A stretch of DNA of 64,000 nucleotides, taken from the NCBI RefSeq assembly GCF_001570565.1, contig NZ_BBXE01000024.1:6653-70652 (forward strand), given 5' to 3'. The DNA is from Herbidospora yilanensis. GTDB taxonomy: Bacteria; Actinomycetota; Actinomycetes; Streptosporangiales; Streptosporangiaceae. The translations under genes were made by a program, and so were the position numbers. Of the stretch, positions 1 through 64,000 are shown piece by piece; position 1 is the stretch's first letter; every line of letters starts with the position of its first letter. Below the pieces are notes generated by a model, which saw only the letters and a program-made list of their open reading frames with translations, was not told where the DNA came from and searched no databases.

Positions 1-1076
1 CCTCGCGGCACCCGCCGGTGCCGGACGGCCAGCACCGTCTTCAACAGCCCGGTCAGGCCGGCCGCGCCCTCCAGGTGTCCCACGTTCGTCTTCACCGACC
101 CCACGAGCAGCGGGCGGGCCGAGCCGAGGGCGGCTCCCAGCGCCGCCGCCTCGACCGGGTCGCCCACCGGGGTGCCGGTGCCGTGCAGTTCCACGTAGCC
201 GACGTCTTCCGGCGTGGTCCCGGCGCGGGCGTGCGCGGCCCGGATCACCGCCTCCTGGGCGGCCCGGCCGGGCACGGTCAGGCCGTCTGAGGCGCCGTCG
301 TTGTTGACCGCGCCGCCGAGCAGCACCGCGTGCACGCGGTCGCCGTCGGCCAGCGCGCGGTCGAGCGGCTTGAGCAGGACGGCCACCCCGCCCTCGCCGC
401 GCACATACCCGTTGGCACGGGCGTCGAAGGTGAAGCAGCGGCCGTCGGGGGACAACGCGCCGAACCCGGCGCTGCGTGCCCCGCTGTCGGGGGACAGGAT
501 CAGGTTCACCCCGCCGACCAGGGCCAGATCCGACTCGCCCCGGCGCAGGCTCTCGCTCGCCAGGTGCACCGCCACCAGCGACGACGACTGCGCCGCGTCG
601 ACGGTCAGGCTCGGCCCGGTCAGGCCGAGCACGTAGGAGAGCCGGTTGGCGAGGACGCCGCGGTTGAGGCCGGTCATCGCGTGCCGGCCGGGCTGGACGC
701 CGCGCAGGTGGTGGAGGGTGGCGTAGTCGTCCCAGAGGGCGGCGGCGAAGACGGCGGTCCGGCTCCCGGCGAGCGAGGCGGGCACGATGCCGGCCTCCTC
801 CAGGGCCTCCCAGCCCAGTTCGAGCAGGAGCCGCTGCTGCGGGTCCATCGCCGCCGCCTCCTTCGGCGAGATGCCGAAGAAGGCGGCGTCGAAGCGGTCG
901 ACCTCGTCGAGGTAGGCCCCGCGCGCCTCGCCGAGGCCGCGCCCGGCGGGGGCGGTGCCGACCGCGTCGCGCCCTTCGGTCAGCAGCCGCCAGAAGGAGT
1001 CGGGGTCCGCCGCGCCCGGCAGCCGGCAGGCCAGGCCGATGACGGCGATGGGGGTGCTGGTGTGGGAGTCGGACAT
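1..1076 (-). CDS. Modular type I polyketide synthase, N-terminal KSQ loading ketosynthase (partial, runs off left edge)
   Basis: Only the first 358 codons are present and the gene continues beyond base 1. The protein starts with the usual KS entry ([13 protein letters not shown], residues 9-21). The motif normally read DTACSSS is VDAAQSSS here, so the nucleophile is Gln163. The two catalytic histidines are kept: His298 in VELHGTGTP and His334 in KTNVGHLEG. In this family a Gln at the Cys site marks a KSQ domain, which decarboxylates malonyl- or methylmalonyl-ACP to make the starter unit. The protein is therefore inferred to be the first PKS subunit (AbyB1 equivalent). An AT and an ACP should follow outside the window. 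ATG 1076 is the start; a SARP-like box lies 24-51 bases upstream. Confidence 0.93.
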
Positions 1077-1098
1077 ACAACGCAGCTTGGCCTGAACC

Positions 1099-1127
1099 GC
1101 TAAGGAAGGCCTTGAGGCGATCTAAAG
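1099..1127 (-). promoter_or_regulatory. SARP-like heptamer direct repeats upstream of the PKS gene
   Basis: On the minus strand three heptamers sit exactly 11 bases apart: CTTTAGA (1121-1127), CTCAAGG (1110-1116) and CCTTAGC (1099-1105), each separated by 4 bases. Heptamers at 11-bp pitch are the classical layout of SARP activator sites. The element ends 23 bases before the PKS start codon. A SARP gene lies in the same cluster at 24334-25107. Binding is inferred; the repeat geometry is seen directly. Confidence 0.6.
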
Positions 1128-1236
1128 CCGTTTTTCTCCGTTACGGCTCCGCCCGGCCGGCACCGCCCGCCCTCGCCGCGTCGGCCGGCGAGCGGCGGCG
1201 ACCGCCGCTCGCACTCCCCGCCGCCACGGCCACAGC

Positions 1237-2097
1237 TCAGGGCCACAACCCGCGCTTGAGCGCCGCCAGGTGCTCGACGGCGATCCGCTGTTGCTCCGAC
1301 GGAAGGTCGGGCCCGCCGAAGGCGTGGTAGAACCCCGGGAAGTTGTGCAGTTCGACGGGCACCCCGGCCTGCGCCAGCCGCAGCCCGTAGAGGATCCCTT
1401 CGTCCCGGAGGGGGTCGAGGCCCGCCGTGGAGATGTAGGCGGGTGGCAGCCCCGACAGGTCCGTCGCCCGTGCGGGCGCGGAGTACCCCGACGCCGCCTC
1501 GCCCCCCAGGTAGAGACGCCAGCTCTCCACCGCCAGACCCCGGTTCCAGATCGGCGCGTCGGTCAGGGTGAGCATGGACGAGGTGTCGAGACGGTCGTCG
1601 AGCGCCGGGGTCGCCAGGTGCTGGAACACCAGCGGCGGCCCGCCCCGGTCGCGGGCCAGCAGCGCCACCCCCGTCGCCAGCGCCGCGCCGGAGCTCGCCC
1701 CGGCCACGCCGAGCCGCCCGCCGTCCACCCCCAGAGCGTCGGCCTCGGCCGCGAGCCATTCGAGCGCCGCGTACGAGTCCTCCAGCCCGGCCGGGTAGGG
1801 GTGCTCCGGCGCGAGCCGGTAGCCGACGGCGACCACGACGGCGGAGGCGTAGGCCGCCGCCTGCGCCGCCGCCTGGTGCACGTGGTCGACGTTCCCGAGC
1901 ACGAACCCGCCGCCGTGCAGCCACAACGTGGCGGGCAGCGGCCCGGTCAGGCCGCGCGGGCGGTAGACCCGCACGTGCACCGGCGCGGCGGGCTCGGTCA
2001 CGTCCACGGAGTCGAACCGCGGCAGCGCGGCCAGCGGTTGTGGACGGGTTCCGGCGCGGTCGGCGACGGCGTCGGTGAGGGTTCCGCTGATCGGCAT
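1237..2097 (-). CDS. HSL-family alpha/beta hydrolase (esterase/deacylase)
   Basis: A 286-residue protein with the hormone-sensitive-lipase signature: the oxyanion motif HGGG (61-64), YRLAPEHPYP (93-102) and the nucleophile elbow GASSG with Ser135. Candidate acid and base lie in the C-terminal GLDPLRDEG and FYHAFGG segments. The family hydrolyses carboxyl esters of small molecules. ATG 2097 begins two bases after the ferredoxin stop, so it is the last gene of the acyltransferase-P450-ferredoxin-esterase operon. A role in removing an acyl group from the polyketide, perhaps undoing the O-acyltransferase at 3483, is only an inference. Confidence 0.85.
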   Translation of the reverse strand: MPISGTLTDAVADRAGTRPQPLAALPRFDSVDVTEPAAPVHVRVYRPRGLTGPLPATLWLHGGGFVLGNVDHVHQAAAQAAAYASAVVVAVGYRLAPEHPYPAGLEDSYAALEWLAAEADALGVDGGRLGVAGASSGAALATGVALLARDRGGPPLVFQHLATPALDDRLDTSSMLTLTDAPIWNRGLAVESWRLYLGGEAASGYSAPARATDLSGLPPAYISTAGLDPLRDEGILYGLRLAQAGVPVELHNFPGFYHAFGGPDLPSEQQRIAVEHLAALKRGLWP

Positions 2098-2099
2098 GG

Positions 2100-2291
2100 T
2101 CACGCCTCCAGTGACAGGGCCTGTGACGGGCAGAGGTCGAGGATGTCCCGGAAGCGCTTCTCGTCCCCTTCCGGCACCTCCGGATCGAGCACTTCGACCA
2201 GCCCGAGCTCGGACTGGTCGAAGCGGTCGGGCGCGGACAACACGCACTGTCCCGCGCCCAGGCAGCGTCCTTGGTCGGCGCTGATACGCAT
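2100..2291 (-). CDS. [3Fe-4S] ferredoxin partner of the P450
   Basis: A 63-residue ferredoxin with cluster ligands Cys10, Cys16 and Cys55 (CLGAGQC and DLCPSQA). The middle Cys of a four-Cys set is absent, as in the [3Fe-4S] ferredoxins that feed electrons to actinomycete P450s. ATG 2291 is chosen over an upstream ATG because AGGAG lies just before it and the protein begins like the family. It starts 13 bases after the P450 stop, so the pair is co-transcribed. It resembles AbyW of the abyssomicin cluster in role. No ferredoxin reductase gene is seen in the window. Confidence 0.92.
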   Translation of the reverse strand: MRISADQGRCLGAGQCVLSAPDRFDQSELGLVEVLDPEVPEGDEKRFRDILDLCPSQALSLEA

Positions 2292-2304
2292 AAGAGACTC
2301 CTGT

Positions 2305-3486
2305 TCACCAGGTGACGGGCAGTTCCCAGACACCCTGGACGCCGCCCGCCTCCTTGATCGGCAGGTCGGCGAGGTCCCTGGCCAGCCGCAGGCCGGGCAG
2401 CCTGCGGAAGAGCGTGCCGAGGGCGATCTCCATCTCGGCGCGCGCCAGGTTCTGGCCGATGCACTGGTGCACGCCGTGCCCGAACGACACGTGGTGCCGC
2501 GCGCCGCGGTCGACCGCGAACGCGGCGGGGGAAGGGAACGCCTCCCCGTCGCGGTTGGCGGTGGCGATGACGATCACGATCCCGTCGCCGGCCCGCACCC
2601 GATGTCCGGCCAGGTCGGCGTCGACGGTGGCGAACCGGGCGATGCCGTCGGCGATGGCCATGTAGCGCAGCAGCTCCTCGACCGCCGTCGGCAGCAGCCG
2701 GGGGTCCGACCGCAGCGCGGCGAGCTGGCCGGGGTGCTCCAGCAGGGTGACGACGCCGAGCGCGATGGCGCTCGCGGTGGTCTCGTGACCGGCCACGAGC
2801 AGCAGCAGCGCGATGTCGACCAGTTCGGCGCGGGTCAGCGCGCCGGTCTCGACCTGCTCGGCGATCAGCGTGTCGAGCAGCCCGTCGCCCGGCTCCCGCC
2901 GCTTGCGCTGGATCAGATCGTCCAGATAGGCCTTGAGCTGCGCGAACGCGTCGGCGCTGTCTTCCAGGGTGGTGCTGCCGGTCACCACGCGCCGCGACTG
3001 GTGCTCGAAGAAGGCGTGGTCGGTGTACGGCACCCCGAGCAGTTCGCAGATGACGATCGACGGCACCGGCAGCGCGAAGTCGGGCACCAGATCGGCGACC
3101 GGGCCCTTGGCCTCGATCTCGTCGATGAGCCCGTCGACCAACGTCTGGATGCGGGGCCGCAACGCGTTGGTCTTCTTCACGGTGAAGCTCGACAGCAGCA
3201 TGCGCCGTTGCACGGTGTGCTCCGGCGGGTCCATGCCGATGAAGTTGCGCACCTTCCGGGCCGACTCGAACCGGGGCGCCAGCGCCGGATAGTGCGGGTG
3301 GACCCGGTCGGAGGAGTAGGTGGCCGGGTCGAGCAGCACCTGCCGCGCCTCGGCGTGCCCGGTCACCGCCCACACCTCCCGCCCGTTGTAGAGGCGGACC
3401 TTCGACACGGGGGCGTAGTCGGCGTATCCGGAGGCGGGCTGGAAGGGGCAGCCCCGGGCCTGCGGGTATTCGGGCAGGAGAGTCAT
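2305..3486 (-). CDS. Cytochrome P450 (CYP), probable spirotetronate oxidase
   Basis: A 393-residue bacterial class I P450. Visible motifs are the I-helix AGHETT (232-237), the K-helix E-x-x-R in EELLRY (270-275) and the heme loop FGHGVHQCIGQNLA with Cys342 as the thiolate ligand. The length is normal. ATG 3486 overlaps the TGA of the acyltransferase, so translation is coupled. The ferredoxin follows at once. In abyssomicin clusters the P450s epoxidise or oxidise the carbocycle (AbyV, AbyX); this one is the only P450 in the window, so a late oxidation of the spirotetronate is the best guess. The exact position oxidised cannot be told from sequence. Confidence 0.93.
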   Translation of the reverse strand: MTLLPEYPQARGCPFQPASGYADYAPVSKVRLYNGREVWAVTGHAEARQVLLDPATYSSDRVHPHYPALAPRFESARKVRNFIGMDPPEHTVQRRMLLSSFTVKKTNALRPRIQTLVDGLIDEIEAKGPVADLVPDFALPVPSIVICELLGVPYTDHAFFEHQSRRVVTGSTTLEDSADAFAQLKAYLDDLIQRKRREPGDGLLDTLIAEQVETGALTRAELVDIALLLLVAGHETTASAIALGVVTLLEHPGQLAALRSDPRLLPTAVEELLRYMAIADGIARFATVDADLAGHRVRAGDGIVIVIATANRDGEAFPSPAAFAVDRGARHHVSFGHGVHQCIGQNLARAEMEIALGTLFRRLPGLRLARDLADLPIKEAGGVQGVWELPVTW

Positions 3487-4631
3487 TCGGCCGCCTCCTG
3501 AAGGGGCTTCGGCGCAGGGGCGGGCGGTCGCGGCGCCCTGTCGTGGCGGGACACGCTGAACCGCCGTACCGCCGGGGTCTCCACGAACGTGAACAGGGCC
3601 CAGGCCAGCACCAGCGCGACCGCCAGCGCCAGCACCAGCAGCCCCGCCCCCACGATGGGCGTCAGATCACGCCCGTCGACCAGGTATCGGTGCAGGTAGG
3701 TGACCGTCAGCCCGTGGACCATGTAGAACGCGAACGACCACTCCCCGAGCCGTACCAGCGCCCGTCCCCGGAACGGCGACCGGGTGAGCTGGAGGTCGGC
3801 CCGCGCGGCGGCCACGACCAGCGGCGTCAGCCAGATCGCCGCGGTGCCCGCGATGCCCCACAGGTAGGGCACGTTCGCCTGCACCACGTAGCCGCCGACG
3901 GCGATGAGCAGCGCGGGCGCCGGCCCGAGCCGGGGCCACGCCCCCTCCAGGGTCAGCCGCGCGGCCACCACGCCCAGCACGAACTCGGCCGCCCGGACCG
4001 GCGGGAAGAAGTACACGAACCAGATCTGCTCGAACGACAACGTGCCGTCGGAGATGAACGGCAGCGGCTGCCCGCCGATCAGGTACACCGACACCAGCGG
4101 CACCAGCAGCGTCACCGCCACCAGCGCGCCCGCCGTGACCCACAGCGCCCGGATCGAGAAGCGGTTCAGCAGCCGCAGGATCCACGGGAAGGTCAGGTAG
4201 AAGAACAACTCGCACGACAACGACCAGCTCACCGAGTTCATCGTGTTCGGCACGGTGAGGTCGGGGATCCACGCCTGGAGCAGGAACAGGTTGGCCACGG
4301 TCCCGGTGGTGGTGAACGCCTGCGCGGTCAGCAGCATCAGCACGCCGGCCACGACGAAGGTGACGAGGTGGTTGGGGAAGATCTTCACCAGCCGCCGCCG
4401 CCACACCTTCGGCGGGGTGTCGCCGGGCCGTGCCGACCAGGTCAGCACGAACCCGCTGAGCACGAAGAAGAAGGTGACGCCGTAGAAGCCGGCGCTCTCG
4501 AAGACCGGGGTGTCGACGAACTTGGTCTGCCAGGTGGTGTGGAAGGCGAACACGAGCAGCGCCGCGAGGAAGCGCAACCCGGTCAGCGACGGGAGCCGCG
4601 CGCCGCGGGTCTGTTCAGGTGAGCTGGTCAT
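3483..4631 (-). CDS. Membrane acyltransferase, OafA/YrhL family (acyltransferase 3)
   Basis: A 382-residue integral membrane protein with about ten hydrophobic segments. The family motif GLRFLAALLVFAFH near the N-terminus gives Arg20 and the putative catalytic His31. The family moves acyl groups onto hydroxyls of sugars, lipids or antibiotics. It is the first gene of a four-gene operon with P450, ferredoxin and esterase, and has its own SARP-like box, which ties it to the pathway. I do not recall such a gene in the original abyssomicin cluster, so an O-acylated congener is a reasonable prediction. Substrate and acyl donor are unknown. Confidence 0.87.
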   Translation of the reverse strand: MTSSPEQTRGARLPSLTGLRFLAALLVFAFHTTWQTKFVDTPVFESAGFYGVTFFFVLSGFVLTWSARPGDTPPKVWRRRLVKIFPNHLVTFVVAGVLMLLTAQAFTTTGTVANLFLLQAWIPDLTVPNTMNSVSWSLSCELFFYLTFPWILRLLNRFSIRALWVTAGALVAVTLLVPLVSVYLIGGQPLPFISDGTLSFEQIWFVYFFPPVRAAEFVLGVVAARLTLEGAWPRLGPAPALLIAVGGYVVQANVPYLWGIAGTAAIWLTPLVVAAARADLQLTRSPFRGRALVRLGEWSFAFYMVHGLTVTYLHRYLVDGRDLTPIVGAGLLVLALAVALVLAWALFTFVETPAVRRFSVSRHDRAPRPPAPAPKPLQEAAE

Positions 4632-4664
4632 GAGAGTGAGGCTGGCAGCACGTTATTGGGCGGG

Positions 4665-4682
4665 TCTAAAGCCGTTCTTGTG
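4665..4682 (-). promoter_or_regulatory. SARP-like repeat upstream of the acyltransferase operon
   Basis: On the minus strand CACAAGA (4676-4682) and CTTTAGA (4665-4671) are 11 bases apart with a 4-base spacer. The core AACGGCTTTAGA is almost identical to that before the PKS gene. The box begins 34 bases before ATG 4631. The TAG stop of the upstream ABC ATPase (4666-4668) lies inside the second heptamer. A third heptamer at the next 11-base step (CCCAATA) matches poorly. Confidence 0.5.
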
Positions 4683-6255
4683 CGGGTTCCCGAGCGGTGC
4701 GGGCCCGTCGCGGCACCGCGTCCAGCAGCGACTTCGTGTACGGGTGGACGGGCCCCGCGAACACGTCCTCGACCGGCCCCGACTCGACGACGACGCCGTC
4801 CTTCATCACCATCACCCGGTCGCAGACCTCGCGGACCACGGCCAGGTCGTGGGAGATGAACAGGGTGGCCAGCCCCAGCTCCTCCTGGAGGCGGCGCAGC
4901 AGGTCGAGCACCTGGGCCTGCACCGACACGTCGAGCGCCGACACCGGCTCATCGCACACCAGCAGCCGGGGCTCGGGCGCCAGGGCGCGCGCGATGGCCA
5001 CCCGCTGGCGCTGGCCGCCGGACAACGCGGCGGGCCGCCGGTCGAGCAGGTCGGCGGTCAGGCCGACCCGCTCCAGGAGGACCTCCGTGCGGGCGGCGCG
5101 CTCGGCGCGCGGCACCCCGGTCGCGGCCAGCGCCTCGCCGACGATCCGCGACACCGGCCAGCGCGGGTCGACGGCGCTGAGCGGGTCCTGCGGGACGAGC
5201 TGGATGGTGTGCCGCCGCGCCCGGCGGGCCCGTTCTGGCACGCCGCTCCAGGGTTCGCCGCCGAGCAGCACGCTCCCCTCGTCGGGCCGGGCCATCCCCA
5301 GCACGACCCGGGCCAGCGTCGTCTTGCCCGAGCCCGACTCGCCGACCAGGCCGAGCGTCTCGCCCGGCCGCAGCGTGAAGTCGACGCCCGCCACCGCCGT
5401 GCGCCCGGCGAAGCGTTTGACCACTCCGGTGACGTCGAGCAGCGGCTCGCCCTCCGGCGGCCGTCCACGGCTGGCGCGGGGCCGGCCGCCCGGCACGGCG
5501 GCGAGCAGCTCCTTCGTGTACGCGTGCCGAGGGTCGTCGAGCACCCGGCCGGCCGGGCCGGTCTCGACGATCACGCCGTGCCGCATCACCGCCACCTCGT
5601 CGGCCAGCGCCTCCACCACCGCGAGGTCGTGGGAGATGAGCAGCAGCCCGGTGCCCTGCTGCTTCAGCTCGTCCAGCAGGGCCAGCACCCGGGCCTGCAC
5701 GGCGGCGTCGAGCGCGGTGGTCGGTTCGTCGGCGATCAGGATGCCCGGTCCGGCCGCGATGGCCGAGGCGATGAGGGCACGCTGGCGCAGCCCGCCCGAG
5801 AGCTGGTGGACGTACTGGCGGGCACGTTCCTCCGGATCGGGCACGCCGACCCGGGTGAGCAGGCCGACCACCCGCTCGCGGGCCCCGCTCCGGGGCACGG
5901 TGCGGTGCGCCAGCAGCGATTCGGTGATCTCGGCGCCGATCGGGCGCAGCGGGTCGAGGGCGACCAGCGCGTCCTGGGAGACGAGCCCGATGTGCCGGCC
6001 GCGCACCCTGCGCCATTCGCGCGGGCCGAAGTCCCGGGCGTCCTGCCCGGCGACGCGTAGCTCCCCGGCGGTGACCGTGGCGGTCGGCCCGGCCAGCCCG
6101 AGGAGCGATCGGGCCAGCGCCGACTTGCCCGACCCCGACTCGCCGACCAGGGCCAGGCAGCGGCCCGGCTCCAGCCGGAGCGACGCGTCGCGCACGGCGT
6201 GCACGCGGCCGGCGGCGAACCGGACGTTGAGGTCTGCCACCTCGACGAGACTCAT
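4666..6255 (-). CDS. Fused double ATPase of a dipeptide-type ABC transporter (DppD-DppF)
   Basis: A 529-residue protein with two complete ABC domains. The first has Walker A GESGSGK near residues 38-44 and signature LSGG in QLSGGLRQR; the second has GESGSGKTT near residues 305-313 and ALSGGQRQRVAIARAL. Each has a Walker B (DEPTTALD, DEPVSALD). It energises the permeases encoded just upstream. ATG 6255 overlaps the TGA of the second permease. Abyssomicin clusters carry similar transporter genes (abyF set). Peptide-type importers inside antibiotic clusters may import precursors or signals, or be recruited for self-protection; the direction here is inferred as import because a binding protein is present. 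Confidence 0.93.
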   Translation of the reverse strand: MSLVEVADLNVRFAAGRVHAVRDASLRLEPGRCLALVGESGSGKSALARSLLGLAGPTATVTAGELRVAGQDARDFGPREWRRVRGRHIGLVSQDALVALDPLRPIGAEITESLLAHRTVPRSGARERVVGLLTRVGVPDPEERARQYVHQLSGGLRQRALIASAIAAGPGILIADEPTTALDAAVQARVLALLDELKQQGTGLLLISHDLAVVEALADEVAVMRHGVIVETGPAGRVLDDPRHAYTKELLAAVPGGRPRASRGRPPEGEPLLDVTGVVKRFAGRTAVAGVDFTLRPGETLGLVGESGSGKTTLARVVLGMARPDEGSVLLGGEPWSGVPERARRARRHTIQLVPQDPLSAVDPRWPVSRIVGEALAATGVPRAERAARTEVLLERVGLTADLLDRRPAALSGGQRQRVAIARALAPEPRLLVCDEPVSALDVSVQAQVLDLLRRLQEELGLATLFISHDLAVVREVCDRVMVMKDGVVVESGPVEDVFAGPVHPYTKSLLDAVPRRARTAREPAQERL

Positions 6256-7058
6256 GAGGCGTACCGTCCCTCGGATCGGTTCTGGGCGTGGCGACCGGCG
6301 ACGGTCACCGCGATGACGGTCAGGACGAGCATCAGGCCGGGGAACAGCGCCGCCCACCACGCCAGGTGGAGGAATCCCTGGCTCTCGGTGAGCATCGCCC
6401 CCCACTCGGGCGTCGGCGGCTGCGCGCCGAGGCCGAGGTAGCTCAGCGCCGCGCCCGTCGAGATGGACACGCCGAGCGTGACGGTGGCCAGCACCAGCAG
6501 CGGCCCGAACGTGTTGGGCAGCACGTGCCGCAGCACCACCAGCGGCCGGGGCACGCCCAGCCCGATGGCCGCCTCGACGTAGCCCGACCGGCGCACCACG
6601 AGCGCCTGGGCGCGCACCACCCGGGCGAAGCCGGGCGCGATGCCCACGGCCACCGCGAGGGTCGCGCCGACCACGCCCTTGCCGGTGATCAGCACCACGA
6701 GCAGGGCCAGCAGCAGGCCCGGCAGCGCCAGCAGCGCGTCGGCGACCCGCATCAGCACCGCGTCGCCGAACCGGCCCGACAACGCCGCCAGCAGGCCCCA
6801 CACCACGGCGATGAGCAGCCCGCCCACGGTGGCCGCCGCGCCGATGGCCAGCGAGTGGCGGGCGCCGTGCACGACACGGGTGAAGACGTCGCGCCCGAGC
6901 TGGTCGGTGCCGAACAGGTGGGCGGAGTCGGGCGGCAGGAAGGTCGCGAGCGGATCGGTCGCGGTCGGGTCGCCCGCCGCGAGCAGCCGGGGAAAGAGCG
7001 CGGCCACGACGAGCAGCAGCAGGAACGCCGCCGCGGTCACGACACCCACGTGTCTCAT
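6252..7058 (-). CDS. ABC transporter permease, DppC type
   Basis: A 268-residue permease with an N-terminal membrane anchor, the DppC-type entry HLFGTDQLGRDVFTRVVHGAR and about five further hydrophobic segments. The EAA-type cytoplasmic loop is at YVEAAIGLGVPRPLVVLRHVLPN, the site that docks the ATPase. ATG 7058 overlaps the TGA of the upstream permease. It pairs with the DppB-type permease at 7055-7993. Confidence 0.93.
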   Translation of the reverse strand: MRHVGVVTAAAFLLLLVVAALFPRLLAAGDPTATDPLATFLPPDSAHLFGTDQLGRDVFTRVVHGARHSLAIGAAATVGGLLIAVVWGLLAALSGRFGDAVLMRVADALLALPGLLLALLVVLITGKGVVGATLAVAVGIAPGFARVVRAQALVVRRSGYVEAAIGLGVPRPLVVLRHVLPNTFGPLLVLATVTLGVSISTGAALSYLGLGAQPPTPEWGAMLTESQGFLHLAWWAALFPGLMLVLTVIAVTVAGRHAQNRSEGRYAS

Positions 7059-7993
7059 ATCGCCTGCACCCCCGTCTTCCTGCGCAGGCGGGGGTCGACG
7101 ACGGCGTACAGGACGTCGACCAGCACGCTCACCGCGACGAACACCACCGCCGACAGCGCCACCACCCCCTGCACGACCGGCAGGTCGCGGTCGCCGACCG
7201 CCTGGAGGGTGATCCGGCCGATGCCGGGCCGGGCGAACACGTTCTCCACGATCACCGCGCCGCCCAGCAGGGTGCCGGTGAACCAGCCCGCCATGGTCAG
7301 CGCCGGCAGCGCGGAATGGCGCAGCGCGTGCCGGTAGCGCACCGCCGTCTCCGGCACGCCGCGCGCCCGCGCGGTCACCGCGAACGGCTGGTCGAGCGCG
7401 GCGAGCAGGCCCTCGCGCATCACCTGGGTCAGCACGGCCGCGATCGGCAGCGCCAGGGTGATCGTCGGCAGCACCAGCGAGGCCACGCCGCCGGTCTCCG
7501 ACACCGGCAGCCAGCCCAGCCGGAACGAGAAGATCGTCAGCAGCATGATGCCGAGCCAGAACGACGGCGTCGACACCACCACCAGCTCCACCGCCGCCGA
7601 CAACCGGCGCGGCCAGTTCCGCCGCCCCGAGGTGGCCACCGTCACCCCCACCGCCAGGAGCGGGGCCAGCACGGTGGCCGCCAGCGCGAGCTGCACGGTC
7701 GGCCAGAGCTGGTCGGCCAGCACCGTCGCCACCGGCTGCTGGAGCTGGTAGGAGTCGCCGAACCGGAACGTCGCCAGCCGGGCCACGTAGTTCAGGTACT
7801 GCACCACGAGCGGCTGGTCGAGGCCGTACTCCGCGCGGATCCGCTCGTGCTGCTCCTCGGAGACCAGCGCGTCGGAGCCGACGACGGCGTAGACCGGGTC
7901 GCCCGGGATGAGCTGGAGCACCAGGAAGGCGCAGGTGGCCGCGGCCCACACGACGAGGGCCGCGCTCACCAGCCGGGTCAGCACACCCCTCAC
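7055..7993 (-). CDS. ABC transporter permease, DppB type
   Basis: A 312-residue membrane protein of the DppB/OppB type. It has an N-terminal membrane segment (FLVLQLIPGDPVYAVVG), a periplasm-facing helical insert and an EAA-like loop around FAVTARARGVPETAVRYRHALRHS. The start is GTG 7993, which overlaps the TGA of the binding protein (GTGA). It forms the translocation channel with the DppC-type partner. Confidence 0.92.
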   Translation of the reverse strand: MRGVLTRLVSAALVVWAAATCAFLVLQLIPGDPVYAVVGSDALVSEEQHERIRAEYGLDQPLVVQYLNYVARLATFRFGDSYQLQQPVATVLADQLWPTVQLALAATVLAPLLAVGVTVATSGRRNWPRRLSAAVELVVVSTPSFWLGIMLLTIFSFRLGWLPVSETGGVASLVLPTITLALPIAAVLTQVMREGLLAALDQPFAVTARARGVPETAVRYRHALRHSALPALTMAGWFTGTLLGGAVIVENVFARPGIGRITLQAVGDRDLPVVQGVVALSAVVFVAVSVLVDVLYAVVDPRLRRKTGVQAI

Positions 7994-9621
7994 GGGGCCT
8001 CGACCCAGGCGCCGTAGAACTCGGGGTGCGCCGAGATGCCCAGCCGCAGGTCGCGCACCTTCTTGCTGGCGCCGAGGTTCTGCGTGTCGACGTAGGTCGG
8101 CACCACCACCGCGTTCTCGATCGCCCACTTCTGCACCTTGGCGTATTCGGCGGCGCGCCGGGCCGGCTCCTGGGCGGTCTGCGCCGCCGTCAGCCACGCG
8201 TCGACTTGGGGGTCGGTGACCTGGGCGAAGTTGTGGCCGCTGTTCTTGGACGTCTGGTCGGAGAAGAAGAAGTGGCTCAGGATGTCGCCGTCGCCGCGCG
8301 CCCACGACAGTTCGACCACGTCGTAGCGGCCCTCGTCGAGGCGGCCGCCGATCTCGATCGCGTCGGTCGAGGCGAGCAGCTCCAGGTAGATGCCCGACTT
8401 CTTCAGGTCGCCCTGCACCGCCTGCGAGAACGTGCTCGCCTCGCCGTAGATCGGGGCGACCACGGTGAGCCGCTTGCCGTCCTTGGTGCGGTAGCCCTCG
8501 GCGTCGCGGCCGGTCCAGCCGGCCTCGTCGAGCAGCTTGGCCGCCAGCGCCGGGTCGGGCGGCCAGGTGTTCTCCAGCGAGGCGTCGTAGCTGGCCGGGG
8601 TGGTCGGCGACAGCGGGCTCCAGGCCCGCTGGTAGAGGCCCTGGAAGACCGACTTCACGAGCGTGTCGATGTCGATGGCCCGCTGGAAGGCCTGCCGCAC
8701 CCGGACGTCGGAGAACAGCGCGCCCTTCGTGTTCAGGTAGAAGGCGTTGACCGCCCCGGGCACCTGCTTGTCGAGCACCTGGAGGTTCGGATCGGCCTTG
8801 AGCAGCCCGAGCTGGTTGGCCGGGATCGCGCTCGCGGTGTCGACCTGGCCGGAGGTCAGCGCCCCGACCCGGGTGGCCTCCTCGCCGATGAACCGGACCT
8901 TCAGCGTGTCGAGGCGGGCCGGCCCGGTGTGCCCGGCGCTCTTGGGCGCCCAGTCGTAGGCGGCGTTCTTCGTGTACGTCCGCTCCTGGCCGCGCACGTA
9001 GGCGCCCGACTTGAAGGGGCCGGAGCCGACCGAGCCGTCACCGGCGGCGCACAGCTTGTCCGGCCCGGCCTTCAGTGTGGCGGGGGAGGCGATGCCCAGC
9101 GCCGTGGTGCTGGCGGCCTGGAGGAACGGCACGTAGGGCCGGTCGAACTCGATCTTCACCTGGTAGGGGCCGACGACCGAGACGCCCTTGTACGGCCCGA
9201 GCAGCCCGGCCGCGTACTGGGAGTTGGTCTCCTTGGCGGTGATGTGGTCGAAGTTGGCCTTGACCGCCTCGGCGTCGAGCTTGGCGCCGTCGTGGAAGAC
9301 GACGTCCTCGCGCAGCGTGAACGTGTAGGCCTTGCTGTCGGGGCTGATCTCCCACTTGGTGGCCAGCCACGGCTCCAGCGCGCCGTCGGGCGTCTGGTAG
9401 ACCAGCGAGTCGTACACCGGGCGCTGCAGGAACGAGGTGACGTCCTGCGCGCTGACGTGGGGGTCCCAGCAGTCGGGCTCCTCGTTGACGGCGTGGGTGA
9501 GGGTGCCGGAGGTGGCGGGCTTGGCCGCCTGGCCGCCGCCACCCCCGCCGGTGTTCTGCGTGCCGCACGCGGCGAGGGCGATAAGGACGGCGGCCGCCAG
9601 TACGGCACGTGATGGAGGCAT
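7990..9621 (-). CDS. Peptide/substrate-binding lipoprotein, SBP family 5 (DppA-like)
   Basis: A 543-residue extracellular binding protein. The signal peptide ends in a lipobox LAAC with Cys19 as the lipidated residue, followed by a Gly-rich linker. The family-5 fold is recognisable from the VYDSLVYQTPDGALEPWLATKWEIS region and the C-terminal AEYAKVQKWAIENAVVVPTY. It is the first gene of a four-gene importer operon and is preceded by a SARP-like box about 50-70 bases upstream. The ligand is unknown; oligopeptides are usual for the family. Confidence 0.93.
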   Translation of the reverse strand: MPPSRAVLAAAVLIALAACGTQNTGGGGGGQAAKPATSGTLTHAVNEEPDCWDPHVSAQDVTSFLQRPVYDSLVYQTPDGALEPWLATKWEISPDSKAYTFTLREDVVFHDGAKLDAEAVKANFDHITAKETNSQYAAGLLGPYKGVSVVGPYQVKIEFDRPYVPFLQAASTTALGIASPATLKAGPDKLCAAGDGSVGSGPFKSGAYVRGQERTYTKNAAYDWAPKSAGHTGPARLDTLKVRFIGEEATRVGALTSGQVDTASAIPANQLGLLKADPNLQVLDKQVPGAVNAFYLNTKGALFSDVRVRQAFQRAIDIDTLVKSVFQGLYQRAWSPLSPTTPASYDASLENTWPPDPALAAKLLDEAGWTGRDAEGYRTKDGKRLTVVAPIYGEASTFSQAVQGDLKKSGIYLELLASTDAIEIGGRLDEGRYDVVELSWARGDGDILSHFFFSDQTSKNSGHNFAQVTDPQVDAWLTAAQTAQEPARRAAEYAKVQKWAIENAVVVPTYVDTQNLGASKKVRDLRLGISAHPEFYGAWVEAP

Positions 9622-9672
9622 GGGAACTCCAGGTACGTTCGAAGTGCGATCGTCCGAACTATCGGGAGTGCC

Positions 9673-9690
9673 GCTAAAGCGGGGCTGAAA
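9673..9690 (-). promoter_or_regulatory. SARP-like repeat upstream of the ABC importer operon
   Basis: On the minus strand TTTCAGC (9684-9690) and CTTTAGC (9673-9679) are 11 bases apart, spacer CCCG. The box starts 52 bases before ATG 9621. As at the acyltransferase promoter, the TAG stop codon of the upstream gene (LLM monooxygenase, stop at 9674-9676) forms part of the second heptamer. Confidence 0.55.
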
Positions 9691-10681
9691 CCACGATCCG
9701 CGCGGCCTCGGCCAGGAGCCGGAACGACCGCAGCCGCTCGTCCTGCGACGGCACCACCGTCAGCGCCATCAGCTCGTCGGCGCCGGTCTCCCCGATCAGC
9801 CGGTCGAGCTTGCCCGCCACCGTCTCGACGCCGCCGATGAGCTGCGGCTCGACGATGGCCCGGACGAACTCCCGCTCGGCCGCCGACCAGCGGTGCGCGG
9901 CCGCCCTCGCCGCGGCCGGGAACACGTCGAAGTCCGGCGAGGTGCGCATCAGGACCTTGCCGAGCAGGTAGGAGGAGGCCGTGGTGAGGGCCTCCTCGTC
10001 GGTGGGGGCCACGGTGACCAGCGCCGCGATGAGGGTGCGCGGCCGGTCGAGGTCGGCCGAGGGCCGGAACGCGTTCCGGTAGGCGGCCAGCGCCTGCGCC
10101 GTGTCGCGCGGGTTGATCTGGTGCGCGTACGCGTACGGCAGCCCCAGCGACCCGGCGAGCGCGCCGCTGCCGGGGCTCGATCCGAGCACCCACACGTCGG
10201 GCCGCGCGTCGGCGGCCGGGACGGCGACGATGCCGGTCGACCGGTCGGCCGGCGCGAAGTAGCCGCGCAGTTCGCCGATCTCCCCGGCGAAGTCGGCCGC
10301 GCCCTCGGGGGAGCGGCGCAGCGCCCTGGCGGTGCGCGGATCGGTGCCGGGGGCCCGCCCGAGCCCCAGGTCGATCCGGCCCGGATGGAGCGCCTCCAGC
10401 GTGCCGAACTGCTCGGCCACGACGAGCGGGGCGTGGTTGGGCAGCAGCACCCCGCCCGACCCCACCCGCAGCGTCGTGGTGGCCGCCGCCAGCCGCCCGG
10501 CCAGCACGGCCGGGGCGGAGGTGGCCAGGCTCGTGGTGTTGTGGTGCTCGGCCACCCAGTAGCGCAGGTAGCCCAGCTCCTCGGCCTTCGGGGCGAAGGC
10601 GACGGTGTCGGACAACGCCTGGGTGGCCGAGCCGCCCTCGAAGACCGGGACGACGTCGAGAACCGATAAGGGCAGGGTCAT
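9674..10681 (-). CDS. Luciferase-like (LLM) flavin-dependent monooxygenase, AbyE-like
   Basis: A 335-residue protein of the bacterial luciferase-like family. It shows [12 protein letters not shown] at the N-terminus, the WVAEHHN motif typical of the MsnO8/alkanal-monooxygenase-like subgroup and [34 protein letters not shown]. Members use reduced flavin (FMNH2 or F420H2) to oxidise small molecules. ATG 10681 overlaps the TGA of the exporter gene. The abyssomicin cluster has an equivalent gene (abyE), so an oxidative tailoring step is likely. The flavin reductase partner is not seen nearby. Confidence 0.88.
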
Positions 10682-12108
10682 GACAGGGCTCCTTCGGAGG
10701 ACGCCGGTTCGGACACGGGCTCGGCGGGGGCCGCCTCGGGACGGCCGGGCAGCAGCAGCCCGGCGGCGAAGACCACGGCCGCGGCGGCCACGGGCCACCA
10801 GAAGGCGTCGCCGAACGTGGCGGGGGTGGGCGCGGTGTGCGCGCCGCCGCCCTGGAGGATGAGCGCGACGACGGCGATGCCGAGCGAGGCGCCGATCTGG
10901 TTGAGGATGAAGACCGCGCCGGTCGCGCCGGCCACCGCGTCGCCGGGCACCGTGCGGTAGACCGAGCCCATGGTCGGCGCGCCGACCAGGCCGAGGCCGA
11001 ACCCGGCGGCGAGCTGCGCGCCGGTCAGGAGCACCTGCGAGGTGCCCGCGTCGGACGCGGTGAACACCAGCGCGCCCAGGCCGATGAGCAGCGCCCCGAC
11101 CGGCACCAGCCGCCGCGCGCCGAGCTTGTCGGCCAGGTTGCCCGCGACCGGCATGCCGACGAGTGTGCCCAGCCCGAGCGGGGCCAGCAGCAGGCCCGAG
11201 GCCAGCACCGACTCGCCGCGCACCTCCTGGTAGTAGAGCGGCAGCAGGAACAGCAGCGAGAACAGGCCGCCGCCGATGAGGAACATGGTGGTCACGCTGG
11301 CGCTGAACCCCTTGCTGCGGAACAGCCGCAGGTCGAGCAGCGGCGTGCCGGTGGTGCGCAGCGCGTGGACGACGTAGGCGGCGAACAGCGCCAGGCCGAC
11401 CACCAGGCCGATCAGCACCGACGTGCTGCCGAAGCCCTCGGCCCCGGCCCGCGACAACGCGAAGACGAGCGCGGCGAACCCGGGCGACAGGGTGAACACG
11501 CCGATCCAGTCGAGCGGCGCGGCGCCGCCGGGCGGGTCGGCCGGCAGCACGACGATCGCGAGGACGATCGCGGCGACCGCGAAGGGGATGTTGACCAGGA
11601 ACATCCACTGCCAGGTGAGGTTGTCGAGGATCAGGCCGCCGACGATGGGGCCGACGACGGGACCGAGCGTGATGGGGATGGAGATGAGCCCCATGACCCG
11701 GGCGATGCGGGCCGGACCGGCCGCGCCCGCGACGACGGTCATCATGATCGGGTCGACCATGCCGCCGCCGAAGCCCTGCAGGATCCGGAACACGATGAGG
11801 CTCTCGGCGTTCCAGGCGAAGGCCGAGAGCGTCGACCCGGCCAGGAACACGGTCAGGCCGAGCAGCCACATGCGCTTGGCGCCGAAGCGCACGGTCGCCC
11901 ACCCGGCCAGCGGGATGGCCAGCGCGACCGCGAGCAGGTAGCCGGTGGTCACCCACTCGATGGTGGCCAGCGTCGCCTCGAACTCGGCGGTCAGCGTGCT
12001 GATCCCGACGTTGACGATCGTCGCGTCGAGGTAGGACATCATCCCGCCGAGCACCATCACGCCTATCAGCGTGAGCAGCGCGCGGTCGAGCCGGACCGTG
12101 CCTGACAT
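10678..12108 (-). CDS. MFS drug:H+ antiporter, DHA2 family (probable self-resistance exporter)
   Basis: A 476-residue membrane protein with a 14-segment DHA2 pattern. Visible signatures are [13 protein letters not shown] in the first helix region, [19 protein letters not shown] (motif A region) and [10 protein letters not shown] in helix 5 (antiporter motif C). ATG 12108 is chosen because AAAGGAG lies just before it. It is divergent from a TetR gene with a palindromic operator between them, the usual layout of a regulated exporter. It corresponds in role to AbyD. The likely cargo is the cluster product. Confidence 0.92.
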
Positions 12109-12141
12109 GACCACTCCTTTGAACCGGGGAGACAGTGAAAA

Positions 12142-12157
12142 TGAACTGATGAGTTCA
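12142..12157. promoter_or_regulatory. Palindromic TetR-type operator between exporter and tetR
   Basis: TGAACT (12142-12147) and AGTTCA (12152-12157) form a perfect 6-base inverted repeat around a 4-base centre. It lies in the 79-base gap between the divergent exporter and TetR genes. Such a site would let the TetR protein repress both genes until the product or an intermediate binds. The binding is inferred from position and symmetry. Confidence 0.6.
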
Positions 12158-12187
12158 ATTGCCTGCCTGGGACGGTAGCATGGCCAA

Positions 12188-12829
12188 ATGAGCGTTGGCG
12201 ACACCGAGAAATCGACCTCCGACCGAGGGCGGCTGGACAAACGCCGGGCCATCGTGGAGGCCGCGCTACGGGTGTTCGCCCGCGTGGGCTACGCGCAGGC
12301 GAGCCTCGACATGATCGCCGCCGAGGCGGGGGTGGCGAAGCCGACCATCTACAACCACCTCGGCTCCAAGGAGAACCTGTTCCGCCACGTCATGACCGAG
12401 ACCGCGGCGCGGGCCAACGGCAAGACGATGGAGGTCCTGGAGTCCTTTCCCGGTGAGGCCGACGGGCTGCGCCCCGGCCTCGAAGACGTCGCGGGCAAGC
12501 TCGTGGCCTGCTACACCGACGAGCAGTCCCAGGCCGTCCGCCGCCTCCTCTACGCCGAGGCGGTCCGCTTCCCCGACCTGTTCGACCAGGTCAGGGCGAG
12601 CGGTCCCGACCAGTTCATCGAGGCGCTGGCCGGGCGGCTGGCGCGGCTGGCCAACGCCGGCCACCTGCGCATCGAAGACCCGGTCAGGGCGGCCAACCAG
12701 TTCATCGCCCTGGTCTACGAGGAACTGCCGACCCTGAGCACGTTCGGCTCCCGCCCGCTCGACTCCCGGGAGGCCGAGAAGGTGGCCGTCGCGGGGGTCG
12801 ACACCTTCCTGCGCGCGTTCGGGTCATGA
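12188..12829 (+). CDS. TetR/AcrR-family transcriptional regulator
   Basis: A 213-residue regulator with an N-terminal helix-turn-helix (VGYAQASLDMIAAEAGVAKPTIYNHLGSKENLF, about residues 37-69) and a variable ligand domain. It is transcribed away from the DHA2 exporter and probably controls it; it corresponds to AbyC. Its TGA overlaps the stop of the convergent hydrolase gene by six bases. The start ATG 12188 keeps an 18-residue unstructured leader. Confidence 0.92.
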   Translation: MSVGDTEKSTSDRGRLDKRRAIVEAALRVFARVGYAQASLDMIAAEAGVAKPTIYNHLGSKENLFRHVMTETAARANGKTMEVLESFPGEADGLRPGLEDVAGKLVACYTDEQSQAVRRLLYAEAVRFPDLFDQVRASGPDQFIEALAGRLARLANAGHLRIEDPVRAANQFIALVYEELPTLSTFGSRPLDSREAEKVAVAGVDTFLRAFGS

Positions 12830-13867
12830 GGCGTACCGGAGCTTGGAGAACTCCTTGGTGAGGGCCACCCGCTGGGGCGCGTAGCCGCCGTGGATGCGCA
12901 GCACCGACAGCAGCGTCCACAGGCGGGTCTGCGCGAACGACGACGGCGCGCCGTGCACGTCGTCGTGCTCCAGCACCCGCACCCCGCTCACCCGCTCGCG
13001 CAGCAGGGCGGCGTCGGCGGGCGGGATGATCTCGTCGCGCAGGCTCGTCACGTGGGCGACCGGGACACGCAGCGCCGACAACTCCTCCGGGGTCAGCGCC
13101 CAGTCGCGGATCAGCGGGTAGACCTTGCCCGGGTCGGTCCCGGCGAGGTGGGCCAGCGTCTCGGTGGTGATCCCGGGCACTCTCGCCTGCCAGCTCTCGT
13201 CGGTGAAGAAGTGGTGCAGCGGCGCGCCCGCGCCCACGACGCCCCTGATCCGGTCGTCGTGGAGGGCGGCGCGCAGCGCCAGGTGGCCGCTGAAGCTGAG
13301 CGCCAGCAGGTAGGTCCTGCCGGTGTCGGCGCGGCCCTCGACCGCGTCGAGCAGGGCCGGGAAGAAGCGCCAGGCGTCGGCGTCGTAGGGCACCGGGTTC
13401 TCGCCGACGCGGGGCATCTCGGTGACGATCCCGGCGAAGCCGAGCGCGTCGAGTTGCGGCAGCACGGCCGCCCACTGCTCCTTGACGGAGATGATGCCGC
13501 CGGTCAGCACCAGCAGCGGCCGGGGTGTGGGGTCGTCCAGGCCGACGGTCCAGCCGGGGGCGGGGCCCTCCAGCGGCCTGATCGCCGGGAAGCCGGCCCG
13601 CCAGCGGTCGAAGACCGCGCGGCTGCGCGCGGCGGCCTCCTGCCGGGCCGGGCCGTCGGCGTAGGGGAAGCGGGCCATGATGTAGTGGGCGTTGGCCTCC
13701 AGCGGTTGGTCGCCGGCGGCCAGCCGGTCGCCCTCGGCGCTCCACTCGCGCACCCACGAGTCGTCGTCGTGGATCCGGGCCAGGATCGCGGCCGAGTGCT
13801 CGGGCGGCATGCCCTGCGATCGGGCGTGCGCGATCACGTAGTTCTTCAGCTCGTCCAGGTGGGTCAT
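12824..13867 (-). CDS. abyA5: Alpha/beta hydrolase, tetronate acetate-eliminating enzyme (AbyA5-like)
   Basis: A 347-residue FrsA/DUF1100-like alpha/beta hydrolase. The strand-turn-helix elbow reads ALSFSGH, with Ser191 the probable nucleophile and Ser in place of the usual second Gly. The acid and base are likely in SLRDEI and HDDVHGAP. In tetronate pathways this enzyme removes acetate from the O-acetylated tetronate to form the exocyclic methylene that serves as dienophile. ATG 13867 overlaps the stop of the E2-like acyltransferase, the same order as A4-A5 in known clusters. Confidence 0.9.
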   Translation of the reverse strand: MTHLDELKNYVIAHARSQGMPPEHSAAILARIHDDDSWVREWSAEGDRLAAGDQPLEANAHYIMARFPYADGPARQEAAARSRAVFDRWRAGFPAIRPLEGPAPGWTVGLDDPTPRPLLVLTGGIISVKEQWAAVLPQLDALGFAGIVTEMPRVGENPVPYDADAWRFFPALLDAVEGRADTGRTYLLALSFSGHLALRAALHDDRIRGVVGAGAPLHHFFTDESWQARVPGITTETLAHLAGTDPGKVYPLIRDWALTPEELSALRVPVAHVTSLRDEIIPPADAALLRERVSGVRVLEHDDVHGAPSSFAQTRLWTLLSVLRIHGGYAPQRVALTKEFSKLRYAS

Positions 13868-14598
13868 AGGTTCTCCAGGGCCTCTTTCACCTCGGTCAGC
13901 ACGTCGGCGGCCTCCGCGCCGTCGATCACCCGGTGGTCGAACGACAGGCTGAGCCGCATCACGGGCGCGACCGCGGGCGCCCCGTCCCGCACCACGACCC
14001 GGTCGGTGATCCGGCCGACGCCGAACGTGGTGGTGGTGCCGCCGACCGAGTGGAAGGAGTCGACGGCCCGGTGGCCGAGCGAGGTCACCGCGAAGGTGCC
14101 GGTCAGGTGCGGGCGCAGGCTCAGCGACCGGGCGGCCTTGCGGAACCTGCGGCGGCCCAGCGCCCACGGCGCGCGGTGCAGCCGGCGTACCCCCTCGAAG
14201 TCCTTCAGCTTCTCCGGGTCGCCGTGGCGCACCCGCGTCAGGTGGGCGTGGATGTCGGCGATGGCCGCCTCGTGGAGGTTCGGCACGACCGTGCCGAGCA
14301 CGACCCGCCGCCCGTTGAGCGTGCGGTCGAGGGTGACCTTGCCGCTGACGAACGGATAACGGGCCACCCGGGGGCGGAGCCGTCCCTGGATCGCCGCGTT
14401 GGCCTCGGGGTGCTTGGCCAGCACCCGCCCGGCGGCGTGCAGGACGTAGGCGGTGATCGCGTGGCCGTGGGTGGCGCGGTGCGCCAGCACCCGGGTCATG
14501 TCGACCTCGGTGTCGAGGAAGACGGGGGAGAAGTCCCTGATGACCTCCAGGAAGAACAGCGTGTGCCGCCGCTCCGGATACGGCGGGACGCCGGTCAT
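13864..14598 (-). CDS. abyA4: E2-type (2-oxoacid dehydrogenase acyltransferase fold) tetronate O-acetyltransferase (AbyA4-like)
   Basis: A 244-residue stand-alone catalytic domain of the dihydrolipoamide acyltransferase fold, without lipoyl or E1-binding domains. The catalytic motif HRVIDG gives His222 and Asp226. In characterised tetronate pathways (Agg4, AbyA4, QmnD3 types) it acetylates the tetronate hydroxymethyl group. ATG 14598 overlaps the ACP stop. Placement between the ACP and the A5-type hydrolase supports the call more than the fold alone. Confidence 0.9.
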   Translation of the reverse strand: MTGVPPYPERRHTLFFLEVIRDFSPVFLDTEVDMTRVLAHRATHGHAITAYVLHAAGRVLAKHPEANAAIQGRLRPRVARYPFVSGKVTLDRTLNGRRVVLGTVVPNLHEAAIADIHAHLTRVRHGDPEKLKDFEGVRRLHRAPWALGRRRFRKAARSLSLRPHLTGTFAVTSLGHRAVDSFHSVGGTTTTFGVGRITDRVVVRDGAPAVAPVMRLSLSFDHRVIDGAEAADVLTEVKEALENL

Positions 14599-14822
14599 GA
14601 CGCGGTCGCCAGTTCGTAGACCGCCGCCAGGCTGGGCGCCTCCAGCACCCGGGCGAACGGCAGCGGGCGGCCCGTCTGGCGCTCCAGCAGCGTGCAGAGC
14701 GTGAGCAGGTGCACCGAGTCCCAGGTGTCGACCGTGTCGAGCGACCGGCCGAGGTCGTCCTCGGTGACCGGGAGGGCCAGTTCGTCGCGCAGCAGCGCGA
14801 CGTACTCCTCGACGGAAATCAT
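14595..14822 (-). CDS. abyA3: Free-standing acyl carrier protein for the glyceryl unit (AbyA3-like)
   Basis: A 75-residue carrier protein. Ser36 in TWDSVHLLTL is the phosphopantetheine attachment site, in the variant DSVH context usual for glyceryl ACPs. It receives glycerate from 1,3-bisphosphoglycerate through the FkbH-like enzyme. ATG 14822 overlaps the TGA of that gene, and its own TGA overlaps the next ATG. The short length and position fix the role. Confidence 0.92.
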   Translation of the reverse strand: MISVEEYVALLRDELALPVTEDDLGRSLDTVDTWDSVHLLTLCTLLERQTGRPLPFARVLEAPSLAAVYELATAS

Positions 14823-16672
14823 GGTTGTTGTCCTCCGAAATCGGCGCTGAGGCGGATGTGCGGCACCGGTTCCGGCGGCCGGGTCAGGTCGTGCCGGAAC
14901 TCGGCTCCCGCCTCGTCGGCGTGGACGGTCGCGAACCCGGCCTCGGGATAGAAGCCGGCCACCCTGCCGTTCCTGGCGGTGCGGCGGTAGGCGGCCCGCA
15001 CCTCCCGGGCGGCGGAGCCGCGGGCGTGCTCCAGCACCGCGCCCAGCACCGCGTGCTCGATGCCGCGCCCGAACACCCGGCAGCTCAGCAGGAAGTTCTC
15101 CACCCGCAGCACCGCGCCGTCGCGGCGCAACAGCACCGCGCCCACGAGGCCGTGGTCGCCGAACCGGTCGGCGGAGGAGATGGCGAGCACCCAGGCGTCC
15201 GGATCGCCCGCCAGGTCGCGCACCTCGGCAGGGGAGAGCCGCCGGGTGGTCAGGTTGAACTGGTTGGTGCGCAGGGTGATCTGGGAGACGCGGTCGAGCT
15301 GGGCGGGCGCGGCGGGCGCGAGCCGCACCTCGGTGCCGAGTTCGGCCAGGTAGCCCTCCAGGGAGTCGAAACTCTCCAGGAAGCCGCGCCGGGCGTCCTC
15401 CTCGCGGTAGCGGGCCGGGCGGGCCAGGTCGTCGGAGGTGAGCCGGGGCACGTCGAACCAGCCGTCCCGCAGCAGCGCGGCGACGTGCAGCGCCGGTTCG
15501 CCGGTGAGGTCGACCACGGCGACGCCGGGCAGTTCGCGGCGCACCAGGCCGCGTTCGAAGGGGCTGTCGTCGGCGAACACGAAACTGTCGGCGGCGAGGT
15601 CGAGGTCGCCCGCGAGTTCGGCCAGGTTGTCGTGCTTGGGCCGCCAGTTGGCCCGCACCTGGACGAAGTCGCCCGCCCGCAACGTCATGCCCGGGTGGTC
15701 GCGCAACACGGCGGCCACCGGCTCGGGGTCGTTCTTGCTCACCGCCGCCACCAGCACGCCCTGCGAGCCGAGCTGCCGCACCACCCGCTGGAACCGGGTG
15801 AACGCCTCGCCCCGGTAGCCCTCGGCCACCTCGACGCCCTCCGGCCCCACCTCCCCGAGCACGCCGCCCCAGACGGTCTCGTCCAGGTCGAGCACCAGCA
15901 CCTTCTTGGCCGGCCCGGCGGCCTGCCGGGCCAGGTGGGCGACCTCGCGGGCGTACGCGGCGAGCAGGTCGTCGGTCAGATGGGCCTTGGCGTAGACGCT
16001 CTGGCGCGGGTCGCGGGCGCGCACCCCTTCGGCGAGCAGCGGGTCGAGGTCGACGACGGCGACCTCGGGGTGGTCGAGCCGCAGCAGCCGGGCGTTGGCC
16101 TCCCGCCAGGCCGCGCCGAGGGCGGCCCGTTCGCGCCGGTCGAGGAGCTGGGCGGTCAGCTCCCGGGGCAGCGGGAGGGTGTTGAGCACCAGCGTCGCCC
16201 CGCGCGCGGTCGCGGCGAAGGTCGCGGCGAGCCGCTCCACCAGCTCGATCTTCGCGTCGAGCACCCGGGCCGCGTCGCCGGCCCGCCAGGGCGGCGGCAA
16301 CTCGGCGGCGACGATCTCGGGGTCGAGCACCGCCAGCGCGAACGCCGGGCCGTCGGCCTTCCCGAGGGTCGTGTAGAGATCGCTCGCGGGGTCGGCCAGG
16401 TCGCGCACCCAGGCGTCGAAGTCGGCGAGCGTGATCCCGGCCAGCAGGCCGTGCCGGGCCAGTTCCACCGCCAGCGCCGGGCGCAGCGCGGCCAGGGTGC
16501 CGTGCCCGGTGACGTACAGGGAGACGAGGGGCGTGGCCGGATGGGCGGCGAGCACGTCGGCGGGGTCGAGCCGGGCCAGGAACCGGCCGGCGCGCGGCAG
16601 CGCCTCGTCGGGCAGATCCGCCAGCAGCCCCCGCACCGACGGCCACTCCGCGGCGGGTGGGAGGCCGATCAC
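14819..16672 (-). CDS. abyA2: FkbH-like HAD-superfamily glyceryl-S-ACP synthase (AbyA2-like)
   Basis: A 617-residue protein. The HAD motif LVLDLDETVWGG places the two catalytic aspartates at 262 and 264, followed by an FkbH-type C-terminal half with a GNAT-like fold (QLDRVSQITLRTNQFNLT to the end). The family dephosphorylates 1,3-bisphosphoglycerate and loads D-glyceryl onto the ACP. The start is GTG 16672, overlapping the TGA of the KAS III gene (GTGA), which gives the usual family length; a longer upstream reading would run through that gene. Confidence 0.94.
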   Translation of the reverse strand: MIGLPPAAEWPSVRGLLADLPDEALPRAGRFLARLDPADVLAAHPATPLVSLYVTGHGTLAALRPALAVELARHGLLAGITLADFDAWVRDLADPASDLYTTLGKADGPAFALAVLDPEIVAAELPPPWRAGDAARVLDAKIELVERLAATFAATARGATLVLNTLPLPRELTAQLLDRRERAALGAAWREANARLLRLDHPEVAVVDLDPLLAEGVRARDPRQSVYAKAHLTDDLLAAYAREVAHLARQAAGPAKKVLVLDLDETVWGGVLGEVGPEGVEVAEGYRGEAFTRFQRVVRQLGSQGVLVAAVSKNDPEPVAAVLRDHPGMTLRAGDFVQVRANWRPKHDNLAELAGDLDLAADSFVFADDSPFERGLVRRELPGVAVVDLTGEPALHVAALLRDGWFDVPRLTSDDLARPARYREEDARRGFLESFDSLEGYLAELGTEVRLAPAAPAQLDRVSQITLRTNQFNLTTRRLSPAEVRDLAGDPDAWVLAISSADRFGDHGLVGAVLLRRDGAVLRVENFLLSCRVFGRGIEHAVLGAVLEHARGSAAREVRAAYRRTARNGRVAGFYPEAGFATVHADEAGAEFRHDLTRPPEPVPHIRLSADFGGQQP

Positions 16673-17703
16673 GACGCGCCGCCTACCAGCGCGAACCCGG
16701 CCTTGATCCACTTGCTCGACTCGATCGACACCCCGACCGCGCGCTCGCCGGGGGAGATCTCGGCCAGCGCCCGCTCCAGTTGCAGGAAGACGATGGCGTT
16801 GCCGCAGTTGCCCGCGTGGTCGACGACGGAGACCTCCCGGGCGGCGGGCAGCGCCAGCCGGTCGGTGATCAGCCGGGTCATCCGGCCCGAGAGCTGCGGC
16901 GGCAGCACCAGGTCGACGTCGCGGTCGGTCCAGCCGGTGGCGCGCAGCAGCTCCAGCAGCACCTCCTCGGTCATCTCGGGCACGTGCCTCTCGATCGCCT
17001 TGTAGTCCTCGGTCGCCGCCGGACGGTCGTGGTCGCGGTCGGCGTGGCGGTCCGCGGGGCCGAACCACTCCAGCACCGCGCCGGGCTCCCGGCCCAGGCC
17101 GACCAGGCGGGTGAACAGGGCCCGCACCTCCGCCGAGCCGGGCGCGGGCCGGGCCGACACCACGGCCGCGCCCGCCGCGTCGCCGAACAGCACGTAGTTG
17201 ACCAGCTCGGCCGGGGCCGCCCTGGTCAGGTCGCGGGTCACGTCGTAGAAGCGGGCGATCACGTCGCCGCCGAGCACCAGCACCGTCCCGGTCTCCCCGG
17301 CCAGCAGCAGTTGCCGGGCCACGTCGAGCGCCTGGACGGCCCCCGAGCAGCCCGACTGCAACTGGAAGGTGCGCACCTGGTCGATGCCGAGCCGGTCGGC
17401 CACGACGTTCACGGTGGCCGGCATCAGCCGGTCGGGGGTCGCGGTGCCCAGGACGACGGCGTCCACCTCGCCCGCCGTCACGCCCGCCGCCGCCAGGGCG
17501 CGGGCCCCGGCGTCGGCGGCCAGGTCGGCGAGGGTGGTGGTGACCTTGCCCGACTCCAGGTCGAGCGCCAGGTGGCGGGCACGGGTGCCGATGAAGACCT
17601 CCACCCACTGCTCCCACAGCGCGTCCATGCCGAAGCGCCGGGCCAGCGCCGCGTTGTCCACGGGGGGGCCGGGCAGCGCCGAGGCGGCCGAGAGGATGTG
17701 CAT
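16669..17703 (-). CDS. abyA1: KAS III-like ketosynthase for tetronate ring closure (AbyA1-like)
   Basis: A 344-residue FabH-fold protein. The nucleophile is Cys119 in QLQSGCSGA, and Asn299 lies in the GNCGNA motif. At the place of the FabH PHQAN motif the sequence is LPPQLSG (267-273), so the usual catalytic His is Pro269. In tetronate clusters this enzyme joins the glyceryl-ACP to the polyketide and forms the tetronic acid ring. It begins four bases after the AbyU-like gene and overlaps the FkbH-like gene. Confidence 0.92.
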   Translation of the reverse strand: MHILSAASALPGPPVDNAALARRFGMDALWEQWVEVFIGTRARHLALDLESGKVTTTLADLAADAGARALAAAGVTAGEVDAVVLGTATPDRLMPATVNVVADRLGIDQVRTFQLQSGCSGAVQALDVARQLLLAGETGTVLVLGGDVIARFYDVTRDLTRAAPAELVNYVLFGDAAGAAVVSARPAPGSAEVRALFTRLVGLGREPGAVLEWFGPADRHADRDHDRPAATEDYKAIERHVPEMTEEVLLELLRATGWTDRDVDLVLPPQLSGRMTRLITDRLALPAAREVSVVDHAGNCGNAIVFLQLERALAEISPGERAVGVSIESSKWIKAGFALVGGAS

Positions 17704-17707
17704 CGGC

Positions 17708-18112
17708 TCAGCCGGCGAGCAGGATGCGCGCCTCTGCCGAGGCCCGCACGCCGGTCATGCGCCAGGTGCGGAACCCGGTGAGGCCCTCGTACCTGCCGCC
17801 GGTGCCGGTGGCCGGGTAGTAGACCCACTCGCTGGTCCGCACGTCGTTGAAGTCGGCCCAGCCCTCGGCGTGGATGGTGCCGTCGGTCAGCGTGATGTCC
17901 TCGGTGTAGTAGGTCATCAGGCCGCCGTCGCCGGGGCGTACGTACTCGATCCGGAACGAGCCGTGGGAGGTGCCCAGGAGGTTGCCGTCCTCGTCGTAGA
18001 TCTCGTCGTCGAACGTGCCGGTCTGCCCGATCTGCGGGTCGGCGACCGTGACGTCGTCGACCACCTTCACCACGATCTCCTTGGGCGCGCGGATCACGAT
18101 CTGGTCGGCCAT
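17708..18112 (-). CDS. abyU: Spirotetronate cyclase, AbyU-like Diels-Alderase
   Basis: A 134-residue soluble protein, probably a small beta-barrel of the allene-oxide-cyclase-like fold. It shows TEDITLTDGTIHAEGWADFN, RTSEWVYYPATG and TGFRTWRMTGVR, which match AbyU of the abyssomicin pathway closely as I remember that sequence. AbyU catalyses the intramolecular [4+2] reaction between the exocyclic methylene of the tetronate and the polyene, giving the spiro ring. ATG 18112 has AGAGAGG at a good distance. The gene lies 17 bases downstream of the RHS gene and just upstream of the tetronate cassette. Confidence 0.93.
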   Translation of the reverse strand: MADQIVIRAPKEIVVKVVDDVTVADPQIGQTGTFDDEIYDEDGNLLGTSHGSFRIEYVRPGDGGLMTYYTEDITLTDGTIHAEGWADFNDVRTSEWVYYPATGTGGRYEGLTGFRTWRMTGVRASAEARILLAG

Positions 18113-18129
18113 GATGAGGTCCTCTCTCG

Positions 18130-20640
18130 TCAGTCCAGGGGGAAGCGGGCCGGTGGTTCGCCCGCGATCAGGGGGATGCGGTCGCCCGCGCACTCCGGCA
18201 GGGGAGGCGGCGGCGGGCCCGGGAAGAAGCGCTCCACCGGGTGACCGCTCAGCACGGCCCAGAAGTCGTGCCGGGTCGGGGTCGCGGTGTTGACGGGGTC
18301 GTTGTCGCGGAAGGTGTAGGGCGCGTACGCCCGCCGCCGCGGGTCGGGCTGGGTGAAACGGCCCCAGTGGCCGTTGTAGAGGTGGTCGTCGAGGACGTGC
18401 GCGCTGCGCAGGAGCTGGTAGGCGCCCAGGAAACGCAGCGGGTTCAGAGCGGCGGCCGGGCCCTCGGCGGTGACGGCCCCGTGGGGGGTGTAGCGGTAGC
18501 GGGCGGTGATCTCGCCGTCGGCGCCGACCAGGGCCGCCACCGAGCCCTGGTGGTCGGTCACGATCCAGTGGTGCTCTCCGCCGGGGGCCGTCAGGGCGAT
18601 CGGCGTCCCGTCGGGAAGGCGCACCAGGTCGGTGGGCGCGCCGTCGTCGGCGACGCGCAGCAGTCCGAGCTCCGACCAGGTCAGCACGTGGGTGACGGTC
18701 CGGCCGTCGACGGTGGTCTCGGTGATCCGGCGCGGCGTGCGCTGGTCGAGGCCGTCGTAGGAGACGTCCACGACCCGGACCCCGCCGAAGACGCCGGTGA
18801 GGGTCTGGTGGGTGGGGCTGTAGGCGAACGAGCCGGTCGGGTTGACCTCCTCGACGAAGTCGCCCGCGCCGTCGTAGGTGAACTCGGTGTCGCCGAAGCG
18901 GGTCACCTGCCCGGCCGCGTTCAGCGTGAAGGCGACCCGGCCCAGCCTGACCAGGTTGTGCGCGCGGTCGTAGGCGTACTCGGTCTCGCCCGCGCGCACC
19001 AGGCGGCCGAGCTCGTCGTAGGCGTACACGACGGTCGCGCCGTCGATCTCGGCGGTGCGCAGCAGGCCGCCCTCGTAGGTGTACCGGGCGGTCAGGCGCG
19101 GTTCGCCGTCGGGGCCGCGCACGGTCAGCGCGGTGCGGCGGCCCGAGGCGTCGTGCTCGATCTCCTGTACGGCCGCCCCCAGGTCCACCCGGACCAGCCG
19201 GCCGGCGGCGTCATGGGCGAGCCGGGCGACGTGCCCGGCCGGGGTCGTCACCGTCGCGAGCCGGCCGAAATCGTCGTAGGCGTAGGCCGTGGTGCCGCCG
19301 GGGGTGGTGACGGCGAGCAGGTCGCCGTCGGGGGAATGGTCGTAGCGCACCTCCTCGGCCGGTTCGCCGCCGGCGGTGCGCACGGACCGGGTGATCCGGG
19401 GGCCGCGGCCGGTGGGGGTCCACGTGCGGGCGTAGGACCAGCCGGGACCGGAGCGGCGGACGACCCGGCCGAGACCGTCGTGGGAGAACGAGGCCAGGAC
19501 CGTGCCGGTCGCCTCGTCGAGGACCTCGGCCAGGCGCCCGGCCGCGTCGTGCCGGTAGCCGACCGTGCGGCCGTCGCCGCCCGTGACGGCGGTGACCCGC
19601 GACAGGCCGTCGCGGGCGTACCGGACCGGGCCGAGCGGCGTGGGCGGGGTGACGGTGGTCAGGTTCCCGGCGGCGTCGTAGCCGAAGGAGGTGGTGTGGC
19701 CGTTGCCGTCGGTGAACGTCAGGGGACGGCCGTGGATCGGATGGTAGGTGCGGATGTCGAGGGGCTCGTCGCGGCCGGGCGCCAGGGCGCGCGTCAGGCG
19801 GCCCTCGTCGTCGGTGTCCAGCCGCAGTTCCCGGCCCGCCGGGTCGCGCAGGACGGTGCGCGGCCCGTGTTCCGCGCGGCTCTCCTCGCCGGTCGGCAGC
19901 CGCAGGGTGGTCAGCCGGCCCTCCTGGTCGTACTCGCGGGTGACGACGCCGCCGAGGGGGTCGGTCTCCTCGTGGAGGAGGTCGCCGTCGGTCCAGGCCC
20001 AGCGGCGTCCGTCGCCGAGCGCGACCAGGCGGCCCCTCTCGTCGAAGTCGTGGACGGTCACCCGCCCGGCGGCGTCGGTCACCGTCGTCCGGCCGGGGGA
20101 GTAGGCGAAGGTGAGCCGGCCGCCGCCCCAGTCGAGCGTGGTCACCGCCCGCGCCTCGTAGGAGAAGGCCAGCGTGCCGCCGGCCGGGTCCTCCAGGGCC
20201 GTCAGGCGGTCGTCGTCGTCCCAGCGGAAGACGGTCGCCGCGCCTGCGGCGTCGGTGTGCCGGACGGGGCGTCCGGCCAGGTCGTACAGGAACGCGGCGG
20301 CCTGCGCGCCCAGCGGGTCGACGATCTTCGTGATCAGGCCGCCGGTGTCGCGGTGCAGGGTGACGACGCGGCCCTGGTCGTCGACGACGACGGGTTCGCC
20401 CGCCGGGCCCCGGACCGGCGCGGGGTCGAGCCGCCAGCCCGGCCCGAGCCCGGCCTCCTGCCGCGATCCGCCCCGGTACTCCCTGACCAGCCGCAGGTGG
20501 GCGCGGGTCCCGGCCACCACCAGGTCCAGCCACCGCACGACCGGCGTGCCGTCGCGCAGGTCGACCAGCACCTCGGCGGCGTCGCCGAGGGGGATGCGCC
20601 GGACCGCGTGGCGGGCGTGGACGTCCCGGAGTGTGGACAC
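18130..20640 (-). CDS. RHS/YD-repeat protein at the head of the tetronate operon
   Basis: An 836-residue protein made almost entirely of YD/RHS repeats (for example YDLAGRPVRHTDAAG, YDAAGNLTTVTPP, YDELGRLVRAGETEYAYD), ending in an RHS core (LRFLGAYQ...LYNGHWGRFTQPDP) and a short tail of about 50 residues. There is no signal peptide, no membrane segment and no recognisable C-terminal toxin. The start is uncertain: GTG 20640 has GAGGGG at a suitable distance and leaves room for the upstream box, whereas ATG 20682 would place the box almost on the start codon. It is 17 bases upstream of the AbyU-like gene in the same direction, so it should be co-transcribed with the cassette. Its function here is unknown. 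Confidence 0.85.
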   Translation of the reverse strand: MSTLRDVHARHAVRRIPLGDAAEVLVDLRDGTPVVRWLDLVVAGTRAHLRLVREYRGGSRQEAGLGPGWRLDPAPVRGPAGEPVVVDDQGRVVTLHRDTGGLITKIVDPLGAQAAAFLYDLAGRPVRHTDAAGAATVFRWDDDDRLTALEDPAGGTLAFSYEARAVTTLDWGGGRLTFAYSPGRTTVTDAAGRVTVHDFDERGRLVALGDGRRWAWTDGDLLHEETDPLGGVVTREYDQEGRLTTLRLPTGEESRAEHGPRTVLRDPAGRELRLDTDDEGRLTRALAPGRDEPLDIRTYHPIHGRPLTFTDGNGHTTSFGYDAAGNLTTVTPPTPLGPVRYARDGLSRVTAVTGGDGRTVGYRHDAAGRLAEVLDEATGTVLASFSHDGLGRVVRRSGPGWSYARTWTPTGRGPRITRSVRTAGGEPAEEVRYDHSPDGDLLAVTTPGGTTAYAYDDFGRLATVTTPAGHVARLAHDAAGRLVRVDLGAAVQEIEHDASGRRTALTVRGPDGEPRLTARYTYEGGLLRTAEIDGATVVYAYDELGRLVRAGETEYAYDRAHNLVRLGRVAFTLNAAGQVTRFGDTEFTYDGAGDFVEEVNPTGSFAYSPTHQTLTGVFGGVRVVDVSYDGLDQRTPRRITETTVDGRTVTHVLTWSELGLLRVADDGAPTDLVRLPDGTPIALTAPGGEHHWIVTDHQGSVAALVGADGEITARYRYTPHGAVTAEGPAAALNPLRFLGAYQLLRSAHVLDDHLYNGHWGRFTQPDPRRRAYAPYTFRDNDPVNTATPTRHDFWAVLSGHPVERFFPGPPPPPLPECAGDRIPLIAGEPPARFPLD

Positions 20641-20695
20641 AGGCTGCTCACCCCTCGAATCGGCCGGTATGGCGAGCCTCATCTTTGGCCCCGTT

Positions 20696-20713
20696 TCTAA
20701 AGCGGGACTTAAC
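20696..20713 (-). promoter_or_regulatory. SARP-like repeat upstream of the RHS-AbyU-tetronate operon
   Basis: On the minus strand GTTAAGT (20707-20713) and CTTTAGA (20696-20702) are 11 bases apart with spacer CCCG, the same spacer as in the importer promoter. It lies 56-73 bases before the preferred GTG start of the RHS gene. The rest of the 276-base gap 20641-20916 must also hold the promoter of the divergent LuxR gene; an AAGGTT/AACCTT inverted pair (20847-20852 and 20893-20898) is visible there. Confidence 0.55.
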
Positions 20714-20916
20714 GCCCCCAGAATCCGGTTCGCGGCAATTTGCCGGGATGTTTCGTGCCCGGTCAGCGGCCGCCGGGGTCCTGGCGCGGCCATTCCGGAC
20801 GGGGGCTAACCCGGTATTCCGATGGCGCGCTAATCGGGCGGGCCGCGAAGGTTGGTTATGCTATTCCCTAATTCCAGTAGGTTTTGTATAGAAACCTTGG
20901 GGAGGCGTCCGCGAAG

Positions 20917-23625
20917 ATGACGGTCACCGTTCGTGCTCAGGAGATCCGGCGTCCCGCCCTCGTCCGAGACGTGGAGTTCGACCGCCTGACCCGTCTCGTC
21001 CGGGCCGCGCGCGACCGCCACGGCCTGGTCGCCGAACTGACCGGCGACCCCGGCGCGGGCAAGTCGTGGTTGCTCGGCGCTCTCGCCGGGGAGGCCCGCC
21101 GAGACGGCGTCACGGTGTTGTCCGGCCGCTGTTCCGAGGCGGGCGGCGAACAGCCGTTCCACCCCTTCCTCCAGGCCCTGGCCACCTGGCGCGGGACGGA
21201 GGGCCGCATCGTGCCCGCCGCCGCGACCCTGATCGACGTGCTCGGCGCGGCGGGAGAGTCCGGGAGCGGCACGTTCGCCGGACGCCACCAGCTCTTCGTC
21301 ACCGTGCGCCGGGGGCTGGCCGACTGCCTGGCCGCCGCGCCCGGCGACGTGCTGCTGCTCCTCGACGACGTCCACTGGGCCGACCCGCTCTCCGTCGCCC
21401 TGCTGGAGATGCTCATCCGGCGTCCCGTCGACGGCCCGCTGACCACCGTCGTCGCCCACCGCCCCCGTCAGTCGCCGGTCCGGCTGCGCTCGGTGCTCGA
21501 TCTCGGCGGCGTCGCCTCCGTCGCGCTCGGCCCGCTGACCTACGGCCAGTCGGCCCGGCTGCTCGACGGCGTGGCCCACGAGATGGTCCAGGGCCTGCAC
21601 GACGACGCGATGGGCAACCCGCTCTACCTGACGGCGCTGGCCGGCCGGCACCGGGACCGCCCGGCCGACGACGGCGACCCCTGGACCCGCGGCAGCCTCG
21701 GCACGCGGCTCCTGGCCGAGACCGAGCCGCTGCCCGGGGAGGCCCGGCTGGTGCTCGACGCCGCGGCCGTGCTCGGCGACGTCGTCGACGTCGGCGCGGT
21801 GGCCGCCGTGGCCGGGGTCGACCGCGACGTGGCCTGCCGGGTGCTGACCGAACTCCGGCGGCGCGACCTGATCAGGCCCGTCCCCGGGAGCCCGGGCACG
21901 CTCACCTTCCGCCATCCGCTCGTCCGGCTCGCCCTGTACGGCGCCGTCGACCCCTGCTGGCGGTCGGCGGCGCACGGCAGGGCCGCCCGGCACCTGTCGG
22001 CCACCGGCTCGCCGCCCGCCGAGGTGGCCCGGCACGCCGAACGCTCCGGGATCCTCTCCTCCGACAGCGCGCTGCTGGTGGCCGCCGTCCACGACGCGCT
22101 GCGCAACGGCCGCCCGGCCGAGGCGGCCCACTGGGCGGGCTCGGCGCTGCGGGTGCACCGCGCCCGCGGCGCCGAACCCGGCCCCGGGTTGTGGCGGCCG
22201 GTCGTCCGGGCGCTGGCGGCCACCGGCGACGCCGCCGGGGTCCGCGAGCTGGCCAGGCAGGTGCTCGGCGGCCCGGTTGGCGCGCGCTCCGTGGCCTTCC
22301 TGTCGTCGGTCGTGGCCGCGCTCGGCGACGCGGGCGAGGCGCAGGCGCTCGTCCTGGCCGAACTGACCGCGCGGGGCGACGCCGATCCGGCCGCCCGCGC
22401 GCTGCTGCACGTGCAGGCGCAGCTCTCCAAGGTGCTGGCCGGGCAGACCCCGGCCCGCGCCGACGTCGAGGCGCTGGCCCGCGACGCCGCGCACGAAGAC
22501 CGCGTCACCGGGGCGGGCCGGCTGGCCCTGCTCGGCATGTGCATGGTCATCGGCGGCCACACCACCCGGGCCGCCGGGCCGCTCCGGGCCGCCGCCCGGC
22601 TCCTCGGCGGGACGGAGACGCCGGCCGGTTCCCGGGAGGGCGGCCACCTGCTCGTGCTGGCCTGGGCCGAGGCCCTCATGGGGTGGTACGACCAGGCCCG
22701 CGCGCACGCCGAACGTGCTCTGTCGGGGGCCCGCGAACGCGGCGAGGCGCACCTGATGGCCCCCCTGCTGGGCACCCTCGGCTACGTCCTGTTCCACCTG
22801 GGCCGGCCCGCCGACGCGCACACCGTCTCGCTGGAGGCCCGGTCGGTCGCCCACCGCATCGGCCGCGACGACCACGTCGGCCTGGCCGACGCGCTGATCG
22901 CCGCCTCCTGGGCCCGGCTCGGCCGCCCCACCCTGCCGAACGGCCGCGACGACGACCCCGGGGCGGCCAGGACCCCGATCAACGCCCTGCTGTTCGCCGA
23001 GGCCGCGCTGACGGGCGGCGAACCCGGCCGCGCGCTGGCCCTGCTGCTCCCCCACGAGCCGGAGCCGGGAGACCTGCCCGAGCAGGTGCCCGAGCCGGTC
23101 CAGGTCTACGCGGCCTGGTGCTATGAGCTGCTGGCCGCGGCGGCCCTGCGCGCCGACGACGGCCGGCCCGCCCGCGTCGCCCGCTGGGCCGAGGCCGCCG
23201 CCGACGCCGCGGTCGCCGTCGGCCTGCCGGAGGCCGCCGGGCACGCCCTGCTCGCCAAGGGCCACGTGTTCGCGCAGGCCCGCCGGTGGGAACAGGCCGC
23301 CCGCTGCTACGAGGAGGCGCTGGCCCTGCTCGGCGACGGCCCTCCGGGAGGCGCGCGGGCCCGTGACCTCGCCCGCGCGGCCGTCCACCACCTGGCCCTC
23401 GGCCCGCAGGCCGGCCTGGGCGAGCTGACCTCACGCGAACGCGAGGTCGCCGACCTCGCCGGCGAGGGCCTGAAGACCAAGGACATCGCCGAGCGCCTGC
23501 GCATCAGCCCCCGCACGGTCGACGTCCACCTCAACCGCATCTACGCCAAGCTCGGCGTCGGCTCCCGCGCCGCGCTGGTGCGCCTGCTCAGCGTGTCGGA
23601 ACCGCCCGCGCCAGGTCCGCGATGA
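20917..23625 (+). CDS. LAL-family LuxR transcriptional regulator
   Basis: A 902-residue large ATP-binding LuxR regulator. Walker A is GDPGAGKS (43-50), a Walker B-like LLLLDDVHWAD lies near residue 150, a long TPR-like helical middle follows, and the C-terminal helix-turn-helix is LTSREREVADLAGEGLKTKDIAERLRISPRTVDVHLNRIY (split here: it runs over about 60 residues at the end). ATG 20917 is preferred to an upstream TTG because GGGGAGG precedes it and the protein then starts normally. It is divergent from the RHS operon and fits AbyH in role: a pathway-specific activator. Its end overlaps the thioesterase end by 38 bases. Confidence 0.93.
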   Translation: MTVTVRAQEIRRPALVRDVEFDRLTRLVRAARDRHGLVAELTGDPGAGKSWLLGALAGEARRDGVTVLSGRCSEAGGEQPFHPFLQALATWRGTEGRIVPAAATLIDVLGAAGESGSGTFAGRHQLFVTVRRGLADCLAAAPGDVLLLLDDVHWADPLSVALLEMLIRRPVDGPLTTVVAHRPRQSPVRLRSVLDLGGVASVALGPLTYGQSARLLDGVAHEMVQGLHDDAMGNPLYLTALAGRHRDRPADDGDPWTRGSLGTRLLAETEPLPGEARLVLDAAAVLGDVVDVGAVAAVAGVDRDVACRVLTELRRRDLIRPVPGSPGTLTFRHPLVRLALYGAVDPCWRSAAHGRAARHLSATGSPPAEVARHAERSGILSSDSALLVAAVHDALRNGRPAEAAHWAGSALRVHRARGAEPGPGLWRPVVRALAATGDAAGVRELARQVLGGPVGARSVAFLSSVVAALGDAGEAQALVLAELTARGDADPAARALLHVQAQLSKVLAGQTPARADVEALARDAAHEDRVTGAGRLALLGMCMVIGGHTTRAAGPLRAAARLLGGTETPAGSREGGHLLVLAWAEALMGWYDQARAHAERALSGARERGEAHLMAPLLGTLGYVLFHLGRPADAHTVSLEARSVAHRIGRDDHVGLADALIAASWARLGRPTLPNGRDDDPGAARTPINALLFAEAALTGGEPGRALALLLPHEPEPGDLPEQVPEPVQVYAAWCYELLAAAALRADDGRPARVARWAEAAADAAVAVGLPEAAGHALLAKGHVFAQARRWEQAARCYEEALALLGDGPPGGARARDLARAAVHHLALGPQAGLGELTSREREVADLAGEGLKTKDIAERLRISPRTVDVHLNRIYAKLGVGSRAALVRLLSVSEPPAPGPR

Positions 23626-24337
23626 GGCGGGCCTTGCCCGGCGCGTCGTCGGCGACGAAGAAGTGGCCGCCGGGGAACACCCGCAGGTCGAACCCGCCGG
23701 TCGTGTGGTGCCGCCAGGCCGCCACGTCGGCGACGGGGGCCTCCTCGTCGTGGTCGCCGGCGAAGGCCGTCACCGGGCACGAGACCGCCGCGCCCGGCGT
23801 GTCGCGGTAGCCCGCCAGGGCCGCGTGGTCGGCGCGCAGCGCGGGCAGCACCAGCTCCAGCACGTCGGGGTCGGTGAGGCGGCCGGCGTCCGTGCCGCCC
23901 AGCGCCCGCACCCGCGCCACGAGCGCGGCGTCGTCCGAGGGCTCCGGGGAGGGCCGCCACCGCGACGGCGCGCGGCGGCCCGACAGGATCAGCCGGGCGG
24001 GAGCCGCGCCGGCGCGCCCCTCCAGCCGGGCGGCCACCTCGTAGGCCAGCGACGCCCCCATGCTGTGCCCGAGGAACACACGTGGCCGGGCCGCCGGTTC
24101 GCCGAGCACCTCGGCCAGCCGGTCGGCCAGCGTGTGCAGGTCGGTCACCGGCGGTTCGCGGTGGCGGTCCTGCCGGCCCGGATACTGCACCGCCAGCGTC
24201 TCGACGCCGGGCGCCAGCAGCGCCGACAGCGGATACCAGTAGGCCGCCGCGCCGCCCGCGTGCGGGAAGCAGACCAGTTCGGCCTCGGCTGAAGGGCTCG
24301 CGTGGTAGCGGCGCAGCCAGGTGCCGGCGGTGGTCAA
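23588..24337 (-). CDS. Type II thioesterase (AbyT-like)
   Basis: A 249-residue alpha/beta hydrolase with GHSMG (Ser92), an Asp in AFAGDHDEEAP and a His in FPGGHFFV, the type II thioesterase triad. It opens with the family segment LVCFPHAGGAAAYWYPL. Such enzymes clear stalled acyl groups from PKS carrier proteins. No ATG lies at a good place; TTG 24337 overlaps the TGA of the SARP gene (TTGA) and gives the usual length. Its last 38 bases overlap the end of the convergent LuxR gene. Confidence 0.88.
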   Translation of the reverse strand: MTTAGTWLRRYHASPSAEAELVCFPHAGGAAAYWYPLSALLAPGVETLAVQYPGRQDRHREPPVTDLHTLADRLAEVLGEPAARPRVFLGHSMGASLAYEVAARLEGRAGAAPARLILSGRRAPSRWRPSPEPSDDAALVARVRALGGTDAGRLTDPDVLELVLPALRADHAALAGYRDTPGAAVSCPVTAFAGDHDEEAPVADVAAWRHHTTGGFDLRVFPGGHFFVADDAPGKARLIADLARAVPTR

Positions 24338-25107
24338 CTGGCCGCACGCAGGTCGAGCAGGGCGTCGGAGGTCAGGATCGCGTGGTGCAGCCGCCGCAGC
24401 GCGGGGCAGGGCTGCACCCCGAGCTCGGCCTGCAGCACCTGCTGGGCCGTGCGGTAGACCTGCAACGCGTCGGCCTGCCGCTCCGACCGGTAGAGGGCCA
24501 GCATGAGCTGACGGTAGAACGACTCCCGGAGCGGATGCTGCGTGATCAGCCCGTTCAGCGGGCCGATCACCTCGCGGTGCCGTCCGAGCGCGGTGCGCGC
24601 CTCGATCGACAACTCCAGGCAGTCGAGCCGTTCCTCCTCCGCCCACGCGGCGAACGCGGCGAGCACGGGCCCCTCGGGCGACTGGTCGAGCACCGGCCCG
24701 CGCACCAGCCGCAGCGCCTCCTCGAACTGGGCGAGCGCCTCTTCGTACCGCCCGGCCTGGAGGAAGAGCCTGCCGTGGCCGACGGCCCGCTGGAAGTCGG
24801 TCACGTCGTACTCGGCGTCGCGCAGGCGCAGCACGTAGCCGGACGACCGGGTGACGATCGTCTCCCCGTCGCCGTGCCCGGCGGCGGCCAGGAACTTGCG
24901 CAACTGGGAGATGTAGACGTGCAGCGCCGCCGAGGCCCGCTGGGGCGGCGACTCCCCCCACAACTCGGTGATGAGCTGCTCCTTGGTCGTGACCCACTCC
25001 GCCCTGACGAGCAGGATGGCCAGGGTCGTCTCCATCTTCGGAGCGCTGAGGAAATGGGACTCCCGGCCGTCGGACACACGGAGCGGCCCAAGCAGTTCGT
25101 AACGCAT
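24334..25107 (-). CDS. SARP-family pathway regulator
   Basis: A 257-residue Streptomyces antibiotic regulatory protein. The N-terminal half is the OmpR-like winged helix (MRYELLGPLRV...TLAILLVRAEWVTTKEQLITELWG...SAALHVYISQLRKFL) and the C-terminal half is a BTAD domain (YEEALAQFEEALRLVRGPVLD onward). ATG 25107 is preferred because GAGGTG precedes it and the family normally starts MRYEL. It resembles AbyI/AbyR. The four CTTTAG-type direct repeats in the cluster are its natural candidate targets. Confidence 0.94.
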   Translation of the reverse strand: MRYELLGPLRVSDGRESHFLSAPKMETTLAILLVRAEWVTTKEQLITELWGESPPQRASAALHVYISQLRKFLAAAGHGDGETIVTRSSGYVLRLRDAEYDVTDFQRAVGHGRLFLQAGRYEEALAQFEEALRLVRGPVLDQSPEGPVLAAFAAWAEEERLDCLELSIEARTALGRHREVIGPLNGLITQHPLRESFYRQLMLALYRSERQADALQVYRTAQQVLQAELGVQPCPALRRLHHAILTSDALLDLRAAS

Positions 25108-25178
25108 CGGCACCTCTGGCGGCAGTGGACTGATGCCCTCCACACTCTTCGGCCGGGCCGCTCCGCACATCAGCGAAA

Positions 25179-25207
25179 CTACGTATATACCCTAAAAACC
25201 TACGTAT
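25179..25207 (-). promoter_or_regulatory. AT-rich promoter region of the SARP gene with a repeated CTACGTAT element
   Basis: CTACGTAT occurs twice (25179-25186 and 25200-25207), exactly 21 bases apart, in an AT-rich patch 72-100 bases before the SARP start. Each copy holds the palindrome TACGTA. TATATA at 25184-25189 between them is a possible minus-10 on the minus strand. Two identical sites two helical turns apart suggest a dimeric regulator or promoter control. The regulator is not known. Confidence 0.4.
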
Positions 25208-25219
25208 TTTGTCGGGAAA

Positions 25220-26077
25220 TCAGATCAGGGCGGCTGCGGCGCTCTCCAGCGCCGCCAGGTGCTCGTCGACGGTGCGCAGCCCCGCGTTCATCGTGTTGAC
25301 GCTGACGTGGGTCGCGCCGTGGTCCCGCCACCGCCCGGCCACCTCGGCGAGCGCCTCCTGGTCGGGGGTCCACCGGAGGCGGCCGTCCATCCCGATGGCG
25401 GCCGGGTCGCGGCCCGCCTCGGCGGCGGCCCGCTCGACCGCCGCCTTCGCCTCCAACAGGCCGGGGCCCGGCTCCATCTGCGGGAACCAGCCGTCGGCGA
25501 GCCGCCCGGCCCTCCGGTACGCCGGGGCGGACTGCGCGCCGAACCAGACCGGGATCGGCCGTCGCACCGGCAGCGGGGCCAGCCCGGCGCCGGTCACCCG
25601 GTCGAACTCCCCGTCGAAGCTGAGCGAACGCTCCGTCCAGAGCCGCCGCATCAGCGCGACCTGCTCCTCGATCCGCCGGCCCCGGGTGGCGAAGTCCTGG
25701 CCGAGGGCCTCGTACTCCACCCGGTTCCAGCCGAGCCCCACCCCGAGCCGCAACCGGCCGCCGGTCAGCAGGTCGACCTCGGCCGCCTGCTTGGCCAGCA
25801 GCGCGGTCTGCCGCTGCGGCGCGATGATGATCGCGGACACCATCTCCAGCGAGGTCAGCGCGGCCAGGTAGCCGAACAGCACCATCGGCTCGTGGAAGGC
25901 GGTGTCCACGTCGTAGGGGCCCGCCCACCCCTGGTGGACGTCCGGATCGGCGCCCAGCACGTGGTCGTACGCCATCACGTGCCGGAACCCCAGTTCCTCC
26001 ACCCGCTGCCCGTAGGCGCGCACCGCGCCGACGTCGGGGCCGATCTCGGTCTGGGGGAAGACGACGCCGATCCGCAT
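25220..26077 (-). CDS. F420-type LLM oxidoreductase
   Basis: A 285-residue luciferase-like protein of the probable F420-dependent subgroup. It begins MRIGVVFPQTEIGPD and has QAAEVDLLTGGRLRLGVGLGWN and PVWFGAQSAPAYRRAGRLADGWFP. ATG 26077 follows GAAGGAG closely. The gene points the same way as the SARP but lies upstream of it with its own promoter, so it may mark the right border of the antibiotic cluster. A truncated relative of its first codons occurs at 57856. Substrate unknown. Confidence 0.85.
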   Translation of the reverse strand: MRIGVVFPQTEIGPDVGAVRAYGQRVEELGFRHVMAYDHVLGADPDVHQGWAGPYDVDTAFHEPMVLFGYLAALTSLEMVSAIIIAPQRQTALLAKQAAEVDLLTGGRLRLGVGLGWNRVEYEALGQDFATRGRRIEEQVALMRRLWTERSLSFDGEFDRVTGAGLAPLPVRRPIPVWFGAQSAPAYRRAGRLADGWFPQMEPGPGLLEAKAAVERAAAEAGRDPAAIGMDGRLRWTPDQEALAEVAGRWRDHGATHVSVNTMNAGLRTVDEHLAALESAAAALI

Positions 26078-26137
26078 GTCCGCTCCTTCGTATGGCCTGG
26101 TACCTGGCCTGGTACCGATCATCATTCCGCGATCGGG

Positions 26138-26647
26138 TCAGGCCATGCCCGCCAGCTTGTAGAGCACCAGCGACCCCGCGACCGCGACGTTGAGACTGGC
26201 GCCGGTCCCGATCATCGGGATCTCGACCACGTCGTCGAGCAGGTCGAGGGCCTCCGGCGGGATCCCGTCGTGTTCGTGCCCGAGGACGGCGACGGTCGGC
26301 CGCCGCGCCATCGGCAGGTCGGCCAGCCTGATCGCGTTCTCGGCCAGCTCGACCCCGAGCACGCTCGCCCCGGCCGCCCGCCGCTCCGCGAGCCACCGGA
26401 GCGGCCGCACCCAGTGGACGCAGGCCGGCTGCCGCAGCGTGTTCCCCCGGGCCAGCGCCTCGGGCACCCACGGCAGCCGGGGCACGGCCAGGCAGGCGCC
26501 CACCGCGTCACACGTGCGGAGCAGAGTTCCCAGGTTGACGCCGTGCAGGGGCCAGAGCGGGGCGGCGTACAGATGCCCGAGACATCGCGGCGGACGGCGG
26601 CGCCGTTGCCCGCGGAGATCCTTGGGGGTCCGCGTGCGGACGCTCAT
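26138..26647 (-). CDS. SpoU/TrmH-family RNA 2'-O-methyltransferase
   Basis: A 169-residue SPOUT methyltransferase. The three SpoU motifs are visible: NLGTLLRTCDAVGA, TVAVLGHEHDGIPPEAL and IPMIGTGASLNVAVAGSLVLY. The last forms the knot that binds S-adenosylmethionine. It has a short basic N-terminus and no separate RNA-binding domain. It is probably a tRNA or rRNA ribose methyltransferase; the target nucleotide cannot be told. It starts at ATG 26647, close to the N-terminus of the fold. Confidence 0.85.
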   Translation of the reverse strand: MSVRTRTPKDLRGQRRRRPPRCLGHLYAAPLWPLHGVNLGTLLRTCDAVGACLAVPRLPWVPEALARGNTLRQPACVHWVRPLRWLAERRAAGASVLGVELAENAIRLADLPMARRPTVAVLGHEHDGIPPEALDLLDDVVEIPMIGTGASLNVAVAGSLVLYKLAGMA

Positions 26648-26762
26648 GACATCGCGCGGCGCACTCCCGCGGTGGTGTGTTCATCCATGAGAAGGGCGCT
26701 TCATCGGCACGCCCGGGCCATCGAAGAAGGTCGGAACCCGACCGCCCGATCGTACCGAACCG

Positions 26763-26885
26763 TCATCGCCCGCGCACGACCACGATGGGGCAGGGGGCGA
26801 CGTGCGGCAGAGCCTGGCTGACCGACCACTCCATCGCCGGCACACCGGGCCGCAGCCCGTCGACCCCCACAACGATCATGGTGTC
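26763..26885 (-). pseudogene. Universal stress protein C-terminal fragment
   Basis: About 40 codons read DTMIVVGVDGLRPG...WSVSQALPHVAPCPIVVVRG before a TGA at 26763. The SVSQAL-HAPCPI-VV pattern is the C-terminus of UspA-type proteins. The rest of a normal 140-residue or 280-residue Usp is absent: just upstream a different frame codes a short unrelated-looking peptide ending at 26893. I read it as a remnant, though a small real gene cannot be excluded. Confidence 0.5.
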
Positions 26886-26985
26886 CACGTGATCACACGG
26901 AGTCGCGCACGCCGCCGAACTCCTCCTGGACCAGCCCGAAGACCCCGCGGACGGCGAGCGGCGGCCGCAGCGCCACGAGCACGCC

Positions 26986-27010
26986 GTGCCGTGCCGTGCG
27001 GTGCCGTGGT
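26986..27010. repeat. GTGCC pentanucleotide tandem run
   Basis: Five tandem pentamers (GTGCC, GTGCC, GTGCG, GTGCC, GTGGT) sit in the upstream region of the GH2 gene, 44-68 bases before its ATG. It is a small slippage-prone tract; no function is implied. Confidence 0.5.
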
Positions 27011-27053
27011 GCAATGTGATCGCTTCACGAGCCCCCACCTTTGGAGAGGCGCC

Positions 27054-29852
27054 ATGCGTACACGAGGAGTGCTCTTAGCCGTTCTGCTCGCGGTCCTGTT
27101 CACCGCCCAGCCCGCCCACGCGATCCCGGCGAAGACCCCGCCGTTGTCGACGCCGTGGACGAGCCAGGCCCTCACCGGCACACCCCTGCCCGACTACCCC
27201 CGCCCGCAGATGACCCGCCCCGACTGGCAGAACCTCAACGGGGAGTGGCAGCTCCGCCAGTCGGCCACCGACGACGCCCCGCAGTTCGGCGTCACGCTGC
27301 CCGAACGCGTCAATGTCCCGTTCGCCGTCGAGTCGGCCCTGTCGGGCGTCATGCGCCCGGCGAACGACAACCGCTACCACCTCTTCTACCGGCGTACCTT
27401 CACCGTCCCGCCGTCCTGGACGGGCCGGCGGGTGCAACTGCACTTCGGCGCGGTCGACTGGCAGGCGAGCGTCTGGGTCAACGGCCGTTCGATGGGCACC
27501 CACCGGGGCGGCTACGACCGCTTCGAGTTCGACGTCACCGACGCGCTCAACGGCGGCGTCAACGAACTCGTCGTCAAGGTGTACGACCCGACCGACTCGG
27601 CCCACAACGGCAGCCACCCGCTGATCGGCAAGCAGACCCGCACCCCGTCGAACATCTTCTACACCCCGGTCTCCGGCATCTGGCAGACCGTCTGGCTCGA
27701 ACCGACCCCCGCGGCCTCGATCTCCGGCGCCGACCTGTCCGCGAACCTGGCCGCCAACTCCCTGCGAGTCCGCGTCTCCACCAGGGGGAACGTGAACGGC
27801 CACACGGTGCTGGCCGAGGCCCTGAACGGCACGACCGTGGTCGGCACCGCCACCGGCGGTTTCGCCGAGTTCAGCGTCCCGGTCCCGAACGCCCGCCGCT
27901 GGACCCCCGACGACCCCTTCCTCTACAACCTGCGCCTGACCCTCCGGAACGCGGCGGGCCAGACCGTCGACCGGACGACCCACTACTTCGGCATGCGCGA
28001 GGTCGGCACCCGCCTGGTCAACGGCGTGCTGCGGCCGACCCTCAACGGCGAGTTCGTCTACCACCTCGGCACCCTCGACCAGGGCTACTGGCCCGACGGC
28101 CTCTACACCGCCCCCACCGACGCCGCCCTCGCCTTCGACCTGCAGAAGCACAAGGACCTCGGCTTCAACATGGTCCGCAAGCACATCAAGGTCGAACCCC
28201 AGCGCTGGTTCTACCACGCCGACCGCCTGGGCCTGCTGGTCTGGCAGGACATCCCGTCGATGACGGCCGCCAACAAGGACGTCTCGGCCTCGGCCGCCGC
28301 CCAGTTCGAGGCCGAGGCCCGCGAGATCGTCGACGAACACCGCAGCTCACCGGCGGTCGTCACGTACGTGCCGTTCAACGAGGGCTGGGGCGAGTGGAAC
28401 CTGGCCGACACGCGCCGCATCATCCAGAACCTCAAGAATCAGGACCCCACCCGCCTGGTCAACGGCCACAGCGGCTTCAACTGCTGCGCCAGCCTCGGCG
28501 ACCCCGGCAACGGCGACATGATCGACTGGCACGCCTACACGGGCCCGGACGCGCCTGACCCGTCCGCGACCCGGATCTCCATCCTCGGCGAGTTCGGCGG
28601 CCTGGGCCTGCGCACCCCCGGCCACGAGTACAGCCCGCACGGCGGCTTCTTCGCGTACGAACAGCAGTCCAGCGCCGCCCAGCTCAACGACCGCTACACC
28701 GGGATGGTCCGCGACCTGCGCGAACTCGTCGTGAAGAAGGGCCTCAGCGGTTCGGTCTACACCGAGATCACCGACCTGGAGGGCGAGTACAACGGCCTGC
28801 TGACCTACGACCGCCGCGTCCAGAAGGTCGACACCGCCCAGGTCCGCGCCGCCCACCAGTCGCTGCTGGCGCTGGCCGGGAACCAGAACGCGGCCCCCAA
28901 CCTGAAGATCGGCCACGTCCGCTCGTTCCGCGTCACGACGACCGGCCACACCGACCGCTACCTCCGCCACACGAACTCCCTGGCCCGCACCGACGTGCTG
29001 ACGACCGGAAGCGGGGACGGCCCCCGCCAGGACGCCTCCTTCCGCACCGTCCCCGGCCTGTCCGACCCGCGCTGCTACTCCTTCGAGTCGGTCAACCTCC
29101 CCGGCCGTTACCTCCGGCACGCCAACTCGATCGTCCGCCTCGACCCCGACACCGGCGGCCCCTTCGCCGCCGACGCGACCTGGTGCTCCCGCCCCGGCCT
29201 GTCCGGCGGCGGCACCTCGTTCGAGTCGGCCAACTTCCCCGGCGCCTACCTGCGCCACCACGCCGACAACGTCTACCTGGCCCGCGCGAGCGGCCCCAAC
29301 CCCTTCGACGGCGGCGCCGCCTTCACCGCCGACGCGACCTGGGACGTGTCGGCCCCCGCCCTGTGGCGCAGCGGCACGATCCTCCCCGTGGACGTGCGCC
29401 GCTCACTCCAGGTCCAGACCTGGGGCTTCACCAACCGCTACCTGCGGCACGCCGACAGCCTCGGCTTCACGGAGGTCGTCGACGCCGGGAGCGGCACCCT
29501 GCTCAAGAACGACGCGACGTGGACGATCCGGCGCGGCCTGGCCGACACCAGTTGCTACTCGCTGGAGTCGGTGAACTTCCCGGGACGGTACCTGCGGCAC
29601 GCCGCCTCCCGGGCGCGGATGGACGCCGACGACGGCAGCGGCCTGTTCGCCCAGGACGCGACGTGGTGCGCGCGGCCCGGCCTGCAGGGCGGCGGAGTGA
29701 CCCTGGAGTCGATCAACTATCCGGGCTCCTACCTGCGCCACTTCGACGCCCAGGTGTGGTCGGCGAACGGCACGGGCGGCACCTGGAACCGCCCCCAGAC
29801 CCTGACGGCCGACAGCACGTGGAACCTGGCGGCCCCCTGGGCGCCGCAGTGA
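27054..29852 (+). CDS. Secreted glycoside hydrolase family 2 enzyme with tandem AbfB-like modules
   Basis: A 932-residue secreted protein. A signal peptide (residues 1-23, ending AHA) precedes the GH2 sugar-binding jelly roll (WQNLNGEWQL...RRTFTVPPSW...LHFGAVDWQASVWVNG), the Ig-like domain and the TIM barrel. The acid/base is Glu443 in FNEGWGEW and the likely nucleophile Glu513 in ILGEFGG. From about residue 625 two copies of an AbfB-type (CBM42-like) beta-trefoil follow, each with YLRH repeats (RYLRHTNSL, RYLRHANSI, AYLRHHADN; RYLRHADSL, RYLRHAASR, SYLRHFDAQ). Such modules bind arabinofuranose side chains, so the substrate is probably a plant arabinan or decorated hemicellulose. GGAGAGG precedes the ATG. 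Confidence 0.9.
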   Translation: MRTRGVLLAVLLAVLFTAQPAHAIPAKTPPLSTPWTSQALTGTPLPDYPRPQMTRPDWQNLNGEWQLRQSATDDAPQFGVTLPERVNVPFAVESALSGVMRPANDNRYHLFYRRTFTVPPSWTGRRVQLHFGAVDWQASVWVNGRSMGTHRGGYDRFEFDVTDALNGGVNELVVKVYDPTDSAHNGSHPLIGKQTRTPSNIFYTPVSGIWQTVWLEPTPAASISGADLSANLAANSLRVRVSTRGNVNGHTVLAEALNGTTVVGTATGGFAEFSVPVPNARRWTPDDPFLYNLRLTLRNAAGQTVDRTTHYFGMREVGTRLVNGVLRPTLNGEFVYHLGTLDQGYWPDGLYTAPTDAALAFDLQKHKDLGFNMVRKHIKVEPQRWFYHADRLGLLVWQDIPSMTAANKDVSASAAAQFEAEAREIVDEHRSSPAVVTYVPFNEGWGEWNLADTRRIIQNLKNQDPTRLVNGHSGFNCCASLGDPGNGDMIDWHAYTGPDAPDPSATRISILGEFGGLGLRTPGHEYSPHGGFFAYEQQSSAAQLNDRYTGMVRDLRELVVKKGLSGSVYTEITDLEGEYNGLLTYDRRVQKVDTAQVRAAHQSLLALAGNQNAAPNLKIGHVRSFRVTTTGHTDRYLRHTNSLARTDVLTTGSGDGPRQDASFRTVPGLSDPRCYSFESVNLPGRYLRHANSIVRLDPDTGGPFAADATWCSRPGLSGGGTSFESANFPGAYLRHHADNVYLARASGPNPFDGGAAFTADATWDVSAPALWRSGTILPVDVRRSLQVQTWGFTNRYLRHADSLGFTEVVDAGSGTLLKNDATWTIRRGLADTSCYSLESVNFPGRYLRHAASRARMDADDGSGLFAQDATWCARPGLQGGGVTLESINYPGSYLRHFDAQVWSANGTGGTWNRPQTLTADSTWNLAAPWAPQ

Positions 29853-29857
29853 CGTGA

Positions 29858-29888
29858 GAGGGCCTCCCGGCGACGCCGGGAGGCCCTC
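29858..29888. terminator. Hairpin between convergent GH2 and SRPBCC genes
   Basis: A perfect 14-base-pair stem (29858-29871 with 29875-29888) with a 3-base loop starts five bases after the GH2 stop and ends just before the stop of the convergent SRPBCC gene. No clear T-tract follows, as is common in actinomycetes. It can serve both directions. Confidence 0.75.
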
Positions 29889-29892
29889 GCCG

Positions 29893-30312
29893 TCAGGCGC
29901 CGAGCGTCCGCCGCAGCGCGTCGAGGCCCCCGCTCAGCACCCGGTGGACGACGGCGACCGCCTCCTCCTCGGTGACCCCCTCCGGGGTGAAACAACCCGT
30001 CCACTCCACGCGGGACCTCTCCGGTTCGCCGGGAACCTCGTGGACGGCGATGGTGGCGCGGTAGTCCCGCACCGGCAGGGGCGGCTCGGGAGCGGAGTAG
30101 CCATAGGTGCGGCCCCGCTCGTCGAAGTGCTGGAGGCGCTCGACGATGACGACGCCGTCCTTGGTGGTGACCCGGCGCACGCGGCCCCCTTCGAGGAGTT
30201 CGCCGCCCGTGATGGAGGGCAGCCAGTCGGGTAAGGAGCCGAAGCCGCCGATGAGCCCCCAGACGCGGTCGGGGGAGGCGGCGAGGTCGGCGGACGCGGT
30301 CGTGCTGGCCAT
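29893..30312 (-). CDS. SRPBCC (polyketide cyclase/Bet v1-like) protein
   Basis: A 139-residue START/SRPBCC-fold protein (VWGLIGGFGSLPDWLPSI...VTTKDGVVIVERLQHFDERGRTYGYS...VEWTGCFTPEGVTEEEAVAVVHRVLSGGLDALRR). This subgroup is the stress-type polyketide_cyc2 family, common in actinomycetes and mostly of unknown function. ATG 30312 has AGGAG before it. The frame continues upstream without a stop into a decayed gene, so the ATG and its ribosome site decide the start. Confidence 0.8.
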   Translation of the reverse strand: MASTTASADLAASPDRVWGLIGGFGSLPDWLPSITGGELLEGGRVRRVTTKDGVVIVERLQHFDERGRTYGYSAPEPPLPVRDYRATIAVHEVPGEPERSRVEWTGCFTPEGVTEEEAVAVVHRVLSGGLDALRRTLGA

Positions 30313-30335
30313 GGTGGTCTCCTGTGTCTCTCCGC

Positions 30336-30655
30336 TCGGGCCCGGGTACCAGGCCGGCCCGAGTGCCCGCGGCGTGCCGGTGCCCCGGCCGCCGAACATG
30401 GTGTCGTACTGCGACTCGTAACCGACCGAACCCGACTCGTCCACCCTGAACGGGGCTGTGGGCGACCCGCCGAAGGCGAGGTACGAGTAGCCGCCGGGGG
30501 ACAGCCGCAGAGTGTGGGGCGTCCGGGTCTCCCGCCGGCCCGCCCGGCCACGCCGAAGTGGGTGGAGGCGACCGCCGTGGCGTCGACGGTGACCGGCAGC
30601 CCGGTGGTGGTCACCGTGGTGGTGCCCGTGCCGGAGAGGCGGGCCGATATTTCAT
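30336..30655 (-). pseudogene. Frameshifted remnant of a secreted-protein-like gene
   Basis: Two adjoining frames on the minus strand read like one protein. The first gives ISARLSGTGTTTVTTTG followed by VTVDATAVASTHFGV. After a shift near 30535 the other gives TPHTLRLSPGGYSYLAFGG and VDESGSVGYESQYDTMFGG. The Gly/Thr-rich beta-strand style suggests the C-terminus of an extracellular protein. No start or complete domain remains. The second frame runs into the SRPBCC frame. I do not recognise the family for certain. Confidence 0.45.
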
Positions 30656-30680
30656 GCACTACCTATAGAGAATAAGGGGA

Positions 30681-30713
30681 TTGACAACCCCTAATACCTA
30701 CTTGAATAGTAGG
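30681..30713 (+). promoter_or_regulatory. Promoter and palindrome upstream of the region-3 importer operon
   Basis: A perfect minus-35 TTGACA lies at 30681-30686. An inverted repeat CCTACT (30697-30702) and AGTAGG (30708-30713) with a 5-base centre follows and would cover the minus-10 area, ending four bases before ATG 30718. A repressor bound there would block transcription. The ACCTAC half resembles elements at 47186, 53846 and 54948. A transcript start so near the ATG may be nearly leaderless. Confidence 0.5.
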
Positions 30714-30717
30714 CATC

Positions 30718-32322
30718 ATGGATCTCCCCGGTAACGCCACCCTCGACCGCCTTCCCGGCCTGTCCCGACGTGTCTTCATCGGAGGGACGGCCCTGACCGC
30801 CCTCCTGGCCGCCTGCGGTACCGGGACGACCACCACTCAAAGTCCCGCCCAGACCCAGCCCACCGCCCAGCCCTCCCAGGTGCCCAGGCGCGGCGGGATC
30901 CTCAAGGCGGGGTCGCCGCCGCCGCCGACCAAGGTCGACCCCGTCACCATGTACGACGGCACGGCGATCGCCATCACGCAACTGGTGGCCGACTACCTCA
31001 TCTGGCTCGAGAAGGACTTCACGCTCGTGCCGCGCCTGGCCGAGAAGTGGGAGAGCTCCGACGGCGGCAGGACCTGGGTGTTCACGATCCGGCAGGGTGT
31101 CGTCTTCTCCGACGGCACCCCGCTGGACGCCGAGACCGTCAAGGTCTCGTTCGACCGCCTGCTCGACCCCGACTCCAAGTCGGCCGCCCTGTCGGCCTTT
31201 GACGGCGTGCTCAAGGAGGGCGGCGTCGCCGCCACCGACGCGGGCACCGTCACGTTCACGCTGGAGCGGGCCTTCTCCGACTTCCCCTACCTTGTCTCGG
31301 CCGGCAACTACAACGCGCTCATCCTGAAGAAGGACTACGCGAGCGGTGGCGACATCATCGGCACCGGCCCCTTCACCCTCACCACATACGACGCGTCGAC
31401 CGGCGCCACCCTCACCCGCAACCCGAAGTACTGGCAGCAGGATCGGCCCTACCTCGACGGCGTCGAGATCCGCTTCTACGCCGACGACCAGGCCGACCTG
31501 CTCGCCCTGCAAAGCGGCGAGATCGACGCCCAGATCCTCAGCCGCCCGCAGCTCGTCGGCCCGCTCAAGGGCGCCGGTGACATCGTGGTCGACCAGGTGC
31601 CCGGCACCGGCCTGACCGCCTTCACGCTCCGCGTCGACCAGCCGCCGTTCGACCGCAAGGAGAACCGCCAGGCCGTCGCGTACGCCCTCGACCGCCCCGG
31701 CGTGAACACCACGATCTACGACGGCGTCGGCGCGCTCGGCAACGACCACCTGTTCGCCGCGCTGTTCCCGGCCGCGCCGGCCGACCTCCCGCAGCGGGCC
31801 AAGGACCCGGCCAAGGTCGCCGAACTGCTCGGTGGGCGGAAGCTCAGCTTCGCGCTGACCTTCGACCCGCCCGGCAAGGACCTCGCGCTCACCATCCAGG
31901 CCCAGCTCAAGGAGGTGGGCATCGAGGTCGAGCTCGACCAGCGCACCTCCGCCGACTTCTACGGCGGCGACCAGGAGAAGGACACCCCGTGGTTGTTCAC
32001 CTCGGCCAACCTGGTCGGCTGGGCGGGCCGCGCGGTGCCGAGCCAGTTCATCGTCCCGATGGTCATCAGCGACGGCGTCTGGAACGGCTCCAAGTACGCC
32101 AACCCGGCCCTCGATGAGGCGGCCCGCGCCTACGACGCGGCCACGACCGACGAGGAGCGGCGGGCCCAGGCGGCCATCATCGCCGGGGCGCTGCACGAGG
32201 ACGTGCCGGTGATCATCTCCGTCTGGTCGGGCACCGTCCGGGCCTACAACGGCGCGAAGGTCGCCGGTGTCGCGGCCCACCCGTCGAGCTACGTCGACTT
32301 CAGCGAGGTCACGGTCCTGTGA
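30718..32322 (+). CDS. Family-5 substrate-binding lipoprotein, probable Tat substrate
   Basis: A 534-residue binding protein. The N-terminus has a twin-arginine motif SRRVFIGG (16-23) and a lipobox LAAC with Cys33, so it is probably exported folded and lipidated. The body has the DppA-type YLIWLEKDFTLVPRLAEKWE and FTIRQGVVFSDGTPLDAETVKVSFDRL. It is the first gene of an eight-gene operon and its stop overlaps the GTG of the first permease. Ligand unknown; the operon context (oxygenase, DUF427) argues for a small organic compound rather than peptides. Confidence 0.92.
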   Translation: MDLPGNATLDRLPGLSRRVFIGGTALTALLAACGTGTTTTQSPAQTQPTAQPSQVPRRGGILKAGSPPPPTKVDPVTMYDGTAIAITQLVADYLIWLEKDFTLVPRLAEKWESSDGGRTWVFTIRQGVVFSDGTPLDAETVKVSFDRLLDPDSKSAALSAFDGVLKEGGVAATDAGTVTFTLERAFSDFPYLVSAGNYNALILKKDYASGGDIIGTGPFTLTTYDASTGATLTRNPKYWQQDRPYLDGVEIRFYADDQADLLALQSGEIDAQILSRPQLVGPLKGAGDIVVDQVPGTGLTAFTLRVDQPPFDRKENRQAVAYALDRPGVNTTIYDGVGALGNDHLFAALFPAAPADLPQRAKDPAKVAELLGGRKLSFALTFDPPGKDLALTIQAQLKEVGIEVELDQRTSADFYGGDQEKDTPWLFTSANLVGWAGRAVPSQFIVPMVISDGVWNGSKYANPALDEAARAYDAATTDEERRAQAAIIAGALHEDVPVIISVWSGTVRAYNGAKVAGVAAHPSSYVDFSEVTVL

Positions 32323-33275
32323 GGGGCTTCCTGCTGCGCCGCGCCGCGACCGTGCCGCTCACGCTGCTCGGGGTGTCGCTCCTGGTGTTCGCCGCCACGG
32401 AGCTGGTGCCCGGCGACGTGGCGCGCATCATCCTGGGGCGCGAGGCGAGCCAGGCGTCGGTCCAGGCGTTGCGGGACGAACTCGGCCTCGACCGGCCCTG
32501 GTTTCAGCGCTACGCCGACTGGCTGGGCGGCTTCCTCACCGGCGACTGGGGGACGTCGTACACGCTCGGCGTGCCCGTCCAGGACCTGGTGGTCAGCCGT
32601 CTGGGCCAGTCGCTGCTGCTGGCCGGAGTCGCGTTCACGGTGCTCGCGCCGGTAGCGGTGGGCCTGGGACTGTGGGCCGGGGTACGGCACGACCGGGCCG
32701 CCGACCGGGTGATCAGCGTCGGTGGGCTGGCCTTCGGCGCGGTGCCCGAGTTCGTCACCGGGGTCGTCCTCCTGGTGGTGTTCGCGGTGAACCTGCGCTG
32801 GTTCCCCTCCGGCGCCCAGGCGCCCGAGGGGTCGGGGCCGCTGACCGTCCTGTGGCACCTGGCCCTGCCCGCCTTGTCGCTGGTGCTGCTGTGCACCGGG
32901 TACGTCGCCCGGCACGTCCGCGCCGGAACCGCCGTCTCGGTGGAGAGCGCCTACGCGCGCGCCGCCGAGCTGCGTGGGCTGACACGCGGCCAGGTGGTGC
33001 GGCGGCACGTGCTGCGCAACTCGACCGTCCCGGCGGCGAGCGCGCTGGGCGTGCAGCTCCAGTTCCTGCTCGGCGGGCTGGTGTCGGTGGAGCTGCTGTT
33101 CGGCTACCCCGGCATCGGAGCGCTGCTGCTGCAGTCGGCGGTCGACAAGGACCTGCCGGTGCTGCAGTCGGCGGCGATGGTGCTCGGGCTGCTCTACATG
33201 GTGATCGTGCTGGGCGCCGACGTGGCGTACCGGCTGCTCGATCCGCGGGTCCGGCTCGGGGCGGTGGCCTCGTGA
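32319..33275 (+). CDS. ABC transporter permease, DppB type
   Basis: A 318-residue permease with an N-terminal membrane segment (LTLLGVSLLVFAATELVPGDV) and the DppB EAA loop near YARAAELRGLTRGQVVRRHVLRNS. The start is GTG 32319, overlapping the TGA of the binding protein. It forms the channel with the next gene product. Confidence 0.92.
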   Translation: MRGFLLRRAATVPLTLLGVSLLVFAATELVPGDVARIILGREASQASVQALRDELGLDRPWFQRYADWLGGFLTGDWGTSYTLGVPVQDLVVSRLGQSLLLAGVAFTVLAPVAVGLGLWAGVRHDRAADRVISVGGLAFGAVPEFVTGVVLLVVFAVNLRWFPSGAQAPEGSGPLTVLWHLALPALSLVLLCTGYVARHVRAGTAVSVESAYARAAELRGLTRGQVVRRHVLRNSTVPAASALGVQLQFLLGGLVSVELLFGYPGIGALLLQSAVDKDLPVLQSAAMVLGLLYMVIVLGADVAYRLLDPRVRLGAVAS

Positions 33276-34108
33276 GCGCGGCGGGCGTCACCGCCACCCG
33301 GGTGGTCACCCGGCCCCGCAGGCGGTTCCGGGTCGCGCTGGGCGCCGGGGTCGCGCTCATCGCGGCCTGGACCGTCGTCGCGGTGTGCTGGCCGGTGCTG
33401 GCGCCGTTCGACCCGGAGGCGCAGGACCCGCTGTCGCGTTTCCTCGCCCCGGGCGGCGCCCACCTGCTGGGCACCGACCAATTCGGGCGCGACGTGTTGT
33501 CCCGGATGCTCGCGGGGGCGCGCCCGGTCCTCCAGGTGGCGCCGTTCGCGACCGCGCTCGGCGTGCTGCTCGGCACGGCGATCGGGCTGGTGGCCGGGAC
33601 GCTGGGCGGGATCATCGACGAGATCGTCATGCGCGTCCTGGACGCCGTCGCCATCTTCCCGGCCATCATCGCGACCGTGTTGTTCGTGGCGCTGGCGGGC
33701 CGGTCGGTCACGGTGATGGTGCTGGTCATCGCGGGCGCGTTCACGCCGATCGTGGCCCGCAGCGTACGGGCGGCCACACTGGTCGAACGTGAGAAGGCCT
33801 ACGTGGAGGCGGCCCGGCTCAGAGGCGGCTCCACGATCCGGGAGATCCTGCCCAACATCGGCCCGACCGTCCTGGTGGAGGCCACCTCCCGGTTCGGCGA
33901 CGCCATCTTCGCGGCGGCCACCCTGTCCTTCCTCGGCCTCGGCCAGCCGCCGGGCTCCCCCGACTGGGGCGCCTCGGTGTCGGACAACCGGCTCTGGCTG
34001 ACCAACGCCCCCTGGACGGTGCTCGCGCCCGCCCTGGCCATCGCCTCCCTCGTGATCGGCATCGCACTGACCGCCGACTCCCTGCGCGGACGGCGGGAGC
34101 GGTCATGA
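33272..34108 (+). CDS. ABC transporter permease, DppC type
   Basis: A 278-residue permease starting at GTG 33272 inside the previous stop (GTGA). It shows the DppC entry HLLGTDQFGRDVLSRMLAGAR and the EAA loop KAYVEAARLRGGSTIREILPNI. Its TGA overlaps the ATG of the ATPase gene. Confidence 0.92.
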   Translation: MSAAGVTATRVVTRPRRRFRVALGAGVALIAAWTVVAVCWPVLAPFDPEAQDPLSRFLAPGGAHLLGTDQFGRDVLSRMLAGARPVLQVAPFATALGVLLGTAIGLVAGTLGGIIDEIVMRVLDAVAIFPAIIATVLFVALAGRSVTVMVLVIAGAFTPIVARSVRAATLVEREKAYVEAARLRGGSTIREILPNIGPTVLVEATSRFGDAIFAAATLSFLGLGQPPGSPDWGASVSDNRLWLTNAPWTVLAPALAIASLVIGIALTADSLRGRRERS

Positions 34109-35796
34109 TCGCCGTCGACGGGTTGTCGGTCGCCTACCAGGGCGTGGAGATCGTCCGCGAGGTGTCGTTCACGGTCGCCCCGGGACGCACGTACGGGCTG
34201 GTGGGGGAGTCAGGCAGCGGCAAGACCACGCTGGGCCGGGCCCTCGGCCGGACCGGTGGCGACATCACCGCCGGGCGGATCAGCGTGGACGGTACCGACG
34301 TGCTGGCCCTCTCACCGAGGGAACTGCGGGCCTGGCGGGCGTCGTCGCTGGCGGTCGTCCACCAGGAGGCGGGGGCGGCGCTCGATCCGACGATGCGCGT
34401 CGGCGCGCAGCTCGCCGGGGCGCTCCGTGTCCAGGGCCGCCCGCGCGGCGACGTGGCCGACCTGCTGGAAAAGGTCCGGCTGCCGGGTGAGGCGGCCCGC
34501 CGCTATCCCCACCAGCTCTCGGGTGGCCAGCGGCAGCGAGTCGTCATCGCTGCCGCGCTGGCCGGGCGCCCCAGACTGCTGGTCCTGGACGAGCCCACGA
34601 CCGGCCTGGACGCCACCGTCGAACACGAGATCCTCGACCTCATCTGGGCGCTGCGCGCCGACATCGGCGCGGCCGTCGTGCTGATCAGCCACGACCTCGC
34701 CTTGGTCGGCCGCCTCTGCGACGACGTCGGCGTGCTCTACGCGGGCCGCCTCGTCGAGGAGGGGCCGGCAGCGCGGGTGCTGTCGGCGCCGCGGCACCCG
34801 TACACCAAGGCCCTGATCGACAGCGCGCCCCGGATCGGCGCGGACAGCGTCCCGGCCGCCATCCCCGGGCAGCCGCCCGCGCCCGGGGAAGCGCCGCCGG
34901 GCTGCGCGTTCGCGCCCCGCTGCGCCGCCGCCGACGACCGCTGCCGGACCGTGCCGCCCGGCCTGGCCGACGGCGCGCGTTGCCACCACCCGGGCGCGCG
35001 GGCGGTGGTGCCGGTCCCGGCGCTGCCGCACCGCAGGCAGGAGGTCACACCTCTCATCGAGGTGCGGAACCTGACACGGGCGTACGGGAGGACCCGGGTC
35101 CTCGACGACGTCTCGCTGAGCATCGGGCGCAACGAGATCGTCGGCCTGGTGGGGGAGTCGGGCAGCGGCAAGACCACCCTCGCCCGTGCCGTCGCGGGCC
35201 TCGGCCGTCGAGGCGGGGGAGTCATCACCCTCGACGGCGCCGAGCTGCCCGTCGAGGTCGGCCGCCGCGACCCCGCCACCCGGCGGCGCGTTTCGATGGT
35301 GTTCCAGGACTCCGACGCCTCGCTCAACCCGTCGCACACGGTCCGCACGATCCTGGCCCGCGCCCTCGGCGGGCCGGAAAGGGTCGAGGAGCTCGCCGCG
35401 CTCGCGGCGCTCGAGCCCCACCTGCTCGACGTGCGCCCCCACCGATTGTCGGGCGGGCAGAAGCAGCGTGTCGCCATCGCCCGCGCCTTCGCCGGCCGGC
35501 CCGACCTGATCGTCTGCGACGAGCCGGTGTCGGCGCTCGACGTGAGCGTGCAGGCCGGGGTGCTGCGCACCCTGGCCGACCAGCAGGCCCTCACCGGGGT
35601 GTCCTACCTGTTCATCTCCCACGACCTGGCCGTGGTCTGCCAGCTCGCCGACCGCGTCGCGGTCATGAGCGGGGGCCGGATCGTCGAAGAAGGGCCCGCC
35701 GAACGAATCCTGCGCGAGCCCCGCCACCCGTACACGATCGGCCTCCTGCGGGCGGCCGGTCACGAGCCCTCTCAACGGAGGCGTCATGTCCACTGA
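34105..35796 (+). CDS. Fused double ATPase of a peptide/organic-solute ABC importer
   Basis: A 563-residue protein with two ABC domains: Walker A GESGSGK at 34-40 and again near 350, signatures LSGGQRQRVVIAAAL and LSGGQKQRVAIARAF, Walker B DEPTTGLD and DEPVSALD. Between the domains, at about 270-297, a Cys-rich segment (CAFAPRCAAADDRC) matches the OppD/DppD C-terminal signature, whose relatives can bind an iron-sulfur cluster. Its last 11 bases overlap the next gene. Confidence 0.92.
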   Translation: MIAVDGLSVAYQGVEIVREVSFTVAPGRTYGLVGESGSGKTTLGRALGRTGGDITAGRISVDGTDVLALSPRELRAWRASSLAVVHQEAGAALDPTMRVGAQLAGALRVQGRPRGDVADLLEKVRLPGEAARRYPHQLSGGQRQRVVIAAALAGRPRLLVLDEPTTGLDATVEHEILDLIWALRADIGAAVVLISHDLALVGRLCDDVGVLYAGRLVEEGPAARVLSAPRHPYTKALIDSAPRIGADSVPAAIPGQPPAPGEAPPGCAFAPRCAAADDRCRTVPPGLADGARCHHPGARAVVPVPALPHRRQEVTPLIEVRNLTRAYGRTRVLDDVSLSIGRNEIVGLVGESGSGKTTLARAVAGLGRRGGGVITLDGAELPVEVGRRDPATRRRVSMVFQDSDASLNPSHTVRTILARALGGPERVEELAALAALEPHLLDVRPHRLSGGQKQRVAIARAFAGRPDLIVCDEPVSALDVSVQAGVLRTLADQQALTGVSYLFISHDLAVVCQLADRVAVMSGGRIVEEGPAERILREPRHPYTIGLLRAAGHEPSQRRRHVH

Positions 35797-36574
35797 AGTA
35801 GCCGAGCGGGAGTTCACCTCGCTCGCCGGAATCGCGCAGCAACTCGGCATCCGGCCGCCGGGGCCGCGCCACATCCAGCGTCGCTGGGTGAGCATCGTCA
35901 CGGGCGGCCACGTGAGCGGCCTGACCTGGGGAAAGCCGTCATACGACCTGGTGCTGCTCCATGAGGCCGGACGCAGCGCACGCCAGTGGGACCGGCTGCT
36001 GCTGGAGCTCGACCGGCCGGCGCTGGCCGTCGACCTGCCGGGCCACGGCCGCTCCGACCGGCGCGACAACGGCGTCTACGCGCCGCGCCGCCTGGCCGGC
36101 CCGGTCGCCGAGGCCATCCGCTCCTTCGCGCCCGGCCGCAAGGTCGTCGCGGGGGCCGGGCTCGGCGCGCTGACCGCCATCGCCCTGTCGATCCGCCATC
36201 CCGACCTGATCGGGCGGCTGGTCCTCCTCGACACGCTGCCCGGGACGCTGGACACGCTGCCCGCGTACCGGACGCACTCCTCACCGGAGGAGGCCCGCGC
36301 CTGGCTGGAGGAGCACCGGCCCGGCACCGACGACGACGTCCGCACCGAACTGCTCCGCGAGGCCGACGGCCACTGGGTGTGGCGGCACCACCTCCCGGTC
36401 TCGCCCGACCTCGACGACGAGACCCTGTGGGGGCCGCTGGCCTCCGTGCAGGCGCCCGTCGTGCTCGTCCGCGGCCGCCGGCTCGACGACGCCGCCGTCG
36501 AACGGTTCCGCGCAGAGCTGCCCAACGCCCACGTGACCACCGACCCGCACACCACCCTCGGAGGAACCCCATGA
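35786..36574 (+). CDS. Alpha/beta-hydrolase-fold protein lacking the nucleophile
   Basis: A 262-residue protein with the fold of an alpha/beta hydrolase (LVLLHEAGRSARQWDRLL, VDLPGHGRSD, LVLLDTLPG). The nucleophile elbow reads AGAGLGA (122-128), so the position of the catalytic Ser is Gly125. Ordinary ester hydrolysis is therefore unlikely; cofactor-free lyase, dioxygenase-like or binding roles are possible. ATG 35786 has GGAGG before it and overlaps the ATPase end, so it belongs to the importer operon. Confidence 0.8.
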   Translation: MSTEVAEREFTSLAGIAQQLGIRPPGPRHIQRRWVSIVTGGHVSGLTWGKPSYDLVLLHEAGRSARQWDRLLLELDRPALAVDLPGHGRSDRRDNGVYAPRRLAGPVAEAIRSFAPGRKVVAGAGLGALTAIALSIRHPDLIGRLVLLDTLPGTLDTLPAYRTHSSPEEARAWLEEHRPGTDDDVRTELLREADGHWVWRHHLPVSPDLDDETLWGPLASVQAPVVLVRGRRLDDAAVERFRAELPNAHVTTDPHTTLGGTP

Positions 36575-37566
36575 CCGTCATCGACCTTCAGCTCGCCCTC
36601 AGCGACGACGCCCCGCAGGACCTGCTCGACTCCGTCCACGAGGCCGCGACCCGGATCGGCATCCTCCAGGTCGTCAACCACGGCGTCGACCAGGAACTGA
36701 TCGACGACTTCCACGACCGGATCGGCGCCGTCCTCGAACTGCCGCGCGCGGAGAAGGCCAAGCTGGCCAGCCCCACCGGCCACCCCTACCGGGGCTGGCG
36801 TCAGTGGCCCGACGACCTCGGCCGCCTGGAGCTGGAGCGCTTCAACATCGGCCAGTTCGACTCGGTGGAGGAGGCCGTCGCGGCGGGCCTGTCCGAGGAG
36901 TACGCCCAGCTCTACAAGCACCCCAACGTCTGGCCCGAAGGCCTGCGCGAGGTCGCCCGCGCCTACCACGACGCCTCGGTCGGCGTCGCCGAGAAGGTCC
37001 TGGCCCTGTACGCCAAGGTCCTCGGCGTGCCGGTGGAGACCTTCCCGGTGAACGGCCGCCCCTACTACACGAGCTTCGTCGTCAACGACTACCCGACCTG
37101 GCCCGTCGACCAGGAGGACGACGACAAGCTGCTCCTCCTGGAGCACGCCGACGGCTCGGCCCTGACGGTCCTGCACCAGCGCGGCGACTACGCCGGGCTC
37201 CAGGGCCAGGCCCCGGACGGAAGCTGGATCCCCATCCCGATCGTGCCCGGCGCGCTCCAGGTCTTCTCGGGCCACATCCTGGCCAAGTGGACCAACGACC
37301 GGCTGCGGGCCGGCCGCCACCGCGTCGTCGCCGGCGGTACGGTGACGCGGCGATCGACCGGTGTGTTCTGGCATCCGTCGCTTGACACGGTCATCGAGCC
37401 GCTCGCGCCCTTCGTCGACGCGGACGGCACCGACTACGAGCCCTCGCTGCTGTGGGACCGGGCGAAGAACCAGGTGGAGGACTACCTTCAGGTCTTCGGC
37501 CGCCCCGACCAGGTCGCCGCCTGGCGCGCGGGCCGCCCGTACGTCGCGGAACTGGCGGAGGTCTGA
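36571..37566 (+). CDS. 2-oxoglutarate/Fe(II)-type oxygenase, isopenicillin N synthase family
   Basis: A 331-residue non-heme iron oxygenase. The N-terminal DIOX_N-like part has GILQVVNHGVD; the iron ligands are His192, Asp194 (LEHADGSALTVL) and His250 (AGRHRVV), and the co-substrate motif is Arg260-x-Ser262. All key residues are present, so it should be active on a small molecule, perhaps the compound brought in by the adjacent importer. ATG 36571 overlaps the TGA of the preceding gene. Confidence 0.88.
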   Translation: MTVIDLQLALSDDAPQDLLDSVHEAATRIGILQVVNHGVDQELIDDFHDRIGAVLELPRAEKAKLASPTGHPYRGWRQWPDDLGRLELERFNIGQFDSVEEAVAAGLSEEYAQLYKHPNVWPEGLREVARAYHDASVGVAEKVLALYAKVLGVPVETFPVNGRPYYTSFVVNDYPTWPVDQEDDDKLLLLEHADGSALTVLHQRGDYAGLQGQAPDGSWIPIPIVPGALQVFSGHILAKWTNDRLRAGRHRVVAGGTVTRRSTGVFWHPSLDTVIEPLAPFVDADGTDYEPSLLWDRAKNQVEDYLQVFGRPDQVAAWRAGRPYVAELAEV

Positions 37567-38279
37567 TGCTCTACGACGGCACCTTCAACTGGGAGCCGAG
37601 CGGCCGCTGGGTGCGCGGCGTGCGAGGCGGTGTCACGGTCGTCGACAGCAAGGCCCCGATCCTGGTCTGGGGCTCCGACCACCCGGTGCCCGCCTACGCC
37701 TTCCCGGCCGCCGACGTGCGCGGCCTGACCTCTGACGGGAACCTGGACGTCGACGGCGAGATCCTCACGGGTGTCGTGACCACCTACCCCGAACTGCCCG
37801 ATCACGTGTCGATCGCCTGGTTCCGGCACGAGGGCACCGTTCTCGACCACTGGTACGAGGAAGAGGAGGAGATCTTCGTGCACCCCCGCGACCCCTACAA
37901 GCGGGTCGACCCGATCCCGAGCTCGCGCCACGTCCGCGTCGAGATCGGCGGCCGTGTGGTCGCCGACACCAGGAACCCCGTCCTCCTGTATGAAACGGGC
38001 CTGCCCACCCGCTACTACGTGCCCCCGGGCGACGTCGACTTCGCCCTGCTGGAGCCGACCGACAGCAGCACCCGCTGCCCCTACAAGGGCGAGGCCTCCT
38101 ACTGGTCGCTGCGCGAACCGGTCGAGGGCGTGCCCGCCGACATCGCGTGGGCCTATCACGACCCGATCCCGGCGGCGGCGGGCATCAAGGACCACGTGGC
38201 GTTCTACAACGAGTTCGTCGACATCATCGTGGACGGTGTGAAGGAGGACCGCCCGGAGACGGTGTTCAGCCGGAAGTAG
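37566..38279 (+). CDS. DUF427-domain protein
   Basis: A 237-residue protein with a full DUF427 domain in its second half (RHVRVEIGGRVVADTRNPVLLYETGLPTRYYVPPGDV...CPYKGEASYWSL) and a shorter, partly similar N-terminal half (GGVTVVDSKAPILVW). DUF427 proteins are small beta-rich proteins of unknown activity, often beside oxidoreductases. ATG 37566 shares a base with the TGA of the oxygenase gene. It ends the operon; a strong terminator follows ten bases later. Confidence 0.82.
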   Translation: MLYDGTFNWEPSGRWVRGVRGGVTVVDSKAPILVWGSDHPVPAYAFPAADVRGLTSDGNLDVDGEILTGVVTTYPELPDHVSIAWFRHEGTVLDHWYEEEEEIFVHPRDPYKRVDPIPSSRHVRVEIGGRVVADTRNPVLLYETGLPTRYYVPPGDVDFALLEPTDSSTRCPYKGEASYWSLREPVEGVPADIAWAYHDPIPAAAGIKDHVAFYNEFVDIIVDGVKEDRPETVFSRK

Positions 38280-38288
38280 ACGTACGGG

Positions 38289-38316
38289 ACGGCCCCGGGG
38301 GATGCCCCGGGGCCGT
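38289..38316. terminator. Bidirectional hairpin between DUF427 and Rrf2 genes
   Basis: ACGGCCCCGGGG (38289-38300) pairs perfectly with CCCCGGGGCCGT (38305-38316) around a 4-base loop. It fills the 46-base gap between convergent genes and so ends both transcripts. Confidence 0.85.
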
Positions 38317-38325
38317 CGTCGCGCG

Positions 38326-38814
38326 TCAGGTTCCCGACGTGTGCATCGGGTTGGCGTACCAGTGGGTGACCCACGCGTCGGGGGAGGCGGCCAGTTCGCG
38401 AATGTGCTCGGGGAGGGTCCCGGCGACCACGTCGGCGAGGGTGACCGATTCGAGGATCGACCGCAGCGCCGCGCGCACCGACACCCAGACCACCTGGAGG
38501 CTCTCCGACGGCGGGCCGTAGTCGACGTCCTGCGGGCACTCGCCCCGGATGACGGTCAGCGGGCCGTTGAGCGCCCTGATGACGTCGGCCACGACGATGC
38601 GGTCGGCGGGGCGGCTGAGCCGGTGGCCCCCGCCGGTGCCGCGCTGGCTGACGACCAGGCCGGTGCGCCGCAGCTCCGCCATGATCGCTTCGAGGAACTT
38701 GTGGGGGATCTCCTGGCTCTGCGCCAGTTCCTCGGAGCTGACCGGGCGGTCGGCGTGCGCGGCGAGCTGGGCCAGGGCGCGCAGGGCGTAGTCGGTCTTG
38801 GCCGAGATCCGCAC
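38326..38814 (-). CDS. Rrf2-family transcriptional regulator
   Basis: A 162-residue regulator starting MRISAKTDYALRALAQLA, the classical Rrf2 opening, with a winged helix (SSEELAQSQEIPHKFLEAIMAELRRTGLVVSQRGTGGGHRLSRP). Only one Cys (Cys93) lies in the zone where IscR and NsrR hold three cluster ligands, so it is unlikely to bind a normal iron-sulfur cluster and is closer in style to CymR, the cysteine-metabolism repressor. It is surrounded by rhodanese and organosulfur genes, which supports a sulfur-responsive role. It starts at ATG 38814. Confidence 0.9.
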   Translation of the reverse strand: MRISAKTDYALRALAQLAAHADRPVSSEELAQSQEIPHKFLEAIMAELRRTGLVVSQRGTGGGHRLSRPADRIVVADVIRALNGPLTVIRGECPQDVDYGPPSESLQVVWVSVRAALRSILESVTLADVVAGTLPEHIRELAASPDAWVTHWYANPMHTSGT

Positions 38815-38834
38815 CTCAGCCGGCCCGGTGACGG

Positions 38835-39179
38835 TTACGCGTCGTGCGGAGTGGTCTCAAAGCCCTGTTCCTTCCATGCGCCGAATCCGCCGTGGATGTG
38901 GCTGACCCGGGTGTAGCCCAGCTCGGCCAGGGTGTCGACCACAGGACCCGATCCGCGTTCCGAAGAGCAGAAGACCACGATATCCCGATCGTGGTCGATG
39001 TCGGATTCCGTGCCGAATCGCCGGGACACCTCGATCTTCGCCACCGCCAGCGCGGCCGGCAGCACGCCGTTCTCCACCCGGGCCTCCGGGCGGCGGACGT
39101 CCACGAAGAGCGCCCCCTCGGCGTGTCTGCGGGCCGCCTCGGCGGGGTCGATCAGGTTGTGGTCGCTGAGCTCGCTCAT
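38835..39179 (-). CDS. Single-domain rhodanese (sulfurtransferase)
   Basis: A 114-residue rhodanese with the active-site Cys71 in VVFCSSERGSG and the framing motifs LFVDVRRPEARVENG and GGFGAWKEQGFE. It can carry persulfide sulfur. ATG 39179 overlaps the stop of the LLM monooxygenase, so it is the last gene of the island's long minus-strand operon. The Rrf2 gene follows 20 bases later in the same direction. Confidence 0.88.
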   Translation of the reverse strand: MSELSDHNLIDPAEAARRHAEGALFVDVRRPEARVENGVLPAALAVAKIEVSRRFGTESDIDHDRDIVVFCSSERGSGPVVDTLAELGYTRVSHIHGGFGAWKEQGFETTPHDA

Positions 39180-40498
39180 GCTGTTCCTTCCTCGATATCC
39201 AGGTGAGAGCGCAGGGTGGCGCCCTCGTAGTCGGCGCGTACCAGGCCGCGTTCCTGCAGGATCGGCACGACCAGCGCGACGAACGCCTCGATGCCGCCGG
39301 GGGCGATCGGCATCATCAGGTTGAAGCCGTCGGCGGCCTCGTGCTCGAACCAGTACTGGAGCTGGTCGGCGACCCGCACCGGGTCGCCGACCAGCGCCCA
39401 CATCCCCAGCGGGGCCAGTCCGGTCAGGTGCCCGGCCAGCTCGCCCAGGGTGAGGTCGCCCTCGGCGGCCAGGGTGCGCAGCTCGACGAAGCCGGTCACC
39501 GAGCCGTTGAAGTCCTCGGGCCTGGGCAGCAGGTGCAGGGGCACCTTGTCGTCGGCGTCGTAGCCGGTCAGGTCGACGCCGAGCAGGCCGCCGAGCGCGG
39601 TCAGCGCGGCCGGGTTCGGGATGCGCCGTTCCTCGATCTCCCTGACCAGCTCACGGGCCTCCTTCTCGGTGGCGGCGACGTAGGGGACCACGCCGGGCAG
39701 CACCTTGACGTCGCGGCCCCTGGCCGCCGCGCCCTGCTTCAACGCGCGGTAGGTGCCCCTGGTCTCCTCGATCGTCATCGAGCGGGCGTAGACGGCGTCG
39801 GCGTAGGCCGCGGCCAGGTCGATGCCCGCCGGGGAGGCCCCGGCCTGGACGATCACCGGGCGGCCCTGCGGTGAGCGGGGCACGTTCAGCGGCCCGGCGA
39901 CCTGGAAGTGGTCGCCTCGGTAGCCGATCGGGGTGATGCCGCCGGGGCGGATCATCACGCCGCCCTCACGGTCGGCCACGACCGCGTCGGGGGTCCAGCT
40001 CGTCCACAGCCTCTGGAGGATCTCGGCGAACTCGCGGGCCCGGGCATAGCGGTCGGCGTGCTCGATGTGCCGGGTCCGGCCGTGGTTGCGGGCGACGGCG
40101 TCACCGGCGGAGGTGACCAGGTTGACGCCCGCGCGGCCCTTGCTGAGCAGGTCGAGCGAGGCGATCTGGCGGGCCACCGTGAACGGGTCGCCGTAGCTGG
40201 TGGAGATCGTCGGGATGAGGCCGATCCTGGTGGTGGAGGCGGCGATGGCGGCGAGCAGGGTGATCGGCTCGAACGGGGTGTTGGCCAGCGCGTCGTTGGG
40301 GTCGGGGCGCAGCGCCGGGGTGTCGGCGATGAAGATCGAGTCGAACTTCCCGGCCTCGGCGACGCGGGCGAGTTCCACGTAGTAGTCGAGATCGAGGGCC
40401 CGGTCGGTCCGGCTGGCGGGGTGACGCCAGGCGAACGTGTGGTGGCCGACGCCGCTGATGTTGAAGTTCAGTGACAACTGCCGGGGTCGGGTGGTCAC
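39176..40498 (-). CDS. NtaA/SnaA/DszA-type FMN-dependent monooxygenase
   Basis: A 440-residue LLM monooxygenase of the NtaA/DszA group (LSLNFNISGVGHHTFAWRHP, PTISTSYGDPFTVARQIASLDLLSKGRAGVNLVTSAGD, VIVQAGASPAGIDLAA). Members oxidise sulfones, sulfonates or aminopolycarboxylates with FMNH2. GTG 40498 overlaps the TGA of the acyl-CoA-dehydrogenase-like gene, as in Dsz/Sfn-style pairs. Reduced flavin could come from the reductase at 46580. Confidence 0.88.
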   Translation of the reverse strand: MTTRPRQLSLNFNISGVGHHTFAWRHPASRTDRALDLDYYVELARVAEAGKFDSIFIADTPALRPDPNDALANTPFEPITLLAAIAASTTRIGLIPTISTSYGDPFTVARQIASLDLLSKGRAGVNLVTSAGDAVARNHGRTRHIEHADRYARAREFAEILQRLWTSWTPDAVVADREGGVMIRPGGITPIGYRGDHFQVAGPLNVPRSPQGRPVIVQAGASPAGIDLAAAYADAVYARSMTIEETRGTYRALKQGAAARGRDVKVLPGVVPYVAATEKEARELVREIEERRIPNPAALTALGGLLGVDLTGYDADDKVPLHLLPRPEDFNGSVTGFVELRTLAAEGDLTLGELAGHLTGLAPLGMWALVGDPVRVADQLQYWFEHEAADGFNLMMPIAPGGIEAFVALVVPILQERGLVRADYEGATLRSHLDIEEGTA

Positions 40499-41625
40499 GC
40501 CCACGGACCTTTCTGGTCGAGGCCCAGCACCGACTGCGCGATCGTGGCGATCACGACGTCCTCGTTGGGCGGGTTGAAGAGGGCGACGCGCAGGTCGCGG
40601 TGGTGCCGGGCGAGCGGGTTGTCGTTCCAGACCGACGCGCCGCCGACCAGGCGGGTGGCGTGGTCGACCGCGTCGGAGGCGTGCCCGTGCACGAGCAGCT
40701 TGGTGGCCATGGCGAGGGGCGGGTCGGGCCGGCGCAGGGTGTCGGCCAGCAGGACCCGGGCCTGGAGGAGGGCGAGTTCGACGCGGGCGGCGTGCTCCTG
40801 GGTGCGGGGCTGCTCGGCCCGGGTGCCCGGCCTGCCGTCGGAGCGCGGCCCGGCGGCGAAGTCGAGCGCGACCCGCCGGGCCGCCTCGGCGATCCCGAGG
40901 TGGATGGAGGCCAGCAGCAGCGACCACCAGACGCCGAACGTGTGGATCAGCTCGGGCGGCGGGTCCGGGTCGTACGCCGCCGCGACGGCTCCGGCCGGGA
41001 CGGTCACCTCGGTCAGGAACACGTCGTGGGAGGCCGTGCCGCGCAGCCCGAAGGTGTCCCAGGTGGGCTCGATCCGGACGCCGGGCGCATCGGCGGGCAC
41101 GTCGAAGGTCCGCACGACCTCGCCGGCCGTCGCCGAGACGAACAGCCGGTCGAGGACCAGGCTGCCGGTCACGTAGCGCTTGTGGCCGGTCAGCGTCCAC
41201 GACCCGTCGGGCCCTTCGACGGCGACGGTGCGGATCGGGCCGCCCCGGCTGGGCGCGCCGCTGAACCCCTCGCTGCTGGCGAAGTTGACCAGGCCCTCGT
41301 TCACGGCCAGCCACCGGGCGAGGTCCCTGGTCGCCTCCGGCGGATCGGGCGGGGTGAGCAGCCGGGTGGCGTGGATGTAGTGCATGGTCAGGATCAGCGC
41401 GGCCGAGGCGTCCGCCGATGCGAGGGCGCGGATCACCGCCGAGGCGGCGGGCAGGGTGGCGCCGCCGCCGCCGTACTCGCGCGGGATGACGAACGACGGC
41501 AGCCCGGCCGCTCTGATCTCCGCGAACGTCTGGGCCGACAGCTCCTCGGCCGCCGCCCGCGCGGCGATGCCGGGCGCGATCCCGGCCAGCGCGGCCAGCG
41601 CCTCCTCTTCGGTCAGGGGGGTCAC
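40495..41625 (-). CDS. Acyl-CoA-dehydrogenase-fold flavin monooxygenase (DszC/SfnB-like)
   Basis: A 376-residue acyl-CoA dehydrogenase homologue: FAEIRAAGLPSFVIPREYGGGGATLPAASAVIRALA, a flavin-binding middle (LTGHKRYVTGSLVLDRLFVSA) and a C-terminal helical bundle. DszC and SfnB types use this fold as sulfur-compound monooxygenases instead of dehydrogenases. Pairing with an NtaA/DszA-type enzyme favours the monooxygenase reading. The start is GTG 41625, overlapping the ATPase stop. Confidence 0.8.
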   Translation of the reverse strand: MTPLTEEEALAALAGIAPGIAARAAAEELSAQTFAEIRAAGLPSFVIPREYGGGGATLPAASAVIRALASADASAALILTMHYIHATRLLTPPDPPEATRDLARWLAVNEGLVNFASSEGFSGAPSRGGPIRTVAVEGPDGSWTLTGHKRYVTGSLVLDRLFVSATAGEVVRTFDVPADAPGVRIEPTWDTFGLRGTASHDVFLTEVTVPAGAVAAAYDPDPPPELIHTFGVWWSLLLASIHLGIAEAARRVALDFAAGPRSDGRPGTRAEQPRTQEHAARVELALLQARVLLADTLRRPDPPLAMATKLLVHGHASDAVDHATRLVGGASVWNDNPLARHHRDLRVALFNPPNEDVVIATIAQSVLGLDQKGPWA

Positions 41626-43199
41626 CGGTCGGTGCCCGATCGTACGGTCTGTCCGGGTACCGCCATGAGAAGTTCCTTCGTGTACGGATGTTGGGGACTG
41701 TCGAAGACGTCGGCGACCGGCCCGGCCTCCACCACGGCGCCCTCGCGCAGGATGGTGACCTCGTGGGAGATCTGCCGCACCACTGCCAGGTCGTGGGAGA
41801 TGAACAGGTAGCTCAGGCCGAGCTCGTCCTGGAGCCTGACCAGCAGCCGCAGGATCTGGTCCTGCACGGACACGTCCAGGGCGGAGACGGGTTCGTCCAG
41901 CACGATGAGATCGGGGTGCAGCGCGAGCGCTCGGGCGATGGCGACCCGCTGGCGCTGCCCGCCGGACAGCTCCGTGGCCCGCCGGTCGATGGTCGCGGCC
42001 GGGAGCGCGACCTTGTCGAGCAGTTCGGCCGCGCGCCGCCGCCGGGCCGCCCGGTCGCCCTCGCGGAAGGCCTGGAGCGGCTCGTCGATGATCGCGCCGA
42101 TGGTCAGCCGGGGGTCGAGGGAGGAGAACGGGTTCTGGTAGACGGGCTGGAACCGGCGCCGCAGCGGGCGCAGCGCCCGCCGGGACGACTCGGTGACGTC
42201 GGTGCCGTCGAAGACCACCCGGCCGCTCGTGGGGGCGGCCAGCCGCAGCGCGATGCGGGCGGTGGTCGACTTGCCCGACCCCGACTCGCCGACCAGGCCG
42301 ACCGTGCGACCCTTGGGCACCACGAGGTCGACGTCGCGGACGGCGACGGTCGTGCCGCCCGGATGGCGGAACTCCTTGCGCACGCCGCGCAGTTCCAGCA
42401 GCGGCGGCGCGCCCGGCGCCGCGGTTCTGGCCGGAGCGCTCAGCGACGGCACCGCCTCCAGCAGCCGCACCGTGTACGGCTGGGCGGGCCGAGCCAGCAC
42501 GTCGCGCGAGGGCCCCGTCTCCACGATCTCGCCGTCGCGCATCACCACGATCCGGTCGGCGCGGTCGGCCGCCACCCCCAGGTCGTGGGTGATCAGCAGG
42601 ACCGCGGTGCCCTCGGCGGCGGTGAGCGTGGCCAGGTGGTCGAGGATGCGGCGCTGGACGGTGACGTCCAGGGCGCTGGTCGGCTCGTCGGCGACCACCA
42701 GTTTCGGAGCGCAGGCCAGGGCGATGCCGATGAGCACCCGCTGGCGCATCCCGCCGGACAGTTCGTGCGGGTAGCGGCCGGCCTGGCCCGGCAGCCCGGC
42801 CTGTTCCAGGATCGCCGCCACCCGTTCCTTCACGGTGCGGCGGGTGGCGCGCCGGTGCAGGAGCAGCACGTCGGCGACCTGGGCGCCGACGCGGCGCACC
42901 GGGTTGAGCGCGACCGCCGGATCCTGCGGCACGAAGCCGAGGTCGGCGCCGCGCAGGTGCCGCCAGGCCCGCTCGGGCCAGTGGGTGACGTCCTGCCCGG
43001 CGAACTCGATCGTGCCCCCGGTGACGCGGGCGGCGGAGGGCAGCAGGCCGGTGACGGCGTGCGCGGTCGTCGACTTGCCCGACCCCGACTCGCCGACCAG
43101 CGCCACCACCTCACCGGCCGCCACCTCCAGGCCGATCCCGCGGACCGCTTCGGTCGTGCCGTACGAGATGCGCAGGTCGGAGATCTTCAGCAGGGTCAT
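41622..43199 (-). CDS. Fused double ATPase of a peptide-type ABC importer
   Basis: A 525-residue protein with two ABC domains (Walker A GESGSGKST at 36-44 and again in the second half; signatures LSGGMRQRVLIGIAL and LSGGQRQRVAIARAL; Walker B DEPTSALD and DEPVSALD). Unlike the fused ATPase at 34105 it has no Cys-rich segment between the domains. ATG 43199 overlaps the permease stop. Confidence 0.92.
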   Translation of the reverse strand: MTLLKISDLRISYGTTEAVRGIGLEVAAGEVVALVGESGSGKSTTAHAVTGLLPSAARVTGGTIEFAGQDVTHWPERAWRHLRGADLGFVPQDPAVALNPVRRVGAQVADVLLLHRRATRRTVKERVAAILEQAGLPGQAGRYPHELSGGMRQRVLIGIALACAPKLVVADEPTSALDVTVQRRILDHLATLTAAEGTAVLLITHDLGVAADRADRIVVMRDGEIVETGPSRDVLARPAQPYTVRLLEAVPSLSAPARTAAPGAPPLLELRGVRKEFRHPGGTTVAVRDVDLVVPKGRTVGLVGESGSGKSTTARIALRLAAPTSGRVVFDGTDVTESSRRALRPLRRRFQPVYQNPFSSLDPRLTIGAIIDEPLQAFREGDRAARRRRAAELLDKVALPAATIDRRATELSGGQRQRVAIARALALHPDLIVLDEPVSALDVSVQDQILRLLVRLQDELGLSYLFISHDLAVVRQISHEVTILREGAVVEAGPVADVFDSPQHPYTKELLMAVPGQTVRSGTDR

Positions 43200-43981
43200 C
43201 GGTCCTCCAGTGCCCGCGAGACCCGGTTGGCCGCCAGCATCGTCGCCACGATGACCGCCCCCGGCAGGGTGGTCAGCCACCAGGCGTTGGCCAGGTGGTT
43301 GCGGCCCTCGGAGACCAGCGACCCCCATTCGGGCGCGGGCGGCGCCGCGCCGAACCCGAGGAAACTGAGCGAGGACACCGCCAGGATCGCGGTGCCGAAC
43401 TCCAGGGCCGCCAGCACCAGCACCGAGCCGATCGCGTGCGGCAGCACGTGCCGGAACAGGATCCGCACCCGGCCGACGCCGAGGGCCCCGGCCGCCTCGA
43501 CGAACACCTGGGTCCCGGCCCGCAGCACGTCCGACCGCATCACCCGGGCGAACCCGGCCACCGCCGCGATACCCACCGAGATCGCCACGTTGACGGTCCC
43601 GAACCCCAGCACGGTCACCACCGCCAGCGACAGCAGCAGGCCGGGGATGGAGAGCATGACGTCCACGCAACGCATCACGATCTCGTCGAGCCGGCCCCCG
43701 GCGTAGCCGGAGAGGAGACCGAGCGCGGTGCCGGCGACGAAGCCGACCGCGACGGCCAGCGCGGTGGCGCTGAGCGACAACGAGGCGCCGTGCACCACCC
43801 GCGAGAACAGGTCGCGGCCGAGCTGGTCGGTGCCGAACCAGTGCGCGGCGCTCGGCGGCAGCAGTTTCTCCTTCGGCACCCCGGCCAGCGGGTCGTGCGG
43901 CGCGAACCACTCGGGCACGACCGCCCACGCCAGCACCACCGCCAGGAACACGACGGCCGCCCACAGCCCCGGCCGCCTCAC
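43196..43981 (-). CDS. ABC transporter permease, DppC type
   Basis: A 261-residue permease with the DppC entry HWFGTDQLGRDLFSRVVHGAS and EAA loop VFVEAAGALGVGRVRILFRHVLPH. The start is GTG 43981, overlapping the TGA of the DppB-type gene. It is the channel partner of that protein. Confidence 0.92.
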   Translation of the reverse strand: MRRPGLWAAVVFLAVVLAWAVVPEWFAPHDPLAGVPKEKLLPPSAAHWFGTDQLGRDLFSRVVHGASLSLSATALAVAVGFVAGTALGLLSGYAGGRLDEIVMRCVDVMLSIPGLLLSLAVVTVLGFGTVNVAISVGIAAVAGFARVMRSDVLRAGTQVFVEAAGALGVGRVRILFRHVLPHAIGSVLVLAALEFGTAILAVSSLSFLGFGAAPPAPEWGSLVSEGRNHLANAWWLTTLPGAVIVATMLAANRVSRALEDR

Positions 43982-44928
43982 GCCCGCACCGCCCGCGACG
44001 GCCTGATCCGCGGATCGAGCAGCGGATAGACCAGGTCGACGGCCAGGTTGACGACGACGAACACCAGCGCCGACAGCACCACCAGGCCCTGGATCATCGG
44101 GATGTCCTGGGCCGAGACGGCCTCCTCGACGAGCCGCCCGACGCCGAGCCGGGAGAACACGGTCTCCACCACGATCGCCCCGGCGAGCAGGTTGCCGACG
44201 GTCATCCCGACGAGGGTGAAACCGGGCAGCGAGGCGTGCCGGAGCACGTCGCGGAACAGGATGCCCGGCCGGGAGCCGCCCTTGGCCCGCGCGGTCACCA
44301 CGAACGGCTCCCGCCAGGTCGACAGCAGGCTCTTGGCCAGCACCTGCGCGATCACCGCCGCGGTCGGCAGCGCCAGCGTCACCGCGGGCAGCACCACGGA
44401 ACCGGCGCCCTGGTTGCCGATGGCCGGGAACCAGCCCAGCCGGAAGGAGAAGATCTGCAAGAGGATCAGCCCGGCCCAGAACGACGGCACCGACACCAGC
44501 AGCGGGGGCAGCGACAGCAGCAGCCGCCGCGCCCATCCGCCGCGCAGCAGCCCGGCCAGCAGGGCGGTCCCGCCGCCGAGCAGCAGGGCCAGCGCGAACG
44601 CCGCCGCCGCCAGCCGCAGCGTCTCGGGGAACGCCTCACCGATGAGCTGGGTCACCGGTACCCGCTGCGGGATCGAGGTGCCGAAGTCGCCGCGCGCGAA
44701 CCGGCCCAGGGCGATGCCGTACTGGACGTAGAACGGGTCGTCCAGGTGGTATTCGGCGCGCAGCGCGGCCACCGCCGCGGGATCGAGTTCCCCCATCGAC
44801 CCGGTGGAGGCCAGCATGATCTCCACCGGGTCGCTGGGCAGCAGGTACAGGATGACGAAGCTCGCGGTGAAGGCCGCCCACAGGACGAACACGCCCTGCG
44901 CGACCCTGCGGGCCAGGTAGCGGGCCAC
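43978..44928 (-). CDS. ABC transporter permease, DppB type
   Basis: A 316-residue permease starting at GTG 44928, two bases after the stop of the binding protein. It has the N-terminal helix FVLWAAFTASFVILYLLPSDPVE and the EAA loop FVVTARAKGGSRPGILFRDVLRHA. Confidence 0.92.
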   Translation of the reverse strand: MARYLARRVAQGVFVLWAAFTASFVILYLLPSDPVEIMLASTGSMGELDPAAVAALRAEYHLDDPFYVQYGIALGRFARGDFGTSIPQRVPVTQLIGEAFPETLRLAAAAFALALLLGGGTALLAGLLRGGWARRLLLSLPPLLVSVPSFWAGLILLQIFSFRLGWFPAIGNQGAGSVVLPAVTLALPTAAVIAQVLAKSLLSTWREPFVVTARAKGGSRPGILFRDVLRHASLPGFTLVGMTVGNLLAGAIVVETVFSRLGVGRLVEEAVSAQDIPMIQGLVVLSALVFVVVNLAVDLVYPLLDPRIRPSRAVRA

Positions 44929-44930
44929 CG

Positions 44931-46550
44931 TCAGCCGGCCAGTTTCGTGTCGTAGAGGAAGTGGGCGGCGTAGGTGTCGAGGAGGTAGCCGCTGACGGCG
45001 GGGGAGACCGCGACGACCTTGGTCTGCTCGCGCAGCGGGATCCAGTGGCCGTGCTCGATCGTGTAGTGCTGGAGCTCCTGCGCGGCGGCGGTGCGGGCCT
45101 CCGGGGTGGCGGCCTCGTTCAGCGCGTCCGCCTTCGCCTCCAGCTCGGGCTGCTCGGCGTTGAGCAGGGCCGCGTTCGACTTCTTGAACAGCCCGGCCAG
45201 GAAGTCGATGTCCTTGCTCGCGCCCGAGCCGGTGAGGAAGTCGTAGTCGGCCTTGGAGATGTCCTTCAGCATGGCCGCGTTGTCGGCCGGGGTGTTGGCC
45301 TTGATCTCCACCGCGATCCCGATGCGGCCGAGCTGCTGCTGGACCAGCTCCAGCTCCTGCTGGGTGGCGCCGAAGAAGTTGCCCACGATGTAGGTGATCT
45401 TCGGGGCGAGCCGCACCCCGTCCTTCGCCCGGACTCCGTCGGCGCCGGCCACCCAGCCCGCCTCGTCGAGCAGCTTCTTGGCGCCCTCGGGGTCGTAGGC
45501 CAGGTCGGTGCCGAAGTCCTTCCAGCCCGCCGTCGTCGACGACACGATGCTGCTGGGGGTCTGGTAGATCTCCGGGTAGAGGGTGCCGGTGATCTCGGCC
45601 CGGTCGATGCCCTTCTGCACCGCCCGCCGCACGGCGTCGTCGGAACCGAGCGGGCTGTACGGATTGGGCCGCATCCCCGGCACCAGGTTCGGCACCACCT
45701 TGGACACGATGGTCTGCCCGGCGTCGCGTAGCTGCGCCAGGTCGGTGACCGGGATGTCGTCGCTGATGTCGAACTGGCCGCTGGTCAGCCCGCCCACCCG
45801 GACGCTCGACTCGGGCACCGCCTCGAAGGTGACGGACGGCAGGTAGGCGGCCCCCTGGTGCCCGGCCACCCCGGCGGCGCTCCAGTTGTAGTCGTCGCGC
45901 CGCTTCAGGACGATCGACTTGTCCTTGACGATCTTGTCGAACACGAACGGCCCGGTCCCGACCAGCTCGCCCGCGCACCGCTGCTCGGGCGTCTTGGCGA
46001 GCGTCGCTTGGGACAGGATCGCCAGGTAGGGGTCGCTGGCGTTGCGCAGGAACCCCAGCTCGGGGAGTTTGAACGTCAGCCGGACGGTCGACGGGTCGAC
46101 CGCCTCGGCCGACTGGAAGCTGTTGAGGGCGTTCAGCACGAGGGTGTCCGACTTCGCCAGCGTGATCAGCTCGGCCAGCTTGGTGAAGTTGTCGGCCACC
46201 ACCTGGGCGTCGAGAGGGGTGCCGTCGCTGAAGGTGACGCCCTTGCGCAGGTGGAAGGTGAACTCGGTGAACTCGTCGTTGACCTCCCACTTCTCGGCCA
46301 GCCGGGGCACGATCTCGCCGGTCTTCGGGTCCTGGTCGGTCAGCGTGTCGAGGATCTGGTGGGTGACCGTGCTGTTGCGGCCGCCGGAGAGGGCGACGTC
46401 CAGGCAGGCCTGGAAGCTGGACACGGCGATGGTGAGGCCGCCGGAACCGCCGCCCGCGGCGGGGGCGGACGGCTCACGCGCTCCCGCGCAGGCGGTCAGT
46501 AGCGCGGTGGTCACTCCGAGGATCGGCAAAAGGGCATGGCGAGGGGACAT
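44931..46550 (-). CDS. Family-5 substrate-binding lipoprotein
   Basis: A 539-residue binding protein with a lipoprotein signal (lipobox LTAC, Cys21) and the family-5 fold (QILDTLTDQDPKTGEIVPRLAEKWEVNDEFTEFTFHLRKGVTFSDGTPLDAQVVADNF). It leads the importer and the two downstream flavin enzymes. Family relatives in organosulfur loci may take up glutathione-like peptides or sulfonated compounds; the ligand here is not known. Confidence 0.92.
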   Translation of the reverse strand: MSPRHALLPILGVTTALLTACAGAREPSAPAAGGGSGGLTIAVSSFQACLDVALSGGRNSTVTHQILDTLTDQDPKTGEIVPRLAEKWEVNDEFTEFTFHLRKGVTFSDGTPLDAQVVADNFTKLAELITLAKSDTLVLNALNSFQSAEAVDPSTVRLTFKLPELGFLRNASDPYLAILSQATLAKTPEQRCAGELVGTGPFVFDKIVKDKSIVLKRRDDYNWSAAGVAGHQGAAYLPSVTFEAVPESSVRVGGLTSGQFDISDDIPVTDLAQLRDAGQTIVSKVVPNLVPGMRPNPYSPLGSDDAVRRAVQKGIDRAEITGTLYPEIYQTPSSIVSSTTAGWKDFGTDLAYDPEGAKKLLDEAGWVAGADGVRAKDGVRLAPKITYIVGNFFGATQQELELVQQQLGRIGIAVEIKANTPADNAAMLKDISKADYDFLTGSGASKDIDFLAGLFKKSNAALLNAEQPELEAKADALNEAATPEARTAAAQELQHYTIEHGHWIPLREQTKVVAVSPAVSGYLLDTYAAHFLYDTKLAG

Positions 46551-46579
46551 CTCGTACCTTCTAGCTTTTGTGGGGGAGG

Positions 46580-47131
46580 TCAGCGGGAGAGGGCGTCGCG
46601 CCGCTCGGCGTCGGCGAGCGTGTCGGCGAACCGGCGGCAGACCTGCGTCACCCGGGCTTCGCTCTCGCCTTTCAGGCCCACCCCGCAGGGGTGGGGGACG
46701 ATCTCGGAGTCGAGGACGAACGCGCCCTGCCCGACCTGACCGCAGCCGAGCGCGGTCAGCACCGGCCGCAGCGCGTAGTCGACGGCGAGCAGGTGCCCCC
46801 GGCTCCCGCCGTTGGCCAGCGGCAGCGCGACCTTCCCGGCCAGCGCGCCCGGAGGCAGCACGTCGAGAAAGGCCTTCAGCAGCCCCGAGAAGGACGACTG
46901 GAAGATCGGGGTGGCCACCACGACCCCGTCGGCCTGGTCCAGGATGTCGATCGAACCACGGATGTGCGGCTCGCCGGAGTCACCGGCGAGCAGCGCGGCG
47001 GGCGGCAACTCGGCCGGACTGATCCGCACCGTGGTGTGCCCCTTGAGTTCCAGCCGCTCGGCGACGTACTCCACCACCGAGGCGGTGGGGCCCGGCACCG
47101 GGCCCCCGATCATCGCTACGACAAGGGCCAT
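46580..47131 (-). CDS. NAD(P)H-dependent FMN reductase (SsuE/MsuE type)
   Basis: A 183-residue flavodoxin-fold reductase (VVAMIGGPVPGPTASVVEYVAERL, ADGVVVATPIFQSSFSGLLKAFLDVLPPGALAGKVALPLANGG). SsuE-type enzymes supply FMNH2 to two-component sulfonate and sulfone monooxygenases; three possible client enzymes lie within 9 kb. ATG 47131 is chosen over an upstream ATG because the protein then begins at the first beta strand. It starts the operon running down to 38835 and has the operator-like element at 47186 upstream. Confidence 0.88.
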   Translation of the reverse strand: MALVVAMIGGPVPGPTASVVEYVAERLELKGHTTVRISPAELPPAALLAGDSGEPHIRGSIDILDQADGVVVATPIFQSSFSGLLKAFLDVLPPGALAGKVALPLANGGSRGHLLAVDYALRPVLTALGCGQVGQGAFVLDSEIVPHPCGVGLKGESEARVTQVCRRFADTLADAERRDALSR

Positions 47132-47185
47132 GACGCGTTGTCCACATGGTCTCGTACGATCACGGAAACCATACTTCCATACTAG

Positions 47186-47197
47186 TTTGGTAGGTTT
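47186..47197. promoter_or_regulatory. AAACCTACCAAA element upstream of the FMN reductase operon
   Basis: On the minus strand AAACCTACCAAA is followed by an AGTATGG half, giving an imperfect palindrome like the one at 30697-30713. The 12-mer is identical to the one at 54948-54959 before the GST gene. It lies 55-66 bases before ATG 47131; TTGAAA just upstream could be the minus-35. Confidence 0.5.
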
Positions 47198-47237
47198 CAA
47201 GGGTTTTTCATCACCGCAGGTCAGTGAGGGGCCCGGC

Positions 47238-48605
47238 TCACCCGGCCCGGTACCCCGAGGCGGGATGGTCCGCGCTGACCCGGGTCACACCCGGCCCGTA
47301 GAAGGTCTCGCGCAGGGTCGTCCCGGGATAGGAGTCCCAGACGCGCCCCCGCCGGCGCAGCTCCGGCACGGCCAGGTCGACGAAGTCGCGGAAGGTCACC
47401 GGCGGCACCGGGTCGGCGATGTTGAAGCCGTCCAGGTCGCCCTCTTCGATCCAGCGTTCCAGTTCGTCGGCGACCGTCGCGGGCGAACCCGCGATCACCG
47501 GGCCGCCGCCGCCCACGCCGACGAACTCGGCGATGGCGCGCGGGGTCCAGCGGGTGGTGGGGTCGAGCGTGGTGAACAACTCGACCATGCCCCGGATGCC
47601 GTCGGTGTCGACGTACTCCAGCGGGGTGTCGGGGTCCAGTCCGGACAGGTCGATGTGCATGAGAGCACTCCAGCGGGCCAGGCTGCCCTCGACGCTCGTG
47701 TAGCTCTGGTAGTCGCGCAGCTTCGCCGCCGCCTCCTCGTCGGTGTCCGCGACGATCACGGTGGCGATGGCGAAGAACTTCACCGACTCGGGGTCGCGCC
47801 CGTTCTCCGCGGCGCGGGCGCGGATGTCGTCCACGAGCGTGCGCGCCATGTCGGGGCGGTAGGTGCTGAGGAAGACGCCCTCGGCGTGCCGGGCGGCGAA
47901 GGCCCGGCCGGCCGGGGAGGTGCCGGCCTGGTAGAGCACCGGGGTCCGCTGGATCGACGGCTCGAACAGGGCGATGTCGGGCACCTGGTAGTGCTTTCCG
48001 CGGTGGCGTACCGGATGGACCTTCGACGGGTCGGCGAACACGCCGGCCCCGGCGTCGCGGATCACCGCGCCGTCCTCCCAGCTCCCCTCCCACAGCTTGT
48101 AGACGACCTCCATGAACTCCTCGGCGACGGCGTACCGCTCGTCGTGGGGGAGCTGGGAGTCGCGGCCGAGGTTGCGGGCGGGGCTGTCGAGGGCGGAGGT
48201 CACGATGTTCCAGCCGACGCGCCCGCCGGTCAGGTGGTCGAGCGTGGCCATCTTCCTGGCGAACTGATATGGCTGCTCGTACGTCGTGGACACCGTCACC
48301 GCGAAGCCGAGGTGGCGCGTGACGGCGGCCATCGCGCTGATGCTCAGCAGCGGGTCGTTCGTCGGGGTCTGGATGCCGTCCCGGAGCGCCGCGTCGACAC
48401 TGCCCTGATAGACGTCGAGCGGGCCGAGGGCGTCGGCGACGAACAGGGCGTCGAAGGTGCCGCGCTCCAGGATGCGCGCGGTCTCCAGCCAGTGGTCCAG
48501 GTCGCGGTAGCGGTGGGCCTGGCTGTCGGGGTGCCGCCAGAGGCCCATCGCCGTGTGGCCGACCGTCGACTGACGCAGGCCGTGAAGTCTGATCCGCTTC
48601 GCCAT
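47238..48605 (-). CDS. NtaA/SnaA/DszA-type FMN-dependent monooxygenase
   Basis: A 455-residue LLM monooxygenase of the same group as the one at 39176 but only distantly alike. It has VGHTAMGLWRHPDS, TVSTTYEQPYQFARKMATLDHLTGGRVGWNIVTSALDSPARNLG and VLYQAGTSPAGRAFAARHAEG. It follows the kinase-like gene by six bases and ends about 100 bases before the FMN reductase gene. Likely substrates are sulfones or sulfonates, inferred from neighbours. Confidence 0.87.
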   Translation of the reverse strand: MAKRIRLHGLRQSTVGHTAMGLWRHPDSQAHRYRDLDHWLETARILERGTFDALFVADALGPLDVYQGSVDAALRDGIQTPTNDPLLSISAMAAVTRHLGFAVTVSTTYEQPYQFARKMATLDHLTGGRVGWNIVTSALDSPARNLGRDSQLPHDERYAVAEEFMEVVYKLWEGSWEDGAVIRDAGAGVFADPSKVHPVRHRGKHYQVPDIALFEPSIQRTPVLYQAGTSPAGRAFAARHAEGVFLSTYRPDMARTLVDDIRARAAENGRDPESVKFFAIATVIVADTDEEAAAKLRDYQSYTSVEGSLARWSALMHIDLSGLDPDTPLEYVDTDGIRGMVELFTTLDPTTRWTPRAIAEFVGVGGGGPVIAGSPATVADELERWIEEGDLDGFNIADPVPPVTFRDFVDLAVPELRRRGRVWDSYPGTTLRETFYGPGVTRVSADHPASGYRAG

Positions 48606-48611
48606 GGGTCC

Positions 48612-49139
48612 TCAATCCGTGCTGATCGTCAGGTCCGCGCGGGCGCGGACGTCGTCGAGCGCGTAGTAGCGCTCCTCCTGGTCGGCCCAGCGTTCCCAGT
48701 GGGGGATGTAGGTGTCGCCGTCCCTGGCCAAGGCGCGTGACCTGCGGGTTTCGTCGGGTGCCTCCATCCAGACCAAGCCGCTCAGGTACGGCTGCGCCGC
48801 CCGGGCCCCCGCGCCGACGCCCTCGACCACGAGTTCGCCGGTTCCGGGCACGTCGCGCCATTCGGCGTACTCGCCCCGGTGCCAGTCCCAGCGCCGCCAG
48901 CGGGCGGCCGAGCCCTCGGCCAGCGGGCGCAGCACCCACGTGACCAGCGCCTCGATGCCGGCCGTCAGACCGTCCCAGCCGGGGTAGAGGTCGTCCATCC
49001 GGATCACCGGCGGGCCCAGCGCGGCGGCGAGGGTGGACTTGCCGGAGCCGGAGCGTCCCTCCACGGCCAGCACGCGGGTGCGCCCGGCTCGGGCGGGACG
49101 CCCCCGCAGCCAGGTGGTGATCTCGGCGGGATTCGTCAT
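48612..49139 (-). CDS. Uridine-kinase-like P-loop NTPase
   Basis: A 175-residue P-loop protein with Walker A GRSGSGKST (28-36) and a kinase-like body (RMDDLYPGWDGLTAGIEALVTWVLRPL, ELVVEGVGAG, MEAPDETRRSRALARDGD). It resembles the small uridine-kinase-like proteins of actinomycetes whose substrate is unknown. ATG 49139 overlaps the stop of the PPOX-type gene. Its presence inside an organosulfur island is unexplained. Confidence 0.75.
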   Translation of the reverse strand: MTNPAEITTWLRGRPARAGRTRVLAVEGRSGSGKSTLAAALGPPVIRMDDLYPGWDGLTAGIEALVTWVLRPLAEGSAARWRRWDWHRGEYAEWRDVPGTGELVVEGVGAGARAAQPYLSGLVWMEAPDETRRSRALARDGDTYIPHWERWADQEERYYALDDVRARADLTISTD

Positions 49140-49531
49140 GCCTGGAAACGAACCCGGTCGGGGGTGATGCGGACGACGACGCGGTCGCGTTCCTCGGCCG
49201 GGTCGCCGACAGAATGGTCGCGGCCGGTGTAACTCCTGGCCAGGCGGTCGATGAGGGCGCGGGCGTCCTCATCGGTGATCTTCGCGGTGCCGCGGATCTC
49301 CACATACCTGGTCGGCCTGGCCCGGTCGTACACCAGGACGGTGGCGTTCGGGTCGCGCTCCAGGTTGCGGACCTTGCGGCGGCCCCGCTTGGTCGCCATC
49401 ACCAGGTCGTCGCCGTCGCGGCCGACCCACATGACCGACAGCTGGGCCCGGCCGTCCGGCTCGGCGGTGGCCAGCACGGCGAACTCGGGGGTGTCGAGGA
49501 GGGCGCGCACCTCGTCGGGCAGCGTGGTCAT
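49136..49531 (-). CDS. PPOX-class F420/FMN-dependent small oxidoreductase
   Basis: A 131-residue split-barrel flavoprotein of the pyridoxamine-5'-phosphate-oxidase-like family (FAVLATAEPDGRAQLSVMWVGRDGDDLVMATKRGRRKVRNLERDPNATVLV). Actinomycete members often use F420. ATG 49531 overlaps the stop of the sulfurtransferase. The upstream extension of the same frame lies inside that gene and is not used. Confidence 0.85.
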   Translation of the reverse strand: MTTLPDEVRALLDTPEFAVLATAEPDGRAQLSVMWVGRDGDDLVMATKRGRRKVRNLERDPNATVLVYDRARPTRYVEIRGTAKITDEDARALIDRLARSYTGRDHSVGDPAEERDRVVVRITPDRVRFQA

Positions 49532-50376
49532 CGGGCGGCTCCGATCGCCAGGGGCAGCGCCGGATCGGCGGCCCACTCCTCCAGGGAGCCGTCGTAGATC
49601 GCGACGTCGTCACGGCCCTGGCGGATCAGGACGAGCGCGAGCGCGGCGGCGGAGACGCCCCCGCCGCAGTAGATCCACACCGGGCCGTCGGCCAGCCCCG
49701 AGGTCGCGGCACGCAGCTCGCCCACGTCGAGGTAGCGGCCGTCGTGGTCGGTCAGGGCGCGGGCGGGCACGTTGACGCTGCCGGGGATGTGGCCACGCCG
49801 GGCATACCGGGTCGGGGTCTCGCCCCGGAACACCTCCGGGGCCAGCGCGCACACCACCGTGGCTTCCGCCGCACCGTCCAACCAGGAGACCAGGTCGTCC
49901 CTGCCGACCCAGAGGCCGTCCCGGGGGCGGGGGGTCAGCGTGCCGGGGACGGTGGTCACCGGGCCCGACTCGGTGGGCAGCCCGGCCGCGGCCCAGGCCG
50001 CGAGCCCGCCGTCCAGGACGTACGCCTCGACGCCGATCCAGCGCAGCAGCCACCACAACCGTGCCGCCCACAGGCCGCCCGCCCGGTCGTAGACCACGAC
50101 GGTGGCGCCGTCGACGACGCCGAGCCGCCCGAGCCGCCCGGCCAGCACGCCGGGCTCCGGGCGGGTGAAGTGCTGGGGTGGCGCCGGATCGCTGAGGTCG
50201 TCCAGCAGGTCGGCGTGCACCGAGCCGGGGATGTGCTCGCGCGCCCAGCCGTACCGGCCGGAGGAGGAGCGGTGGTCCCCGTCGTGCCGGGGCGCGGGCA
50301 GCACCACGGTGGCGTCGAGCACGACCGCCTCCGGCCGTGCGGCCAGCCAGGCCGCGTCGACGAGCGGCCCGCTCAC
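49528..50376 (-). CDS. sseA: Two-domain thiosulfate/3-mercaptopyruvate sulfurtransferase
   Basis: A 282-residue tandem rhodanese protein. The first domain is inactive-like (VVVYDRAGGLWAARLWW, no Cys) and the second has the catalytic Cys237 in YCGGGVSAAAL. Linker and GHIPGSVNVP motifs are normal. Loop CGGGVS is closer to the mercaptopyruvate-type CGSGVT than to the thiosulfate-type CRKGVT. GTG 50376 overlaps the stop of the binding-protein-like gene. It could mobilise sulfur released by the island's oxygenases. Confidence 0.88.
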   Translation of the reverse strand: MSGPLVDAAWLAARPEAVVLDATVVLPAPRHDGDHRSSSGRYGWAREHIPGSVHADLLDDLSDPAPPQHFTRPEPGVLAGRLGRLGVVDGATVVVYDRAGGLWAARLWWLLRWIGVEAYVLDGGLAAWAAAGLPTESGPVTTVPGTLTPRPRDGLWVGRDDLVSWLDGAAEATVVCALAPEVFRGETPTRYARRGHIPGSVNVPARALTDHDGRYLDVGELRAATSGLADGPVWIYCGGGVSAAALALVLIRQGRDDVAIYDGSLEEWAADPALPLAIGAAR

Positions 50377-51284
50377 GGCGCGACTCCGAGGAGATCCGTC
50401 CGTACGGCCCCCGTCCAGCCGTCGGCCGAGGCGAGGATGCCGTTGTCCGCCAGCCAGGCCGCGTAGGGCGCCATGAGGTCGGTGCGGATCTCGCCCCACC
50501 GGCCCTGATGCGTCCAGGTGGGGGCGATGAGCTCCAGCGACCGGGCCAGCAGCCGCGTCGGGAAGTAGGGGATCACCCGGTCCAGCACCGCCAGCGTGGC
50601 GGCCGGGTCGTCGGCGGCGGCGCGGTAGCCGCGCTCGGTCACGTCCAGGAAGTCCATGATCAGGTCGGGTTCGTCGCGCAACGTCGGCTCCACACCCAGG
50701 AGGTAGCTGTGGTAGGGCGGGGCGCCGATCTCGTCCACCGGCCACATCACCCGGCGCTCCGGGGGCAGGTCGCCCATCAGCGCGTCCCACGCCCAGTAGC
50801 CGCCGAAGGTCGCGTCGGCCTGCCCGGCGGCGATGTCGTCGACGCTCAGCTCGCGGGAGCCGCTGTCCACGAGGACCAGCGTGTCGGGGTCGCCGCCGTC
50901 GGCGGCCACGAGATGGCGCACCATGGCCACGCCGCGCGGGGTCGGGTTGAGCGCCAGCCGCCGGCCCGCCAGGTCGCGGGGGCGCTCGATGCCCAGGCCG
51001 GTGACGGTCTGGATGGTCTCCATGGCGCGGTGGTTGATCGCGGCGACGGCCTGGAGCTCCTCTCCGGCGGCGTGCCGGACCAGGAGGCGGTTGGTGGGGA
51101 AGACGCCGAACTGCGCCTCGCCACGCCGCAGGTGGGCGAGGGTGTCGCCGCGCAGCGGGTCGTGTACGGCGATCTCGACGTCGAACCCGGCCTCGCGGTA
51201 CCAGCCGGCGTGGCTGGCGACGTAGAAACCGGCGGCGTTGGTCCAGGGGTGGAAGTACTCCAGCATCACCCGTAGATGGGTCAT
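50373..51284 (-). CDS. NMT1/THI5-like (SsuA-type) binding-fold protein without signal peptide
   Basis: A 303-residue periplasmic-binding-fold protein of the NMT1/THI5-like type (YFHPWTNAAGFYVASHAGWYREAGFDVEIAVHDP, DIAAGQADATFGGYWAWDAL). It begins directly with the first beta strand at MTHLRVMLEYF, so there is no signal peptide or lipobox. It overlaps the ABC ATPase gene by four bases. A cytoplasmic binding or enzymatic role, as in THI5-type pyrimidine synthases, is possible, but the residues of that activity cannot be checked here. The secreted binder of the same transporter is at 52777. Confidence 0.82.
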   Translation of the reverse strand: MTHLRVMLEYFHPWTNAAGFYVASHAGWYREAGFDVEIAVHDPLRGDTLAHLRRGEAQFGVFPTNRLLVRHAAGEELQAVAAINHRAMETIQTVTGLGIERPRDLAGRRLALNPTPRGVAMVRHLVAADGGDPDTLVLVDSGSRELSVDDIAAGQADATFGGYWAWDALMGDLPPERRVMWPVDEIGAPPYHSYLLGVEPTLRDEPDLIMDFLDVTERGYRAAADDPAATLAVLDRVIPYFPTRLLARSLELIAPTWTHQGRWGEIRTDLMAPYAAWLADNGILASADGWTGAVRTDLLGVAP

Positions 51285-52048
51285 ATCGCATGCCTTGCGT
51301 CGTTTTTGAGCAGATGGGTCAGCCGTCGCCGGAGCCTGACGAACTCGGGTTCGTCGACCAGCTCGTCGGGACGGGGCCGGGGGAAGGGCACCTCGACCCG
51401 CTCCAGCACCCGGGCGGGGCGGGCGGTGAGCACGTACACGGTCGAGGACAACAGCAGCGCCTCCTCGACGTTGTGCGTGATGAACAGGATGGAGCGCCGG
51501 TTCTCCTCCCAGATGTCCAGCAGCCAGCGGTGCATGTCGGTGCGCAGGATCGCGTCCAGCGCGCTGAACGGCTCGTCCAGCAGCAGCACCTCGTGGTCGC
51601 TGAGCAGCGCGCGCAGGAACGAGGCTCGTTGCTGCATGCCGCCGGAGAGGGTGTGCGGGTAGGCGTCGGCGAAGCCGTCGAGCCCGGCCCTGGCCAGCCA
51701 GCGCCTGGCCAGTTCGCGCGAGGCCCGGCGGGGTTCCCCGGCGATCTCCCGGGCCAGCACGATGTTGTCCTCGACGGTCCGCCAGGGCAGCAGCGCGGGC
51801 TGCTGCGGCATGTAGCCGATCAGGCCGCGCCGCCCGACGGCGTCGTGGCCGTCGATGGTGACGGTGCCCCGGTCGGGCGTCAGCAGGCCGCCGACGATGT
51901 GGAACAGGGTGCTCTTGCCGCCGCCGGACGGGCCGACGATCGACACGAACTCCCCCTTCCCCACCCGGAGGGAGACGTCCTCGACGACGTGCAGCGACCC
52001 GAACGACTTGGCCACCCCGCCGATCTCAAGTGCGCTTGGGTCGGCCAC
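51281..52048 (-). CDS. ABC transporter ATPase, SsuB/ThiZ/TauB type
   Basis: A 255-residue single ABC ATPase: Walker A GPSGGGKST, Q-loop YMPQQPALLPWRTVEDNI, signature LSGGMQQRASFLRAL and Walker B LLLLDEPFSALD. It belongs to the nitrate/sulfonate/taurine/thiamine-precursor group. The start is GTG 52048, overlapping the permease gene by 23 bases; no later start keeps the family N-terminus. Confidence 0.92.
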   Translation of the reverse strand: MADPSALEIGGVAKSFGSLHVVEDVSLRVGKGEFVSIVGPSGGGKSTLFHIVGGLLTPDRGTVTIDGHDAVGRRGLIGYMPQQPALLPWRTVEDNIVLAREIAGEPRRASRELARRWLARAGLDGFADAYPHTLSGGMQQRASFLRALLSDHEVLLLDEPFSALDAILRTDMHRWLLDIWEENRRSILFITHNVEEALLLSSTVYVLTARPARVLERVEVPFPRPRPDELVDEPEFVRLRRRLTHLLKNDARHAI

Positions 52049-52784
52049 GGACCAGGATCCTTTCCAGCAGCGCCACCGCGCCGAAGACCAGCAGGCTGAT
52101 CAGCACGACGATCGCGATCGAGACGAACATCCGGTCGGCCCGGAAGGCCGACTTCTGGATGATCATGTAGCGGCCGATCCCCTGGTCGCTGCCGAGCCAC
52201 TCGGAGATGATCGCGCCGAACACGCTGTACGTCGCCGCGATCTTGAGCCCGGAGAACACCGAGGGAAGGGCGTTGGGGAACTCCAGTTTGGTGAAGAGCT
52301 GCCGCCGGTCCGCCCCGCTCATCCGCAGGTAGTTCGTGGTCACCGGATCGGTCCTGGACAGCCCGTCCAGAGTGGCCACCGCGACGGGGAAGAAACACAC
52401 CAGCACGATGACGATGATCTTCGGCAGAATCCCGAAGCCGAGCCAGACCACCAGCAGCGGCGCCAGTGCGATCGTCGGGATGTTCTGGCTGACCACGAGC
52501 AGCGGATAGACCGCCGCCCGCAGCACCGGCACGACGTGCAGCACCACCGCCACCAGCAGCCCGGTGCCCACGCCCGCCGTGAACCCGATCAGCGTGAGCC
52601 GCACGGTCGCCACGGTGTGCCGGGCCAGCGAGGCGTGGTCGGCCACGCCCGCCGCCACGATGTCGGCCGGGCTGGGCAGCAACCACCTGTCCACGCCCGA
52701 CAGCACCGTGAAGACCTGCCAGGCGGCCAGAACCAGGACGACCGCGACGAGAGGCGGGACCCAGCGGCGGGCCCGGTCAGCCAT
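52026..52784 (-). CDS. ABC transporter permease, SsuC/ThiX/TauC type
   Basis: A 252-residue membrane protein with about six hydrophobic segments and the EAA loop LRMSGADRRQLFTKLEFPNALPSVFSGLKIAATYS. ATG 52784 overlaps the end of the binding-lipoprotein gene by eight bases. Confidence 0.92.
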   Translation of the reverse strand: MADRARRWVPPLVAVVLVLAAWQVFTVLSGVDRWLLPSPADIVAAGVADHASLARHTVATVRLTLIGFTAGVGTGLLVAVVLHVVPVLRAAVYPLLVVSQNIPTIALAPLLVVWLGFGILPKIIVIVLVCFFPVAVATLDGLSRTDPVTTNYLRMSGADRRQLFTKLEFPNALPSVFSGLKIAATYSVFGAIISEWLGSDQGIGRYMIIQKSAFRADRMFVSIAIVVLISLLVFGAVALLERILVRGRPKRT

Positions 52785-53799
52785 TGGGCAGGAAGTCGTT
52801 CGTGAACGCCTTCGCCGGGTCCACCTCGACGGTCAGCACCTTCTGGTCGAACAGCCACTTCGAGAAGTCCGCCCAGATCCGCGGGTTCTGCCGGCCCCAC
52901 CGGGGCGCCTCGTCCTTGTAGCGGGGGCTGAGCCATTCCTGGCTCTTCTTCACCAGTTCGGCGTCCAGGTCGGGGGCGGCCTCCAGCAGGATGTCGGCCG
53001 ACTCGGCGGCGTTGGCGGCGGCGAAGTCGTAGCCCTCGGAGGTGGCGGCCAGGAAGTCCCTGACGAGCTGGGGGTCCTTGGCGATCCGGGTCTCGTTGCT
53101 GATCAGAATGGGCGTGTAGAAGTCCAGGGCCTTGTCGTAGTCCTTGACGTACTGGATGCTGACCGGCTCGCCGCGCAGTTCGGCCTGGATGCCGGTCCAG
53201 GCGTAGAAGATCCAGACGAGGTCGATGCCCTTCTTGGTGGCGGCGAAGAAGTCGGCGTCCCCCACGTTGACCGTCTTGATCGAGTCGGGGTCGCCTCCGT
53301 CGGCCTTGACGATCGTCTTGAGCAGCGGCTCCTCGATCGGCCCGCCGAAGGAGCCGTAGGTCTTCCCCGCGTAGTCGGCCGGCCGGCTCAGCGGCCGGTC
53401 CTTGGGCGAGGCGAACCCGGAGGTGTTGTGCTGGATGATCGCGGCGATCGAGATCAGCGGAGCACCCTGGGACCGCGCCTGCGTCAGCGCCTCCTGGTAT
53501 CCGATCGCGAACGGGATCTTGTCCGCCGCCACCAGCGCGGCGGGATCGGCGTCGCCCGGCTGGATGATCTCGACGTCGAGCCCGTGCCTGGCGTAGAACC
53601 CCTTGGCTTTGGCCACGTAGAGGCCGGTGTGGTTGGTGTTGGGCGTCCAGTCGAGGGACACCTGGATCTTGCGGAGCGGCGCGGCGGAGGAACCGGAGGA
53701 GGAGGCGGTCGGCTCGCCGGACTCACCCCCGCAGGAGACCAGCCCGGCGACGAGGAGGGTTGCGGTGGTGAGCGTCGCGAGGGCGCGGAGCGGGTTCAT
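52777..53799 (-). CDS. NMT1/ThiY-like substrate-binding lipoprotein
   Basis: A 340-residue lipoprotein (signal with lipobox GLVSC, Cys23, then a Ser-rich linker) with the ThiY/SsuA fold: VSLDWTPNTNHTGLYVAKAKGFYARHGLDVEI. The LDWTPNTNH phrase is typical of pyrimidine-precursor (ThiY) or riboflavin binders, but the sulfur neighbours also fit a sulfonate binder. It leads the operon 53799 to 49136 or further. The ACCTACC element lies 47-57 bases before the ATG. Confidence 0.9.
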   Translation of the reverse strand: MNPLRALATLTTATLLVAGLVSCGGESGEPTASSSGSSAAPLRKIQVSLDWTPNTNHTGLYVAKAKGFYARHGLDVEIIQPGDADPAALVAADKIPFAIGYQEALTQARSQGAPLISIAAIIQHNTSGFASPKDRPLSRPADYAGKTYGSFGGPIEEPLLKTIVKADGGDPDSIKTVNVGDADFFAATKKGIDLVWIFYAWTGIQAELRGEPVSIQYVKDYDKALDFYTPILISNETRIAKDPQLVRDFLAATSEGYDFAAANAAESADILLEAAPDLDAELVKKSQEWLSPRYKDEAPRWGRQNPRIWADFSKWLFDQKVLTVEVDPAKAFTNDFLPNG

Positions 53800-53845
53800 C
53801 GGGGGTCTCCCTGGCCAAACTGGTATTTCATGTAGGAATTACAGG

Positions 53846-53856
53846 AAAACCTACCA
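53846..53856. promoter_or_regulatory. AAAACCTACCA element upstream of the ThiY-like operon
   Basis: AAAACCTACCA lies 47-57 bases before ATG 53799 (read on the plus strand). On the minus strand it is followed 9 bases later by CCTACATGAAATACCA (53821-53836), a second imperfect palindrome resembling the one at 30697. Two adjacent half-alike sites suggest an operator. Confidence 0.45.
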
Positions 53857-53901
53857 TTGTGTGCCAGAGCCCAGGTCAGGGGGGTACCTCTGTCGTGACG
53901 C

Positions 53902-53934
53902 CCCTGCGAGCCGCCGTGGCGGCGGCCCGCAGGG
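53902..53934. terminator. Hairpin downstream of the GST-like gene
   Basis: A 14-base stem (53902-53915 with 53921-53934, one mismatch) and 5-base loop begin ten bases after the stop of the minus-strand GST-like gene. It separates that gene from the ThiY-like promoter. Confidence 0.7.
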
Positions 53935-53943
53935 TGACGGTGT

Positions 53944-54918
53944 CTACTCGACGGCCGCCGGAGTCGGGCCGAGCTCCCAGTCGGCCAGGTGAGGCTCGAC
54001 GACGATGCGGTTCACGCCGTCGTCCGGGTGCTCGATCGGGCCGGCCGGCTGGAACGCGGCGAAGTCGGTCGTCTCGCGGAAGGCCGGGATCCGGTAGAGG
54101 TCACGGGCGTAACGCCACAGGTTCGGATAGTCGGGCAGACGGCGCTCGCTGACGCCGTTGCGGGGATTGGTCAGCAGGTCGAAGCGGACCAGCGCCACGA
54201 AGAGCTGCACGTCGGAGGCGGTGACGTCGTCGCCGAACAGGTAACGCCGATCGGCCAGGCGGGCGTCGAACCGGTCGAGCGCCGCGATCACACCGGCCCG
54301 CCGCTCCTCGTACTCCTCCTGGGTCGCGGCCCGCCCCACCCCGTGGGCGGCGAGGCTGAAGTCGCGCGCGATCTCCTCGTCGAAGGCGATGATCTCGGCC
54401 CGCGACGCCTCGGGGTAGAGGTCGAGCCCGGCCTCGGCGTGCGCGGCGAACTGGGTGCCGAGATCGATGGGGATCTCCGGGTAGTCGTTGCTGACGACCG
54501 TGCCGGTCTGCCGGTCCCACAGCGTCGGGACCGAGATGTGGCCGGGGTAACCGGCCTCGGTCGCCTCGTAGGCCTCCGCCAGGAAGCTGAACCCGTTGAC
54601 GGGATCGGGCCCGCGGTTCTCCCGGAACGCCCAGCCCCGGGAGTCGCGGGCGTCGTCGACGTAGGACAGCGACACCACGTCCCGCAACCCGGACAGGTCC
54701 CGGATGATCGCGACCCGCTGAGCCCACGGGCAGATGTAGGCGAGATAGAGGTGGTAGCGGCCGGGCTCGGCGAGGTAACCGCTGGACCCATCGGCCGTGA
54801 TCCGGTTCTGGAAGGGATAGATGGGCCGGTCGGTGACGCGGTCGAGCCGGCCCGGACCGTAGGGACCGAAGGTGGCGATGTCGACGGGACCGGCGTAGGC
54901 GGGCGAGTACGTGGTCAT
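53944..54918 (-). CDS. Glutathionyl-hydroquinone-reductase-like GST (ECM4/YqjG family)
   Basis: A 324-residue omega/xi-class GST homologue. The N-terminal thioredoxin fold has the catalytic Cys63 in AYICPWAQR, and the C-terminal helical domain has LFGDDVTASDVQLFVALVRFD. Known members remove glutathione from glutathionyl-hydroquinones. Actinomycetes use mycothiol, so the thiol here may be mycothiol or the enzyme may act on imported thioethers. ATG 54918 has a short SD (GAGGGG) and the ACCTACC operator-like site 30-41 bases upstream. Confidence 0.9.
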   Translation of the reverse strand: MTTYSPAYAGPVDIATFGPYGPGRLDRVTDRPIYPFQNRITADGSSGYLAEPGRYHLYLAYICPWAQRVAIIRDLSGLRDVVSLSYVDDARDSRGWAFRENRGPDPVNGFSFLAEAYEATEAGYPGHISVPTLWDRQTGTVVSNDYPEIPIDLGTQFAAHAEAGLDLYPEASRAEIIAFDEEIARDFSLAAHGVGRAATQEEYEERRAGVIAALDRFDARLADRRYLFGDDVTASDVQLFVALVRFDLLTNPRNGVSERRLPDYPNLWRYARDLYRIPAFRETTDFAAFQPAGPIEHPDDGVNRIVVEPHLADWELGPTPAAVE

Positions 54919-54941
54919 GGAATCCCCTCGGAACGGCTATT

Positions 54942-54959
54942 TAGGTAAAACCTACCAAA
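54942..54959. promoter_or_regulatory. Palindrome TAGGT/ACCTA and AAACCTACCAAA upstream of the GST-like gene
   Basis: TAGGT (54942-54946) and ACCTA (54950-54954) form an inverted repeat with a 3-base centre, and AAACCTACCAAA (54948-54959) is the same 12-mer as at 47186-47197. The site lies 24-41 bases before the start codon, where a repressor would block the promoter. Confidence 0.5.
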
Positions 54960-55002
54960 TATGTCGGCTTTTAGGCATTGGGTCGCGGAGGGTTACCCGC
55001 TC

Positions 55003-55222
55003 GAACAGGAAGACTCGCCGCCGCTTCCGCCCGGTGAGAGTCGCGCACGTGAGCAGGGTGCGCTTGAGCCGCTTCCGCGTGTGGAGAGTGGAGAGCTTCC
55101 GACTGGCGGTGGCGGTCTCCGTGAACAGGGTGGGCCTGCGCCGTTCTCCCCTGTCGTGGGTCGGGGACTCGGCCGGGCGGGAGCCGTCCACACGAACAGG
55201 GTGGGCCTGAGCTCTTCCCGCT
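55003..55222. repeat. Four degenerate direct repeats with GAACAGG head
   Basis: GAACAGG or GAGCAGG heads a related stretch of about 28 bases at 55003, 55051, 55123 and 55194 (steps 48, 72, 71). The third and fourth share GAACAGGGTGGGCCTG exactly; all end in a pyrimidine-rich TTCCCGC-like tail. They fill most of the 372-base gap between the GST-like gene and the nuclease gene. No convincing coding frame is seen. They might be a decayed array, a recombination substrate or an unusual regulatory tract. Confidence 0.5.
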
Positions 55223-55290
55223 GGCGAAGAGCCGAGGACGCTGGGCCGACAAACGTACAGTCACTCAATGTCGGTTTCGTGACCGGCGTT

Positions 55291-55944
55291 CTATGCGAAT
55301 TCCCCCTCGCTGAACGGCCGACGTGGCGGAGCGGGAAGCAACGACCTGCCACCCAGTAACCAGTCAGCCAGTTCGTCTCGCTCCACGATGATCAGCGGCT
55401 GCCGGGCCGACGCCGCCTCCGCCTTCGCCTGGCGGGTCAGCGTGCCCGAGGTGACCAGGATGCCGGTATGCCCGGAGAAAGCGTTGGCCAGCGCTCCAAG
55501 GAGATTACGCACCTCCGGTGCACCCACAGTGCCCCGATACCGCTTGCACTGGACGGCGTACCGGCCATGTCCGAACGCGTTCGCGGTGATGTCCACTCCG
55601 CCGTCGCCGGTGCCGCCGCGCTGGGTGACCTGACGGAACCCGTCGGTGCGCAGCCGCTCGGCGATCAGGCGCTCGAACTGCGGACCGGTGAGCCGGTCGA
55701 CCCGCTCCAGTTCCGTGTTCGCGGCCAGAAATCGCCGCCGGTCGGCCTCGATCATGCGATGCCGCAGGTAGAGCCCGCCGGCCGTCACCGCCAGCAGTGC
55801 GACTCCGATGGCGATGGCCCACTGCGGATAAGTCGTGACGAACCACCAGAGCACGGCCACGACGCTCGCGACGACCACCGCGCCCAGAATCCAGAGCTCC
55901 TCGCCGCGGCCTTTCTTCTTCCGCCCGTTTCTCCGCCTCGCCAC
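55291..55944 (-). CDS. Membrane-anchored Mrr-type restriction endonuclease domain protein
   Basis: A 217-residue protein. A basic start (MARRRNGRKKKGRG) precedes two membrane segments (about 18-38 and 42-61); the rest is an Mrr_cat/PD-(D/E)xK nuclease domain: FERLIAERLRTDGFRQV, GGTGDGGVDITA with Asp118, and YAVQCKRYRG with Gln132-x-Lys134. Mrr enzymes cut methylated DNA; the two-helix anchored forms may guard against incoming DNA at the membrane. It is monocistronic. Confidence 0.9.
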   Translation of the reverse strand: MARRRNGRKKKGRGEELWILGAVVVASVVAVLWWFVTTYPQWAIAIGVALLAVTAGGLYLRHRMIEADRRRFLAANTELERVDRLTGPQFERLIAERLRTDGFRQVTQRGGTGDGGVDITANAFGHGRYAVQCKRYRGTVGAPEVRNLLGALANAFSGHTGILVTSGTLTRQAKAEAASARQPLIIVERDELADWLLGGRSLLPAPPRRPFSEGEFA

Positions 55945-56436
55945 GGAACCCCCTTCAGACCGATGCCCTTGAGGGTGAGTCTGGACTCTGCCACCGACAA
56001 AACGCGACCGCCGCGAGACTCCCGTTTATTGGTCAGCGACAAGTCACCATAAGAGTGGACGTGTGCTCATTCGCGGGCATCGAGCTATTCGGGCCAGTGG
56101 CGGCAGACATGTTTTATCTGACCCTCCATGAGTATCTCGACCAGCACGCCAAAGACGGGCACAACCGGCCTTGGATCTCCTGGCCCCTGTTCGCGAGCCG
56201 CTCGAATTCTTGGTGGCCCTCAGCGTCATCGTGTAGACCCCTTCCGGCGTTCCGGCCACGATCACCTGCTGCCGATCAGGAGGTCAGCCGACATGGCCTG
56301 AATTGCTTTCCATGCCAGTCAGGCCCACGTACCCCACCGCCTCTGCGGCGTCGTCATCGTTCTTGCCCTTGACGTATAGGTCAGGGGTTACCCTCGCGCA
56401 GCCATCCCCCCGATCGACCCACGCGAGGAAGCTGCC
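55945..56436. other. 492-base gap without a supported gene
   Basis: The segment is less GC-rich than its surroundings. Short open frames exist on both strands but show no family resemblance, no good ribosome site and disturbed codon use. It must contain the promoters of the divergent nuclease (55944) and oxidoreductase (56437) genes. GGCCACCAAGAATTC-like sequence near 56205 shows nothing recognisable. Confidence 0.4.
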
Positions 56437-57450
56437 ATGCCCGATATATCCCGTGAAATCCGTTTGGCCACACTCCCCTCCGGATTGCCCCAGCCACACA
56501 ACTTCGCCGTAGTAGAAACCCCCGTACCGATCCCAGCCCCCGGCCAGATCCTCGTCAGAAACCGCTTCTTCCACGTCTTCGCCGCCATGCGCACGCTGAT
56601 AGGCGGAAGCGTCGCGGGAGCGCCCTTCCCCGGCCTCAACCCAGGCGACACCCTGTTCGGCGCCGCGATAGGCGAGGTCGTCACCGCCGACGGAGACACC
56701 GGGCCACGCCCCGGCGAGCTCGTCTCACACTGGCTGGGCTGGCGTGAGCACGCCGTGGTCCCCGTCACCCAGTGCTCCCGGCTGGGCCAAGTGCTCCCCG
56801 ACCCCGTCGCGCACCTAGCCCAGGGCCGGACCGCCTACGGAGCGCTGACACGTGGCGCCGAGGTGCGCCCGGGAGACACCGTCTACGTCTCCGGCGGCGC
56901 GGGCTCGGTGGGTTCGATGGCCGGTCAGATCGCCCGGCTGCTCGGCGCCGGCCGAGTGATCGGCAGCACCGGGTCGCCGGAGAAGGCCGGGCGGATGCGC
57001 GCCGAACTCGGCTACGACGAGGTCCTGATCCGCGGGACGGACCCCATCGCCGACCAACTGGCCAAGGCCGCGCCGGACGGCGTCGACGTGTTCTTCGACA
57101 ACGTCGGCGGCGAGGAACTGCGGGCGGCCGTCGCCGCGGCCAGGAAGGGGGCGCGTTTCGTCCTGGTCGGTGCGCTTTCCGGGCAACTCGCCGAGGAGGG
57201 CGACGGCACCGCCGCCCCGGTGGAACTGGACTCCTTCCAGCTTCTCGTCAGGCAGGTCACGCTGCGCGGCTACAGTGCGTCGGGGGATTCCGAAGTGCAG
57301 GGGGAGTGGCTCGACCGGTTCGCCGAGTGGTCCCGGTCGGGCCTGATCACCTTCCCGTACGTACGCGTCGAAGGCATCGAGAACGCGCCGGCGGCGTTGT
57401 ACGACACGATCACCGGACTCCACCTCGGGACGGTCGTGGTGGCACTCTAG
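56437..57450 (+). CDS. NADP-dependent MDR oxidoreductase (leukotriene-B4-dehydrogenase/CurA-like)
   Basis: A 337-residue zinc-free medium-chain dehydrogenase/reductase. The nucleotide-binding motif is YVSGGAGSVGSMAGQIARLLGAGRVIGSTGS, with FFDNVGGEELRAAVAAARKGARFVLVGALSG further on. Members reduce alpha,beta-unsaturated carbonyls or quinones. Codon use is typical of the host. It ends eight bases before a MerR gene, so the two form a small operon in which the regulator probably senses an electrophile. Confidence 0.88.
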   Translation: MPDISREIRLATLPSGLPQPHNFAVVETPVPIPAPGQILVRNRFFHVFAAMRTLIGGSVAGAPFPGLNPGDTLFGAAIGEVVTADGDTGPRPGELVSHWLGWREHAVVPVTQCSRLGQVLPDPVAHLAQGRTAYGALTRGAEVRPGDTVYVSGGAGSVGSMAGQIARLLGAGRVIGSTGSPEKAGRMRAELGYDEVLIRGTDPIADQLAKAAPDGVDVFFDNVGGEELRAAVAAARKGARFVLVGALSGQLAEEGDGTAAPVELDSFQLLVRQVTLRGYSASGDSEVQGEWLDRFAEWSRSGLITFPYVRVEGIENAPAALYDTITGLHLGTVVVAL

Positions 57451-57458
57451 GAGGACCG

Positions 57459-57836
57459 ATGCGGATCGGCGACGCGGCGGCGGCGGCCGGGACCACCCCC
57501 CGGGCGCTGCGGTTCTACGAGCAGAGCGGTCTGCTGTCCCCGCCCCGCCGAACGGCGGCCGGCCAGCGCGAATACGACCGGCGGGACATCGCCCGCGTCC
57601 GTGTCATCAGGGAACTGCTCTCGCTCGGGCTGACCGTGGCCGACCTGCGTCACTGCGCCGACCGGCTGGACCTGCTCGAAGGGGACGCGCTGCCCCCGTA
57701 CGGAGAACCGGGTGTGTGCGCCCACCCCGACGGCATCGCGCGACGCCGGATCGCCGCCCTCGACGAGGAGATCACCCGACTGGCCCGGCTCCGCGACGGT
57801 CTGGCGGCGCGGATCGGGAACGACGTACGCGAGTGA
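57459..57836 (+). CDS. MerR-family transcriptional regulator
   Basis: A 125-residue MerR protein: winged helix MRIGDAAAAAGTTPRALRFYEQSGLLSPPRRTAAGQREY, then a coiled-coil helix ending in an effector tail with one Cys (PGVCAHP, Cys85 region). ATG 57459 has AGGAGG before it. A single Cys argues against a classical metal site. It probably controls the oxidoreductase upstream. Confidence 0.9.
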   Translation: MRIGDAAAAAGTTPRALRFYEQSGLLSPPRRTAAGQREYDRRDIARVRVIRELLSLGLTVADLRHCADRLDLLEGDALPPYGEPGVCAHPDGIARRRIAALDEEITRLARLRDGLAARIGNDVRE

Positions 57837-57857
57837 TCTTCGGGAGAAGCTGGACAT

Positions 57858-57941
57858 GCGGATCGGTGTCGTCCTTCCCCAGACGGAGAGGCCTGCCGGC
57901 TCCGTTCCCGTGCGGTCGCATGTACCCCAGGCTGGTTGATC
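57858..57941 (+). pseudogene. Truncated start of an LLM oxidoreductase gene
   Basis: An ATG with GGGAGAAG before it opens MRIGVVLPQTE, almost the same as the first eleven residues of the LLM gene at 26077, and then runs into unrelated sequence and a TGA at 57939-57941. It is best read as a 5' remnant left by a deletion. Nothing else of the gene is seen in the next 130 bases. Confidence 0.55.
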
Positions 57942-58069
57942 CCGCTCACCGGACCCGATTCACCGCGATCCCGTCAGCGCTGTGACCTTCATGGGTACCT
58001 CGTCGGACGCTGCTTGTGCCATACATCGAACCTGGACGCATCAGATGCCACCCACCGGGTGGCGCCTGC

Positions 58070-58822
58070 TCAGATCTGGTTCGCGCCCCCGTCAACGTAG
58101 AAGTTCGCGCCGACGACGTAGCTGCTCTGTTCCGAGGCCAGGAAGGCCACGACTGCGGCGGCTTCCTCAGGCTGACCCATGCGGCCCCTTGCCACGGTCG
58201 CGGCGACATTCTCCTTGACGGCCCGGGCGGTCTCCTCGTCACCGAAGATGGCGGTGCCCCCGGGAGTCTCGATCCATGCCGGCGAGACCACGTTGACCCG
58301 GATGCCGCGGCCCTTGAGCTCGTTGGACCACGTCCGCGCGAAGGACCGGACGGCCGCCTTGGACGCCGCGTACGCGCCGAACGCCTCTACTCCACGGTCG
58401 CCGGCCGTCGAACCGATCAGGATGATCGAGGCTCCGTCGCTGAGCAGAGGCAACGCCTTCCGCACGGTGAACAGCGTGCCTCGGACGTTGACCGCGAAGG
58501 TCTGGTCGAAATGCTCCTCGGTGGTCTGCTCCAGCGTCACGAAGGCACCGACCGCCGCGTTCGCCACAAGCACGTCCAGACCCTTGCCCCGCGCCCGGAC
58601 CGCGGCGTAGAGCCGGTCCAGGTCCTCCGGCTTCGAGATGTCACCGACGACCGCGGTGGCCCGGTCTGCTCCAATGGTCTTGACGGCGGCCTCCAGCTCG
58701 GTCGCGCGTCGTCCGGTGACGAACACGTGCGCGCCCTCGTCGGCCAGCCGTACGGCGGTGGCCAGACCGATCCCGCTGCTTCCTCCCGTGACCACCGCCG
58801 TCTTGCCTTCGAGCTGTCCCAT
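58070..58822 (-). CDS. Short-chain dehydrogenase/reductase (SDR)
   Basis: A 250-residue classical SDR: TGGSSGIG cofactor motif, NAAVG, catalytic Ser in LIGSTAG and YxxxK in YAASKAA, C-terminal NFYVDGGANQI. ATG 58822 is preferred to ATG 58834 and 58837 because GGAG then sits at a normal distance. It is divergent from an AraC-type regulator that probably controls it. Substrate unknown. Confidence 0.9.
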   Translation of the reverse strand: MGQLEGKTAVVTGGSSGIGLATAVRLADEGAHVFVTGRRATELEAAVKTIGADRATAVVGDISKPEDLDRLYAAVRARGKGLDVLVANAAVGAFVTLEQTTEEHFDQTFAVNVRGTLFTVRKALPLLSDGASIILIGSTAGDRGVEAFGAYAASKAAVRSFARTWSNELKGRGIRVNVVSPAWIETPGGTAIFGDEETARAVKENVAATVARGRMGQPEEAAAVVAFLASEQSSYVVGANFYVDGGANQI

Positions 58823-58942
58823 GGGTGGCTCCATCACTTTCTCTGTACCGATCCGTTCGACATCGATACTGCACGAGCAATTGAGTACGCTCCATCATGT
58901 GCCGTCCGCAATTCTTTACCTATCGTCCAGGAGGAGGGTTCG

Positions 58943-59893
58943 GTGCTCGGATATCGGGATCCAGTGGCTGACGCGATCGGCTTGCTCAGGCCCCGCACGG
59001 TGGTCGGGCCCAGCCTCCGGGCCGCAGGAGAATGGGCACTGCGCTTCGACACGTTCTTGCACGTGCGGGTCGGGGGCCTCGTGCGCGGCACGTGCTGGTT
59101 GATCCTCGAAGGGTGCGAGCCGGTGCTCCTCCAGGAGGGTGACACCTTCATGCTGGGCAACCCGCCGCCTTACGTGCTGGCCAGCACGCTTGACGCAAGC
59201 CCGCGCCCTGCGGAGCCAGTGTGGGCAGGCGCCGAAGACGGGTTCGTGCGGATCGGCCCGGAGTCGGAGGAGGACTTCTACCTCTGCGTCGGGCACATCA
59301 GTTTCGACGACAGGAACGCGGCCCTCCTGACCGATCTTCTGCCGCCGCTCGTGATCGTCCCCGTGGCCGACCCTCATGGCAGGCGGCTCTCGCAGGTGAT
59401 CGATCTCCTGGCCACGGAGGTCGGAACCGCCGCCGCCGGCGGCCCGCTGGTACAGAACCACCTCGCACAGATCCTGCTCGTGCACATGCTGCGTGCTTAC
59501 GCCGGTCAGAATGACCGCCCCACCGGCTGGTTGGGCGCCCTGAACGACGACGGCATAGGTGCCGCCCTGCGTGCCGTGCACGCGGACGTGGCCCACTCCT
59601 GGAGCCTCAAGGAACTCGCCGAGATCAGCCGCATGTCGCGTTCCGCGTTCGCCCAGGCCTTCAAGACCCACGTCGGGGTCCCGCCGTTGGAGTACCTGAT
59701 CCAGTGGCGTATGAGCCTCGCGCGCGACGCCCTCGCCCGCGACACTCTGTCGATCTCCGAGCTCGCACGGGCCACGGGCTACCTGTCCGAAAGCGCGTTC
59801 AGCACCGCGTTCCGCCGCGTGGTCGGCTCATCGCCCGCACAGTTCAGGAATCAGGAGCGCCGGCCACCGCGCTCGGCCGCGAACGGAAACTAA
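58943..59893 (+). CDS. AraC-family transcriptional regulator
   Basis: A 316-residue AraC/XylS protein with an N-terminal cupin_6-type domain (FDTFLHVRVGGLVRGTCWLILEGCEPVLLQEGDTFMLGN) and two C-terminal helix-turn-helices (WSLKELAEISRMSRSAFAQAFKTHVG; LSISELARATGYLSESAFSTAFRRVVG). GTG 58943 is chosen because GGAGGAGGG lies directly before it. Divergent from the SDR gene across a 120-base gap. Confidence 0.9.
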   Translation: MLGYRDPVADAIGLLRPRTVVGPSLRAAGEWALRFDTFLHVRVGGLVRGTCWLILEGCEPVLLQEGDTFMLGNPPPYVLASTLDASPRPAEPVWAGAEDGFVRIGPESEEDFYLCVGHISFDDRNAALLTDLLPPLVIVPVADPHGRRLSQVIDLLATEVGTAAAGGPLVQNHLAQILLVHMLRAYAGQNDRPTGWLGALNDDGIGAALRAVHADVAHSWSLKELAEISRMSRSAFAQAFKTHVGVPPLEYLIQWRMSLARDALARDTLSISELARATGYLSESAFSTAFRRVVGSSPAQFRNQERRPPRSAANGN

Positions 59894-60961
59894 GGGCGCG
59901 TCCTGTGTTCAGCCAGGCCGCTCACACTGGCGACGAAAGCACCACCACTACCAGCGACGCGGACACGCGTCAGCCGGAGCCGGACGAACCGTGGGCGGCG
60001 GCGATCTCGATGTTGTGCAAACCGTCCGCGCACGCCAGCACGATCTTCGACCGCACCGCCAGGACCTGCGACGACTTCGCCCGCCGCGCCCAGCGTTGGC
60101 GAGGAACTTCAACGGCGTGAAGGTGGCCGACGAGCTGGTAGTGCACGATCTGCGTGACCAGCATCGCCAGCGACGGAACGATGACGACCACGAGCGCCTT
60201 CCATCAGCTCATGCGCAGGTGCGCGCCGAACGGCCGGGAGCTGTCGACGGCCGGCCGGAAACGCCCCTGCGTCAAAGACCTTGTCGCGTCTCGGGGATCG
60301 GCGGAGCCTGGTGCATCCACGGGAAAGGTCCTCTCATCGTCGAATCGCTTGCTGCGTCCACGAGCGAACACCATGCCCTGTGGGCACACTCAAGTCGTCC
60401 CGGCGAACAGCCCAGGTCGCTTCACTGTCACCAGAGGCAAGATGTCCGGTGACCTGGGCCTGAGCGGTGGTGAGATCCCGATGCCGGGCCACGGTGATCG
60501 TCGCCAGGCTGATCCCGGTAAGGACGAGGGCATCCCCGCCGGGGCCGCGATGGGATTCCGGCCAGGTTGCCCGGTGCCACGAGCTCGCCGGTCCCGTCCC
60601 AGGCGATCTGTCCCGCTCGCCACCACGACGTGGTGGTAGCGGAACCAGACGCACAATCAGTCACGGCACCCCGGGTTAACTCAAACGCTTGTACCTGGTC
60701 GCACGAGTCTTACCGCCACCCCGATCGAGGTCCGTCGGGCAACTTCAGGCCAGGCACGGTCGGCGTCGGCCTCACCCTTCAACTCAGCCATGGCAGTGTG
60801 CTCGCCGAACTCCGCCGCCAGAGCCCGCACCGCGACCGGGTGGGCGGTGTCGACAGTGCCAATCGTGGCCAGGAACGCCTCGGCGGCCGGGCCAAGACCC
60901 GGCCTTTCGGTACGCGAGCCGAGCGGCCGCACCGCCGTCCTCGACCGGACGTGGAAGGCGG
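59894..60961. other. About 1.07 kb of decayed sequence with an IS remnant
   Basis: No intact gene is supported. A transposase-like fragment is listed separately. The rest has scattered short frames with mixed codon use on both strands. At the right end (60681 to about 60950, minus strand) one frame reads smoothly (AAEAFLATIGTVDTAHPVAVRALAAEFGE...) to a TGA, perhaps the tail of a lost gene, but I do not recognise it. Confidence 0.45.
59985..60105 (-). pseudogene. IS630-type transposase N-terminal fragment
   Basis: The minus strand reads RQRWARRAKSSQVLAVRSKIVLACADGLHNIEIA, the opening helix-turn-helix segment of IS630-family transposases. The continuation (the V-x-W-R-R-F helix and the DDE domain) is missing, and the frame stops soon after. 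No inverted repeats could be assigned. Confidence 0.6.
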
Positions 60962-61705
60962 TCAACCCCACGTGAGCGGGTCGAGGCTCAGGTAGAACCC
61001 GATCCGCTCCGGGTCGGGGTCGACGCCGAAGAGCCCCTCCCGGGGCAGGTCGGGGTTGATCTCGGCGGCCGTGGTGAAGAGCAGCGCGAGGTCGGCGTGC
61101 GGGTCGGCCCGGCCCAGCCGGCCCAGGTCGATGAAGCCCTCGACCGTCAGGGTCTCCGGGTCGACGACGATGTTCGGCAGGGTCAGGTCGCCGTGGCAGA
61201 CGACCGTCAGGGCCACCTCCTGTTCCCGGCGCCGGTCCAGCTGGGGCCTCAGGCGGGCCAGGAGCTCTTCCGGCGGGGTTCCGACCTGTTCTTCGGGCAG
61301 GAAGTCGGGATTGACGGCGCCGCGCGCCACGACGTCCTCGGCGCGTCCGACCATCCAGGCGAGGTCGCGGGAGAAGGGGCAGCCGGGGAGGGCGTGGAGA
61401 CGGCGTACCGCCGCGGCGATTTCGGTCCAGGCCTTTTCCAGCTCGGCGGCGGAGAGCCGGTCGGCGGGGACGCCCTCGACGGCCGAGGTCACCAGGCGGG
61501 CGTGGTCGCCGTCGGACTGGAAGTCGAGCACCCGCTGGCCCGGCAGGTGGCCGGTCAGCCACGCGACGCGGTCGCGCTCGGCGGTCAGCTCGGCGACGGG
61601 GCCGTCCTTGACGTAGCGGGTGCCGTCGGCGGAACGGAACACCCGGGCGCCCGATTCGCCATGGTTGACGGGCACCCAGAGGCCGGGCAGATCGGGAAAT
61701 TTCAC
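60962..61705 (-). CDS. Aminoglycoside phosphotransferase (APH) family protein
   Basis: A 247-residue APH-type kinase: RVFRSADGTRYVKDG (ATP lysine), catalytic HGD in CHGDLTLPN and metal-binding Asp in FIDLGRLGRADPHADLALL. It has the length of APH(3'')/APH(3') enzymes and could confer aminoglycoside resistance, but actinomycete genomes hold many such kinases of unknown substrate. GTG 61705 is chosen because AAGGAA lies seven bases before it. Confidence 0.85.
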   Translation of the reverse strand: MKFPDLPGLWVPVNHGESGARVFRSADGTRYVKDGPVAELTAERDRVAWLTGHLPGQRVLDFQSDGDHARLVTSAVEGVPADRLSAAELEKAWTEIAAAVRRLHALPGCPFSRDLAWMVGRAEDVVARGAVNPDFLPEEQVGTPPEELLARLRPQLDRRREQEVALTVVCHGDLTLPNIVVDPETLTVEGFIDLGRLGRADPHADLALLFTTAAEINPDLPREGLFGVDPDPERIGFYLSLDPLTWG

Positions 61706-61888
61706 CAAGCGTTCCTTTCGGTGCGCCGGGCTTCCGTGGCCGCGGCGCATGTTCAGTGCATGGTTCACTGACGATCGAGAAGGCACCGGAGTTGATCACC
61801 GCGATCACCCGCCGGTGGGGCGGAGAGCCTGATCTGATCTGGACTTCTGAGGGAGAGCCTCGTAGTGATCGGCAGCTCGCCGGATTCC

Positions 61889-62482
61889 TTACTCGGCCAC
61901 GGACGGAACGACTTCGTATGAGCCGACCAGGCGGGCCAACTGTCGGCCTGCCGCCTCCAGGGGTTCTTCGCTGCGTTTGACCTGGGCTGACACTTCGGCG
62001 CCTTCCAGGGTGCTGATGATCGTGGTAGCGAGGTCCCGTGCGTCTTCGGTGCGAAAGCCTGAGCGCAGCAGCTTGTCGTACATCAATCCCTCCCAGCTGC
62101 GTAGCGCTGCCGCACACACCTGCTGGATCTCCGAGTCGGTGCCCAGCGTTTCCAGCGCGGCCGCGGTGACCGGGCAGCCGTCGATCCAGCCGGACTCGCG
62201 CAATGAGTCGGCGAGTTGCCGTGCACAGGCTTCCACGGCGGCGCCAGGGTCCTGCTCGCTGTTAAGCGCCTCGCGGAGGATGGCCGCGAACTCCTGATCG
62301 CTGTACTTGATGGCGGCGACCGCGACGGCCTCCTTTCCGTCGGGGAAGAAGTGATAGACCGAGCCCAACGTGGCCTGCGCCTCCTTGGCGATCTGCTTGA
62401 TGCCCGTACCGACATACCCCTGGCGCTGCAGGAGACGCGAGGCGGCGATGACGATCCGATCTCGTGTGCTGGTCTGGCCCAT
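61889..62482 (-). CDS. TetR-family regulator (LmrA/YxaF-like)
   Basis: A 197-residue TetR protein: HTH at RQGYVGTGIKQIAKEAQATLGSVYHFFPDGKEA and a C-terminal domain of the LmrA/YxaF type (AALRSWEGLMYDKLLRSGFRTEDARDLATTIISTLEGAEVSAQVKRSEEPL). Two 16-base palindromes lie directly upstream, between it and the divergent reductase-like gene, so it probably represses both. Confidence 0.92.
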   Translation of the reverse strand: MGQTSTRDRIVIAASRLLQRQGYVGTGIKQIAKEAQATLGSVYHFFPDGKEAVAVAAIKYSDQEFAAILREALNSEQDPGAAVEACARQLADSLRESGWIDGCPVTAAALETLGTDSEIQQVCAAALRSWEGLMYDKLLRSGFRTEDARDLATTIISTLEGAEVSAQVKRSEEPLEAAGRQLARLVGSYEVVPSVAE

Positions 62483-62499
62483 ACGCCCAGCTTAGTAGT

Positions 62500-62515
62500 T
62501 AGAACGTTCGTTTTA
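62500..62515. promoter_or_regulatory. TetR operator 1
   Basis: TAGAACGTTCGTTTTA is a palindrome with one mismatch (TAGAACG against TAAAACG). It begins 18 bases upstream of the TetR start and would block its own promoter when bound. Confidence 0.65.
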
Positions 62516-62546
62516 GGAGTGTGTTACGGTCTATCGGCGCTTCAGA

Positions 62547-62562
62547 TAGAGCGTTCGTTTTA
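62547..62562. promoter_or_regulatory. TetR operator 2
   Basis: TAGAGCGTTCGTTTTA repeats operator 1 with one base changed, 47 bases away. It ends four bases before the TTG start of the reductase-like gene, an unusually close position that suggests the original 5' part of that gene has been lost. Confidence 0.6.
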
Positions 62563-62566
62563 GCCC

Positions 62567-63286
62567 TTGAGCACGTCCCCCACCGTGGAGGAGGCGCTGG
62601 CGGCCAACGACCTGGTGATCCTGAGCCTGACCGACTACGAGGCCGTGCACGCCGTGCTGGAACCGGCATCGCACGCCCTTCCGGGCCGTGTGCTGGTCAA
62701 CCTCAGCTCCGACACCCCCGACAAGACTCGCGCGGGTGCCCGGTGGATCACCGAGCATGGCGGGGTGCACCTCACCGGTGGTGTCACCGTGCCACCTTCA
62801 GGCATCGGACGGCCTGAGTCATCCACCTTCTACAGCGGCCCCCGTGAGCCTTTCGAGGCGCACCGGTCCACTCTAGAAGTCCTGACCAGCACCGACTATC
62901 GGGGCGAGGACCCTGGGCTGGCCGCGCTTTTCTACCAGATCGGCATGGTCATGTTCTGGACGTCCATGCTCAGTTACGGGCAAGCCGACGCCAACGGTCT
63001 TACCGCGGCCGACATCTTGCCGCACGCCACCGAGACCATGGCGACGATGCCGAACTTCTTGGCCTTCTACGCGGCCCGCATCGACGCCGACGAGCACGGC
63101 GGGGACGTGGACCGCCTGGCCATGGGCATGGCCAGCGTCGAGCACGTCCTGCACACCAACGCCGACGCGGGCGTCGACACCATGCTGCCGTCCGTCGTCG
63201 TCGACCTGTTCCGGCGCGGGATGGACGCGGGACATGCGGTCGACAGCTTCTCCAGCCTGGTGAGACTGATGAAGAAAGCGGGATAG
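62567..63286 (+). pseudogene. N-terminally truncated imine-reductase-like NADP oxidoreductase
   Basis: The 239-residue frame (TTG 62567) matches imine reductases and beta-hydroxyacid dehydrogenases from the middle of the Rossmann domain: VEEALAANDLVILSLTDYEAVHAVL, GVTVPPSGIGRPESSTFYSG, then the helical dimer domain. The first 45-50 residues with the GLGxMG NADP-binding motif are missing, and the bases upstream do not encode them in any frame. Without that motif cofactor binding is unlikely. It is either a pseudogene or a binding-only relic. Confidence 0.7.
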
Positions 63287-63320
63287 CGGCTCGGCGCGAT
63301 TGGCGTGATCGGATCGTCTG

Positions 63321-63956
63321 TCAGCCTGGCCGCTCAGACTTGATCAGAACGCGCAGGAGCCCTTGCAGATCGGCGACGGGCTGGACTCCGGAGACCGGCG
63401 GGCGGCCGTCGATCACGAGGCTGGGCACGCCGGTGACACCGTGCTCCGCCGCTCGGCGCCGGTCGGCGCGTACCTCGTCGGCGTAGTCGTCGCCGTCCAG
63501 GACAGTGCGCACCTCACCCGTGTCCAGCCCGGCCTCGCCGCCCAGGCGCAGCAGGACCTGTGCGTCGGCCACGTTGAGGCCGGCGGTGTGGTACGCGTGC
63601 AGCAGCAGCTCCATCATCTGATCGGCCCGGCGGCGATCGGCGGCGAGCTTGACCAGCCGGTGCGCGTCGAAGGTGTTCACCGGGCGGGCCAGATGCAGGT
63701 TCAGCTCCAGCCCTTCCGCCGCGCCCAGCGACCGAATCCGGGCGATGCGGGCGGGCGCCTGCTCGCCCCGCCAACCGGCCATGGCCTCCGCGGCGGTCGG
63801 CCCGGGCGTCCGGCCCTCGTCCGGCGCGAGCTCGTAGGCGCGCCAGACGATCTCGATGGTGTCGCGGCCGGCCTGCTTGGCCAATGCGGCCGTCAGGCGC
63901 CTCTTGCCGATGTAGGACCAGGGGCACAGCACATCGGCGTATATCTCGAGCTTCAT
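63321..63956 (-). CDS. DsbA-family FrnE-like oxidoreductase with CPWS motif
   Basis: A 211-residue thioredoxin-fold protein of the FrnE/DsbA group (MKLEIYADVLCPWSYIGKRRL, VNTFDAHRL, TGVPSLVIDG with the cis-Pro). The active site is CPWS, so the resolving Cys is Ser14 and only Cys11 remains. Such monothiol forms act as isomerase-like or GST-like enzymes in the cytoplasm; there is no signal peptide. ATG 63956 is the natural start. Confidence 0.88.
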   Translation of the reverse strand: MKLEIYADVLCPWSYIGKRRLTAALAKQAGRDTIEIVWRAYELAPDEGRTPGPTAAEAMAGWRGEQAPARIARIRSLGAAEGLELNLHLARPVNTFDAHRLVKLAADRRRADQMMELLLHAYHTAGLNVADAQVLLRLGGEAGLDTGEVRTVLDGDDYADEVRADRRRAAEHGVTGVPSLVIDGRPPVSGVQPVADLQGLLRVLIKSERPG

Positions 63957-64000
63957 GAATGTCCCGTAGGTCGGTTCACCCGGCGGCGTGCAGGGATCGG

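Follow-up and report, generated by a model that had tools for sequence, protein, structure and literature searches.

Gene content and extent of the cluster

The window, a stretch of 64,000 nucleotides (bases 6653-70652 of contig C24, which measures 239,439 bases), comes from a 7.85-Mb Herbidospora genome assembled in 67 contigs, and its positions 1-25107 hold most of the abyssomicin cluster of this soil actinomycete. The cluster genes lie mostly on the minus strand, with the LuxR and TetR genes on the plus strand. Read from 25107 down to 1, the order is SARP, thioesterase, LuxR, RHS, AbyU, A1-A5, TetR, MFS exporter, AbyE-like monooxygenase, importer F1-F4, O-acyltransferase, P450, ferredoxin, esterase and the KSQ start of the polyketide synthase (PKS). 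The features, with the evidence for each, are:

1..1076, minus: 5' part of the AbyB1 homologue, loading KSQ, running on left of the window (Pfam ketoacyl-synt; active site DAAQSSS)
1237..2097, minus: alpha/beta-hydrolase of hormone-sensitive-lipase type, esterase (Pfam Abhydrolase_3; best PDB matches lipases/esterases)
2100..2294, minus: small single-cluster ferredoxin beside the P450 (Pfam Fer4_15, Fer4_13 and Fer4_19 over cut-off; motif)
2305..3486, minus: AbyV homologue, cytochrome P450 (Pfam p450; best PDB match 7QAN, E = 2.2e-151)
3483..4631, minus: membrane O-acyltransferase (Acyl_transf_3)
4666..6390 (start approximate), minus: AbyF4 homologue, ABC importer ATPase (Pfam ABC_tran)
6252..7163 (start approximate), minus: AbyF3 homologue, permease (Pfam BPD_transp_1)
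7055..8050 (start approximate), minus: AbyF2 homologue, permease (Pfam BPD_transp_1)
7990..9621, minus: AbyF1 homologue, solute-binding protein (Pfam SBP_bac_5)
9674..10681, minus: AbyE-like luciferase-type monooxygenase (Pfam Bac_luciferase)
10678..12111, minus: AbyD-like MFS exporter (Pfam MFS_1)
12188..12829, plus: AbyC-like TetR regulator (Pfam TetR_N, TetR_C_7)
12824..13867, minus: AbyA5 homologue (alpha/beta hydrolase; place in the A1-A5 cassette)
13864..14598, minus: AbyA4 homologue (Pfam 2-oxoacid_dh)
14595..14822, minus: AbyA3 homologue, discrete ACP (Pfam PP-binding, 22.2 bits against a cut-off of 20.8)
14819..16660 (start approximate), minus: AbyA2 homologue, FkbH type (NCBIfam FkbH, 284 bits)
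16669..17703, minus: AbyA1 homologue, KASIII type (Pfam ACP_syn_III)
17708..18112, minus: AbyU homologue, Diels-Alderase (98/131 residues identical to AbyU; 9/9 positions kept)
18130..20793, minus: AbyK homologue, RHS/YD-repeat protein (Pfam RHS_repeat; junction to abyU; fold match to Rhs cores)
20884..23625, plus: AbyH-like LAL-type LuxR regulator (Pfam AAA_16, GerE)
23588..24340 (start approximate), minus: AbyT-like type II thioesterase (Pfam Thioesterase, 168 bits)
24334..25107, minus: AbyI-like SARP regulator (Pfam BTAD, Trans_reg_C)

An earlier note, made from the letters of this DNA, had called the region a nearly complete abyssomicin-type cluster, and every gene that it listed is present, including the ferredoxin beside the P450, the KSQ synthase and the thioesterase. 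The glyceryl-tetronate cassette that it named holds up, with A1, A4 and A5 assigned by Pfam, A2 as FkbH and A3 as a discrete ACP, and Pfam likewise matches each of the AbyE-like monooxygenase, the exporter with its TetR gene, the importer, the LAL-LuxR and the SARP. The kind of cluster is already known, and its identification from sequence alone was correct. Five further Herbidospora species, an Acrocarpospora and Streptomyces share this gene order, as far as it could be read.

The AbyI-like SARP is likely the right edge of the cluster, position 25107 being, from the translation, its likely start codon. Beside it, at 25220-26125, lies an F420-type LLM oxidoreductase, also found in three other species of Herbidospora and not in H. 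mongoliensis, which is probably outside the cluster. Further along are a glycoside hydrolase family 2 protein with AbfB domains (26802-29852) and another oligopeptide-type ABC importer (30718-35796).

The Diels-Alderase and its RHS neighbour

The AbyU homologue is AOC-like and shares 98 of 131 aligned residues with AbyU from M. maris (E = 5e-65 to PDB 5DYV), and all nine positions checked (19, 41, 76, 95, 104, 106, 122, 124 and 126) are kept. Among these are positions 41, 104 and 106, which I take to belong to the pocket. The numbering was deduced from the sequence and agrees with the L73M label of 5DYQ; the other six positions are named in PMC11268479. Neither low identity nor loss of pocket residues, the weak point that the earlier note had seen for its AbyU-like Diels-Alderase, was thus found.

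The RHS gene had been counted among extra genes pointing to a new congener. This part of the claim falls, as the gene is abyK of the original 2011 cluster, listed as 'YD repeat' with no role stated in Table 1 of PMC3625739, and therefore not an extra gene. Its tie to the Diels-Alderase gene is nevertheless unexpected, and is the one odd feature of the cluster; I came upon no treatment of it in the open-access literature, as far as its text was available. Between the end of the RHS stop codon and the start of AbyU there are 17 nt in the window. I compared 22 loci, the window and 21 scan loci with an AbyU identity of at least 76% (not independent of one another, six being Herbidospora), and all 22 have the RHS gene immediately 5' of AbyU and on its strand, separate in 21 and fused in one, against 20 with A1 directly downstream of AbyU. 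Measured to the start of the AbyU match, the distance of the separate genes is -8 to +103 nt. The fused locus, L049 of S. iconiensis, is a single frame of 1030 codons, and a second fused frame, of 1043 codons, is present in genome G072 (L016/L088). PDB also names AbyU a 'YD repeat-containing protein', as PMC5819245 does a S. regensis protein; both may be annotation transfers and were not counted as evidence.

It is somewhat more likely than not that the RHS gene merely shares an operon with the Diels-Alderase gene, its product having no physical link to the enzyme, and that the two fused frames are chance losses of a stop codon. Recombinant AbyU is active by itself, as a dimer (PMC11318650), and a Met stands just before the AbyU part of the L049 frame, so that separate translation is possible there. 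The dN/dS of K is high, at 0.34-0.47 against three relatives and 0.76 against S. fragilis, which is level with the LuxR gene, and in L065 and L066 an AbyU-like gene precedes A1 without K. More generally, L064-L067, with an AbyU identity of 33-51%, hold no RHS homologue in the available DNA (only 472 bases upstream in L064), and neither do seven short loci with weaker AbyU matches within at most 1.5 kb on each side. A chance neighbourhood agrees less well with the two Micromonospora loci, in which A1-A5 are on the other strand and the RHS-AbyU pair is still together. The same is true of a survey of 394 genomes of the class, of which 129 have some match to K, with two candidates scored per genome: among the matches listed, five reach at least 53%, the next by E-value being 34-36% over long stretches and short matches reaching up to 52%, and of these five close homologues four have U adjacent or fused, while one is cut by a contig end. 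Since the RHS gene is directly upstream of AbyU in all 22 loci, its role is a testable question.

Less probably, and I regard it as doubtful, AbyK and AbyU are a putative domesticated RHS pair, in which a YD-repeat shell that has lost its self-cleavage site would keep, fold or protect the Diels-Alderase, or its reactive substrate, inside the cell, the small beta-barrel enzyme standing in the former place of the C-terminal cargo. If true, a cage that carries toxins elsewhere would have been turned to antibiotic biosynthesis. The shell is recognised by Pfam RHS repeats, and the AF2 model of AbyK from the window alone (pLDDT 77, pTM 0.80) has an Rhs core as its best Foldseek match (E 8e-38). For the L049 frame (39 rows; mean pLDDT 79, pTM 0.71), the repeat region and the AbyU barrel are modelled with confidence and the stretch 766-894 poorly; its matches in the PDB are AbyU 7PXO at 0.9 A and Rhs cores at a best E of 6e-39. 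AF2 is thus confident for the repeats, not for the core end or the linker, and the listed TM-scores of the Rhs-core matches are at most 0.59 with large rmsd, so that a closed cage is at most a possible reading of the models. By eye, none of the 23 K homologues, nor L087, retains the DPxG(L) motif at the usual core end, whereas all six other RHS proteins compared have it; a seventh of these, L093, was omitted because its frame breaks before the site. A DPLG occurs at an earlier DP in L061, L016 and L087, and L061 also has two DPAG in its tail.

Polyketide synthase, tailoring genes and probable product

That the rest of the PKS lies to the left, as had been proposed, is borne out: a gap of 389 N (contig 6264-6652) is followed by about 6.3 kb of PKS up to the end of C24. 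What remains is on two other contigs (C59 and C14), and about 5.5 kb was not found on the contigs read. The modules run from KSQ loading over three malonyl DH-KR modules and a methylmalonyl DH-ER-KR module, of which the KS and half of the AT are missing from the assembly, to a minimal malonyl module without a thioesterase domain. Only the KS of module 5 is assembled here; in four relatives its AT reads YASH and the KR motif is absent, while the DH motif HxxxGxxxxP is found in three of the four, the patterns used having failed to pick up some of the DH motifs of Acrocarpospora and S. fragilis. I took as aby-type a methylmalonyl module with inactive DH and KR, the DH of the corresponding aby module being reported as dead (PMC3625739). 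Judged by its domains, the module order fits abyssomicin, and modules unfit for a chain of that length, against which the earlier note had warned, were not encountered. Against the present reading count the DH motif seen in three of the relatives, the module missing from the assembly, and Table 1 of PMC3625739, which puts the KSQ with module 2 and not with the loading module. The genome has a second large modular PKS region of another layout, with nine KS by Pfam (G000:C30:4336-51800).

The best solved match of the P450 at 2305-3486, 7QAN, is AbyV (PMC10107801). For the P450 on C14, 7QAN is only tenth among the matches. Past the PKS lies a P450 (L013:9675-10859) that is 63% identical to a P450 of the M. 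wenchangensis locus, against 52% for the local AbyV homologue, and because of this difference the downstream P450 may be AbyX-like. Where the AbyV neighbourhood was read in other clusters, the ferredoxin occurs in nine of nine, the O-acyltransferase in eight of nine and the esterase in seven of nine. The recurrence of a ferredoxin gene beside the AbyV homologue should be useful to specialists: according to the AbyV study, in its available text, no native redox partner had been identified in aby (PMC10107801), and the ferredoxin is a candidate for it.

The acyltransferase and esterase were the other ground for the proposed congener, and here the claim stands in part. Neither they nor the ferredoxin are named in Table 1 of PMC3625739, so that something other than abyssomicin C may be the final compound, yet all three are common to the clade and therefore no mark of a congener in this strain alone; an acylated product belonging to the clade is possible. 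I consider it conceivable, at rather less than even odds, that acyltransferase, ferredoxin and esterase round AbyV are a clade tailoring set that would yield an O-acylated abyssomicin, or in which the acyl group would protect an intermediate until the esterase removes it. However, S. iconiensis has no esterase and Frankia sp. EI5c neither acyltransferase nor esterase in the stretches read (L061, L100), and membrane acyltransferases of the Acyl_transf_3 family also act on cell-surface sugars. The Frankia stretches also show no A2 match between A1 and A3. O-acylation concerns the end product and is compatible with the reading preferred here.

This preferred reading, to which I give a probability of about 93%, is that a Herbidospora species here carries an abyssomicin cluster with the type 1b layout. 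The basis obtained here is the gene content and order, the domain order and motifs of every PKS module except one, and the kept AbyU pocket, and I infer expression, product, stereochemistry, redox pairing, what the acyltransferase and the esterase do, and the composition of the unassembled module, which was taken from relatives. I am aware of no product of the strains concerned. Seven modules, with the loading module counted in, make up a KSQ-primed PKS that would build a linear chain, which the AbyA1-A5 homologues would join with a glyceryl unit to an exo-methylene tetronate; the AbyU homologue would then carry out the [4+2] ring closure, with type I stereochemistry as the most likely outcome, and the AbyV homologue would epoxidise the ring with electrons probably from the adjoining ferredoxin, while exporter, importer and regulators would serve the pathway. 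Larger spirotetronates, too, are made with related cyclases and tetronate cassettes (PMC7176366, PMC10946715), but a different product of that size is highly improbable and already disfavoured by a seven-module PKS in abyssomicin order and by AbyU and AbyV as the nearest solved matches of the two enzymes. With this analysis a further Herbidospora genome joins a known antibiotic family, and the stretches of the PKS that lie outside the window are located.

Comparison with known systems

The Rhs effector cores (PDB 7Q97, 8QJA, 8CP6) are the first matches of the AbyK model and resemble it in their YD repeats, but AbyK has no DPxG at the core end and no delivery domain by Pfam, and the enzyme has a gene of its own in every locus seen except two. 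The abm cluster of Streptomyces koyangensis (PMC5819245) shares A1-A5, a Diels-Alderase, AbmV and SARP and LuxR-type regulators with the locus; however, AbmU is far from the AbyU homologue (phmmer E 6e-16), and abmK encodes a PPTase, not an RHS protein. The aby cluster of Micromonospora (Verrucosispora) maris AB-18-032 (PMC3625739) has A1-A5, AbyU, AbyK, AbyV, AbyE, C, D, F1-F4, H, I and T in common with the locus, and the PKS module order is the same as far as assembled here. In contrast to aby, the accessory genes flank the PKS on a single side, AbyV is surrounded by acyltransferase, ferredoxin and esterase, the thioesterase lies between H and I, a further P450 follows the PKS, and no second SARP (abyR) was seen among the ORFs scanned. 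The survey by Iglesias et al. (2020; PMC7176366) names Herbidospora, with three members, among the genera with type 1b abyssomicin clusters. Its available description of this type calls the downstream P450 an extra abyV, whereas the one seen here may be AbyX-like, but the layout agrees: all conserved blocks lie upstream of the PKS, with one more P450 downstream.
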